A DNA stretch of 64,000 nt, taken from positions 24,173,267 through 24,237,266 of the forward strand of contig NC_056051.1 of assembly GCF_004379255.2 (NCBI RefSeq), written 5' to 3'. A program made the position numbers and the translations under genes. The DNA is from Salvia splendens. Taxonomy: Eukaryota > Streptophyta > Magnoliopsida > Lamiales > Lamiaceae. Positions 1 through 64,000 of the stretch are shown here, in pieces (within the stretch, counting starts at the first letter, position 1; each line of letters starts with the position of its first letter). The notes under the pieces were generated by a model that saw nothing but the letters and a program-made list of their open reading frames with translations, had not been told where the DNA came from and made no database searches.

Positions 1-2516
1 CCTATCAGATACAATTTGATCCAAATTTCTTAACATGGATAATAGAGAACAAACTCAAATTTTATTATTTTTCTAACTGATTAATTTTTAAAGTTGCAGA
101 ACGTACCAAAATTTGATCAAATTTCCTAAATTTTTTTTGACAATTTACCTTATAATCAAACCAACAAATTTTTCTCTCCCAATTCAGATTTTCTTATCAC
201 TTTGGATATATATGGGATCATATATTCATATTTACCTTGCAACATCACAATTTTGACTTGGCCATGCTATACAGCCATAGACAATGATTATAATCATTAA
301 TGTAGCATGCAATTTAATTCGGAAAATGAATTATAGTGGTCCTCTTTGGTAGGAAAATTAACGTGGTTGTAAGTATTTAGGATTTACAAGAGCTCAGATC
401 CCTAAAACTCATTTATAGAGCATTTTTTATGTTTTCTTAAATCAACTATTTATATTTTCTTCTTTCACTAGTGTAAATTCAACATATGTATAAAACAGTT
501 TTTTATGTTTAGGGTCTCAAGTATATTTTCTTGATACTTAATTGTTCAGTACATCTCAGGTAATTTTATTTCTAGCATCATCTTTTCTTAGATTTTTATT
601 ATTTTTAAGTAAAATGTGCACGATTTATTTTATTGGACTCTTGAGAAATTGTTTTAGAAATCGGCACCAGAATTTAGGTTTCGGCCCACTTACAAAGATA
701 TGAAGATTTTTTTTTTCTTTCGTAATGGAATAGTATATTTTATTACTCAACAATTTATATATTGCCCTTGATTTTACAATAAAATATTAAAGAATGAAAA
801 ATTATTTATATGACATAATTATTTACTGGTGGTTCCAACTCATTAGAGTATGTGCACAAGATATTGGGAAAATCTCAAAATTAATCTGCATTTTATTCAA
901 GATTTGCCTTTCTTGTTATATGAAAACGTTGGTCATATTTGATTAAATCAAAGTTATAAAGATATTAATTTAGATTTATATTGAAAATGGAAACCTAATA
1001 ATGGAGCCATTATAGACCATAAAATTGAATAATGCTCCCCTACCTTTCATCCAATCCTGAAAATCATTGGCAGCCAATTACATTCAATAATTATCCACTC
1101 AAATTTCCCAAATAGTCATCCATAGTATTGAAATTAAATCCCACAATCGAAAGTTTGTTGCCCTTTAATACTCTCTTTATCTATCAATAATGTATATGGA
1201 TTGACTATATTGGAAACTATTTTATGTAAAAATATGAGACCTTATGTTTCATTAAACATTATCTAAACTTTAGATGTATGCATGTCCAAGTACCCTTTTT
1301 AGAGAATTTTTAAGTAATTCACTAGGTATTTAAGTTGATAGGAGTTTTATTTTTCATGTTCGATCTCTGATCCTATGTCCCATCGCATTTGATTACACAT
1401 TCGGCAATTTCTATACTATGTTAGGTATTTAAGTTGTATTATGAGATATAAGGATTGACTTATTAGGTATTTAAGTTGATTTTGCATAATTCACAATTTT
1501 AACATGCCCATATATAACTTAGCAATCATAGAAATTCAAAACACTAATAAAAATGTGGAGTATATAAATCATATATCTTGTGCAACTAAGTACGTCCATC
1601 TGCATATGCGTTCGCTAAAACACGCAAAAAGTCGAAGATATTTGAAAGGTTTGGACACAACAATATGCAATGACAGATTCAGAAAATGGAACTCGTGGAA
1701 TTGAATACAGTGAAAAAGATTGTCGTTGACATCGAAAGGTAGAGACAGTGCACATGACGAATTAAAAAGTAGATGTTGAAAAGGGCCAATCCAAGCTTAA
1801 AAACAAAAAGTTTAGTGGGTACCCATCCCTAATTAATCCTAATTCATAGAAATGCAACCATCAAAGGCCCACCCCTAAAACTTGTTTGGTGCTCACTGTC
1901 CATATTATGCTACATAAATTATTATTTCTACTTTTTACAAATAATATTAATTCAAATCTCTGTGAAAAAATCCATCCACTCGTGCTACATTGGACTATTC
2001 CAACATCCATCCACTAGCTTACAAAAAAATGAAAAAGGGATACACTCCCTTTTTTATTGAGAATAAAACTTAATATTTGGTTCCATAAAATTCCATCTAA
2101 TTGATGGTAAATTCTAATTAGTTACCTAATCTCTTGCATCATGTTCATAGATTAGTAATGTCAAACAAGTCTCGTGATTTGTGAAAAAAAATGTCTTTCT
2201 TTTGACAATTTGCAACTCTATTGTTGAATTATTTTAATTTCTAACATAACTATTCAAATTTTGTGACATCAGCATAAGAGAACATGGCTATTTAAAGTAA
2301 TTTCAAGGCATGTCGATCCAATAATGGAATTACTAATAACTATTCAAATTCTATTTAATTTTGTACTTATCCTAAAATAAGTAGTAATAGTAGATTGTTG
2401 GATTCTCCAACTCATTTCTATCACAATATAGACTGTCAAGCTATATGTTTAATGGAGTTAGTAATTTCGTTCTATTATTATACTATGTTAATTTATTAAT
2501 TTTAAATAATTTTATG
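1..2516. other. AT-rich intergenic DNA, no gene seen
   Basis: No open frame here resembles a known protein; the only ATG-initiated frames are short and of AT-rich composition. A motif TAGGTATTTAAGTTG recurs about three times between 1320 and 1480. No tRNA or long inverted repeat was seen. The stretch ends at the target-site duplication of the TRIM element. Confidence 0.6.
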
Positions 2517-2521
2517 TCTAG

Positions 2522-2711
2522 TGTAGTGAAGTAAATCATATCCCACATCGAAGAATGGACAAGAGTTGCAAGCATATAAATGGGCTACCCCAACTCCATT
2601 AGTATGAGGCCTTTTGGGGAGTACCCCAAGAGCAAAACCGTGAGGGCTTTGCCCAAAGCGGACAATATCATACTAATGTGGAGTTCGGGTGTGCACCACT
2701 AGGACCCAACA
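2522..2711 (+). repeat. Left LTR of the TRIM element
   Basis: It pairs with 2894-3091. Shared blocks include CCCACATCG, GACAAGAGTTGCAAGCATA and AAAACCGTGAGGGCTTTGC. Confidence 0.9.
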
Positions 2712-2893
2712 ATGGTATCAGAGCCCTGGTTCAGGGGCTGGGCCTGTGTGGCTCGGGGTTCGGTGGGTTGCGCTTGCAAGTTCTCCGATGTCTTTGCGTG
2801 GTCTCAACCAAGACTTGTGGTGACCTGGTGACCCGTAACATGGGGGCACAAACATGTGGTCTTGGTCTGGTGGTCTTGGTTTGAGGGGAGGAT

Positions 2894-3091
2894 TGTGGTG
2901 AAGCAAACTATATCCCACATCGGAGAATGGACAAGAGTTGCAAGCATATAAATGAACTACCCCAACTTCATTATCCATTAGTATGGGGCCTTTTGGGGAA
3001 GTACCTCAAGAGCAAAACCGTGAGGGCTTTGCCCAAAGCGGACAATATCATACTAATGTGGAGTCCCGGTGTGCACCACCGGGACTCAACA
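2894..3091 (+). repeat. Right LTR of the TRIM element
   Basis: It pairs with 2522-2711 and carries a short extra stretch near 2965. It is followed by the TCTAG duplication. Confidence 0.9.
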
Positions 3092-3096
3092 TCTAG

Positions 3097-6000
3097 CAAA
3101 TAAGGACATTTATAATATGCTAGGTTCGTTCATCACCATCTTGTGACCACGTATATATATATATATATTTAATTTATCCACCTTTAATTATATAACCAAA
3201 ATACATTATTAAAAAGGGATTTTCAATTATTTGGGGCAGAAAAATGGCATTGTTCCCTTAATTTGAGGGGGAAATTCGATCTACGCATAATCGAGGAGTT
3301 GGTGAATATGAGAGGTGGTGAATATAAATGAATTAAATTGTAATAGATATTCCCTACTAAATGCTTTTTTTCAATTATTTGTCTAATAATAATCCAATTT
3401 GTAATTGGGTTTTTGTAGAAACCATAAATATGGTTTCTGCTTGTATTTATTTAAGTTGATATTAATGCATCATAATTCGTTTGTACAAGAATATCTGAAT
3501 ATGTATAACCAAACATGACTAGTTAGGATGTGATTGAGAAATGCACTTAACACGAAAAACCGTAAATGTGATTTTGTGTGACAAGATTGTTTACATTTTA
3601 TGGCAATTTTTTTTTATGAAATCCGTAGTTGCTATTTTCACATAAAAGAAAATACTTCACTCACCAATTTACAATGGAGGTAATGAATAGCTAGAACGTC
3701 TCTACAATAATTTAAATTAACAACTATAAACAAGACAACAATCAAATAGCATCACAATCAATAATTGTCTCTCATTTCCATTTCGATCTGTCTGACAATA
3801 ATTGTCATGCTTCATTTTTACCATGAATGATAAGTATGTCACACATTCCTCTAACTCACTTTACTCATATTTTATTATAAAATCAATATAAAAAGTGGGT
3901 TTCACATTCCACTAACTTTTCCAATTAATTTTTCTTTGCATTTCTTGAAACTCATGCTCACAATAAGAATGATAATTAATCAATTATTATGAGATGGAGA
4001 GAGTAATATATTTATAAAAACGTATTTTATGTTATGGGTTCGTGACATAAGACCTCAACTGCTAATAAAATGACCTAAGTATATTTCTAATTACACACAC
4101 GCAACTCTCTAAATCAATGTGAGATATAAATGTGTATATAGTATTAATTGAAAAAATAATAACTACTCATAGAAGTTATTGGTACGTGTACATGAAAATT
4201 GACTATTCTTTCTCGTCCAATCTTTTGTGGCTGAAATTCAGTATTGGATCTGTTCATTTCTTTTTAAAATCAAATAATCTTCTTGTATAAATAATTTCAA
4301 ACTTTACTTTTTATTTTTTAATTTATCTATCGAATTTAAACAAAATGTCATCTCAATACGAAGCTCATTACAACAAAAGGGTTTGTGTCACATCAAGGGC
4401 CGTACACGATTATTTATTGTCCCCTAAATTTATTTTCCTGTAATAAGAAAAAGAAACATATCAGGTGATTTTCACATTCTCAATTTTGGGATTTACAAAA
4501 CAGTCTCATTTAATTTATTGATTTTTTGCTTTTTTCTGTGAGTGAACAGTCTTTTGTGATGCTGACCCAAAACATAAAGGCAAAATTTTCAATAAACCAT
4601 AAATTTAATCAAATTTTAATTTGTTTAGAACTTTGAAAACTAGCCGGAAAATCTATTAGTACTATATTTAAAATATTTGTTCTCAATTATTTTATGGTGA
4701 AATTGTTTTGCTAAAACTATACTATAATAGTTGAATAATCGTATGTGATCGTCATCACCAATAAATTAATTAAATAATGTTATCTAGCTAGTTAATTATA
4801 AAAAAAATGACGTTGAAAAAATATAAACAATATACTAATCATGTGTAGACGACAAAAAGTTTTCAACATGTAACTGAGAATAAGTTACGAAATTCATGAT
4901 TTTTTCTGACGGATTTTAAATAGCATAAAACGGACCAAAATTTAACCAAATTTTATTATGTATTTTTACAATTCGCCCAAAAATATAATTCCATCAAATC
5001 TCTGTTATTTATTAGGCATTATAATTAGTCCATAAGAGTGAGAGAAGAAAAGTGAAGTGCTAATTATTGATTGCTACAAGACCAAGTCCAATCCATGACA
5101 TCTTAAATCAAATCCCACTAAGTATTTGATTAATCAAATCCATGACATCTTAAATCAAATCCCTCTAATATCTAGTAGTAGTTGATATGGGACTAATGAA
5201 GGATTATCAAATTTATAGTACTACTTTGCCTTTCGTTTCTAAAATTATTACATACATAATCTTTACATGATGCAGTGGCATAACATAAAGTGACAGATTG
5301 ATATACTACCATTTGACTACACCACCAAGGCAATAATCATGCATATCAATTGACAAATTTAGTAATTAAATGAAATTAAAAGGTTTTTTTTATAAAAAGT
5401 CAACAGTTAAGAGTATGTAAAAAATAAAAAGAGTGTGTGGATGTGTTTGAGATAGAAGAACAAATTCAACTTGTAACGACATCAACTATAGAAGATAATA
5501 TACTATTATACTCAAGTCTAAGATTTGTTACGTAAAAAGCAACCAAAAAAATCCATGCATGTTCACAACGCCTAGTTATTTGTGTAAAAATAAATTAAAA
5601 TATCATAAGTTACAAATAAAGCAAAGAAATTTCAAAGTGGATTTCAAAATAATAAGCAGTATAGTATAAAATTCAAACTGATTCCAACTACTATTAACGA
5701 ATGAATATTAGACGCCCAAATTACTCATTCTTATCGGATTAATAAATCTAGTTAATGAATATTATAATTGGTCTACTTATGATTTGAGATATGGTTATTT
5801 TTAAATATTCGTACCGGTTTAATTGTAAATACTTTCAAATTAATTTATCTTCATGAAGGAAAAACTTATAACTTTTGTTGGCAAAATCACTATCATGCAA
5901 TTAAATTGGACAACGACTTATCTATATGTAACTGGCTGCAATAATTTTTTTCTCAATCATATATATTATGTCTCACTAGGAGAACTTTTAGTTAAAGTTA

Positions 6001-6452
6001 TAGACCAATTTAAAATTTATTCATGTTTTCTAAATTGAGTTCATTAAATAATTAGTTTTTTTTTGGTATAGTTGTAAGGGTATTGTTTAGGAGTGGATTT
6101 TTTCCAAAGAAGAACTAATATATTGATAGAAACTATAATCGAAAACTAACAATATATTTATTGGAAAAATAAGAATACCCCTTACTGTGTGGATCTGAGA
6201 ATATTACATATAAAAATATTAAAAATATTGTATTCATCTTTAGAAAAAGATACTATATGAAAATTTAGTTATCTTTAAGATTTGAATTCAGGACCTGCAT
6301 TGATGTATCAAGTAGAAGTATTTACTATTTACTGTGTATCTTTGTGATTAAAGAGATAAAAATAGTTCTCATATTCTTACAATAATAAAGGTTCTCATTT
6401 TCATATTTATATATGAAAATGGAATGGATTGAAATGCCAAAATTTAATAAAA
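3097..6452. other. AT-rich intergenic DNA with minor repeats
   Basis: No supported gene. A degenerate MITE-like arm lies at about 3760-3950 and resembles 23783-23995. A 27-bp phrase around TCCATGACATCTTAAATC is duplicated at about 5091 and 5137. A short (AT)n tract lies at 3152-3168. Confidence 0.55.
3760..3950. repeat. Degenerate MITE arm shared with 23.8 kb
   Basis: Shares ATAATTGTC, ATTTTATTATAAAA and a following ACATTCCA-type phrase, in the same order, with 23783-23995. It looks like one arm of a Stowaway-like element of the CTCCCTCCGTCC type without a clear partner arm. Confidence 0.4.
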
Positions 6453-9430
6453 CTAGTATCACGCCCGTGCTATGCACGACTTATTTTATTTTCTTCAAAT
6501 TATGAAATATTTTTTTGAATTAAGAAATAATATTATTATATAGATATAAAATTATAAATGTAGTAATAATGATAAGATATACTACAACAAATAACCTCAC
6601 ACATATAATAAGATTTTAAAATAGTTTCAATGATATTTAGTACTAATAAACATATACTACAATATTACTACATTTGATAAATATAATTAATTTATTAAAT
6701 AAGGTTGTAATATACTCTAATTGTGTAATTTGTGTAAAAATATTAAGAATAATTTGGAGTACAAAATTATGTATTTAGTATAATTTGTGTAAAAAATGAG
6801 AAGAATAATTTTATTATATAATGATAGTATTGATAAATGTGCATATATTTGAAATAAAGATACCAAAATTCAAATTTTATAGTATATTTTATTAGTGTTA
6901 ACCCCGCACTATTAATTTGGCATTGTGAATACACTAATAAACTAAATAAAATAAGAAACAACATTATCACATAAGATTAAAAAATTAAAAAATGTACAAA
7001 ATTAATTATAAATACAAAATTAAATATGTTTAAAATTAAACCAACACGAAAAATATTACACAACACATAAATACTCTCTATATTTTTGCTATCTTCTTAT
7101 TCACAACTTCTTTCTCCTGTTGCATTATTGGATTTTCTCAAACAAAATTAAATATTTTCAATATTTTTTAGTTAAAACATTTATATAGTTCTTTACAATA
7201 AAGAAAATATCGCCCGTTAACAACCTACACACTTTGAATACTAAAAACTATCAAGTTCAAATCGATATAAAATATTTAATATACAACTAAAAAATGTTCA
7301 GTGGCGGATCCAGGTGGGGTCGGGCGGGGTCGGCCGACCCCACGCCGGCCAGATAAGGTAGGGGAAAACTCCATTAGTTCTGGCCTATGAAACCGCCGCC
7401 GACCCCACAGTGCGCCGGAGCAGGAAAGAGAGCAGTCACCATTCTTGGTGGCCGTATGTGTGAGACGAGAAATTCACAGGAAGAGAGAGTTATTTGAATA
7501 TTTAAGAAGAAGAATTCAAAAAATGAGTTGCAGAGAGTGAAAACGGAATCCCCGGTGATTAGATAAGAAGGCGATGAAAATAAAAAATACTCATCGTGGG
7601 ACCCAACTTTTAGTTTATTAATATTGCTTTTCTATATCTCTTTTGTTGAATGCGTATTAAAATATTCAAAATTAACAAAATAGTTTTAATATTTCAAATT
7701 ATTCTCTCAAATTAACTTTTTATAAGTACTAATTAATTAACTGTGATTGCCTCCTCTATTATCAAATTAATACCTAGAAATTTAATTAATGGATTGATAA
7801 TTATTTATACATATCTACTAGTCTTATTTATTAAAGGGAACAAAAATACATGATTTCATAATATTAAAAGGTTGTGTTTAATAATTTCATAAAATTTTAG
7901 TAATAAGTTATGAAAGGCAACATATTATTTTTGTCTAATTTAAACAAACGTCAAATACCAAATTTTAATATCGATATATTTGTCCATCTTACTATTCTTT
8001 ATTCAAAAGACTTCTTACCGAATTTATAATTTTACATTAACACAATGAAGTAAAAAAAAAGGATACAATGTTATTTAAGATGAGTTACTATTTGTAATCC
8101 ATGTATTTCGACAAAGTATTAAGCAGGGAAAGAACAGTTTAGATGCTGATAATATTTGCGAATCTGATTACTTTGGTAGGATTTATGAAGACGACAGCAG
8201 AGGAGGAAGCAACAAAAAGGACACCATCAAAGTCGAGAAAAAAGGATACCATCAGAGTTGAGAAATAATAAAAATATTTTTACTATATCTGACCCCACGA
8301 ATTTCATTTTCTGGATCCGCCATTGATTCGGAGGACAATGATATTACAATAAAAAGATAAAAGATAAAACTACAAACAAATAAAAAAACACACACAAATA
8401 TTAATAACTCTCATTAGAATAATAAAACAATAGTTCCTAAGTTACGAAAAAACCTAAGTAAACAACATTAACAATATAACAATAGGAATAGCAAAATAAA
8501 GAAAAAAAATAGTAAAACACAAACTCAACCAAACACGCACCATCGAAGCGCCGCAACTTCTCTCCCCTGCTTATTTCTACCCCATTGTCTCTCCCGGTCT
8601 ATTTAATCTCCAAATTGATGATTTATGCATATGTGCAAGAACACTATGATATTTTATGCTCTTCGTCTTCTTTGCTTCCTTTTACCATGTCATTGGCTTT
8701 GGGTTCGTTTTTTTGTATCAAAACTATGAAAGTGACGACGAATGTGCAAAGCATTAACTTCAAAATATTATAGACAGTTAGATTCTATGACTTCTTTATT
8801 GAAAAAAAAAGAACTATAAAACAGAATAAATTGAAACAAAAGTAACAAAAAATAAAACAAATTAACAATAAGAAAAAGTTTAAATATGAACTAACATCAC
8901 TCAAACATAGAATGATCCTCAAAATATGATTTAAAATTGATAGTTTCATTTCACATTCATCTCAAAAACACATACACACCTCACTTTGATGACCAATACA
9001 GTATTGTTAGTCCGCAGCTCATTAAGGAATGCGAATTCCACATTGAAAATATTTTTTCTTGTTGAAGAAAATTCCAATAATGTAGCAGAAGAAGCTAATG
9101 AAGTTGCGAATAAGAAAATAGCAAATCAGACATATTTATAGGGCATGTCATAATTATTATTTTCGTTACTTTTAATTGACCATAACCGCCTAACACTTTT
9201 AAAAATTCCAAGGAATGATGAACGAAATTTTTTAACGGCTGTTGCATTCTTAGAGAAATAATTTCTCATCATAAATTCTCATCACCATAACCGTCCAATT
9301 ATATACATGATTATGATTGTAATTTGTAGTCAATTAACTAATTTAATAATTTTTGTTTATTGCATTTACATCCTTCGCATGAAATAGTTATACAAAACAT
9401 CTCACAACTCGTCTTTTATATATGTATAGA
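6453..9430 (-). mobile_element. Probable non-autonomous Helitron
   Basis: Read on the minus strand, the right boundary begins TCTATACATATATAAAAG (from 9430) preceded by A. The left boundary ends with a short hairpin (CGTGC-ATA-GCACG), nine bases, then CTAG, followed by T. A 5' TC, a 3' hairpin plus CTRR and insertion between A and T are the Helitron hallmarks. No Rep/helicase coding remains, so it would be non-autonomous. It is about 3 kb, AT-rich, and interrupted by the hAT-like element at 7299-8325. The 5' end could equally be 9434, because TCTA is repeated there. Both termini were read by eye and no second copy is in the window to confirm them. Confidence 0.6.
7299..8325. mobile_element. 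hAT-like non-autonomous element
   Basis: Bounded by inverted termini CAGTGGCGGATCCAG (7299) and, on the other strand, CAATGGCGGATCCAG (8325). Ends of this form are common on plant hAT elements of the zinc-finger MYM/TTF type. The first 100 bases are GC-rich, unlike the surroundings, and the opposite end carries a matching GACCCCAC motif near 8291. No transposase ORF survives. I could not find a matching 8-bp target duplication, so the class is tentative. It lies wholly inside the proposed Helitron and is therefore younger than it. Confidence 0.6.
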
Positions 9431-10640
9431 TAGATATGATTTATATATAGATCCACTCAAATGATATCACTAGAGCTACGCGTTGTCGGCAAACCGTGAT
9501 TAGAAAAAAGAATTTTAGAATTTTCATAAAATGAATGAACATTCTTCAATTATTGCTAATTCAATGATTAAGTATAATGATGGTTGGTACTTTGTTGTTA
9601 TTTTTTTGTAATTATATTCTGTGGCATAAATACAGCTAATGAATCTGTATCCAGAGGGCAATCGATATATCGATCGAACTATCCTACATAATAGAGGCAA
9701 AGCACATGGTTTGTCTTTTAATTACGTCATTAATTTGTCACACTTTTTTCTTTGTTCTTTTTTGTACTATAATGTCTGCACATATTACTGATATATACTC
9801 GTGTATATCATAAAATTCATTACTGGTTTTTCAGTGTTCAACCACACACGCATAGAAGGTGATCATGTGTGTGGAGGTAATTACACGGGTTTAGGGCCGG
9901 GTTGGCCCTAATAACCGTAGGCATAGTCGGTGTTCGGGGTCGTGCCAGGTCGAGGCCGGTAATAGTGAATAATGTTCTAGTCTGGTTTGGCTCGGGTCAG
10001 AATGTCTATATAAGTTTTGGCCTGCGTTTGCTTCTATTGTTTGATTGATTTATTTCGAATGGATCCAAATCGGATCGGCTTATATGTCAATTTATGTTGA
10101 GTGATAGGAATCATGTGATGTATCGGTAAAAAAAAGTTACTCATGTGTATTTGATCAACAATCTTATCCTTTAAATAGCCAATTCTATATTTTTATCAAT
10201 CTATCAATGTAAATCCTTATATTATGAGATATATTATGTTACACAAATCAAATCATACAACATAGCCTATTTTGTAGGCAAGCTTAGAATGTTTGTATTA
10301 TTAGGTAATTAAAGTTGAACAGGAAATTACATATTGCACGTGCTTAAGTCATTATTAAAATGGATTCTATAACCATGGAGATGGAGGTATGTGTCTGTAT
10401 ATATATATAATTGATTTCCTTCATTTGGATATTTGGAATTGGTCAAGTACTATATTTTCAATTTCTGTCATCGACAAATTATGTCTCCAAATAAAAGTAT
10501 TTCAACGTCAGTGTTTTCTGTTTCTAGCATAATGAAAATGACTTTATACTATCATTATAAAATCTTGGTTTATTATTAAATTTTTAAAAAAGTAATGCTA
10601 CCTAGCTAAAAGTTTATTACATCGAGCTATATATATCGCA
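9431..10640. other. Intergenic, no gene seen
   Basis: AT-rich except for a GC-richer patch at about 9880-10020 with GGGCCGGGTTGG and GGTCGAGGCCGG phrases, probably an old transposon fragment I cannot place. Confidence 0.5.
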
Positions 10641-10652
10641 ACAATTTGGAAA

Positions 10653-11250
10653 CTAACGATTCAATATGAAACTAGTTGGATCATTACTTGTGTGGAAGCC
10701 TTGAGCTCTCGTAAACCTAATGTAGTTGGAGTTTTCAATCATGTCCACGTGGGAAAGAGAATTCCGAGCTCCAACTTCCCATCCAAGATCTAAGATGCTA
10801 TCAAAGTCGTTTCTTCCCAAACTCCCAATCGAGATAAAAGTTTCGAATTCAACTTCATTCCGAGCGTCCCAGATTAGATGGATCATAAAGGTCTAAATTT
10901 GCTTTTTAAGATCTGTGAATGGAGCACCGAGCCAAGATAAAAGACACGTCTTAGTTTGATTGGAAAGACATATAGAGATGTTCAATCGTTCGCAGTAGAA
11001 ATACAAAAAGTTGTTGGAAATCTTGCAGCTAAAAATGAGATGTTTGATAACTTTTGAGTCCCTTATTGCATAGTACACATCCATCTTCATCAATTAAAGC
11101 CCGTTTTAGTATTAAATTTTTCTTTGGAAATAAATCACATATGGAGTTATACTCATGGTTATGTAATGTTTCTCTATGCAAAAACGCAAGTCTTATCGAT
11201 CCCTCGGTATATGGCAGTATATATTTTCAATTCACGAGGATAACTTTGGT
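10653..11250 (-). pseudogene. Decayed LINE reverse-transcriptase zinc-binding (zf-RVT) remnant
   Basis: Across shifting minus-strand frames the translation shows the pattern of the plant zf-RVT domain that ends LINE-type polyproteins. In order these are a 'KRALIDEDGCVLCNKG' stretch (about 11110-11060), a 'HLIFSC' stretch, and a downstream 'IWDARNEVEFE' segment (10886-10840), the usual tail after the zinc finger. Several frame changes and stops separate the parts, so nothing functional is made. No 3' poly-A or target duplication could be assigned. Family assignment rests on motif order only. Confidence 0.55.
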
Positions 11251-11263
11251 TACAAGAAAATAA

Positions 11264-12278
11264 AAAAAAAAGTACATTTAATAATTAAATATTTTGTTCA
11301 CATGACTTTGATTTGTGTTTGAGATTGTTGGGAGGTTGTCTGTACTATGTGACTTGAATTAGATAATTTGGTCGGAAAATCACACTAAATAACCAATAAA
11401 AAAGTGTTGATTGAATATGATTATGGTGGAAGCACCAAACCATAATGTTTAATTAATCGGAAACAAGTGCAATAATCACTTTTGACTTTACTTACCCTTC
11501 TTTCAACATCAACTTAGACAAACATGTGTCACACCATATTTAATCTTTGAGTTCTAATTAATTATTCTGTCCACACTTAACCATCGAATCATGCTTTAGT
11601 TACATTTGATACGACTTAATTAGTTTTTTTTTCTTTAGTATATTTAATTTTATATTTATTTAAGTTTCGATCTTTCAATAATATAGTACTGTACCTTTTA
11701 TTATATTTTTCAACAAATGTAGCATAAATTCGTATAATTTGTTAACATTAGGGGGATCGGCTTGCGTCATACAATTCCCTCATAAGGTTTGTATTTTGTT
11801 TCGATTTTCAATTCTAACGATGTTTATTCACGACGCATAAAAGTACTTATTTATAGTGAAAAATTAAAATTACTATTATACAGATAACAGATCCTAGTTA
11901 GGAGTAATATTTATTGCCAAATATTCAAGCTCAAAGAATTGTATACAATGATATAAACATAATAATCAATTATACATTAATTAAAAAGGAATGAAATATC
12001 TCAAGTGCTGATATAGATGTACAATGAGTCAATGACAAGTTGACCCACAACCATTGGCCATCATTACTTTATATAAAATGTATTTTCGTAATGGCAAATT
12101 GAGAAATATTCTGATTATTTAGTTTTATTTCATTTCATCCACTTGAAGTTACGATGAACATCCTAAAATTTAAAAAAGGCGAGTGTGTTTGGTGAAACAT
12201 TTTAATTAAAAGAAACAAAAAAATCATCCATGAGCACACCAAAATTTATTCAAACATTCCTTCAAAAGTTTTTACTAA
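11264..12278. other. AT-rich intergenic DNA
   Basis: No gene or repeat boundary identified up to the TAA target duplication (12276-12278) of the Harbinger-type element. Confidence 0.55.
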
Positions 12279-12546
12279 GAGCATCCGCAACGGTGGCGAC
12301 GGTCACCACCGCCGTCCGCGCCGCTGCGCTCGCGCCGCGCCAGCAAGCAGCTGACGTGGCGGCACGGGATTGGGCAACGGCATAGCCGTTGCCTTCAAAA
12401 AAAAATTTTATTTAAAATCGATTTTAATTAAAAAACCGATAAAAAAAAAATTTACTTCCCAAAAAAATTATAACCGTTTATTACTGTTTCTTACACTTTT
12501 TTTATTTTTTTTTATTTCCCCCCCCCCCAAAATACACACTTTCATC

Positions 12547-12554
12547 TATAAATA
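12547..12554 (+). promoter_or_regulatory. TATA box of Harbinger copy A
   Basis: TATAAATA followed by CCCCC, about 125 bp before the ATG at 12678. The same box sits at the equivalent place in copy B (61804-61811, minus strand). Confidence 0.65.
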
Positions 12555-12677
12555 CCCCCACTTTCACACCCAAAAATTCACATCAAACTACACAATTCTC
12601 ATCTTCATTCTCCAATATCAATTCTCATCTTCATTCTCTCATATCCATTTTCATCTTCATTCTCTCATACCCTAACA

Positions 12678-13685
12678 ATGTCCGGCCAAGGCGATGACAA
12701 CCCGCCCTCTCACGGTTGGAACCCCCAATGGTTCGGGGGACAACTGTTTCCTAGTCCGGAAACGGAATATTCGGCCCCTCCTCTCACCCAAGATTCGGCC
12801 GTTCCGGGTGGCTACCGGCCATACCCAATCGACGACCAAGGTGCCTCCGAAGGGCGATACGGGTGGACACCGGAGCCTAGGTCGACCGCCCCTTCCCAAA
12901 CTCCGACTCCTCCTACTCGCGCCGGTGTCCGCACACCGTACACTCCGGCGGAGATGGATAAATTGTTCAAGGCGTACTTCGAAATCTCCGAAGATGCGGC
13001 GGTTGGCACGAACCAATCCGGCGATCACTTTTGGTAGCGCGTCTCTCGCCGGTACAATGCAAACCGGCCGCCGGGAACGATCGAGCGCAACGAGAGTATG
13101 GTGCGCAACTGCATCGGCCGAGCCAACGAAGAAATTGGCAAGTTCAATGGCTATTTCCTCCAGGAGTCGCGGAATGCCGGGAGCGGCCGGAGCGAGGTCG
13201 ACATCATCACTGCCGCGCTGAGCACCTACCAATCCTTGAACGGCAAGTCGTTCAAGTACCTCAACGTTTGGCAGGAAACGCGGTTCCACCCGAGGTATAT
13301 GGGAGGCGTAACATCCTCCTCTAGCGGCTCCTCCAAACGGTCAAGGTCGGTATCCCTATCCGACTCCGGCTCTGAAGAAGTGGCTAGCCAACTCGCCGGA
13401 GCTAACTTGGGTAGCCCCGACGCCGGACCAAGCGGTTCCCAACGCCGACCGCAAGGAAGGAAGAAGGCGGCAGCCGACCGCCGGCGCTCCGCGACTCCAT
13501 CGGCCCCCGCCCCCGAACCCGCACCCTATGTTCCACCTCCACCCCCGAACAACTCGTTGTGGGCCCTTTTGGCCCAACTCAATATGGCCGATAGGTCAAC
13601 TATGACCCCCACGCAACTTTAAACGCACGAGGACATGATATTGGGTCTCAAAAAACAATTGGGGTTGGTGCCGCCGGATGCGTAG
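12678..13685 (+). pseudogene. Harbinger ORF1 Myb/SANT-like protein, two premature stops
   Basis: One reading frame runs from ATG 12678 to TAG 13683-13685 (335 codons before the terminal stop) without any frameshift, but it contains TAG at 13035-13037 and TAA at 13620-13622. Comparison with copy B shows the first was TGG (Trp) and the second CAA (Gln). The product would have a Pro/Ser/Gly-rich N-terminus, a Myb/SANT-like domain around 'YTPAEMDKLF' (about residues 91-190) and a C-terminal 'SLWALLAQL' helix region. Such proteins are the ORF1 partner of PIF/Harbinger transposase and are often mislabelled 'glutathione S-transferase T3-like' in plant databases. They normally bind DNA and help nuclear import of the transposase. 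Confidence 0.8.
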
Positions 13686-13714
13686 TCTTCATCGGGTAAT
13701 ATTAGCCGATAATC

Positions 13715-13815
13715 ATGTAATTTTTTATTTTTAGGAGTTTAATTATGTAATTTTTAATTTTTAGGATTTTAATTATGTAATTTTTAATTTTTAGGATTTT
13801 AATTATGTGTTTTTT
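13715..13815 (+). repeat. Short AT-rich tandem repeats in copy A
   Basis: A unit around TTTTTAGGATTTTAATTATG is repeated about three times. The complementary array occurs at the equivalent place in copy B (about 60570-60640). Confidence 0.7.
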
Positions 13816-14231
13816 ATTTTATTTGTAATTTGTAATATTTATTGTGGGTTTTTAATGAATTTTAGTATTATGGAAATGTTTTTGTGTAATTGAATTTTAA
13901 ATTAATTGTGCTCGTCCTTGCGGAAGAGCACAACTGTGGATGTTGTGCTCTTGCCAGAGAGCAGGCAGAAAAAGTGGGATCGGGCCCACAACCGTGCCGC
14001 TGGCAAGAGCACGGTTGTGAATGCTCTAATGGTGATTAAATTTTACAACTACTTTTATTATAAAGTGTACCTTTCTCCTTGGGATTAATAATCCAACTAA
14101 AGTAGTTGGGGGCGTGTCACGTGTGGGGGTTGAAATTCTATATAACTCCCAAATAACTAAAAAGAAAATTGTCTACAACATTTTCAATGTTTTTACATCG
14201 TGGTGTTGATAACAAAATAAATATTATACTC

Positions 14232-14473
14232 CCTCCGTCCGTCCCTCTGTAATAGATGCGTTTCATTTTGAGCACTCGTTTTAGAAAAATTATAATAGAT
14301 AGTTAAAGTGGAGAGAATGTAAAGTAAAAAAAGATAATAATATAGTTAAGAATCTCCACTATATTATTCTTTCTCTTATTTTACATTTTCTCTATTTTAA
14401 TTATTTATTATTTTTTTTAAATGAGTGCTAAAAATGAAACGTATATACTACAGAGGAGAGGGACGGATGGAGT
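14232..14473. mobile_element. Stowaway (Tc1/mariner) MITE
   Basis: Starts CTCCCTCCGTCC and ends GGACGGATGGAG, with TA on both outer sides. The two arms are long, nearly perfect inverted repeats around AGTGCTAAAAATGAAACG, so the whole element can fold into a hairpin. It is non-coding. Confidence 0.85.
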
Positions 14474-14475
14474 AA

Positions 14476-15103
14476 TATAATAGTAAGAATTAGTGGGCAC
14501 TCCTACTTATTTATTTAAAACAGCCTAAAGTATATTCCTAGTCTTCTATACCTTACAAAAATAAAGTATACGTGAGCCAAAATAATTGTCAAATATATCA
14601 ATTCAAGCAAGTCTTAATCATTGTTTGGAAGCCTTCAAATTGGACCAAGAAGAATTGAATGCTGCATTTTATTCGTGGATTAGATATTTGCCACTCTTAG
14701 ACCATATCGTGTCTTTCATGTTAATTATGGTCAAACATGTCACAATCATTCTCCCTAATTGGTTTTATTAATTACGTCTACTAATATAGTAGTACTTGTT
14801 AATTATTCAATGATTTGGGTAAAATATTACTCTCTTATGGATACATTTTTCTAATTTAAGTGATAAAATTAACAAATAATCTTTTAAACTAACCAAACGA
14901 TGTCGTTTTAAAGTCGTCTTACTAATTTTAGACAATGGCCGGGATTTTATTTTTCAACTTCGTTTGTGTTCTCATTCACATTCACAAGTAACAAGTTGGT
15001 TTATTAATGTTTTCTAAAATAATTAATATAAACAATTCTTAATTGATAATAAAAGCTCTTTTCAAAAACCGAAACTATACTTTATAATCTCATTAATATA
15101 ACA
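14476..15103. other. Intergenic, no gene seen
   Basis: AT-rich sequence between two Stowaway elements; short ORFs only. Confidence 0.5.
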
Positions 15104-15572
15104 CTCCCTCCGTCCACGAAAAATAGGACACTTTCATTTTCTGCACTTGCTTTGAAAAAATGATAATAAATACTCCATTCGTCCCGCTTTAGCAGTCTCA
15201 GTCACTTTTGAACACTCGTTTATAATAAATAGTTAAAGTGAAGAACTTGTAAAGTACGAGAGAGAATAACGTAGATAAGACTCTTCTCTATATTAGTCAC
15301 TCTCTTACTTTACTATTTATCCACTTTAACTATTTATTACTACTATTTTTACAAAATGAGTGATTAAAAGTGACTGAGACTGCTAAAGCGGGACAGAGAG
15401 AGTTGTTAAAGCAGAGAGAAAGAAAAGTAAGAGAGAGAATAATATAGACAAGAGACTTCTCAACATTATTCTCTCTCGTACTTTATTTTTTCTCCACTTT
15501 AACTATTTATTATCATTTTTTTAAAACAAGTGCAGAAAATGAAAGTGTCCTATTTTTCGTGGACGGAGAGAG
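15104..15572. mobile_element. Stowaway MITE interrupted by a second MITE
   Basis: Outer arms CTCCCTCCGTCCACG (15104) and, inverted, CGTGGACGGAGAGAG (to 15572) share the following block with ATAGGACACTTTCATTTTCTG. The arms are separated by an unrelated inverted-repeat element (15173-15402), so the outer MITE was present first. Confidence 0.8.
15173..15402. mobile_element. Inner Stowaway MITE
   Basis: Termini CTCCATTCGTCCCGC and, inverted, GCGGGACAGAGAGAG; subterminal block TTTAGCAGTCTCAGTCAC is repeated inverted. TA precedes the left end. Confidence 0.75.
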
Positions 15573-17460
15573 TATCGTACATGCTTAATTATCACGTGTA
15601 TCTATCTAAACTCCTTATGCAAATTGAATTTCAAGATTTATTTAATCAAATTTAGTTTAAAGGTTACTTCAAAAAATCTAACTAAACTAAATTCATAACA
15701 TTAGGCCAAACTTATTGTTTCAAATCAGAGACCGTTTTTAATTTTTTTAAATTTCCTCTATATTGTTTCAAATAATTAGATACCATATTAAGTGGTAAAA
15801 ATTTGTGATTGGTCAACGATTACGGGTTAAATAAAGGAAATATTTTCACCAGATACTTATTAATAGACACACATAAATGCTAGTAAGTCGTAGGAATCGA
15901 ATCAACGACATTTATTTAGTAGCGATTTTAAAGCTTTGAAATGATATGAAACAATTAATCATAGCCGACAAGCAAGGAAAAATGAATGTTTTCCTATTTG
16001 CATATGCTTAACTATTTTGACTTCTTAATGTTTTAAATACTTTTGAAATTATTTATATGATGCATGTTATTGGTTTCGTTGAAAACAAGTAGTAATATTC
16101 AAACTTGAAAGTTGAAAACGAGTAGTAAGAGTCAATTATGTGTGTTTGACTTAGAAATTAAGAGGAAAGCTATGCTGTCACAATCTCAGTGCTCCACTTC
16201 AATGAAGAATATTTTCCTCTTAGAGAGAGATAGATATATTTCCGATTTTAGAGTATTAATTGTGAAGGATATGATTTTACTAAATATATATAGAAAATAT
16301 GTTCATTAATTTTGAGGTACAGCACAAATTGTTTGGCGAAATTTGAGATATACAGTGAAAAATAAAAATATGGTCACAAACATTTTGGAACTACTATAAT
16401 ATTAAATGCGATTATTTTGATGTTATATTGCATATCATAACTGATACTAACAAATAACAATATTCATTAGTTTGAGTGAAAGTTTGTTACCAATTAAATT
16501 GGCTATAATTTGATGAAATTAAGTTGATGGAAAATGCTTGATTTTCACTTTCTATTTTTAATATTCGCACCATTAATTTTAATTAAAATGTTCGTGTAAA
16601 CTCAACGTATATAATTTCAAAATCTTTGGTATTATGAACCTTTAATGGATAATCATATTCTACATATGTAAAGGCGATAGGTTTTAATGAATAGATTAAT
16701 ATTTAAAATTCAGAACATTTTTTTATTAAGATAAAGTTTAGGATGCAAATTAAAAGAATTTATAAATATAAATATTTTTTTCTTTTTTAATTAAAATATT
16801 TATAAATTTGAGTAGTTATTGTTCGTGCATAAAGTATTAATTAAATTCAATAATCCTAATATTAATTTACACAAATAAAACGTAACTTTCCTAATAAACG
16901 TTTTCAAGAGTATAAATGTCCATTAAAAAAAGATCGAGTAATAATTTTTGACAAGATCAGATAAACTCAAGTTCAAATTCCTCACTTATGTCATAATATA
17001 TCGAAATATATTCCTCTAATATATCGTATTTAATGAAAAAATTGCATCAAATAAAAACCGATATACTACATTTTATTAGTGCTATTTAGTAGTATTAGAT
17101 GCAAATATTACTAATTAAAAAGCTTAGCAATCTATCTCCATCATTATTTTATTCTCAAATCGATCCAAGTCTAATCTGACTTTAAGTAGCGATAAAAATC
17201 CAATTACCCTCTAATTTATTTATATTAATACTAATCTTCACATTTGCAATTTCTTATAATAAAAATGCACTTATAACTCATAAAAAAATAAAATTGCGTC
17301 TACTTTTTAATAACAACTAGTATATTTTGTTTTTACCGATTAAAACAAAATATTCTAAATAAATTCTTACATTAGCTAATCTATTTTATTTTATCTTTTC
17401 GAAAACAATTTAAATACAGAATATTATGTACATTAACCTTATCTGTATTTAAAAATCGCT
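15573..17460. other. AT-rich intergenic DNA
   Basis: No supported gene, repeat boundary or RNA found; the right end grades into the promoter of the WD40 gene. Confidence 0.5.
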
Positions 17461-17470
17461 TTATATATCA
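17461..17470 (+). promoter_or_regulatory. Likely TATA box of the WD40 gene
   Basis: TTATATATCA lies about 30 bp before a purine- and CA-rich leader (AGAGAGAAAGAG, ACACACAAC) that fits a plant 5' UTR. The leader appears to be split by an intron, 17818-18274 (GTGAGC...TTTAAAG). Confidence 0.5.
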
Positions 17471-18358
17471 TACATGTAGAAAGAGAAGGGAGAGAAAGAG
17501 AGAGAAATTGGGGCAAAATTGCAGAGGCACGCACTGTTACACACACAACACACACACACAAACGGAGCTCAAAATCTCGTTTCTCGGGCCATCCATTCAC
17601 GGATATCAAGGAATTTCTGCTTTTTCTCATTTTCCATTTTTAGTTTTTTTTTGCCACCCCCTTTTCTCCTCCCTTAATTTTTCCATGAGCTTTGATTTTG
17701 CTCGAATTCTCATTTTCTTCAATGGCCAGTCGTCTCTGTTGCACCCTTTAGAGAGAGTAACCAAACCCCTTGATCCATCTGTTCCAATTCGATCTATAAA
17801 ATCTGGATTCAACCCATGTGAGCAAATCTTCCATTTTTATGTGTTTTCATTGTGGTTTCCTTGATAATGTTTGTTTAATTCGTTAATTCGTTGTTTGGGG
17901 TTTGAAAAGTCGTGTTTTTGGTGATGGGTTTTCGGTTTCTAGGTTAAATATATCCGGGTTTCTGGAAAGTTTGATTTTGATTTCTTCATTTTTTTAATTG
18001 GTATTGTTGTGGGAGCTAATTGTTGTGGAAGGGCCAGTTACAATGTGTGTGGATTGGGATCCATGTTGGATCCATTGTTTATGTTTCATATGTTTAGTTA
18101 TTTAGTTTGAATAGTAATTGTTTAGTAAGTATATGTTCTTGCTGTTGTGGTGTTTCTATTTTAATATTGTTTTATAGTTTTGCTGAAAACCTTGGATGTG
18201 GTGCTTGCTGGTGTGCTTGTTTACTAAGCAAATATTTAATCACTTAATTTGTGTTTCTCTCTGTTTGTTTAAAGGTTTTATATTGGAAAGCAATAAGGCT
18301 TTCAAAAGCTTTTGAAGAGGGGTTTCTCTGTCTTTCCATGGCCTGAGCTTGAACAGTC

Positions 18359-21064
18359 ATGGATAGCTTCAGTGACGAGGGCGAAGAATCGCGGTTCTAT
18401 GACGCCCTCGAGCACATTGTGCAGGAGCCTGATGTTGCTTCTAGTGCCTCCTCGTCTGAAGATAGGGAATACGAGCTTTGGACTAGTATTTCTCGAAGTG
18501 TTAGGGAGCGTCGCAGAAAATTCATTAGACGGATGTTGAGCAGTGGTGATGCATCTCAAGGGAGAAATTCTATGGATGCCTCTGATTGTGGAGATGGTGG
18601 TGTTGTCACTGGAGATATTCACAGAGCTGTGGAGGATGACGGGGCTGTGTTGGGAACTTCGGGTTTAGAAGAAAATTTCTCTTCTGGCATCTCTTCTTTG
18701 CCTAGATGGGATGCTGGTGATTTGGATATTCCCCGAGGTGTTAGTTCAAATGATATCGATAGGAATTGTAATGGTGGAAATGAGTTTAGGGTGATGCAAA
18801 ATGACAGGCTAGAAGAGATTTGGGCCAGTGGGTTGGACCATTTTCGATCATCTCAAAAATTTGAGGCTCAATCCACTTCCTCTGTTCAGCAACTTGCAAA
18901 GAAGGAGACCGAGTTTAATCGTGATACACCTAAGCTCATTGGTAGATTGAGGGATAGGTGGGTGAGTAGATGGCGCTCCATGAGTTGTAGGATGAGTGTG
19001 AATGTGAAGGATGATATAGATGATGCTAGATTACATTGCGCTAGCCAAGCTCGGGCAAAAAAGAACAGTAGGGTCAAGGTTCAACACTGTCGGAAAAAGC
19101 TAAAAGAACTCTCAGGTCTCTTTGTAGGACAAGATATCCAAGCCCATGAGGGATTGATATTGGCGATGAAATTCAGCCTTGACGGGCAGTACCTAGCAAG
19201 TGCTGGTGAAGACAAGATTGTGAGAGTATGGCAAGTGGTGGAAGACGAGAGATCAGAAACAATTGACATCTCAGATGTGGACCCTTCGTGTGTGTACTTC
19301 TCGGTGAATCATCTGTCTGAATTGGCACCTCGTGTAGTGGAAAAAGATAGATTTGGTAAGTCAATGGGGCTAAGAAAGACACCGGAATCAGCCTGCATTG
19401 TTTTCCCTCGAAAGGTTTTTCGTCTATTAGAGGAGCCATTGCATGTTTTCTGCGGACACAGTGCGGAGGTCCTGGACTTTTCATGGGCGAAGAATAATGT
19501 AGGCGTAGTATTAGCAATTTGTACAATAATACAATATGGTTTGGTTAAATGTGAACTAACAGTCTTAGTTATTTCCTTGCAGTGCCTGCTTACATCATCG
19601 GTTGATAAAACTGTTCGCTTGTGGAAGGTAGGCGTTGATCATTGTCTGAAGGTCTTCCACCATACAGATTATGGTTAGTTGTCATTGTATTCTTTTATGG
19701 AACGAATATTTTAAATTAACTCTGATTTGCTGATTACATGCCTAAAGACCCTGTGTGTAATGATGTGCAGTGACCTGCATTCAGTTTAACCCTGTTGATG
19801 ACGACCGATTCATCAGTGGCTCAATAGATGGGAAGGTCCGAATGTGGAGCATCAAACGCTCTAACGTTATTGACTGGACGGAAATAAAGGACATAGTCAC
19901 TGCTGTTTCGTACAGCCCCGATGCGCAGGTCTGTTTTACTACCCTGATTATATTACAACTTCATATCTCATAAGGCATGTTTGTAATGATTTTGTATTCG
20001 CTTGTTATACAGGGAGGGGTTATTGGTTGTGTTACGGGGACCTGTCACTTCTTCAACATATCAGGTAATTTTCAAGGAATTCTCGAACTCGCCTCTGTTT
20101 CTCTAGCCTTTGTGATTGTCAGTTATTTCGATTTCTCTGTTTTCTAATTATTCAGTGATTATCTGTATTTGGCTAGAGTTTTTTGCGTTTGAAGGTCGAT
20201 CCATCTTGTTTTTGTGACCCTTTTCGTGAGATTTGGCTACTTTTAAATGAACTTGTATTTTGCAGGGCATTAATTTCTTTTGTTGCTTGTATCAGATAAT
20301 CACTTCCAGCTGGAGAGAGAGATGTGTTTAGCCGGTAAGAAGAAGTCGTCCTGCAAAAGAATAATTGGCTTTCAGTTCTTACCACGAGACCCAACGAAAA
20401 TCTTGGTTACTTCTGCTGATGCACAAGTCAGAATCGTCGATGCTGAGCTAAATGTTGTCGAAAAATACAAAGGTACATACTTGATTTTGGTGAAAGTTGT
20501 TCTTGGCTATTTTCACGAATTTCTGTAATTTACTCGTCCATTTCCTTGTGGGCAGGCCTTCGCAATGCAGGGAACCAGATTTCTGCCTCGTTTTCTCCAC
20601 GGGGAAAGCATATTGTATCAGCTAGCGAGGATTCACGTATTTATGTTTGGAACTACTGTGGTGATGGAGAATCGCCTTTCTCACAACCAAAACCTGCTAG
20701 GTCGTTCGAGTGCTTCTCAGCTGATGCATCTGTTGCTATAACGTGGCCTGGCCTGAAATCTGAGTCGCACAACGGCAGATCAGTTAATTCATTGCCGTTC
20801 TTTTCATCCCCTGGCTTCTCGCTAAGCCAAGAGTTTCCCACTGACTCCAACTCGAGGGGCTCAGCAACATGGCCTGAGGAAAAGCTTCCCATGCCTAGCC
20901 CCCGAGCCATTACATCTTCAATGAGCAAGTCTGAGTACAGGCTTTTCAGGACCTCTTTCCAGAGCTCGTCAACTTCTCATGCTTGGGGCATGGTTATCGT
21001 CACCGCCACTTGGGACGGTCGGATTAGGTCATTCCACAATTACGGTCTGCCAATACCCCTTTAA
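18359..21064 (+). CDS. WD40-repeat protein (WD repeat-containing protein 44-like)
   Basis: Six coding exons: 18359-19498, 19583-19673, 19771-19928, 20013-20064, 20296-20472 and 20556-21064, all with GT..AG introns and matching phases, give 708 residues. The N-terminal 250 residues are acidic and Ser-rich with a basic patch; they start '[16 protein letters not shown]', the conserved start of this plant family. WD repeats follow: '[11 protein letters not shown]...VRVWQV' (about 262-293), '[11 protein letters not shown]...VRLWKV', '[13 protein letters not shown]...VRMWSI', 'VSYSPDAQ', 'GFQFLPRDP...VRIVD', '[10 protein letters not shown]...IYVWNY', and a last strand before the stop. This gives roughly seven blades, a beta-propeller scaffold for protein binding. 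The family is plant-wide and its role is not settled. The ATG fits the family start, and the upstream leader intron is in the UTR. The first coding intron is 84 nt, in frame and without a stop. Confidence 0.88.
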
Positions 21065-21870
21065 CACGTGGCGCCTTTTGCAAACAATCTACCTCTTTAT
21101 CGTATGTGCCTGAAAATTGATTGCACAATTGGTTGGCAAGGAAACCCTATCCGTTAAATTGCCACATATTTTTGGGGGTATTAGAGGATAGTGACCGTTG
21201 GGCCCGTTCATTCATTAGAGACGAGACAGGCAATGACAGCTGGCTGGAGTCAAAATGTTCGAATTCTTGAGAGAGCTGAGGTTTGCTACACTGCCCCATC
21301 TTTTCGTTGCTGGGCTTAATTATATCGACGATTCTTTCATTTATTAAGTCTCTGCTTGCCCATCTGGGAAACCACGAGAAAGAAGCGGTGTCTGCTTGAG
21401 ATTGATTTGCATTATGGAGGTGCTCGTGGGGCCTCGTATAGCCTGTTCCATACGTTTTATACGTGGTGGGGCTGGTGGCCGGAATCTGTCGTACGAAAAG
21501 TAGTGGGGAATGGTTTCTTTGTGGCTGCATAATAGAGTTTTCGTTTGTCTGCCATTTTTATTCTTCATGGAAAGAAAATAGTGAAAGGGATTGTAAAGCA
21601 TCCATTTCTGAGACTAATTGCACCCCTTGTGTGAGTTTAGTGCCGTCTCCCGTGAACCGTTGGATGTGTGCTGTCTCGACCGACTCGTCGATGCTGCTGC
21701 GTTCGGGAGCTGTGGATGATGTTGGTCGCTGAGATGGTTTTATTATGAGTGTAAAATTTTAAGGGATTTGATAGTTTTGAAAAGAGAAAGGAAAGGGAAA
21801 AGTTTAGATGTTTATGGTTACATTTGATGTAAATAGATTTGTGTACAGTTGTATATTTTTCCAACTTATA
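21065..21870 (+). other. Probable 3' UTR and flank of the WD40 gene
   Basis: Non-coding sequence with higher GC than the later intergenic DNA, ending in T-rich stretches near 21780-21870. The exact polyadenylation site is not visible. Confidence 0.45.
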
Positions 21871-22768
21871 CCATTGGAGGTAGTTAATATTGTTACATTA
21901 TTTGTAACGTTTTGTAATTATTATTTTTCTTTCTCAACTCAGAAGTAGACCATTGAAAGGAGTAGTTAATATTTTAAGTACTTTTTTTTATTATGTGGAC
22001 AAATCACTTTTATTCTTTACAATAATTAATTTTTTCTATAAAAAAATTATAGTAATAAAATTGAAATAATTGTAACTTATACACGAGAAACTTTGTACTT
22101 TGCTTTATTCGGATTTTGTCGATTTTTTAGAATAACTGCCATTTTATAATTGTAGCCTAGGAGTGTCGTGAAGACGAGAGATACCGGATGCGGATAGCGG
22201 CTCGCTGATGTAGACCACTGAAGAACCACAGGCAAGGTCAGATCGAACCTTATAACCAATTGAGCAACTTTATTCTCGGATTGAGATTGAATTGATGTTC
22301 ACCCGACTCGAACGATCCTCAAAGAACAAGATACAAGGATTTTGAAAAACCCCTATAACAAATGATTTACTTAAATTCAACTAATGTAACTGGTCGCACA
22401 CTTTTTATAAGCACGAGTTTTAATAAAAGTTAAGTGGTGTAGTTTTGAGTTGAGAAAGAGTCTCACTCATGGTCGTTAATGGATGAAGGATGTCAATTAA
22501 TCTTGGTTTTGTAATAAGTTGAAAAGATGGAGTAATATTAGTAAGAACTACTTGTTTCTAATTATGTGTCCTATTTTGACTCGAGACTCTTATATCTTCC
22601 TCTTGAGACGAGAGCCTCTTGTCCAAGAGTTGTTGCACCATTTTGTTTAGGCAAATTGTATTGTTCTCACCGGTCACCACCATGGAAGAATTAATATCAC
22701 CTAGATGATTTCTAAATATGATTTCCTATGCCACAACTCCAAATTATATACACATCACATTTTTTATA
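21871..22768. other. Intergenic; SINE-like remnant at about 22190-22275
   Basis: On the minus strand, 22275-22235 reads TTGCTCAATTGGTTA followed closely by GGTTCGATC. These resemble the A and B boxes of a tRNA-derived pol III promoter, but the spacing is too short for an intact tRNA. A body of moderate GC follows to about 22150. It is possibly a SINE fragment. Nothing else was seen. Confidence 0.35.
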
Positions 22769-22963
22769 TAATCACCATTGTAAAGACGCTTCTCCTCGAC
22801 CATTAGATTAGAGGTTTGAGTCATCATAGGGTAAATGAGAATCATTATTGATCCTTTTTCTTTTTTTTTTTATGTAATCACCATTGTAAAGTCGCTTCTC
22901 CTCAACCATTAGATTAGATGTTCGAGTCATCATAGGATAAATGAGAATCATTATTGATCCTTT
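22769..22963 (+). repeat. Tandem duplication of a ~90-106-bp SINE-like unit
   Basis: Copies start at 22769 and 22875 with TAATCACCATTGTAAAG, share TTCTCCTC and CCATTAGATTAGA, and end near GAATCATTATTGATCC. A B-box-like GGTTTGAGTC / TGTTCGAGTC lies in each. The copies are separated by a T-rich run, as when one A/T-tailed retroposon lands behind another. Confidence 0.6.
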
Positions 22964-22975
22964 CAAATAAGAAAA

Positions 22976-25532
22976 AGAAAAAAGAACATAGATACATCCC
23001 CTACAATCCTATGCTATAACTTTAAAAAGTAGTAACATAGATCCTTTTAAATAAGTAATGATCTTAAAATGAACTTAAAGAGAAAAGTCATTAGTTATCT
23101 TTAAATTTTTTATTTCCCATAAATCTACAAGTTTAGAAATTTGAAATTTTCACTAGTAGATACCAAATCTAAGAAGCAAGTAATGTCTTAATTTAGTGTC
23201 TTTAAGTATTTTAGTAAAGATCTTTACTTAGTCGAAGATGCCAAATAATACTAGTATATTGTTTTTCACTAAAGTCATATTATATTAATATATAATGGAA
23301 TATTTATGTTTCACTCTACAATAAAGGTGCAGACTTTGTTTCTTGAAATCTGTAACATACTTTGAATTTGGCTACAAGTTTTAGTACCTTATTCCTGGCA
23401 TCTTATTTTGATAATTGTACAACATTTTAATACTTTATGAAAAGGATATTATAACCCAGCTAGCTTGGCATCTGCTTTAGTAATGATGATAACAATTTCA
23501 ATATTATTTTAAAAGAATACATTAGCCATGACATTTGGACATTTGAACAAAGTGTATGCAATATTCTTTGCCAACTAACTACGTCAAGTATAAACATGAT
23601 TTATGGAAGTAGCACGCATCATTAATTAATCTAAAAAATACCTCTATATATATATTTGAAGTTCTTGTCCAAATCTTAACACCTCTCTCTGTCTTTGTTT
23701 AAATCAAAGGTGTGGAGTGGGTATGGAGGGTGCTAGCCATTTCAATCATCCTCATCCATCAATTTTCTTTCTAGATGATAACTACTCTCTTTGTCCACCA
23801 ATAATTGTCTCATTTTGTCATTTTTGTCTATCTGCCAATAAATGTCCCATTTGCTTTCTTACCACTTTTGGCAATGGAATCCACATTCCATTAACTCCAT
23901 CTCACTCACATTTTATTATAAAACTAATATATAAAAGCAGGACTTACGTTCCAATATCTTTTTCCATTCACTTTCCATTACATTTCTTAAAACCTGCAGC
24001 AGTTCAGTCTGCACCCTCCTACACTTGCGATTTGTTTTCATGTCGAAAAATTATCCGTCCCAATCATGGTCCAGAATACGAAGTCCATACCTAATGCCTC
24101 CGAGAAATGTCAGATGTGGACTCGAGAAAATTCAATCCAGTGAGTAAGGATCATATATTAATCATTCGGTCCGACTTCATATACTAATATCTTCCAACTC
24201 TATATTCATTGCAGAAACAAAGCTGGTAATGATATTGCCATATTGGTGATGAAGACAAGAAGCTTGCAATTGAGAATTTTTACAAGCATCCTTTGATCCT
24301 AGTTGGTGATGAGTAAGAGGATCATAATTATAATTACAATTACAAAATTACAATTACAAACTAGTGTGTGATAAAGATATATGCACACAAACCATTACTA
24401 TTCCATCTGGATTTTACAGACGCTCTCAACAAACTAGCGGCTGCTCTTTCCTTGCTAATAAAGTGAGTTAAGAGCTTCACCCCATTATCAAGTTTGTGAC
24501 AACAGCCAAATATAATGGTGATTTAGTTCAATATTTTACTGTATTGTCTGCTTTCTTCCTGGCAATTCAGCTTGCTACTACTTTCAAGTTTGGAGTCATA
24601 TTTAGTATTGCTTTCTCACTCTCATCCTCTCACAATTAAAGGAATGCTTAGTTTCGGAAGAAATGACAGTGTATGTTGTCATTGTGGAGTAGATGATTTA
24701 CTATGCTTAATTAAGACATTCTACTTGTTTATGTTGTGATGTGGATGAGGTGTGTGTGTATTTAATGAATTTATTATTATAAAAGAGCTTGATTTTCGTG
24801 TACATAAAATTTGATTTGCCTATCTTGTTATTGTTTATTGTTACAAATACCATCACAATTATGACATACCAGAATCGTGTTTGTATAAACTTTTTTTTAG
24901 TAAAACTAACTGCGATTTCATGAAAATTCAAGTTTCTACACCACAATCAAATTTAATCAATTTATACTAGTATACTGTAATATTCGTATTATTTGATCAA
25001 TTAATCTATGCATTCGGCACAATCATTTTGTGAACCAAAAGGACGATAATAGACACATTCATGAAATAATACAATCACACAACGAAAATAAGTAGTAATT
25101 TATAGTAATTTTGAAATTAGAGTATTTCGCAAGTCACACAGAACCATCAACCATCTTAAAGGCTAATTCAAAGACTTACACAAATTAAAGATTAGCCAAA
25201 ATAACACAACAAATGAAGTGAAATGTCAATCACATTAGGAATTTAATATCTTTATAGATTGTTACACAAGACAACAAGCAACACACTGAGATTAATGGAT
25301 CTCTACAATACAAGGTAATGTGAAAAATAGAAACATCAAACATGTAAGAGATAATCAGCACATTGATATGATTTGACGACGTAGTAAATATAATACAGTA
25401 TAAGATACTCAAGCAATTACATAATATGAAATACTCCAGCAATTAACAGGTTCGAAAATACATCACAGGTTCGAATATAATAGTTATACATGCCAGAGTT
25501 ATTTTAAACTGTGTAAGTACAAACTAAACCAG
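22976..25532. other. Intergenic, no gene supported
   Basis: AT-rich. Contains the MITE-like arm at 23783-23995 and a moderately complex stretch at 24010-24480 whose frames are all broken; I could not match it to a family. Confidence 0.45.
23783..23995. repeat. Degenerate Stowaway-like arm related to 3760-3950
   Basis: Starts TACTCTCTTTGTCCACC, a decayed form of the Stowaway terminus, and shares ATAATTGTCTC and ATTTTATTATAAAA with 3760-3950. No opposite arm is recognisable. Confidence 0.45.
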
Positions 25533-26952
25533 CTAACGGGACACCATACGGATCCAATACACCATGAAGACAGCGAGAGAATGGCTCCATCTTACGCGAC
25601 GCACAAACAACGGAAACATGATCGCAAGGAAGATACATAAACCAAGGGTACCCACAGCGAATGGCACGCTCCTACCTACGATGGCAATGCCAGCTGCAAA
25701 AGACAGGGTCATCAGCATCAGGGTCACGGGGATCAAGGCTGCCGATAACTCGAGGGCAGCAGCAACCAACCGGTCATCCCCTAGGTGGCCCAAGGTGAGA
25801 AATATCACGGCTATAACCGAAGTACAGATGGCTAACATATCGGATGAGAAGAAGGTAGCGGCTACAATGTGCTTCCAGCGACCAATGTCAGGGTCGGAGA
25901 CGAAATCCTCCACAGGCACGGCAAACGCAGCCCCAACAGTAACACAAGTAAACAGGGTCACCACCACTAAAAATGAGCCCAATGCTCTCCTATTCACCTT
26001 TAACCGACTCTCAGATCCATCAACCAAACCACGCTGGGAAACAAAAACAAATCAATTACATTTCATGCTTGTCAAATTATTAATCTAATGCCTAATTACC
26101 ATATCAATCTGATGCCTAATCACCATATCAATCTCACAATAAAATATCTTAAATAACAAGCAGCAATCATCACTAATTCTATCAATAAATATATATATAT
26201 GTACGGTAACCAATAAAAATATGCAAGCATTCTGATGGATTCAATTTTGCAATTCATCTCTCAATAACACAGACTAGCGTAGTAGTAGTATTTTCTAAAT
26301 TACCTAATTTAAATATTCTACATAACAGCCCAAACAAATTACTCTACAATGCAAGGCCCAAATATTCTAATTATGAGATAACAGCCCAACAATTTAAATA
26401 CTAGCATGTTACTTCATGGAGTATAAAAATTAGGCACTTTAATTAACTAATTTCAAATAAAAAAATAAAAATCGTAACCTCTTCCGCAACGATCGGAGCG
26501 GTCGGAACGCCTTCCGCCGGAACTCCCCCAGTCGCAGCGCCTCCAGCCGGAACTCCCCCAGTCGCAACGCCTCCAGCCGGAACTCCCCCAGTCGCAAAGC
26601 CTCCAGCCGGAACTCCCCCAGTCGCAAAGCCTCCAGCCGGAACTCCCCCAGTCGCAACGCCTCCAGCCGGAACTCCCCCAGTCGCAGCGCCTCCAGCCGG
26701 AGCGGTCGGAACTCCTCCAGCCTGAACGGTCGGAGGAGTAACCTGTTCCGCATCCGGAACGATCGGAATGCCTCCAGTCGCAGCGCCTGCAGCCGGAACG
26801 GTGAGAACGCCTCCAGCCGGAACTCCCTCAGTCGCAACGCCTCCAGCCGGAACGGTCAGAACGCCTCCAGGCGGAACTCCCCCAGTCGCAACGCCTCCTG
26901 CCGGAGCGGTCGGAGCTCCTCCTCCGATCTCCTCGATCTCGGAGCTTGCCAT
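25533..26952 (-). CDS. PGG-domain membrane protein with N-terminal Gly/Pro/Ala/Val repeats
   Basis: Two exons on the minus strand, 26952-26479 and 26033-25533, joined in phase 0 (GAG|GTTACG ... CCCAG|CGT), encode 324 residues. Residues 1-12 are acidic ('MASSEIEEIGGG'). Residues to about 158 are low-complexity repeats of a GGVPAGG.AT decapeptide. The second exon has four hydrophobic segments beginning 'RALGSFLVVVTLFTCVTVGAAF', the form of the PGG domain found at the C-terminus of ACD6-type ankyrin proteins. No ankyrin repeats are present, which is unusual for that family. An in-frame ATG at 27093 exists, but the intervening sequence is CT-rich and leader-like, so the start at 26952 is preferred. 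Function unknown; a membrane location is inferred. Confidence 0.7.
26521..26700 (-). repeat. Coding minisatellite, six 30-bp units
   Basis: Exactly six 30-bp copies, each AACTCCCCCAGTCGCA-xxx-GCCTCCAGCCGG on the plus strand, encode the decapeptide repeat of the PGG protein. Related but degenerate copies continue to about 26930. Variable bases in the six units, in order, are gcg, acg, aag, aag, acg, gcg. Confidence 0.9.
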
Positions 26953-27294
26953 GAGAATCACGTAGAAGATGTTGTTTGAGAGGGGAGAGAGGAGATGTCT
27001 GAGAGTGTTTGAGAGGGGATATGAGTGTTTGAGAGATAGAGAGATGGCGACATAGAGATTTTCTTCCCCCATCTCCATCAAATTATTTTCCATTAATGGA
27101 AGTACTCAGATATAGTAATTAGGAATTCACAATAACAGGAAGAAGATGGTAACACTATACCAATGAAGATACACAGAATATGATATACCAATGGAAGTCC
27201 TATACCAATGAAGATAGTGATGTACTTTTTCCAAAATTGCAACATCGCTTGCCGCATTTTATAAGAATAAGTACTACTATGAAATAAGACCAAC

Positions 27295-27435
27295 GGGTCG
27301 CAGCCCGGAGCTATGGTGACTTTGAGGTCACGGGTTCAAACCCCGCCACCTGCTGGGAGACTTTCGGCTTTAATCCGCAAGCCCGGTTGAGTAAGATTTT
27401 CGGCAGATTCGATATACTCAGTGGTCAAACAAAGT
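27295..27435 (+). mobile_element. tRNA-derived SINE-like sequence
   Basis: Contains GAGGTCACGGGTTCAAACCC (B-box like) followed by CCGCCACCTGC, with GGTCGCAGCCCGGAGC upstream in the A-box region, then a CTTTCGGCTTTAATCCGC body. The acceptor stem does not pair, so it is not a functional tRNA. Ends are not defined. Confidence 0.5.
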
Positions 27436-28097
27436 ATGTAGAAGCTAACAGTGACAGTTACATCACTAACTAGAAAAGGCACTAAAACTTTAGTTTACAT
27501 AAGTAGTAAACGAATCCCAACACACATATAGTACTAATGTACCCACTGCTGACCTGAGGCAACTGTTGCTTGCTTTCCTCAAATAGCTTCTGGAAATCGC
27601 AGTTGTGCTAAAAAACGTCTTAACACTATAGGTATACAAAAATTTATTACTTTTGTTTAATTATTTCTTGCATCAAATTCATAGTATTTGTTCGGGGACG
27701 AAATTCATGTTCAATAGCTTAAGCGACATAATTTTACTTTCATCTATAGTACTAAGACCATCCACTACGGGTCTCGCCGGCGTCTCGCGTCTCATCCCCG
27801 CGAGACGGGACGCCGGCGCGACGCGTTGCAGCCTCCATCTCGTCCCGTCTCGTCCCGCGTCTCGTCCCGGCGAGCCACGAGACAGGCTGTCTCGCCACGC
27901 GCCGAGGCAACGTGGAGCAACCCGGCGTCGTGCGTGACGCCCACTCGCCGGCCCGCGAGTGGGCGTCGTCACGTGCTGACGCAATAAATATTTTTTTAAA
28001 AAAAATCGAATTTAAATAAAAAAAAATTGTAACGGTAATAATACCGTTTTTTTATTTTTTTTATAATTTTTTTGATTTTTTATTAATTTTTTTACTC

Positions 28098-28105
28098 TAT
28101 AAATA
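28098..28105 (+). promoter_or_regulatory. TATA box of Harbinger copy C
   Basis: TATAAATA about 105 bp before ATG 28209, the same arrangement as in copies A and B. Confidence 0.6.
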
Positions 28106-28208
28106 CTCCTAAACTCATCCTCATTTCACACACAACTACACATCTATTCTTCCTATCATCTAAATTTTCTCTCAAATTTTCTCTCAAATTTTCATAAACC
28201 AACTCAAG

Positions 28209-29396
28209 ATGTCCGGCGACGGCGACGGCAACTACGGCGGTTCCGGCGACGGCGGGTGGGATCTCAACGCGTTCGGCGATTGGGAGACAATGATCAACAC
28301 ATTGGGCGGTTCCGGTTCGTCAACCCCTGGGACTCAGGGTTCGGCGACGCCGATGGGGTACCAACCACCCAATTTTGACCTTGATGCATATGTCCGTCCC
28401 TCCGCCACGCGGTATTCGCAGGGATTATCCCAGATCCGGGAGGATTTTCCCTGTGGCACTGGCGGTGGAGGTGGCACTGGCGGTGGAGGTGGCACTGGCG
28501 GTGGAGGTGGCTGAGGCGGTGGAGGTGGCACTGGCGGTGTACAACCCCAGGCGGGCGAGGACGAGGAGGAAGAAGAAGAAGAGACCCTTGGCCGGCATCC
28601 GTACAGCAACTTCGAAACGATGGCGGTGTACAACGCCTGGATCACGGTCTCGTACGATCCCATCGTCGGGAATCAACAAACCCGGAAGTGTTTCTGGGAA
28701 AAGGTCTGCGAGGTCTACCACCAGATAAAGCCGAAAGGCTCCCGCAAGCGCAAAGTTAAAATGCGCCGCTCTCACTTTGACCGAGTCGACCGACAGATCA
28801 AAAAATTCTGCGGCATCTACTTGACTGAAGAGGCGCGCTACCAAAGCGGTGCCACGGCCACCGACATTTTGACGTCCGCTTTGCACGCCTACTACCAGGA
28901 CGAGGGTCATCAATTCAGATTTGTTGATGTTTAGCAGGCCGTCAAGGACGAGGAACGGTGGGCCGGAGGTTTCCGCTCCAGCTCGGGCTCAACCTCGAAG
29001 CGCATGAAGCATACGGTGAGTGGCCAATACTCGTCTGGTGGTGACACCGATGACATCAGCCAACCTGAGGCTGAATCCCGGGAGTTTGCGGGTACGGTCG
29101 GCGATGCTGGAGGATCCGCGCGTGGGCGCCGTCGGCCGCAAGGGACAAAGGCGGCGAAAGCGGCTAGAGCAAGGAAGGGCCGAGGCGAATCAAGCCAGCC
29201 GGCCTCGGGCTAGCGGGGAGGCTCAGACACACTTATGGTGGCGTACATGACCGCCACAATGGCGGACACTTCCCACTTCTCGTACGCCCAATTCACGGCC
29301 TGGTGGAACAGAATTGTTGCTATGGCAGCACAACTTGACCTTCCGACACCCCCTAAACCTCGACCGCCTCCAGAGGATGATTCGCCGGCGGAGTAG
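28209..29396 (+). pseudogene. Harbinger ORF1 Myb/SANT-like and NAM-associated-type protein, three premature stops
   Basis: One uninterrupted frame from ATG 28209 to TAG 29394-29396 carries stops at 28512-28514, 28932-28934 and 29211-29213, with no frameshift. The product would have a Gly-rich N-terminus, (GGGGT)n repeats, an acidic run, then a SANT-like domain ('YSNFETMAVYNAWITVSYDP', about residues 132-220) with a basic 'KGSRKRKVKMRR' segment. A Lys/Arg-rich linker and a C-terminal 'FSYAQFTAWWNRIV' helix follow. It is related in layout to the intact protein at 40816-42318. By that comparison the second stop replaces a Trp codon. Confidence 0.75.
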
Positions 29397-29723
29397 TTTT
29401 TTTTTTTATTTTGTGTGTTTTTTTATTTTGTGTCTTTTTTATTTTGTGTGTTTATTTAGTTTGTGTGTTTTTAATAAAGTGTGGTTTTTAATAAAGTGTG
29501 TTTGTTTAAATTGAATTGGGTAGAAAAAAAAATTCTAAATGAAATTGAATGAATAGTAATTAAGGGACGGTATAGAGACGGTTAAGAGACGGAGCGTTGC
29601 AGGTTCCGTCCCTTAGTTAAGGGATGGAGGAAAAAAGGACGGTGGGGCCCTCAAATAGTGCTCAAATAGTAGTTAAGAGACGGTTTAAGTGACGGTATAG
29701 AGACAGCGTAGTGGATGACCTAA

Positions 29724-30130
29724 ATAGTTTTATTTTCCTATATTAAACTGTCCATAAAAATTACTCCTACTAGTTTTTATACTCCATAATTCAAGTACTC
29801 TTAAGTTTTTTCATTTTTCATTATTAATAATCACATTTTCACTCTATATACCTCTTATTATAACATTTTATATTAAACCTTTGATCATCTACTATCAAGA
29901 TTATTTTTTGTGACCAAAATTAGTACAATACGATTTTGTACCAAACTTATACTAATACTTCATCATTTCATGCAATAATATACTCCATTTACTCTACTCA
30001 AGTCACATCTTTCTTTTATAGATGTCTCATATTAATTTATACATTTTCAAAAATAAAAATATTTTTATTTTATTCTCCTTCTACTAATCTCACAAAATAA
30101 AATTTTATACTCCTACTAAAATCTCATGTA
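29724..30130. other. AT-rich spacer upstream of ACBP
   Basis: No gene. Likely contains the distal promoter of the ACBP gene; no clear TATA element chosen. Confidence 0.4.
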
Positions 30131-30435
30131 TAATAAAAAAAATGCTCTAATTAGTGGGACAGAAAAGGGGTATAAACTGCAAAGAACTGCAGGAAAGAAA
30201 GAGTGCAGAAAATATCAGTCCCAAGCCAAGCTGGAAACAGTTAATTCCAGAAAAAGAAAAAAAAATCAATCTGGGGTTTGCCGCCGCAGTGAGGGAAAAA
30301 AGCAATCGATCCCAGAAATTCCAGTTTCCCTCTTTCTAGGGTTAGCTTTTCTCGGAAATCCCCAATTCACCAAACCTCTGCCCGATTTCTCACTGTTTTG
30401 ATTAGATAATCTTGTCTTCATTTGATCGGGAATTG

Positions 30436-33400
30436 ATGGCGGAGTCGCACGAATTACTTCAATCGGTGTTGTTGGGGCTCATCTTCTCCTACCTGCTCGC
30501 GAAGCTATTCTCAGTGATATTCGCCTTCCGCGACGAGAATCTGAGGATCACGCGCGCTGATTCACCCGAGCCTGAAGCTGAAGATGTAGCCGCAGATTCC
30601 TCGGCTCGGATTTCGGATGAGAACGAGCCGTTTATCCGCGGAGGAGGCGTGTCGGGGAACGAAAGCGTGGTGACGAGTGATCACAGTGATAGTGATGACG
30701 ATTGGGAGGGCGTTGAGAGCACCGAATTGGACGAGATCTTCAGTGCCGCCACTGCGTTTGTTGCGGCCACGGCTGCCGATAGGGCGGCGATGAAGGTGTC
30801 GAATGATGTCCAGCTCCAGCTTTATAGCTTGTATAAGATTGCGACTGAGGGGCCGTGTTCGGCTCCCCAGCCTTCTGCCTTGAAAATGACTGCTCGGGCG
30901 AAATGGTGAGATTCATTCGACTACCATTTCTATTCCTGATCGAGTTTATTGATTCTCGTTTGAGTTGTTTTTTCATTTATCATTGATGTTTGGAGATTGT
31001 AATGTGTGATTTTAGTTTGCTGTCGTGAAGCTGTGGGATTTGGATTTGGTCGCCTCATAAACATGTTCATCTTTATTAAGTGTTCCAACTTTAGGTTCAA
31101 GTTGTTTTAGTAGGAAATAAAGAACATATCTTCACTGTGGTTAGTATTGTTAAGGAGCCAGAAGAGTATATGAGGATCTGCATAAAAGGTTCTCTAAGGA
31201 ACATGAATTATGCATTTCTGATTCTCTTGGTTACTAAGCACATGATTTTTATATCTGTTACAGGGATTCCTTCCCTCATTTGAGGTCATGCTTTAATGAT
31301 TAAATGCCTCTTTTGAAAGTTCTTGTGCTGTATTTTGAAGGTGTTCCATGCAGTTGCTATTGTACGGCTAGTAACATAGTTGGCATTTTGTATGAAGTTC
31401 AAAATTTGTAGTGGCATATGGCTTTATACTTCAATGACTTATTGATGTTTTGCTTGTTTTCTCTGCCTTTTGAGATTGAAGATATTGTGGCTGACCCATT
31501 GAAATATTTGTCTTTTTGTGTGCTAGGCAAGCGTGGCAGAAATTGGGTGCTATGCCTCCTGAAGAAGCAATGGAGAAGTACATTGACATTGTTTCTGAGT
31601 TATATCCCACTTGGGCTTCTGGCCTTGCCAGTGTGAGACTAGATTCATTTAGCTCAATTATATGAACTCTGATTTCTACATTTATTCTCATCTTAACCAT
31701 TGCTGTTGGCATTCATATGCATCATGTAGCAACATCAGAAGAAGAAGGATGAAAGTACCAGTGGATCCATGGGAGGTGCTGGAGGACCTATGGGACCTGT
31801 TTTTAGTACATTTGTTTATGAAGAGGAATCAGGAACTGACTTGTGAGTATGCTAATTGTTTCTTTAATGTTATATGGCTTTCAGTCACATCGTCTCACTA
31901 TATCCTCTGTGTTGTTGTAATGTCTCCATGTTTTCACTTTTATGGTGCAATATTGGGTATCTTACTAGTATATTTTAATATAGACAAGGATGGTGGAAGG
32001 GATGGTTGATGAAGAACTTTAAATGTTAGCTTTATAAGATCTTACTAGAAGACCAATCTCACACTCTCCTCTTCCATCCACAAGGGACAGGGGATGTACA
32101 CCTTAAGAGTTCATTCAATTCCTTGACTCCTAAAGATGTTATGATAATTTTTTCATGTTTATGTAGTAATTTTTTCTATATTGAACTAATACTGCATACT
32201 TTAGTGATGATTTATACTATAGATTTTACTTCTTCTCGTCTCGTCAAATTCTGAGTTCCGACCATGTATCAACCCTGCATATCATTCCTACAATCCTCTT
32301 GAAACCTCGCGCGTATGTAACTAGAAAAGTACATTATTTAATCAGAAAACTACATACTTCCTATCTGGTTTTTGTATGGTTTCAGATAAGTCCTCAGTAT
32401 TGGATAGAATTAGAGGCAATTGTGCATGGAGTCTGGACATAAAACTATATTTCTAGCCCTTTTCCTCATTACTATGATAATATGGTTCAGAGAGGAAGAT
32501 TTGATTAAATCTTATCTTGTCTTTGAAGGAAATTGGATGCTATTCATGCCTTTGCACGTGAAGGAGATGAAGGAAATCTGCTCAAGTGCATTGAGAATGA
32601 TGTTCCCCTAGATGTAAAAGGTTTGCGGATGTCAAAATTCTTGTGTCCCCTGCTATACCTTCTCCCTTTCTAAGTTAAAAACTTGTTCCCTGATTGCCTT
32701 CCATGAAGCTGCTCCTCGAGAAAAAACTTTATTTTTAAACAATTAAGTTGTCAATTTTTCTTTGGATCTTTTCTATGTTTTTTGGTGAGTTGAAAGGAAA
32801 AGCTGTAGTTCAGCAAATTCAGTACCGTCAGTAAAACCATGTCAGCTTAAAATGTGTCTTGCACTTCTATCATACAAATCCTCGTATCTATTTGTTTAGA
32901 TTATTAAATTCCAATTTTTGCAGACAGTGAGGGCCGTACTCCTTTACACTGGGCTGTAGATCGAGGCCATTTGAGCATTACTGAATTGCTTCTGAACAAG
33001 AACGCTGATGTCAATGCTAAGGTAGATGCAAATTTTATATAGTGTTTATATTTTCACATCGCTTGGCTAAGAAAAGATAGCAAATCCTCTCAAAACACGT
33101 CATATTTTCTATTTCATGCGGTAAAAATGTTTGGAATAACTTACAAGGCGATGGGAAGGATATATCTTGGGCTCTGAGCTGGCTGTTTTTAGATGTCACT
33201 TGATTGGAACAAAGCTGTATTCCTGCTTTTGTCAAATGATTAACTACATGTGCTTATTGTAGGATGGTGAAGGCCAAACCCCTTTGCATTACGCTGCTGT
33301 GTGTGAGAGAACTGCCATTGCGGAATTGCTTGTGAAACATGGTGCGGACATAGAAGTGAAAGACGACGAAGGGAATGCACCCAGGGATCTCTGTGAGTCG

Positions 33401-33442
33401 AGGTGGTCAGGGTTGGATCTCGTGACTAAAGGGGCCAATTAA
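30436..33442 (+). CDS. ACBP1: Acyl-CoA-binding protein with ankyrin repeats (class II ACBP)
   Basis: Six exons (30436-30905, 31527-31632, 31730-31842, 32529-32620, 32924-33021, 33263-33442) encode 352 residues, the usual class II length. Order: N-terminal membrane anchor (about residues 5-32, 'LLGLIFSYLLAKLFSVIF'), acidic linker with 'DDDWEGVESTELDE', acyl-CoA-binding domain (about 98-190, with 'YSLYKIATEGPC' and 'KWQAWQKLGAMPPEEAMEKY'), spacer with 'GPMGPVFSTFVYEEES', and two ankyrin repeats (261-293 and 294-326, each 'G.TPLH'). These proteins bind long-chain acyl-CoA and lipids at ER/plasma membranes, and the ankyrins recruit partners such as transcription factors. Start chosen at the second in-frame ATG (MAESHELL), which matches the family; ATG 30412 would add eight residues. 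Whether it is ACBP1 or ACBP2 is not settled by sequence; the neighbouring importin beta favours ACBP1. Confidence 0.9.
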
Positions 33443-33944
33443 ATCAGAAGTGTTCCACATTGTACAGGACTAAGATCGTAACATCTCAAGGATTAAGCAA
33501 AATTTCAGCCTTGATAGATTGGTGGTGGTGTCTAAACTTTGTAGTTCCTGACCTCAATTTGTTCTTTTTGCCTAATTGGAGTAAGTAAAATTTTGGGGGC
33601 TGTGCACTTCCTCAGATAGATCAATTGATGCTAATCGAATTCACCCCTTTCTCGTCTCAATTAATATTATTGGAACTTTCAAGTGTGGCACTGTTTTAAA
33701 GGCATTAGACAAGATGCAGCCTTTAAATTTATATTCATTTGCCTATAAAAAACACTTCATAAGCAATAGTTAGGAATAAAATGCGTATGAGATTTGGAAT
33801 GAATAAGGCATTCACATAATCAAAACTCTCTTTTTGAAAGAGAGAAAAACAAGCAAAAACAAATGTATGAAAATTCGACCATTCTACTTCTACTATGTAT
33901 CAAAATCCAAAAAATTCACAAATCTAAAAACCTAAAAAAATCAT

Positions 33945-36987
<3,043 letters not shown>

Positions 36988-37123
36988 TGCTTCAAGCTCA
37001 ACAATCTATTGAATTACAGTTGGCCTTGGTTTGCTTTCACCTACGTACTCCGTTTGATTTTTCCTCTCTGTTAGTAGTTATGAAATCGGAAGAATCGTTG
37101 ATGAGAATTGTGGAGTTCGCGGC

Positions 37124-37133
37124 AATATATATA
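37124..37133 (-). promoter_or_regulatory. TATA box of BiP
   Basis: On the minus strand CTATATATAT, about 135 bp before the start codon, leaving a leader of roughly 105 bp. Confidence 0.65.
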
Positions 37134-37150
37134 GCCAGGGCGCATGGATC

Positions 37151-37180
37151 ACACGTCACCCGTGCTTACCTGGACCAATC
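37151..37180 (-). promoter_or_regulatory. Candidate unfolded-protein-response element of BiP
   Basis: Just upstream of the TATA box, read on the gene strand: ATTGGTCCAGG (37179-37169), one base from the ERSE-II/P-UPRE form ATTGGTCCACG, then GGTGACGTGT (37160-37151), which contains the TGACGTG core bound by bZIP60/bZIP28-type factors. Further ACGT cores lie at about 37280, 37331 and 37371. The assignment rests on motif match only. Confidence 0.5.
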
Positions 37181-37474
37181 AGGTTTCGGAGTGCGTCAGC
37201 AATTCAATTCCCGCTTTCTTTTGGTGCCATCGTGGCTTCGGTGGGCCATCCGCATCGGGGTGTCGTGTCAGTTTTGATTACGTGTCACAATGAAAAATCG
37301 CTATATGGCCATGCTGGCCAATTATATCCTTACGTGACTTGGGAAGATCGCAGCCGTTGGATGGCTGAGAACGTGCATATACGGTTTAGATCGCCGATTT
37401 TTCGCTCTAATTTACCTTTTTTTTTCAATTTTATATGCGTGCAATGCGCAATTTTCTCGCTCTAGTCTATCCTG

Positions 37475-38490
37475 GAAAGTTCGAGGTCGTTTTAGAACAA
37501 TGTCCTTTATTCTAGAGAAAAATGAAGCCCAAAAATATTTATTAATTTATTTAAAATGTAACCCATAAAATATTTACTCCTATTAATTTTATGTAATATA
37601 CTAGGTACCATTCCAATGCATGTACTGAATGATCAAATTATAATTTGAAGGATAAATATCGAAATTATTACTATTTAAAATCAGTAGTAATATCATGGAA
37701 TGTCAACCAAGATTCAAAGTCAGAACTAAACTTTTATTTGATGTACATTTATTTTTCTCATTAATCTATCTGGTTTTTGTTTTCATTCAAATTCATGTTT
37801 TTTAAGTAACAGTTACAAGTTTGTTACATACTTGCGAAAGCATCTCATATGAAAAACATATGAACTTCAGAAACTTACTAAAATAAATATTTAATTTGAA
37901 GTTTATGTCGGAAGTCCGAAGATATACTCAAATCCAAGACGAAAGGAATATATGTATTTAAATTAATTATTACATTTTATATATATATACAAGATAGGGA
38001 TAGATATAAAAAAAGATAGGAATAGTATTTAAATTAATAATCACATTTTTATATAAATACATATCACCTTGTATACACATCTGATAATAGTAACGCATAC
38101 AATAATGTGTGAAATGAACAATTCGATCATGCACTGGAAAAATATCGACGGCAGCTTTAAAATTGGGTACTTAGTTATTATGTTGAATTTTGGCTATGGA
38201 AATTCGAATGTGATCGAAATATGGCATGAAAATTGTTCAGATTCTTTTGTAGAAATAGATTATTGCTATTCATAGTTACGTTTTCCAACAATAATGGAAT
38301 TTCCCATTAGATTATACACTTTGAGAGTTTGCGTTATTGACCAACGAAATTCAGTTGAAATGGAGTATTTTTTATTAAAAATAAATTTGACGTGAATTTA
38401 AATTATGTCAAGTAATTAAAAAACAACGAGAAACCACACATGTATTTGTAAACTCAAACATATAAAATTTGTTCGGCATAACTAAAATAG
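37475..38490. other. AT-rich intergenic DNA
   Basis: Upstream of the BiP promoter. A duplicated phrase around ATAGGAATAGTATTTAAATTAA occurs near 37950-38040; no gene. Confidence 0.45.
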
Positions 38491-38493
38491 TAC

Positions 38494-38741
38494 TTCCCTC
38501 GTTCCATAATAATCGAGTCATTTTTTTTTATTTTGGTACGTTTTATAATAGTGGAGTTATTTTCTTCTTTAATAAGGGTCAATCCATTTTTTTCACTTAC
38601 TTTACTTTCTCTTATTCTTTCTTTATCTGCCTATCTTTTTCATTTCTTACTTTATTTAAACTCACTTAACACTATTTTTTTTAAAATCATCGTATCAAAA
38701 AGAAATATTTTCACTGTCGTGGAATATATATGGAGGGAGTA
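38494..38741. mobile_element. Eroded Stowaway-like MITE
   Basis: Left end CTTCCCTCGTTCCATAATAA and right end GGAATATATATGGAGGGAG, with TA outside on both sides. Ends are decayed versions of the CTCCCTCCGTCC type, and the interior is T-rich. Confidence 0.5.
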
Positions 38742-39509
38742 GTACTATTGGATATATGAATTCAATGTAATAAAGCAAGAAATGACGGTGGAATTGTGGG
38801 ACAAGATTAGTTGGACATGATATATAGTACTGCCGACCCCTTTGAAATTTAGTTTTTTTGTTTTTTTATGGATGATTTTTTTAGAAATTAAAGTCTCTTC
38901 TACCAAATATTATCATACTATGTGGTAATACATTTCTTCACAATATATTTTATTTATAAACAAAAAAAGTGTGGCTACACTTGTGAACCTTCAATTACCA
39001 AATTGGATGAGATTGTGTTTGATTTGTGGATATTGGTAGACTTAATATTGTGCATTGTCCAAGATAGATATATATATATTTTTTATTTGTAACAAAAGAA
39101 GAGGTGTTCTACCATCTCGGATTCTTCCATGCAGAAACGCATCGATCATTTTCAACTATGGCATGATGAATCTAAATAATCTCCTTTTGATATTTCACCA
39201 ATTCCTCGTATTGAGCATTTTCTTTTCATTCGTCAACAAAAAAGTGAATCAATTGTAATAGAGATAGAAGAAAATGATGAATGGAAATGAAATATTTACA
39301 TCTCTATCACTTTTTTAGACTAACAAAAGTCTAAAAATTTCTCCTGCCACATCATCACAGTTCTCTCACAACCTTCCCATTCTCACATCCCTCCCAATAG
39401 TCATCCCAAAAGTTCTCAATTTAATTCATTTTAACTGTTGGTGTTTATGAAATATTAAAAAAATAAAGTGTAATGAGTTATATATATAGATGAGAAATAA
39501 AAAATAAAA

Positions 39510-39704
39510 AATTCAGGATGGCTCTCGCTCGACGCGCAATAGGCGCCGAGAGAGCGCCATCCCGACCACCGTCAGCCCTGATCCATGCCCGTCCTCTAGG
39601 CGCTCGTGATAGCCTCCCACGGCTCGGCGGCCACAATAGGAACCTTCCCGACCGCCGTCCTGCACGGCGGTGGGAAGGCTTCCTATTATGAATGCTCTTT
39701 ACGT
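39510..39704. mobile_element. GC-rich MITE fragment with hairpin
   Basis: A sharply GC-rich island in AT-rich DNA. The right part folds into a hairpin: AATAGGAACCTTCCCGACC at about 39633 pairs imperfectly with the sequence ending at about 39690. The right end, read inverted, is GAGCATTCATAATAGGAAG and is followed by TTTA, like the ends of the Harbinger-type elements in this window. The left terminus is not recognisable, so it appears truncated or diverged. Confidence 0.45.
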
Positions 39705-39719
39705 TATTTTTCAGTTCGA

Positions 39720-40400
39720 TATGTATCAATAGATTTTCAATATCGTTTCGATAATTGACAATGAGGAGCACGATACAAGTGAAAATCATTCATAAAAGAC
39801 AATCTAACAAGTGCATCTATCATCTATAATTAATAATATTGCGGCTTTTATTTTGTATCATTCTCATATACGACATATTATTAAATTTATTGTCTGATTC
39901 AAAGTAGATATAGTGAACGAACTGTAATAAAATAGAGAGTAATTGAAGGAGATTTACCTTATCCTATAAATAAGTAGTAGTACTCCATAAAACAAAATAA
40001 GTTAATGTTTTAGGAGTATATCTTATAAATAAGTACTATAAAACAAAATAAGTTAATGTTCTAGGAGTATTTTAAAGTGATGTTATTCGATAATTCATTA
40101 GAAGAAATATTAGACGACAGATAAAATTAAAAGAAGGATACAAAGCAAGTAAAATAAAAAATAAAAATAAAAATACTATGTCACCAACGATAAAGTAAAG
40201 ACAAAAGATAAGTTTTTTAAATATTTGAAAATCGAATTTCAGAAAAATGGAGGCGAATAACAATTATGAGAAAATCAAATCTTCATTAGGTGGAACCCAC
40301 ACGATGCAGACATATTACCTGGTTGGTACCGCATACAATAATTGCCCAAGAAAATGCAAATTAAGTACTACTATTAATATTAATGTTTTAATTATTATTA
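39720..40400. other. AT-rich intergenic DNA
   Basis: No gene. A direct repeat with TATAAATAAGTA and AAAACAAAATAAGTTAATG occurs twice at about 39965-40070. Confidence 0.45.
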
Positions 40401-40409
40401 TCACTATCC

Positions 40410-40410
<1 letters not shown>

Positions 40411-40484
<74 letters not shown>
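40411..40484. repeat. (TTA)n microsatellite
   Basis: About 24 perfect TTA/ATT units. The array resumes after the Harbinger-type element (42635-42650), so the element sits inside it. Confidence 0.95.
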
Positions 40485-40815
40485 GAGCATCTCCAGTGGG
40501 CGGACATCCCACTAGTACATCCACTAGGACATCTCAAAAACACCTTCTGCCACGTCACTAGGACTTCCCATCCCACTGCCACGTCACTAGGACATCCCCT
40601 CCTATGTCCGCCCTTCCCACTAGGACATCCCGCAATAAAAAAATCACAATAATTTAATTACGTAAAAACGGAAATATAATTTTGACACGGAATACGGGAA
40701 ATCAAAATACGGGCAAAAATACATATTCATAAAACATAAAAAACACATAGTTAGAAAAAAGCAAAATACATAGTCATTCAAAAAAAAGAAAAATACATAA
40801 TCCAACATCCCCGGC

Positions 40816-42318
40816 TCACTCCGCGCTGTCCTCGTCGCCCGTGCCGCCCCCGTCGCCCGTGCCGTCACCGTCACCCGTGCCGCCCCCATCGTCCCCTCCG
40901 CTAATCTCGGCGCCATCATCTCCAATGGGGGGCATCCCCAAATCGCGCTGACATCCATCGATGACATCCTTCAGCATCCTCTTGTACAGCGGATCGGTCG
41001 TGCTATGCCACCTATGCATGGTTCGGACCAAGCTTGTCGTTAACTGCGCGCGGGCGAGGCGGTCGATATCTTCTTGGGGAGCAGGGGCCTCCGATTCGAC
41101 CTCGAACGACCCGCTACCGCCGCTGGTTCCCCTAGCCCTCCGCTGCGCAGCCTTTTGCCCAACCGGGCGACGACGGCGGCGAGAGTCTGATTGCGGTAGC
41201 GGGGACACTTCGTCGGCTTCCGGGAGCTCGTGCGAACCAGCACTGCTGCTATATTCACCGGAAGCGTTGATCTTCGTCCGCTTCGCCCAGCCCGATTCGA
41301 CTCCCCCACAAAACTTTGGGGAATCCTTCACCACGAGAAAGGCCTCCCACTGGTCAAATTGTTTGAATTTCAAGGCTTTGTCAGGGTACTGAGCAAAGGC
41401 ACGGTTCCGGACATCCTCCTCGGACATACCGCTGCTTGCCTGGCGGAGGTTGTTTTGGTAGAGGCCAGCAAATCGACTAAGCTTAGGCCTCAACCGCTCC
41501 CACTGTTTCCGGCACTGTTCGGGAAGGCGACGCTTCGCCCCAGCCGGTTTGTGTGTGTGGTAGGCTTCAGCGATCCGATGCCACAGTCTGTCAATATGCT
41601 GGTTGGCACCGACATAGGGATCCTCGACAATTGCAATCCAAGCCTTCGCAAGCGCGACGTTTTCCCACTGGCTCCAGATCGTCCTCTTTCCCGTCTCCTC
41701 ATCCTCCTCCTCTGCCACCGTTCGTGAGGAAGACCCTGGGGCTTTCCCCTTGCCCTTGCCACGTCCCTTCCCCCTGCCCCCGCTCATATCATCGGGCGTC
41801 TGCCTGACTGGAGATATCCCCAACTCCTCAAAAGAGAAAGTGTCTATGCCGGTGAACTGAGTATCCGGAACATAAGTGGAAGGGGTATCAGTATACTGCA
41901 TATCCACAACCGGTCGATAGACATCGTCCGCTAGTGGTTCAGGACCCCTGCCACCCCCTCCCACATGCATCATCCCCGGCATCATCCCCGCCATCATCCC
42001 CGGCATCATCCCCGGCATCATCATATTTGGGGTCATGCCCCCCATCATATTTGGGGTCATGCCCCCATCCCCATCCCCGGCATCATCATATTTGGGGTCA
42101 TGCCCCCCCATCCCGGCTGCCCTGGGCATCATACCACCCATACCACCCATCTGTCTCATCCAATTGTACATATAAGGGGACATCATCCCACCCATGGCCC
42201 CCATCTGTCCCATTCCCGGTACCGTTGTCGCATTTCCGCTTACGTTTCCCTCCAGGTCGATGGGAAACGCCTGAGTCTGTGACTCGCTCGTGGCCGGGGA
42301 GTTCCTATCGTTCTCCAT
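40816..42318 (-). CDS. Harbinger ORF1 Myb/SANT-like protein, intact
   Basis: A 500-residue intronless frame. ATG 42318 is chosen because it is the first ATG after the TATA box at 42412-42405; the longer frame to 42516 would start upstream of that box. Layout: Ser/Thr-rich start, Met/Gly-rich repeats ('GMMPGMM', 'GGMTPNMM', about residues 40-125), Gly/Lys/Arg-rich basic stretch, a Myb/SANT-like domain ('WSQWENVALAKAWIAIVEDP', about residues 220-330), a NAM-associated-type region ('FKQFDQWEAFLVVKDSPKF'), a basic patch ('RRRRRPVGQKAAQRR') and an acidic Gly/Asp-rich tail. Proteins of this kind are ORF1 partners of PIF/Harbinger transposase. No stop or frameshift, unlike the other three copies, so it may still be expressed. 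Confidence 0.8.
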   Translation of the reverse strand: MENDRNSPATSESQTQAFPIDLEGNVSGNATTVPGMGQMGAMGGMMSPYMYNWMRQMGGMGGMMPRAAGMGGHDPKYDDAGDGDGGMTPNMMGGMTPNMMMPGMMPGMMAGMMPGMMHVGGGGRGPEPLADDVYRPVVDMQYTDTPSTYVPDTQFTGIDTFSFEELGISPVRQTPDDMSGGRGKGRGKGKGKAPGSSSRTVAEEEDEETGKRTIWSQWENVALAKAWIAIVEDPYVGANQHIDRLWHRIAEAYHTHKPAGAKRRLPEQCRKQWERLRPKLSRFAGLYQNNLRQASSGMSEEDVRNRAFAQYPDKALKFKQFDQWEAFLVVKDSPKFCGGVESGWAKRTKINASGEYSSSAGSHELPEADEVSPLPQSDSRRRRRPVGQKAAQRRARGTSGGSGSFEVESEAPAPQEDIDRLARAQLTTSLVRTMHRWHSTTDPLYKRMLKDVIDGCQRDLGMPPIGDDGAEISGGDDGGGTGDGDGTGDGGGTGDEDSAE

Positions 42319-42404
42319 TAAAAGTAGAAATGAAATTTGTAGTAAAAGAAGAGAGAAACTTGTTAACAACAAGTGGTGCAAATGAAATGAAGTTCTACGA
42401 GCCG

Positions 42405-42412
42405 TATATATA
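42405..42412 (-). promoter_or_regulatory. TATA box of Harbinger copy D
   Basis: CTATATATAC on the minus strand, about 90 bp before ATG 42318. Confidence 0.6.
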
Positions 42413-42437
42413 GGGTTTAAAAAAAATAAAAAAAATT

Positions 42438-42620
42438 CGGACGTCCGAGCGGGACTTCCGACCCTTGCCACAGTGGCGGACGTCCGCCCGCCCGTCGCAG
42501 GGACGTCCGAGGACACCCGACGTCCTCACGGGACGTCCGTATCCGACCCTAAACGCCACAGTGGCGGACGTCCGGGTCGCCCGTCGCGACGTCCGACCGG
42601 ACGTCCGACCGGACGTCCGC
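42438..42620. repeat. Nine GACGTC palindromes in the element end
   Basis: GACGTC, usually within GGACGTCCG, occurs nine times in about 180 bp. GACGTC is the C-box core bound by plant bZIP factors. Within the element these are probably transposase or ORF1 binding repeats. Confidence 0.8.
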
Positions 42621-42833
42621 CATTGGAGATGCTCTTATTATTATTATTATGTATTAGTTAACTTAATTCAAGCATTCACCTTTACGGATTTTCTCTCTCT
42701 AAACACACACAGAGACTCCACTTTCTCTCTCTAAAACTCCCTGTTTAGGGTTTCAGGAGGCGCCGCTTTTGAATTAATACCATCCAGGAGTGAACTCTTC
42801 ATTCGCTCTATCCCCTCCTCGACTTTTCCCCAG

Positions 42834-44038
42834 GTGATTCCACGTTATTACTTCGATTTCGAGCTCATTTTCCCTTTGTCTTTTGGTATTAAACTATATT
42901 ATGTTGGTTGAGTAATCCAAGATTAAATTTTGTGGTGAAATGAAAGTGGAAATGTTTTTTTCGAAAATGAAAGTGGAAGTTTGAAAGCCGTTTTGCCCAA
43001 TTGGGGATTACTGGATCTGTGTGTTGGGGCAATCTGGTTGCGTAGTTGAAAATCCTTAAGGTTGGAAAAAGTCATGATCTCTTATATACCTAATTAAAAA
43101 ATAATGAGATTGCGATTGTTAATTATTGAGTCTGTATCGGACTGCGAAGCCTTTTTTTTCCCAGTGTGTTAGCAGATGTTACTCGTTTTTATGTTATATT
43201 TATGCTTTAATTTGATTGATGGGACCTCCATTACTGGGTTGATTTTGGTGGTAATACTGTTATGATAGGTTTTGTGCAGTTTGGGATACACTGTAGTGAA
43301 TAGCTGCTTTATTTGACATAGTATTAGTTTATATTGTTGGATTTAGGGAGTTTTCTTTGGATCTGTTTCAGTCTGGTGCCGTCTTCCCCAGCTGAAACAG
43401 CTACCTAAAATCCGACTTAGTAACTTCTATGAGAGAGTTATTTAGTCCGTGGGACTTTGTGTTATTTGATTATTGTGTTATATCTAAATGTATTTATTAA
43501 TCAACCATTTGTATTTTTTTTGTCTTGATGTATAATGCTTTTATGTTGCTTGTGTCCCATAAACCGACTATAGTGAATTATATAACCTTTATTAATTATT
43601 ACTGTCTGGATTTTAGCGGGATTACTATTATGATAGGTCTTGTGCACTTTGGGGTATACTGTAGTGAACAACTTACTTTATTTGAGATATAATTGTTAGA
43701 TTAAGAGAGATTTGTTTGGATGTGTTTCAGTCTGGTGTCACCTTCCTCAGCCTGAGCACCTACATGAAAACTGACTTAGCGACAACTATTTGAGACCTAT
43801 TTCATCTGTCTGACTTTGTGTCCATTATGATTTTTAACTGGAACATGCTTCTTACTTGACCATTTATTTATGTCTTAAAGTTGATGCTTTATGTTGTTTG
43901 TTTCCTACCATGTTCACTAGGAGTATTTTCTGTTTTAACTATATACTTTTAGTACGCTGAAAGTTTCAAACTGACATAACACACTACAACGTATCATTTC
44001 ATCATGTTATTTGAATTAATATGTTTTGGTAATGGCAG
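42834..44038 (+). other. 5' UTR intron of importin beta-1
   Basis: The leader (about 42680-42833, CT-rich, ending TTTTCCCCAG) is followed by GTGATTCC. The matching acceptor is GTAATGGCAG at 44038, eight bases before ATG 44046. It contains two tandem 220-bp duplicates. Confidence 0.65.
43231..43822 (+). repeat. Tandem duplication inside the importin beta leader intron
   Basis: 43231-43462 and 43599-43822 are diverged copies, 368 bp apart. Shared blocks include TTATGATAGGT, CACTGTAGTGAA-like, GTTTCAGTCTGGTG and GACTTTGTG. The sequence between them is not shared. Confidence 0.75.
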
Positions 44039-44045
44039 GGAGGAT

Positions 44046-46755
44046 ATGGCTATGGAAGTCACCCAGATTCTTCTAAGTGCACAGTCAGTTGATTCAACAG
44101 TAAGGAAGCATGCCGAAGAGAATTTGAAACAATTTCAGGAGCAAAACCTCCCAGCTTTCCTGCTATCCCTTTCTGTAGAGCTTGCTAGTGAGGAGAAGCC
44201 TGTTGACAGTCGTAAACTTGCTGGTTTGGTTTTAAAAAATGCTCTGGATGCAAAGGAGCAGCATAGAAAATATGAGCTTGTCCAAAGGTGGTTGTCATTA
44301 GACGTTTCTGTGAAGAGCCAGATAAAGGCATGCTTATTGCAGACCCTATCATCTACTGCTAGTGATGCTAGATCAACTGCTTCACAAGTGATTGCGAAGG
44401 TTGCAGGCATTGAGCTGCCACAGAAGCTATGGCCTGAGCTTGTTGGGTCTCTCCTGTCAAATGTTCATCAGGTTCCACCTCATGTTAAGCAAGCTACCAT
44501 TGAAACTCTTGGATACTTGTGCGAAGAAGTAGCTCCGGAGGCAATTGATCAGGATCAAGTGAATAAGATACTGACAGCTGTTGTTCAAGGTATGAATGCC
44601 AATGAAGCTAATATTGAGGTCCGGCTTGCATCCACAAGAGCTTTATATAATGCTATTGGATTTGCCCAGGCTAACTTTTCAAATGATATGGAGAGGGATT
44701 ACATAATGAGAGTCGTTTGTGAGGCGACACTTTCTCCAGAAGTGAAAATTCGACAGGCGGCATATGAGTGTTTGGTCTCGATTGGCTCCACATATTATGA
44801 AAAACTAGCTCCATATATACAAGAGATCTTTAACATCACATCCAAGGCTGTCCGTGATGATGAAGAACCAGTTGCTCTCCAGGCAATTGAATTTTGGAGC
44901 TCAATTTGTGATGAGGAAATTGATATACTGGGCGATTATGGAGGTGATTTCACTGCAGATTCGGATGTTCCCTGCTACTATTTCATCAAGCAGGCACTCC
45001 CTGCTCTCGTTCCCTTGCTGTTGGAGACACTTCTCAAGCAAGAAGAGGATCAGGATCAGGATGAAGGTGCCTGGAATCTTGCAATGGCTGGTGGTACTTG
45101 TCTTGGCTTAGTTGCTCGGACAGTGGGGGATGACATTGTACCACTTGTCATGCCATTTATTGAAGAAAATATTACAAAAGGTGATTGGAGGCAAAGAGAA
45201 GCGGCCACTTATGCATTTGGCTCAATATTGGAGGGCCCGTCACCAGACAAATTAACTCCTATTGTTAATGTTGCCCTTGGTTTCATGCTCACTGCCTTGA
45301 CTAAAGACCCTAATAGTCATGTGAAGGACACAACTGCCTGGACCCTTGGGAGGATATTTGAGTTTCTTCATGGCTCCACTTTGGCGACTCCCATTATTAC
45401 CCCAGCCAATTGTCAACAGATTATCACAGTTCTCTTGCAGAGCATGAAAGATGCTCCAAATGTTGCTGAGAAAGCTTGTGGTGCTCTTTATTTTCTGGCC
45501 CAAGGTTATGAGGATGTTGGTCCAACATCACCATTAACACCTTATTTCCAAGAAATTGTACAGTCTCTTCTTAATGCCACTCATAGAGAAGATGCAGGCG
45601 AGTCTCGACTTAGGACAGCTGCCTATGAAACACTAAATGAAGTAGTGAGGAGCTCCACTGAGGAAACAGCTCGCTTAGTAGTGGAACTTGTTCAAGTCAT
45701 TATGACGGAGCTTCACAAAACCCTTGAGGCTCAAAAGCTTTCCTCGGATGAGAGGGAGAAGCAGACTGAATTGCAAGGCCTTCTTTGTGGGTGCCTGCAA
45801 GTCATCATACAGAAACTAGGGGCATCAGAACCTACGAAGTATGCCTTACTGCAATATTCAGATCAGATAATGAATCTTCTTCTTCGAGTCTTTGCTTGTA
45901 GAAATGCCACTGTACATGAGGAAGCAATGCTTTCCATTGGTGCACTTGCTTATGCAACAGGGCCAAACTTTGTGAAGTACATGCCAGATTTTTACAAGTA
46001 TTTGGAGATGGGTCTTCAGAACTTTGAGGAATACCAGGTCTGTGCTGTCACTGTTGGTGTTGTTGGGGATATCTGCAGGGCGTTGGATGATAAGGTGCTG
46101 TCTTACTGCGATGGTATTATGACGCAGCTACTGAAGGACTTGTCGAGCAATCAACTGCACCGTTCTGTGAAGCCTCCAATATTTTCATGCTTTGGAGATA
46201 TAGCTCTAGCAATAGGCGAGAACTTCGAGAAGTATTTGATGTATGCCATGCCCATGCTGCAGAGTGCTGCAGAGTTGTCTGCCCATACATCCAGTGTTGA
46301 TGATGAAATGATTGAATACACCAACTCTCTGAGAAATGGAATTCTGGAGGCATATTCAGGGATATTTCAGGGTTTCAAGAACTCGCCTAAAACCCAACTC
46401 CTGATACCATATGCACCACACATCTTGCAATTCCTGGATAGCATTTACATTGAGAAGGATATGTAAGTATACATTTATCTAGTTTTGCTGCTTTCTCATT
46501 TTGTTGGTTTTTCTTTTTCCCAATTATTTTCTGATGGCTTATCTTTTTCGACTCAGGGATGATATTGTGATGAAAACTGCTATTGGTGTCCTTGGAGATC
46601 TTGCAGACACCCTGGGAAGTAATGCTGCTTCTCTGATTCAACAATCTCTGTCGAGCAAAGACTTCCTGAATGAATGTTTGTCCTCAGACGACCATATGAT
46701 TAAGGAATCTGCTGAGTGGGCCAGATTGGCTATTAGCCGTGCCATATCTGTTTGA
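44046..46755 (+). CDS. KPNB1: Importin subunit beta-1
   Basis: Two coding exons, 44046-46462 and 46557-46755 (AT|GTAAGT ... CTCAG|GGAT), encode 871 residues, the full family length. The start 'MAMEVTQILLSAQSVDSTVRKHAEENL' is the conserved N-terminal HEAT repeat. HEAT repeats fill the protein, including the acidic loop 'EEDQDQDEGAWNL' and 'WRQREAATYAFGSILEGP', typical of importin beta. The protein carries importin-alpha/cargo complexes through nuclear pores and is released by Ran-GTP. An in-frame ATG at 44004 lies in the leader intron, so 44046 is used. The C-terminal exon ends 'EWARLAISRAISV'. Intact. A Harbinger-type element ends just upstream. Confidence 0.96.
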
Positions 46756-48030
46756 GGCGGTTTCACTTGGTGCATATTACTTTACCTGCATGCATATGGT
46801 CGTGTCGAGTCGAGTCGAGTCAGGGTCAAGGTTGGGATAGTCATGTCATGTTTGGTCATACCTTCTGACAACAGAAGCATTTCTGTTGTCACTAACTCAT
46901 GCATAAGCATCAATGGGGTCAGGTCAGGTCGGGTCGGGGTTCCTTTTGCCTTGGGTTGGTGGTGGGGGGTAGTCGGTGATGGTGGCTTCTCTGAATTCTT
47001 CAGGAGGACTTGTAGGTCTAAATACCAATTTTGTGCTGGGCTAAAACTATGTTGCATGGTCGATACGGGCTACTTTTCTTGGGGTGTTCTGAAAAAGCTC
47101 CCGTATCACCCTGGTCGCTGCATCAGCTCACAGCTTTTGTTTCTGTGACTAATTTGAAGTCAAGCTATCATACCCACTTTTTCTTCTCTTTTTTTTACAT
47201 ATCCATACATTTTCATGCATAAACATCCCAAACTCATATAGCAGTCTGTTGCATACAAAATCATTCATTTCATTCATCTAGAAAATTGCATGGGGTTTTG
47301 TCACACTACTCCAATATTAGGTCACATTTCATTTGCATACATTTTTCATTAGTCCGTAGGTGTTTCACAGGTTATCATTTAGAGTTGAATTTCTGTCTGT
47401 GCACGAGGAGTAAAACATGTGATTTTCTGCTGGTCTGGTACAGATTCTTCTTCAATCTTGCTTTTGAATATGTAAAATCTATATATTTTGCTGCGACTGC
47501 GAAGTTGCAAGAGTGGGAAATGTCATGAATTGTTGATCATATTTTGGTATAGGATTGAAGAATCAGTTTCAGTTGTTTTGTTTTATCATCCAAAGGCAAT
47601 GTATTTGTGGCTTTGTTGTATTCATCTCTTATGCCTTCGTTATATAACACATGGTTGCTTTTGTACTATGTTTTTGCATTATATGTTACTGCTTTCAAGT
47701 GTAAATCTTGTTCATTAATTTTCTTGTGGATATGGTCACTTTTTAGAAATTCATGTCGTCTCAAACTGATTTTATACCCTATTCATATTTTTAGATGCAA
47801 TTCAAGACTTTGAGAAAATTCTAGCATGATGAAGTTCCAACACGACGATACAAATAAAAAAGGGTGGTTGACTTATGAAAAAAACTTCAAAATTCCACGA
47901 GATTTGAAATTTCCAAGTGATTTTTTGCTGCAAAATTGTGTACATTGACTTACATTTTGGTAATGCATCTCATCATGATTGTATAAGCCATTGGTGGCAA
48001 ACCCACAAAAATCACACATTTCATAGCCAC
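46756..48030 (+). other. 3' UTR of importin beta and intergenic DNA
   Basis: The first 200 bases contain short GTCGA and GGTCAGGTC(G)GG repeats. The rest is AT-rich with no supported gene. Confidence 0.45.
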
Positions 48031-48037
48031 TGGTGCT

Positions 48038-48045
48038 TATAAAAA
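48038..48045 (+). promoter_or_regulatory. TATA box of the small peptide gene
   Basis: TATAAAAA, about 130 bp before ATG 48171; 48171 is the first ATG downstream of the expected transcription start. Confidence 0.55.
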
Positions 48046-48170
48046 GGCTGCCTTACCTCTTAAATCTTGAAACAGAGAAACCACAGTATATAGTTTTATT
48101 GAATCATAGAAATCCAAGCACTCATCACATTAATCCAGCAGTGATAAATTCTAGGATACAGAGTTTAGCA

Positions 48171-48555
48171 ATGTTGTTGATCATCATGTTCTTGTATGCA
48201 GGTAACCAAACCTATTCTTACATATTATGTATCACCACCTTAGATAATTGCTCAACTTATAATTTCATTTTGTTGATAAAATGCTTCTTCTTCAATCGTA
48301 TAAAAGGATATCATTGCTTACTCACTTTTCGTCTATGCAGGTACGGTTAAGGGCTCGTACCACATTGAAACGAACCCTATTCACAAGGGCGAAGTCGGAG
48401 CAAATTCAAGAAAGCTTCTTGGGCTGAACCTAGTATTCGACTATGATGACCCCGGTCCTAACTTGTTAATCAAGAATTATCATATAATATCAAGAAAATT
48501 AATGCTGGAATGGGTGCATGAATTTTGTTTCCCTCTACCTATATGTCGTGTATAG
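48171..48555 (+). CDS. Putative small secreted peptide precursor (sulfated-peptide-like)
   Basis: Two exons, 48171-48201 and 48341-48555 (GCAG|GTAACC ... TATGCAG|GTACGG), give an 81-residue product. The N-terminus 'MLLIIMFLYAG' is a short hydrophobic, signal-like segment. A basic 'SRKLL' (33-37) precedes an acidic 'DYDDPGPN' (44-51). Asp-Tyr followed by x-x-Pro-x-x-Asn is the beginning of the PSY-type tyrosine-sulfated peptide motif, but the His-Pro end of that motif is missing. A TATA box at the right distance and clean splice sites support a real gene. The signal peptide is short, and an in-frame upstream extension (to ATG 48033) exists but would start before the TATA box. The call is tentative. 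Confidence 0.5.
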
Positions 48556-50002
48556 TTTAATAATTACTGTAATATGGATGGACTTTATCTTCGTGAAGCA
48601 ATTAGTTTGGTCAAAAGCAGTTAGAAGCACCATTATTTAGAGCATTAATCTTGACAATTATCAATATAATTGCATCGTGCACTGCTGGTTATGCCTTAAT
48701 TAGGCATAGTGCTACCAGAACTGAATATTCAATATTTAAAATAATAAGTGCATATATGTCTAGTCGCTGGAAAATGATACAACTATTGACTTCAATTATG
48801 AGCATTTTGCACATGTGACTATGACCTCAAACCCCAAATATTAGCCTAATTCCATTTGATATGATTTGTGATTAAATCTTGAATTTCCTAGATGATTTAA
48901 TATTGTTTCATCATAAATTTGGCACGTGTAGAGTTACCTATTTTGGGTCCAGCAATTAGACATCCTTAACTACAAAACACTAAGGAATGAAACTGGTTAT
49001 TCAATTTCTTCATGAGTTTATAATGTATTCCACACCTAAATTTAATTACAGACGGCAATCATATATTCTAGATATGCATATGATCCATCTTTTTCAAACA
49101 CTTTCTGCTTGTCCATTTCCTTATGTACGACTTTGTCACTATGATTACAAGCTTTTTAGTGTTGAACTATTTCAATGATAGCATACCAATATCAGAGCTT
49201 TAGAATTAGGCACTATTTAATTTTATGTGGTATACATGTACCCAACAAAGGGTATTTGAATACTCAATCATATCTCAATCTAATCTATATGTAAAGTAAA
49301 TACTCCAAAATGTTAATATAACTCCATCAAATTGGCATGAGATAGTAGAATGAATAAAAAGTGTATTTTAAATGTAACAGGGATTCTTGAAGGATCATTG
49401 TAGATGGAATGAGACAATGTCCTAATATAGGCATTTCTATGTATACATCTAACAGATTAGAGCGTGATGTCCCATACAGTAAGTCAAGATATGGACATGT
49501 GCATATAGGCAAATTCATTTCTTGAAATGTGGTACAAACTTAAACTTAAACTTAAACTTAAAAACCAGGCTCACAGCTTGTGCATACCCATAGTAGCAGC
49601 TGCTAACATCCTAAACCATCGTAGGAGGGAGGAAAGAACACTCGACGATAGAGCTCTCAAAAGTAGTCCGACTCGGCCATACCCCTTGGACAGCTCTACT
49701 CGTCATTCGTCAATAACAAAGCAGTAATTTCTAAAGCATGATAAAGCTTCAAACAAGCTTTAGTATGTTAGATTCGACTAGGTTGTTTAGGTTCCATTCC
49801 AAAAACAAGCAGTTCGAACAAATTACACGAGCCATAGACACCCACCGGTCCCTAAAAACCAAAAACCCCTAAACAAAGATGGTGAGGTCTTGTTGGGAAA
49901 AGATAGTGATATTTTCCAATTGTATCCAAATACCTCACAAAATACAGTTTTGTATAGAGCAGATCACAGTAAGGATATAACAAAAATAAGAACTAGTACT
50001 AT
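48556..50002. other. AT-rich intergenic DNA
   Basis: No gene supported. CTTAAA repeats occur at 49539-49562. The right end is probably the 3' UTR of the PTAC7-like gene (minus strand). Confidence 0.45.
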
Positions 50003-51034
50003 TTATTTATCATAAAGTTCTTGCCTTAGGAAGCCAGGCCCTGGCTTGAAAAGATCATCTTCCCTGTATGCCTCAGGACGGTGAACTCCAGAGTCGTTCA
50101 TACGGTTGCTGATGACGTGGAGGATTGCTTTCTTTGCACCATACTCATCACGGTTGTTCTCTACGTACTGCTTCGCCTCTGCTGCAACATCATTCACAAA
50201 ATCAAACCTGTTATCCTCCGAGAGTAATAGCCTCTCGATGTCCATTGTCAGGAGCTCACCCGTCTCCCTTATCCTCCTCACCTGTTCCTCAAGAAACGGA
50301 ACTCTTTCTATCCTCATTTTATCTTTTTTCGCCTGAAAACACGCAACACAAGAAATGGATTTATAGCAAACGCCACCTGAAAATGGAAGGTTGCAATCAT
50401 CAAAGCCGCCATTCAAATGGTCGAGTTTTCCAGCAAACTCTAACTAAATTCAAGGTCTATGAAGTTCTCCTTAGTTCTATTGACATCAACTGAACTTCCT
50501 AAGATGTGTAAACAATCATACTTATGCACCCTGATCAGTAACATTGATGCAAAATGCTCATGGAGTTAACCATTAGCAAAGCTATCCAACATCAAACTCC
50601 TGCAACAAATCATCATCTACCAAGTAGAATGAAGCCAGATGTTATACATAAACTCGCAAACTAACTATGCAAAGTTATCTTCTAATTTCTTATTTTACAG
50701 TTGCCTCTCAATTTCCAAAAACAATTAGATGATTTCACTTTTCACACTTCAAGTATTCAATCGTTGTTTCAGAAGCAATCGCAAACTAAATCTGAATTTT
50801 GATTACTAACCATCTGTCTCAACTCTTTCCCCCAAATACATCTATAAGTAGATAGGGCTCACAATCATACCAATTTTCTCCGCCTCCACACTTGCCTGTG
50901 ACTGCCCCCTGAATTTCGTGAGCTCGAACCATCCTGCCAATCGAAATTACCAAACGAAAATAAACCGAATCACTCAAATTGTTAAAAGTTAGGCAAAAAA
51001 ACATCATTACTCAAAATGCAACCTGCGATTTCAT
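50003..51034 (-). CDS. PTAC7: PTAC7-like plastid transcription-complex protein
   Basis: Minus-strand exons 51034-51023, 50933-50871 and 50332-50003 join in phase to 134 residues. The middle exon ends 'HRQVWRRRKL', and the last begins 'AKKDKMRIERVPFLEEQVRR'. It continues 'MDIERLLLSEDNRFDFVNDVAAEAKQYVENNRDEYG', 'AILHVISNRMND' and 'FKPGPGF', the conserved body of PTAC7, a component of the plastid transcriptionally active chromosome complex. The usual chloroplast transit peptide is not visible. The only Met in the frame of the first exon gives 'MKSQDGSSS', although the frame is open upstream for 25 codons (Arg/Lys-rich) to a TGA. A further 5' exon or a lost start is possible. The body is secure; the N-terminus is not. 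Confidence 0.7.
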
Positions 51035-51182
51035 AGCGAAACATAGCCGCCACTGGTTCTCCGGTTTGGCTTCGATTCTCTGCACGCGATGGATCAAACG
51101 ACAGGTAAATCATGGAAACTTAAGGGAGAGAAAGTGTGGGGATTACAGAAACATACATTTACAGGTAAAGAGTGGAAAAATG

Positions 51183-51274
51183 AAGTGTTTTTTTGGCATG
51201 CCACTTGGCATTGAAATTGTAAAACTCTTTAATCTATAAAAATATAAAGTGTTTTTTTGGCATGCCACTTGGCA
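51183..51274. repeat. 28-bp direct repeat near PTAC7
   Basis: A phrase containing GGCATGCCACTTGGCA occurs twice, at 51183-51210 and 51247-51274, in the probable promoter of the PTAC7-like gene. Confidence 0.8.
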
Positions 51275-51338
51275 CTGATTTGAGCGGGAAAAATGAAGTT
51301 GTTTCATTTTATTTTATTTTTCTTTTGCTTATTTCATA

Positions 51339-51517
51339 CTCCCTCCGTCCCGCACTACTCGCACGTTTCCTTTTCGGTACGGAGATTAAGGAATGAGTGT
51401 ATAGCAAAGTCAAATATTATGGCTGTAGGTGAAAATTTTTACTAAAAATTGAAAGAGTGCAAATAACTTGGGACGACCAAAAAGAAAATAAGTGCAAGTA
51501 GTCCAGGACGGAGGGAG
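51339..51517. mobile_element. Stowaway MITE
   Basis: Starts CTCCCTCCGTCCCGC, ends GGACGGAGGGAG, with TA on both outer sides. Inner parts pair only partly (ACTACTCGCAC versus GTGCAAGTAGT). Confidence 0.85.
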
Positions 51518-52240
51518 TACATTTTTGTTAATGTTTTTACACTCAATGTAAAAGCAATTTATGGTTCCAATGTTTGTATTCTGTTTTTTTTTATTTTTTA
51601 TCTATAGGTTTCATTGGTGTGTGTACTTAAACCTATTCTATTACAAATAAAGAGATATTATACAAATATTTTATAGTTTATTATCTTTAAGACTAAAAAC
51701 TTAATGGAGTAATATTAAAAAACTTAACGGAGTAGTATTTAAAAACTTAATGGAACTAAAAACTCGGAACAACACGTTCAATTACATTCAGTTTGTATAA
51801 GATAATAAGGAAAAACAAAATATCAACAAATAATACTTAAATATATTCAGAAAGTTCAGTTAAAGGATCAATTGAAGACCTGCAAAATCAGTAAAAATTG
51901 CAAAAGGTTTTAAAACATCCCAAACATCGACTCAAATTAAAAGAAATATCATACTTTGTAATGCAAGTTAAGGTTGTTGTTACACACTTCATTTCCAGTG
52001 CCAGAACTTTGAAGATTTTGAGCAGATTCATTCCTAGGTAAACCCAAAAGCCCAGGGTTTTGTAGTGGTTGCGTCATCTGTTGTCGGATCTGTACATCTT
52101 GAATCGTCTAAAGCCTTCCATTATTTCTCTGAGTCTGTAAAATAATAGTACATGAAAGATGTTAGAATATAAGTAAATTTCGAGGATTGGAGAAAAAAAT
52201 TTAATTGTTTAGATTTTAGTCATTTTACCTTAAATCAAAA
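51518..52240. other. AT-rich intergenic DNA
   Basis: No gene supported. It may include downstream exons of the orphan candidate at 52.26-52.62 kb (minus), but I could not join any. Confidence 0.4.
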
Positions 52241-52257
52241 CCAACTTCGGTCTAAAC

Positions 52258-52620
52258 GAATAACTTCTGAACACCTTGAATTGGGGCTGGGGTTTGCGAT
52301 TCTATACCGTCTTCGGTTGAATCGAATAGCTTTTCTGTCGACGACGTCGGTGCTTTGGTCATCGCCGTTAAAAATCGGCGGAGTAGGATGGAAGCTTTAG
52401 AGTTTGTGGTGAGACGGCACAGTTTTGGCAAGGAGACATCGCGATTCAGTCCGTTGTGGTCAGATGTCGCAGTTTACGTCTGTTGATGGCGGCGATTGAA
52501 TCGCCAGAGCTAAAGATCGCGGAGTCTTCGAAATTCTAGGGTTTGTGTGTGTCGACGCCGCTGAGGAGAGAAGAAATGGTGAAAAACTATATTTATATGT
52601 TGTAATAATCAAGCTTAGAA
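52258..52620 (-). other. GC-richer island with a short minus-strand ORF, possible gene or element fragment
   Basis: On the minus strand a TATA-like CATATAAATATA (about 52600) precedes a leader and ATG 52365, which opens a 36-codon frame starting MTKAPTSSTEKLF and ending at about 52258. Base composition differs from the AT-rich surroundings. No family recognised. It could be the first exon of a lost gene or a transposon part. Confidence 0.3.
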
Positions 52621-55600
52621 ATCCCTAAGTACGATTAATTTAATTAGTTGTAGTATCTCTCATTAATTTAATCAGCTGCAAAGTGTAATTATTTTAATTG
52701 TTCAGTAATTGGATCAGAGTTGTGGGCCATTTTGTGTATATAACGTTTTGGCCATGAATATTGTTTCTTTGGGCTATAGCGTTTAGTATATTTTTTTGGA
52801 CAGATATGTTAACTTTTATTGGGCTCTTTTTTTGGATATTCTAATTCTAATATAATAAGAATTAAATTCTTATATCAATTATTTTATTTTTGTAAAAGAT
52901 ATTTCTATTTTTGTTTTAATTTACAGAAATTCAAAATTTGAATGATATTTTATTTATTTGGTCGTACTAGTAATTATTTATTTTTTGTAGTCGATGTGGG
53001 TGGATCCGTTGAAAGTCCTATTATTCATAGCGAACATAATTCGTGTATTTGAATCAAAATAATTTTGTTAGATGGAGGTATTTTTAATCACTCTTTCTTT
53101 TAAATATCAATAATTTTGTAAATGCATTTAGAAATGCCACATTTTCATGAAAAGGTTTTTATCTTCGACGCATATTTATATGTCAAAATATAAGTTTGTT
53201 AACTAAATTTAGGGTTTATGTAATTGAAAATGCATACAAGTCTATAAGTGTTACTCCATAATTATTTTTTTTTGTAGCCAAGGTGGATGAATCCACTAAA
53301 GTCGTAATCAGGGTTATCATTCAAATCCAACAATGACAATTTCCTTTAGGTATATTATATGCAATGACGATTAGCAAAAGTCCATATCAATCTCTCTCTC
53401 ATGTTGGATTATTTTTTAAAATGTCATTCTTCAGACACATACAACTGTATGTTGATATATCAAGAGTCACAAGTCGTGAAGGTTTGAAAATTTTATGTTT
53501 TGGATATGATGATGATAGTAGGGGTGATTCTATCGTTATTGTTGTTTATAAAGAAGTTTTTTTAAGATTTATGAACTACTGGTTTGTTGTTATTTTTCTA
53601 ATTTTTTCCTATATATGAATATCTATGTTTTGTTGATCAAAACTATTGAACTATTTATTTAATCAGATTATATGTTTTTTTCCTCTTTGATCCTTAGTCG
53701 TACATTTTCCTTTATCTGTATATCTTATTCTCACTAACTCATACTATTTGATCCTTAGTCGAACATCTCCTCTTTGTCATTTGCTCTATTTTATTTTACT
53801 ATACTCATTCCAGAAATTAAAATTGTATAAAATCGTTTACCGAATATGAAATGTTTCATTTAGAGCGAGTTGAGAGAAGTACATTTCCCTTTTTGTTATT
53901 ATTTATAATAATTTTAATTGTTTACAGTGTTATGAATACTTTATTTGTTTATCGAATTTATAATGAACTGTTTATTTTTTTCAAATAATTTTATTTATTT
54001 ACTTTAATATTTAGTATTTCTCAATCTTTTGTTTGTAAATCCTATTCTATTTCTATTTCTTTCCTCATGTCATTTCGTTACAGTGGATTGATTGATTGAT
54101 AGATGTTGAAGTAGAAGTATGTTTTTTAAATAGTTTCTATTCTTGATTTGCAATAACTTTTATATATTTTTTATATATTCTTTATTTTAATTTAATTCAT
54201 TTTAAATATATTTTCTTATTTTTTGAAAATCATTTGGCTCGTGTGGTAAAACTAGTTCAGAAAATGAAGCACCACATAACACTAAATATTTGAATAAAAA
54301 ATCTACAGTACAAGTTTAAGTCAATTTCGCAAATTAAAAAAATGTCAGTAATTTTATTAATTAATTCAATACTCTATGGCATAAAATATTGTCCTACGTG
54401 TATTCATTTTATAATATAGAGTATTAATTTTTCTTATTTTGGTAAGTACAAAGTACTTTAACGCAGTAATAAAGCTTTACGGCATGTACATTATTGATTT
54501 ATATAGAGTAACTATATCTTCGACTTAAAATAATAGTAGTAGTAGTATTTCTTTATGTGAATTATAAACTGGCACTAATTAGTCCTAATATTTATAAAGT
54601 GATCCGGTTTAATCTTCTCCATTTCTCAACCAAAAAATGTAATCATTGAGAAAATTAATGGTTTATATAGTTGATATTAATTATTGTAATTTACTCTAAG
54701 TTCAAATACCATTGTAATAATCCCTATTACTATTTCCTTACACATGAATATGATCCTTACAATTAGTACTAGTGTACTACATGTTACTGAATTGTAGATT
54801 CAAACCAAACAAACTTACCATTGTAACAACATAATTAATCTGTTCCCCAAAGCAATATTATTATTACCAACTTCAGCAAACACCACTTACATCATGTACT
54901 TAGAACTTACCCACAATTAATAACCAGCCCTTACCATTATAGTAAAAGATCATCAATTTACTCTTATGCACTATCAAATGCTCCACCAAAATATATTGTG
55001 TTTTCAAAATTTCATTGAAATAAAAGGTGATACTAATTCAAACTAATATGCTTAATTTTCTACTACTCTATTATTTTAGATTATTCACAGAAAGTAATTA
55101 CCTTCTATTTTTTAAAAATTTACAAGCCATGTTTACACTAACAATAATCTCATCTCTATTTTTTAAATTTTACATTAAAACTCATATTACAGGCTACTAA
55201 ACTATTGTTAATGGACCTACGTTCTCTATATGTATATTTTTCGTTCTGTACCCCATTAAATATTTTATTTATTTTTACTATTTTGACCACATGTACCATA
55301 TTCTACTAACTTATTTTCTCTCATTTTATTATTCCATAAAATAATTATAAAAGTAAGACATATATTCTATTTTTAATAATTTTACTTTATAGAAAATTTT
55401 ATATTGAGTCATAATATGGTATTTAATTTAAATGGTGTAGGGAAGCAATATATAATTTGTTAAATATGGTATTTACTTTAATGGTGGAGTATATTTTGAT
55501 CTATATATCTGTACTATTAGTAGTACAAATTTGCTGGCACAGTAAATCTATCTGGAATTAGTACGTTGTATTCGTAGGTGTTTTCATCTGTCTACCATTT

Positions 55601-55640
55601 TTCACACACTACACGCACTAACTAACCTAATTATTTCGCT
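52621..55640. other. AT-rich intergenic DNA
   Basis: No gene supported. Two related segments, GTGGGTGGATCCGTTGAAAG near 52995 and GGTGGATGAATCCACTAAAG near 53282, suggest an old local duplication. An ATTTGATCCTTAGTCG-type phrase repeats at about 53690 and 53750. Confidence 0.45.
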
Positions 55641-55902
55641 GATAAAATGGCGAAAATATAGGGTTGTGGATTCATTGCTGTACATATCACAAAATATTCT
55701 GATTCCTGAATCATGGCTTCTGCTCCAACAAGCTCAGGCCTCCACTACCATTGCGAATCTGCCCCCAAAGGAATTGCACGAATTTGAATCTCTAGCACTG
55801 AATCTCGGATTTGGATTCTGGAACACTGATTCTTCCCCTTTTGCACTTTTTTATTGTTGGAACATTTGTTGTGATTGTTGGTTGGAAGTGAAGAAATCGG
55901 GA

Positions 55903-58900
55903 ATGGAGAGATCTAGATCTAAGAGATACTATTATGACCAGGACTATGAATCTGAAACCCTACACTCGCGGAGCAAACCTCGCTACGGCAGCAATTCACA
56001 CGGCGGCGGAGGAGGTCACCATTATGCTCCGAGCTACCGCCGCTCCTCATCCTCCGGTGGAGGAGGGGGGAGAAAGCTGCCGGAACAGGTGATGGGGACG
56101 ACGAACTACCGGATTCTGTGCCACGATGTGAAGGCAGGGGGAGTGATTGGGAAATCCGGGAGTATAATTAAGGCGATTAGGCAGAACACTGGGGCGTGGA
56201 TCAATGTGCACGAGCTGGCTCCTGGGGATGAGGAGAGGATTATCGAGATATCCGACAACCGGGGGCGGAGCTCGGGCGGGAGGTTACCGTCGTTCTCACC
56301 TGCGCAGGAGGCGTTGCTCATGATACATGAGAGGATATTGGAGACTGATGGGGAAGGAGGAGGGTATGGGCATAGTGATGGCTTTGTGGAGGATGAGAAT
56401 GATGTGTTCGGAGGCAGAGGAGGCGGTGGTGGTGGTAATAGAGTCGTGACAAGGCTGGTGGTTTCCCGGATGCATGTGGGGTGTTTGATGGGGAAAGGAG
56501 GGAAGATAATTGAGCAAATGAGGATGGAGACGAATACACATATTAGGATTTTACCGCGAGATCACACTCTGCCACGTTGTGTTTCCATGTCTGAGGAGAT
56601 TGTTCAGGTTCTTGATTGTGTTACACTTTTGGAGCTTTGAGTATTTGTTGAACATGAAAAACCTTATGTCTGAAACGGGGGTCGTAAGACTTCAAAACCA
56701 GAACTTGACTTGAACTTATGATTCCTCAACTCGTATGAATGGTTGAGATGTAACTATGAGGTGATTACAGACACGGACGCCTTCTGAAACTGAGAATGGC
56801 TGCCCTTGTGCAGTAGATTTTGAGGTTTATGATGATGGGATGTAGATTCTCATTGTACTGCTGATGGAGGGGGATGTATTAATGGGATAGTATGCTGCTG
56901 ATAATTTGATAGCATTAATTGGAATTGATGACCAATATTCACATAATCAATAGAAGATCTGGAATCCTATTTGCATGCCATTTGCCTAATTTATGTTTTC
57001 CTGTCTTTACTTAAGATTTTAAGCTTTTCATCCTCTTGGTTTGCATGCCATATCCACACTGCATTGCTTATCTCTTTACTCTGTCATATAGTAGTTGCCT
57101 TGTGGAAGTGCAGGGTTCATTTGACACTTCTTTTTTGTCATGTTTTGCTCGTCCAACCTCTCCACACCCCTTTAAGGACCATATAGCATTAGATGTGAAT
57201 CTAGATGAGAAGCCTGCATAAGATGTTAATATATTTTTGAAACTGGATATATGATTGGCAGTACAGAAAGATTGTGTTATCTTACTATTGTTTTCTCTTG
57301 TTGTTCTATGATCTTGGAAGTAAGGTTTTATTGTGTAACATTACACTAGAACTTGCACAGGTGGTTGGTGACATGAATGCTGTGAAAAGTGCTCTAGAAA
57401 TCATTTCTTCTCGTTTGAGGGAAAGCCAACATCGTGATAGAAGCCATTTTCACAACAGAGTGCAATCACCTGACCGTTTCTATCCTCCAGATGATGATTT
57501 CCATGTCAACAATAGACAATCATCTGCAGAAGGGCCTAGTTTTGGATCTAGATATTCTGGTGGTTCCATGAACAACAATTATTCCTCATGTTCATCTGGA
57601 TTTTCCCATGAGTCCAGACCTGCTAGTGTATCTGATAATGCTCGATCATTTCCTGGCGAGGAACTTGTGTTTCGCATACTATGCCCTGTTCGTAAGGTTG
57701 ATTTTGTTGTTGGGGAGTCGGATGGAGTTATTGATTTGCTTCACAATGAAATAGGCGTCAACATTGATGTATCTGATCCAGTTGCTGGATTGGACGAGCT
57801 TATTATAATCATATCATCTGATGAGGTTAGCCTTCATCTCTCTTAGTAATCACTATGTTGCAAGGGGATCGTCTCTGCTTCCTGGCAGCTTTCTAAACAA
57901 CATTTCAGTTCTACATGTCAATTTGAACACATTTTTTCAGTAACTCATAGCTTTATTTCTTCTGGAATGTCTTGTAAGCTGATTCACACTTGTATGGCTT
58001 TTAGGGTCCTGACGACGAGTTGTTTCCTGCCCAAGAAGCTTTATTACATATTCAAACTCGCATTGTTGATCTTGTTCCAGAAAAAGAAAATATTGTTACA
58101 ACTCGGCTACTTTTACAGTCAGACGAAATTGGTTCTTTGGCTGACCTAGGTAAAATAAGTGGTGTGAGTGTAGAGATTCTGCCGAGAGAACAACGTCCCG
58201 TGGGTGTATCAGGGATGGATGAGATTGTACAGGTTTGTTCTCTATAGTTTTGTTTCTTTGAGGAGCTGGGCTTGCATATGTGTGCTTTTATGAAATATTT
58301 TTTCTTGCTAAATATCTGCAATATTTTACATCCTCGTCTCTCCCGATTGCCTTTGATATGGTTTAATCTCAGCTCCCTTCACATGCATAGTTTTGTAAAG
58401 GATCTATAGATGAATTTTCCTTTTTGTAGCTAGTGTTAGATCAACCTTGGTGCTGCTTGTTGCTTGAACTAATACAATCTCAGACTGAAGGTCCTCTATG
58501 CCGTAGGTGAAAAGATTTCTATAAAATCATTTAACGACAGAACTAATACAATTCTGGCATTGTCATCTTCTTTTTCTTAACTATAGATAGTTGGGGAGAT
58601 CACAGCTGCTCGAGAGGCTCTAGTGGAGGTGACAGCAAGGATTCGGAGTTACATATATCGTGAGTTTCATGAGAAGGATGAACCTGTCTCTCGTATTTCT
58701 GCTCCTAGCCCTGTCAATGGTGGTGTGGAACCAGAGGCAGCTTCAAGAAACAACGCACCTCAATATGTCGAAATGCATGCTGGAAATGGCTATGCTCTTT
58801 CGACCCCTCATAGTTTCTCAACCACTACAACATCACAAAAAGTAAAGGTCAATCATATGCGTTCCTGACGAGTCTCCTACAAAATCTGCTGTTATTGTTT

Positions 58901-59683
58901 GCCTGAATTATTATTTGCTCCATCTGTACCTGTACATGTTTCTATCTCAACGATTCAAGGTTTTCCGAGTTCTGTGCCTTTTGCCACGAACCTGTTATTT
59001 GTTTAGTTTGTAGCTAATTCAATCCATCGCTCTTCAATAAACGAAACCTAAATTTGCAGGATGTGGCCTCCACACCCTCAAATGCCGATCCAGTGAAGCA
59101 AAATGAGAGTGAGCGACGTGAGGATCATCAGCCCAGTATATTGAATAGGTTTGTTCATCTCAATCTCGGTCAAGCTTTCTAACAGTAGAAGCGATCATCT
59201 TGCTTTCAATTCGGTCACACTCATCCTCTTCTTCTTCCGTTTTCCCTCCAGAATCTCTTCTGTACCACTCGTGACAAGAAGCATACTGGAAGTTGTCCTT
59301 CCACCCCATGCAGCATCCGAACTTGCCAAGAAATCAAGAAAGCTCACTTTGATCAGTGAGGTGAGTTTCAGTTCTCTAGTGATCATATTGAGCATATACA
59401 CCATTGCTCCCTTGACATATGTGTTATTTGTGCAAACAGCTATCCGGAGCAACCATGAAACTGGTAGACGACGGACCAGAAGCAACAGAGAAGGTAATTC
59501 AAATATCAGGTACCCCAGAGCAAGCAGAGAGAGCCCAGAGTTTACTTCAAGGATTCATCTTGAGCAGTAAGTCTCTCTCTCTCTCTCACACACACACACA
59601 TACGCAGAAGAACCAGCAATACAATTAGTATCTAAATCTTTTGGGGCATTTCTGTTACTCTTGTTTCAGCTGAAGATGGGTAG
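55903..59683 (+). CDS. RCF3: Five-KH-domain RNA-binding protein (RCF3/HOS5/SHI1 type)
   Basis: Eight exons (55903-56607, 57361-57825, 58005-58232, 58587-58841, 59060-59148, 59252-59360, 59440-59566, 59670-59683) encode 663 residues. The start 'MERSRSKRYYYDQDY', a Gly-rich stretch and five KH-like domains match plant RCF3. KH1 ('YRILCHDVKAGGVIGKSG') and KH2 ('TRLVVSRMHVGCLMGKGG') have canonical GxxG loops. KH3 ('VFRILCPVRKVDFVVGESD'), KH4 ('TTRLLLQSDEIGSLADLG') and KH5 ('RSILEVVLPPHAASELAKK') have altered loops. In Arabidopsis the protein acts in the nucleus with the CTD phosphatase CPL1 in stress-gene repression, mRNA processing and miRNA precursor processing. The frame is open 79 codons upstream to ATG 55666, but 55903 matches the family. 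The exon 4 donor could also be 58847, adding two residues. Confidence 0.88.
59571..59602 (+). repeat. Compound (CT)n(CA)n microsatellite
   Basis: Lies in the last intron of the KH gene, immediately after the splice donor. Confidence 0.9.
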
Positions 59684-60347
59684 GCATGATCAGTGTATGG
59701 TGGGACACAGCAACAATTTTCGTGGATAATCTGAGTTATTAGGGTGGTTTGTAGCAGAATGTAAGGAAATGTGATTTAGTTGTTTGGAACTTAATGATAA
59801 GTACTATACATTTAAGGAATCTACTTTCTTGTTTGTTGTTGTTATGTTAAGCCCTGATGGCTGCTATTTTTAAGTGTATATTTTTATTCTTTCCTTTTTT
59901 CCCTCAACCTAAATTTACTACACATGTATCCACACATTGAGCTATATATACCACAATTCACAAATATGAATGCATAAATTTCGTGCAAAAGATGAAGATT
60001 GACTATCATTGTTCACACAAGTGGACATTGCATTAGTCTTAGTTTGAATGTGAGTTTTCAACTTGAACTTGACCGACCATCAAATTCAGATTTGTAGATG
60101 AGGGCTACTCATTTTTGGATTAGCCATTGACATTTGATTCCACTTGATGCCCAAATATGACTTTCAACTAGAAACTTCGAAATTTCAATCTCACCATCTT
60201 ATCTAATCTTTTAGATACTCCATTGAATGGTTGGATTTTATATGTACCTTATAAATTTGATGATCTTAATAATAATAATATGAAAATTACATATGATAAA
60301 ATATTTTCGTTGAATCTCTCTCTCTCTCTCTCTACAAGATTTGAGCT
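59684..60347. other. 3' UTR of the KH gene and AT-rich DNA
   Basis: No gene. A (CT)n run at 60316-60333 lies just before the Harbinger-type element. Confidence 0.5.
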
Positions 60348-60662
60348 TTAGAGCATCCACAACCGTGCTCTTGCCAGCGGCACGGTTGTGGGCCCGGGCG
60401 GTACTATTCATGCCTGCTCTCTGGCAAGAGCACAACACCCACAACTGTGCTCTTTTGCAAGGACGAGCACAATTAATTTAATATTCAATTAAACATAAAC
60501 ATTTCCATAATACTAAAATTCATTAAAAAATCACAATAAATATTACAAAATACAAATAAAATAAAAAAGACATAATTAAAATCCTAAAAATTAAAAATTA
60601 CATAATTAAAATACTAAAAATTAAAAATTACATAATTATTGGCTAATATTACCCGAGGAAGA

Positions 60663-61673
60663 CTACTCATCCGGCGGCAACAACCCCAATTGTTTTTGGA
60701 GACCCACTATCATGCCCTCGTGCGTTTGAAGTTGCGTGGGGGTCATAGTTGACCTATCGGCCATATTGAGTTGGGCCAAAAGGGCCCACAACGAGTTGTT
60801 CGGGGGTGGAGGTGGAACATAGGGTGCGGGTTCGGGGGCGGGGGCCGATGGAGTCGCGGAGCGCCGGGGCTCGACCGCCGCCTTCTTCCTTCCTTGCGGT
60901 CGGCGTTGGGAACCGCTTGGTCCGGCATCGGGGCTACCCAAGTTAGCTCCGGCGAGTTGGCTAGCCACTTCTTCGGAGCCGGAGTCGGATAGGGAAACCG
61001 ACCTTGACCGTTTGGAGGAGCCGCTAGAGAAGGATGTTACGCCTCCCAGATACCTCGGGTGGAACCGCGTTTCCTGCCAAACGTTGAGGTACTTGAACGA
61101 CTTACCGTTCATGGATTGGTATGTGCTCAGCGCCGCAGTGATGATGTCGACCTCGCTCCGGCCGCTCCCGGCATTCCGCGACTCCTGGAGGAAATAGCCA
61201 TTGAACTTGTCAATTTCGTCGTTGGCTCGGCCGATGCAGTTGCGCACCATACTCTCGTTGCGCTCGATCGTTCCCGGCGGCCGGTTTGCATTGTACCGGC
61301 GAGATACGCGCCACCAAAAGTGATCGCCCGATTGGTTCGTGCCAACCGCCGCATCTTCGGAGATTTCGAAGTACGCCTTGAACAATTTATCCATCTCCGC
61401 CGGCGTGTACGGTGTGCGGACACCGCTGCCGCGAGTAGGAGCTTGCGGAGGTTGGGAGGGGGCGGTCGGCCTAGGCTCCGGTGTCCACCCGTATCGTCCT
61501 TCGGAGGCACCTTGGTCGTCGATTAGGTATGGACGGTAGCCACCCAGAACGGCCGAATCTTGGGTTTGAGGAGGGGCCGAATATTCCATTTCAGGACTAG
61601 GAAACGGTTGTGAACCGAATCATTCGGGGTTCCAACCGTGGGAGTCCGTAGGGTTATCGCCTTGGCCGGACAT
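60663..61673 (-). pseudogene. Harbinger ORF1 Myb/SANT-like protein, one early stop
   Basis: The full frame runs from ATG 61673 to the stop at 60663 (336 codons before it) with a single TGA at 61620-61622 (codon 18). Copy A has TGG at this codon. Downstream, ATG 61589 still opens 308 intact residues beginning 'MEYSAPPQTQDS', which include the whole Myb/SANT-like domain ('YTPAEMDKLFKAYFEI', 'GDHFWWRVSRRYNANRPPG'). The 'YLNVWQETRFHPRYLGG' region, a Lys/Arg patch and the C-terminal helices are also present. A shortened protein could therefore still be made. Relation and likely role are as for copy A. Confidence 0.78.
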
Positions 61674-61803
61674 AGTGATGTTGTAGGGTATGAGAGAATG
61701 AAGATGAAAATGGATATGAGAGATTGAAGATGAGAATGGAGATGAGAGAATGATGATGAGAATTGTGTAGTTTGATGTGAATTTTTGGGAGTGAAATTGA
61801 GGG

Positions 61804-61811
61804 TATTTATA
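61804..61811 (-). promoter_or_regulatory. TATA box of Harbinger copy B
   Basis: TATAAATA on the minus strand, about 130 bp before ATG 61673, matching copy A. Confidence 0.65.
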
Positions 61812-62096
61812 GATGAAAGTGTGTATTTTTGAGGTAAAAAAATTTTAAAAAAATTAAAAAGTGGGAAAAAACGGTTATAAACGGATATAATTTTTTTGGG
61901 AAGTGATTTTTTTTTTATCGATTTTTTTAATTAAAAACCGATTTTTTTAAAAAAAATTATTTAAACCCAACGGCTATGCCGTTGACGAATGAGGGCGCGC
62001 CACGTCAGCTGCTCGCTGGCACGGCGCGAGCGCAGCGGCAGCGGGTGGCGTCCGTGCCAGCGGTGGCGAGCAGCGCCACCGTTGCGGATGCTCTTA

Positions 62097-62925
62097 GCAA
62101 GTGAGGAGATGTGAGAGATGAGGTCTGGTGAGTCAGCCCTATCGTGGCACACATATGTTTATAAACTTTTCGCAGCCACAAACCCAAATTAATCATATCA
62201 TAGTTACATTTCCTCCAAATAAAAAACGATAATTATTATTGTGGTGATAAATTGATAAATAATAGTATTGTTAATTTTCGATTGTTAAAGTCAAGCATGT
62301 ATAAAGTGCAATAAAATACTCTCTCCATTCTATAATAGTAGAGTCATTTATTTATTTTTTTCTTTTTGTTCACCTAATATCAATACATCGACGTATCATG
62401 TAGCAGGCGGTGTTGTAAATTGGAAACGAAGTATTGTTTTATCGGGAAAAAAATATTATTAATTCATGATTTAATATGTTTTTTACCTTGGTATATATAC
62501 AGACATTTATAGGAGGAGTGGGAACAAATGGATAATTGGATTAGCTGTACACTTGGCGCACAAACAATATTCGAACTGGTCAAATCTCTTCATATAATAC
62601 TACTAATTGTTAGAAAACTTTTAATCATACTTAGCAATAACAAATCGTAAAAAAAATAGAAATCGACTTACGATATTATAATACTTCCATTTTGAAGAGA
62701 CTTTATTAAATTTTACCATACACTGATTAAAGATAACGAAAGTTTAGACAATTTGACAGTTACTTTGGAAGCAACAATCTTATTTTGATATTTTTTCAAA
62801 ATAAAAAAAGACACAATAAAGAGAATCAAGAAAAGAATTTTAAAAAATGATTAACAGCACATGTGGTATATATTTAGCAACGACGATATCATTTTTTCTT
62901 CTCTCATTCTCTTCTTCTCGAATCT
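62097..62925. other. Intergenic, upstream of the hydrolase gene
   Basis: AT-rich. A one-armed Stowaway-like fragment begins ACTCTCTCCATTCTATAATA at about 62320. CT-rich leader-like sequence (TTCTTCTCTCATTCTC) near 62897 probably marks the hydrolase 5' UTR. Confidence 0.45.
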
Positions 62926-63020
62926 TTGATATTTCAGCTCAAACATATACGCTTCTCTCTCTCTAGAACCCAACGATTCTGTCACACAATCACCAGCAAA
63001 ACCACACGATCACCGGAAAA

Positions 63021-63991
63021 ATGCCGTTTTGCGAAGTGGGCAGGCATCAGAAAACCGACGGCGCGGCAGCCAACACCGCCACCGGAATCCAAATTTTCTA
63101 CAGAACATACGGCAAAGGACCAATCAAAGTCCTCATGATCATCGGTAAAGCGCGCGCATTTCACCTTTCGAGGGTTTTACCTTTTTCAATTGAATTTCTT
63201 GGGCTTGTGATAGTTTTCGCGATGATCCACAAATTCTCATGATTTCAATCCATTATTCATCTGAAATTAAAAAATGGAGTTTCTCTGTTTCTGATTGAAG
63301 CTTTTTCGATGTAAAATCGCCAGGATTAGCTGGGACCCACGATTCCTGGGGGCCACAGATTAATGCCCTGACCGGGACAGTGAGGCCGAACGACGAGGAG
63401 TCGTCGGTGGAAGATCCCAGCGGCGGAGAGGCGACGGGCGTGGAGGTTTGCGCTTTTGACAACCGTGGAATGGGAAGGAGCTCCGTTCCCACCAAAAAGT
63501 CAGAGTATACGTGAGTATTAGTTAATCAGTGCCACCCCCTTTTGACCTTTTCAATTAGTTTAATCATTAATGTTGCTTTTAGCATGAACTGTGGCATTTT
63601 GATTACAAAGAAAGAGCTCTTCACCTTCCCCACGTCCTTATTTGGAATAGTTCTGGTCAAATTTGATAGTTTTGTTAATAGTAATCATCCACGCGTATGG
63701 TTGTTGAAGGTTGAACAATGTTATTTTAGCTGGGAACTTGCTTTTCTTGCTGAAATCATATGATTTTTTTCTCAATTTGTGGAGTGGTGTCAAATCTGTG
63801 TTATTCTTTAATTGGTGGGGTCTAGTGTGTAAAGTGGAAATTGATGTGGGATTTATTCTTGTAGTAAAGATTTTTGTTAGTGTGATTGATGATTAGTACA
63901 TTTCACAGGACGAGTATCATGGCAAAAGATGCGATAGCTATAATGGATCATTTGGGGTGGCGAAAAGCTCATGTGTTTGGCCACTCGATGG
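63021..63991 (+). CDS. Alpha/beta hydrolase, N-terminal part (gene runs off the window)
   Basis: Three exons are visible: 63021-63144, 63324-63510 and 63909-63991, the last ending at a GTGAGT donor. The protein starts 'MPFCEVGRHQKTDG', then 'GIQIFYRTYGKGPIKVLMIIG' (first strands). 'GLAGTHDSWGPQ' (oxyanion-loop region), 'VCAFDNRGMGRSS' and 'AIMDHLGWRKAHVFGHSMG' follow. GHSMG is the nucleophile elbow with the catalytic Ser. The Asp and His of the triad lie beyond the window. The substrate cannot be told from this part. Exon phases all match, so the gene looks intact. Confidence 0.85.
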
Positions 63992-64000
63992 GTGAGTATT

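Follow-up and report, generated by a model that had tools for sequence, protein, structure and literature searches.

ORF1-only families in the Salvia splendens genome, and a transposase-only partner for one of them, suggest a split Pong-like transposon system

PIF/Harbinger elements are taken to need two genes, for ORF1 and for a transposase, normally within one element; lone ORF1-like and lone transposase genes are common in plant genomes. MITEs have no coding capacity and are usually below about 800 bp. In the available text of the rice work, both proteins were required (PMC2836001), and smaller Pong elements showed better excision and reinsertion in yeast (PMC10288884). The MtPH study of Medicago truncatula, as far as its accessible part goes, counted 89 elements, of which 67 were non-coding and 22 had a transposase (14 of these with orf1 according to its Table 2, and 11 according to its text; PMC2213677). 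For Harbinger-Snek of the sea krait Laticauda colubrina, the accessible account gives 269 intact full copies, 2,263 intact transposase-only copies and 452 intact Myb-only copies (PMC8437027).

We examined a window of 64,000 nucleotides from S. splendens, in which a sequence-only reading had described four ORF1-only elements with TIRs starting G(A/G)(G/C/T)CATC, a TAA/TTA duplication, a TATA box and one gene each. The observation of four elements is confirmed, with corrections to their anatomy. E1 (12279..14026, + strand, 1748 bp) has TIRs matching at 11/14 positions and a TAA duplication; E2 (27756..29720, + strand, 1965 bp) has 12/14 and TAA; E3 (40485..42634, - strand, 2150 bp) has 13/14; and E4 (60351..62093, - strand, 1743 bp) has 12/14 and TTA. 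The TIR sequences are GAGCATCCG, GACCATCCA and GAGCATCTC, and the 11–13 matches in their first 14 bases agree with the PIF/Harbinger TIR of about 14–25 bp; one end of E1, which reads GAGCATT, departs from this CATC motif. Identical flanks (TAA for E1 and E2, TTA for E3 and E4) were found at the coordinates originally assigned, so that the TWA target duplication of the superfamily is seen at all four, with that of E3 ambiguous, since E3 lies inside a (TAA)n run where a duplication cannot be diagnosed. An unbiased scan of the window for any 14-bp TIR of the form G...C, matching at 11 or more of the 14 positions, with identical TWA flanks and a spacing of 100–6000 bp, returned exactly these four elements and no other pair; widening the span to 9 kb added two AT-rich pairs, more than 7.5 kb apart. 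First-order Markov sequences modelled on the window gave, at a looser threshold of 10/14, a mean of 0.2 CAT-type pairs per window (maximum 3 in 300). One TATAAAT or TATATAT lies upstream of ORF1 in each element, at 12547..12553 in E1 (+, element position 269), 28098..28104 in E2 (+, conserved in the transposase-only partner), 42406..42412 in E3 (-, element position 223) and 61805..61811 in E4 (-, element position 283). E1 and E4 belong to a single family and inserted independently. Local duplication of a single insertion was rejected, as the flanks and duplications of E1 and E4 differ and E2 and E3 belong to other families.

That each element carries one Myb/SANT ORF1 holds for all four, but the reading frame is broken in three of them, a point overlooked earlier. 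The ORF1 of E1 (12678..13685, +, 335 codons) has in-frame stops at 13035 and 13620 (codons 120 and 315) and that of E2 (28209..29396, +, 395 codons) at 28512, 28932 and 29211 (codons 102, 242 and 335), and both are pseudogenes; that of E4 (60663..61673, -, 336 codons) has one stop, at 61622 (codon 18), and is open at 336 codons in five of the seven further copies fetched from its family. E3 alone has an intact frame in the window (40816..42318, -, 500 codons, Myb/SANT-like). All four ORF1s are homologous (BLASTP E 3e-16 to 4e-30), and a profile built from the E1/E4 family recovers E2 at 3e-35 and E3 at 2e-26. The division into three subfamilies was borne out, amino acid identity being 90% between E1 and E4 and 28–31% between families. 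Six-frame Pfam matches in E1–E4 were to Myb_DNA-bind_6, Myb_DNA-bind_4, MADF, NAM-associated and DUF6818, none of which reached its curated cut-off; the Myb/SANT ORF1 characteristic of PIF/Harbinger elements is recognised here, at that level, from Myb_DNA-bind_6 and _4 together with NAM-associated, the last of which falls on the second open piece of E1 ORF1 (E 4e-5, below cut-off). A single Histone match (E 0.29) also appeared in these scans. Protein searches with E3 gave two partial matches, from S. splendens, and no match when its conserved region alone was the query; E4 gave 11 proteins, the five named ones being from Salvia hispanica. Among solved structures the single hit was a weak one, on an antibody chain.

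The second PIF/Harbinger protein, a DDE transposase within the same element, is missing from E1–E4 and was found in a separate element, L045. No DDE transposase model matched any of the 24 six-frame translations of E1–E4 (Pfam, E≤1), and the same library scores the true transposase of this genome, in L045, at E 4e-95; the original statement that these elements lack a transposase is upheld, and a hidden, diverged transposase within them is rejected by these scans.

Genome copies were scored for the E2, E3 and E4 families as the best 40 of 4,322–6,230 first-look candidates per family, using as queries contiguous ORF1-only elements, which favour their own kind. Judged by coordinates, all 120 scored copies (best 40 each) are laid out as ORF1-only elements and leave no gap where a transposase could sit. 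For E4, 40/40 are unbroken over 1,662 or more of 1,743 bases, at 94–97% identity; for E3, 39/40 are unbroken over 1,987 bases or more and one falls into two adjoining pieces; for E2, 38/40 span at least 1,883 bases and two are partial, the best 40 being 87–95% identical to E2. The match covers the entire query in 90 of the 120, on many contigs (34/40 for E4, 26/40 for E3, 30/40 for E2). The sequence-only reading had named as its opposing case a genome where most copies carry both genes; with these ORF1-only queries, no complete two-gene element of the three families was seen among the best 40 of 4,322–6,230 candidates each. Copies were read as sequence for the E4 family, at eight loci (E4 included), and each of the eight is bounded by TIRs and flanked by an identical TWA duplication. 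A further 205 kb of the genome, fetched separately, contained four ORF1 carriers, none of them with a transposase; three elements were completed elsewhere, with a matching TWA duplication in two and a mismatch, TTA versus TAA, in the one joined from L013 and L022. A search of the fetched DNA with transposase sequence gave a 31-aa match in L017 (E 8e-5), taken for chance. MITE-like elements of 415 and 815 bp with related ends were met in L002 and L004. Co-option of ORF1 as a host gene was rejected because of the TIRs, the duplications and the many copies.

Comparison of E3 with L009, both ORF1-only and collinear, gave a dN/dS of 0.32 (0.19–0.53), and ORF1 is thus under purifying selection between two ORF1-only elements. 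The proposed dN/dS check was less telling elsewhere: E1 versus E4 gave 0.61 (interval 0.34–1.19), and recent copies of the E4 family a mean of 0.78 over 21 pairs, with single pairs up to 3.4, values not below 1 with confidence. Together, the 120/120 scored copies, the 4/4 carriers in 205 kb and this purifying selection sustain the view that ORF1-only is a stable form and not four accidents; E1–E4 are not random deletions. We put very little weight on the explanation that they are ordinary decayed remnants, clustered within 50 kb by chance after random internal deletions: the stops in three of four ORF1 frames speak for it, but 90 of 120 scored copies span the query end to end, and E1 and E4 inserted separately.

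The transposase-only element occupies L045:1491-3519 (2,029 bp, TIR 13/14, TTA duplication) and has no ORF1; its transposase is intact at 418 codons, with PF04827 at E 4e-95 and PF13359 at E 1e-14. The 3' end of E2 (29486..29720, +) is 94% identical to the 3' end of this element over the last 235 bp and 85% over the whole 3' region; at the promoter end the two are 78% identical over the 436 aligned bases that precede the start codon, TATA box included, and between E2 ORF1 and the L045 transposase gene there is no nucleotide similarity. Alignment of L045 with the ends of six further ORF1-only elements gives 41–63% identity, and E1/E4 show only short AT-rich local matches to it (35–105 bp, 73–91%). 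E2 and L045 are the one matching pair found, with none for E3 or E4. Flank lengths are alike in the five measured elements (316–461 bp before the gene, 311–341 bp after). PF04827, which we take to be the type of Pong transposases, is present in L045 and in none of the window elements; the Pong type is extended to E2, and to E2 only, because its ends are shared with L045. The transposase-only element recently burst: the best 40 copies scored are all full length at 99–100% identity, and of 150 scored PF04827 matches, 72 have exactly the L045 score. A 463-aa group among these PF04827 matches is a first candidate for the transposase-only partners of E3 and E4. The genome is a candidate for present-day activity because of this near identity of the best 40. 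Among 12 other transposase loci that were fetched, two (L033 and L039) carry a piece of ORF1 immediately upstream in the same orientation, and therefore two-gene arrangements exist elsewhere in the genome.

The best reading of these results, and to us a reasonably probable one, is that a Pong-like system is divided between ORF1-only elements and transposase-only ones, which act in trans. E1–E4 would be members of three high-copy Pong-like families, within the PIF/Harbinger superfamily, that carry ORF1 alone; elements of about 1.7–2.2 kb, each with its own promoter, would encode either the Myb/SANT ORF1 or the DDE transposase. Both types of protein would recognise the ends of either kind of element, ORF1 protein from ORF1-only copies binding the ends of both and recruiting transposase from transposase-only copies, so that each half would move in trans with the protein of the other. 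Judging from the shared ends, neither half may be able to move without the other. The existence of a transposase-only element with matching ends makes likely the earlier suggestion of an ORF1 acting in trans. Against the split reading, the E2 copies seen are 87–95% identical to E2 and those of the transposase half 99–100%, and the two halves may thus not be active together. The single matching pair, the two-gene loci L033 and L039, the dN/dS of recent E4-family copies and the broken ORF1 of three window copies also weigh against it. We infer that each protein serves both halves, that E3 and E4 too are matched by a transposase-only element, and that the system can do without a complete one. More tentatively, and with somewhat less than even confidence, we suggest a lasting bipartite transposon, formed of two non-autonomous types that insert and amplify separately, have common ends and promoter and contribute one essential protein each, no complete element being left; several such pairs would coexist in the genome, and the ORF1-only state would be ancestral for whole families.

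We think it rather unlikely, though deserving of weight, that the solo-ORF copies arose by deletion from a complete two-gene element that is still active and supplies both proteins, the small copies being efficient passengers and the selection on ORF1 having occurred in the complete element. L. colubrina provides a precedent in the accessible data, with 269 intact full copies beside 2,263 transposase-only and 452 Myb-only ones (PMC8437027), and smaller elements move better (PMC10288884, as far as its available text goes); L033 and L039 are two-gene arrangements in another family of this genome, and scoring the best 40 candidates per family could conceal complete copies. Against this, no complete element occurred among the 120 scored copies (best 40 each) or the four ORF1 carriers in 205 kb, the selection on ORF1 was measured between two collinear ORF1-only elements, and the promoter and leader that immediately precede the L045 transposase gene are homologous to their ORF1 counterparts in E2. 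A role of ORF1-only elements as regulators or cheats, in which surplus or defective ORF1 would titrate the transposase or the ends, damping the system, and the elements would spread as parasites of the transposase-only burst, appears improbable: these families look large (4,322–6,230 first-look candidates each, a loose figure) and three of the four window copies have a broken ORF1, but ORF1 is intact in 5/7 other E4-family copies and dN/dS is 0.27–0.33 between ORF1-only relatives. The intact frames and low dN/dS suggest that the protein was kept working.

Should the split reading be true, a two-protein transposon in high copy can persist as two dependent parts, and such systems could explain the lone ORF1-like and lone transposase genes of plant genomes. 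It would also allow a test of why systems that depend on two proteins do not collapse, small size raising mobility (Pong in yeast; PMC10288884, in its available part).

Several described systems resemble this one in part. Tourist-type MITEs are likewise non-autonomous, with related ends and duplication, and differ in that E1–E4, at 1,743–2,150 bp with an ORF1, have coding capacity, the elements here, of 1.7–2.2 kb, having a promoter and a protein gene under selection. In the available texts on rice Ping, Pong and mPing, the common traits are a Myb/SANT ORF1 and a DDE transposase, with helpers moving other elements in trans; Ping (5,341 bp) and Pong (5,166 bp) carry both genes and mPing (430 bp) none, whereas here there is one gene per 1.7–2.2 kb (PMC2836001, PMC9921582, PMC10288884). 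MtPH elements are also plant PIF/Harbinger elements with TWA duplications, some with transposase and no orf1; the accessible part of that report, whose search began from transposases, does not list an orf1-only class, and it required the TIR motif G(N)5GTT, which is absent from the window TIRs (PMC2213677). Closest is Harbinger-Snek of Laticauda, for which the available account describes, as here, multi-copy forms with transposase only or a Myb-like gene only, beside non-coding ones; those are variants of one element with full copies, whereas several diverged plant families are ORF1-only here (PMC8437027). In S. splendens, moreover, ORF1 is under selection while carried alone, there is one transposase half whose ends match and whose promoter is homologous, and the best 40 copies of each of the three families included no full one. 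Solo-ORF Harbinger copies were thus already known from sea kraits, on the accessible evidence (PMC8437027), and the split form proposed here is a variant, which, if bipartite, would bear comparison with a multipartite virus.

We scanned the window for any 14-bp G...C terminal inverted repeat (TIR; match of at least 11/14) with identical TAA/TTA flanks and a spacing of 100-6000 bp. This unbiased scan yielded exactly the four PIF/Harbinger-type elements claimed by the sequence-only reading, i.e., E1 (12279-14026, +), E2 (27756-29720, +), E3 (40485-42634, -) and E4 (60351-62093, -); first-order Markov sequences gave by chance a mean of 0.2 CAT-type pairs per window, with a maximum of 3 in 300. 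The claimed TAA/TTA duplications were seen as identical flanks in all four, and are uninformative for E3 because its flanks are a (TAA)n run. E1 and E4, 89% identical along their full length, differ in flanks and duplications and are therefore two insertions of one family. Their 5' regions (window 12279-12677 vs 61674-62093) differed at 17% of sites, compared with 5.5% for the ORF1s and 7.4% for the 3' regions; this can be read as a mosaic or a fast-changing end. At positions 26446-27093 of the window, GGVPAGG/GGVATGG repeats make up an open frame of 216 aa that had no Pfam match.

The Myb/SANT-like ORF1 genes of E1 to E4 have 335, 395, 500 and 336 codons, begin 316-453 bp inside the left end and finish 312-341 bp short of the right end, with two in-frame stops in E1, three in E2, one in E4, and an open frame in E3. 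All four proteins are homologous (90% identity for E1-E4, 28-31% for other pairs), and a profile of the E1/E4-family ORF1 picked up E2 at 3e-35 and E3 at 2e-26. The Pfam matches were Myb/SANT and NAM-associated, under the curated cut-offs, and the named protein relatives come from Salvia hispanica and Salvia splendens. The claim that none of the four has a DDE transposase held: no Pfam DDE model matched at E<=1 in the 24 six-frame translations, in contrast to the 4e-95 scored by a genuine transposase of the same genome, which argues against a diverged transposase hidden within them.

The 806-Mb genome (G000; the window is C20:24173267-24237266) was searched with E2, E3 and E4 as DNA queries, and the best 40 candidates for each were scored, their layout being judged by match coordinates and, for the E4 family, also by sequence. 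The candidates numbered 6,230, 4,322 and 5,260 for E2, E3 and E4, loose figures rather than copy numbers, with possible overlap between families with common ends. Among the best 40 for E4, 34 matched bases 1-1743 exactly and all matched at least 1,662 bases (94-97% identity); for E3, 26 were exact, 39 were single pieces of at least 1,987 bases (93-99%), and the remaining copy was in two adjoining pieces; for E2, 30 were exact, 38 covered at least 1,883 bases (87-95%), one was in pieces about 190 bases apart and one was without the first 400 bases. In the proposed count of forms, 0/120 scored copies had a gap between matched pieces able to hold a transposase gene, for the best 40 per family and with queries that, themselves ORF1-only, favour ORF1-only copies. 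Eight E4-family loci (E4 included) all had TIRs and matching duplications, and an intact 336-codon ORF1 was present in 5/7 others. At C2:4020526-4024333, E4-family and E3-family copies abut tail to tail with matches overlapping by 5 bases, a composite or nested insertion.

A sample not picked by similarity comprised the first 5 kb of C1 and, near 2 Mb on C1 and C2, twenty stretches of 10 kb each, with 9 kb more fetched to complete three matches. An ORF1 profile found four carriers: L012:332-2418 (2,087 bp; TIR 13/14, TAA either side), L004+L023:9029-10948 (1,920 bp; TIR 10/14, TTA either side), L013+L022:7916-10560 (2,645 bp; flanks mismatched, TTA vs TAA), and L009, an E3-family copy that has lost its left end. 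The third is interrupted by an inserted repeat rich in CGATATATCG palindromes. None of the four (0/4) carried a transposase, giving by simple arithmetic on these non-random stretches a 95% upper bound of about 53% for the complete-element fraction, which could thus still be substantial. The sole strong transposase match in sample and window lies in L001; related to the L045 gene described below, it is broken and truncated at its 5' end, adjoins retrotransposon-like sequence and is without ORF1. Two MITE-like relatives, L002:665-1079 (415 bp) and L004:8048-8862 (815 bp), have TAA/TTA duplications and 14-bp TIRs that match perfectly, GAGCATCCACTATA and GAGCATCTCCAATA.

E3 and L009 were collinear across E3 positions 75-2150 (81% identity), and the ORF1-only layout is therefore older than their split. 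Over 230 ORF1 codons this pair gave dN 0.072 and dS 0.226, a ratio of 0.32 (bootstrap 0.19-0.53); L012-L013 gave 0.27 (0.18-0.41), L012-L004 0.33 (0.16-0.68), L013-L004 0.33 (0.15-0.73) and E3-L012 0.42 (0.23-0.62). These results argue that ORF1 has been maintained as a protein when already alone in its element, and we infer that this form was under selection all along. The dN/dS check was uninformative for the recent E4 family: 21 pairs gave a mean dN/mean dS of 0.78, with single pairs at 0.44-3.36, and E1-E4 gave 0.61 (0.34-1.19).

A genome search with PF04827 (Plant_tran) gave 14,830 candidates, of which 150 were scored, all above cut-off; 72/150 had the identical score of 319.9 bits, and a 456-aa open frame was present in 61 of the 72. 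One of the 72, L045:1491-3519 (C8:1532790-1534818), is a 2,029-bp transposase-only Pong-type element, with TIRs GACCATCCACAACG and GGCCATCCACAACG (13/14), TTA either side, one intact 418-aa transposase gene (PF04827 4e-95, PF13359 1e-14) and no ORF1. As a DNA query, all 40 best-scored copies were full length at 99-100% identity on many chromosomes, a very recent burst. At C21:21727148-21731773, a copy of this transposase-only element and one of the E3 family are 457 bp apart. L045 matched E2 at 78% over 436 positions upstream of the start codon, TATA box and leader included, and at 85% over the whole 3' regions (94% over the last 235 bp), while alignment found no nucleotide similarity between the E2 ORF1 and the L045 transposase gene. 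These are therefore ORF1-only and transposase-only elements with common promoter, 3' region and TIRs, differing in the gene between; such a matched pair was found for E2 only. The corresponding ends of E1, E3, E4, L004, L012 and L013 were only 41-63% identical to L045, with short AT-rich local matches in E1 and E4.

In rice and zebrafish elements, ORF1 is reported to bind the ends and help position the transposase, both proteins being needed (PMC2836001). Synthetic Pong elements are reported to excise less well the larger they are (R2 0.97), with poorer reinsertion of large ones (PMC10288884). The simplest reading is that an element of about 5 kb, divided into halves of about 2 kb each, would gain mobility, with each half providing one protein in trans to both. 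Alternatively, a complete element could provide both proteins, with the halves as passengers. ORF1-like sequence occurred within 1.5 kb in 4/12 top-scoring transposase loci (L033-L044); that in L034 lies past the point where family homology ends, and that in L037 is on the opposite strand to the transposase. In L039 (517-2334; C6) and L033 (C22) the ORF1 sequence is a fragment immediately upstream of the PF04827 transposase and shares its strand; part of the L039 fragment is within one open frame with the transposase. This suggests a possible two-gene or fused arrangement in this other family, so that the genome may also contain complete forms. No complete form with E2, E3 or E4 ends was seen among the scored copies and fetched stretches.

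In the open-access literature covered, which mostly leaves out subscription papers, no report described ORF1-only elements matched with transposase-only ones in a plant. A Medicago study does not list an orf1-only class (PMC2213677), and a teleost study reports no single-ORF Harbinger elements, such elements then being known only outside vertebrates (PMC9179366). The solo-ORF precedent found in that literature is a report on sea krait Harbinger elements (PMC8437027).
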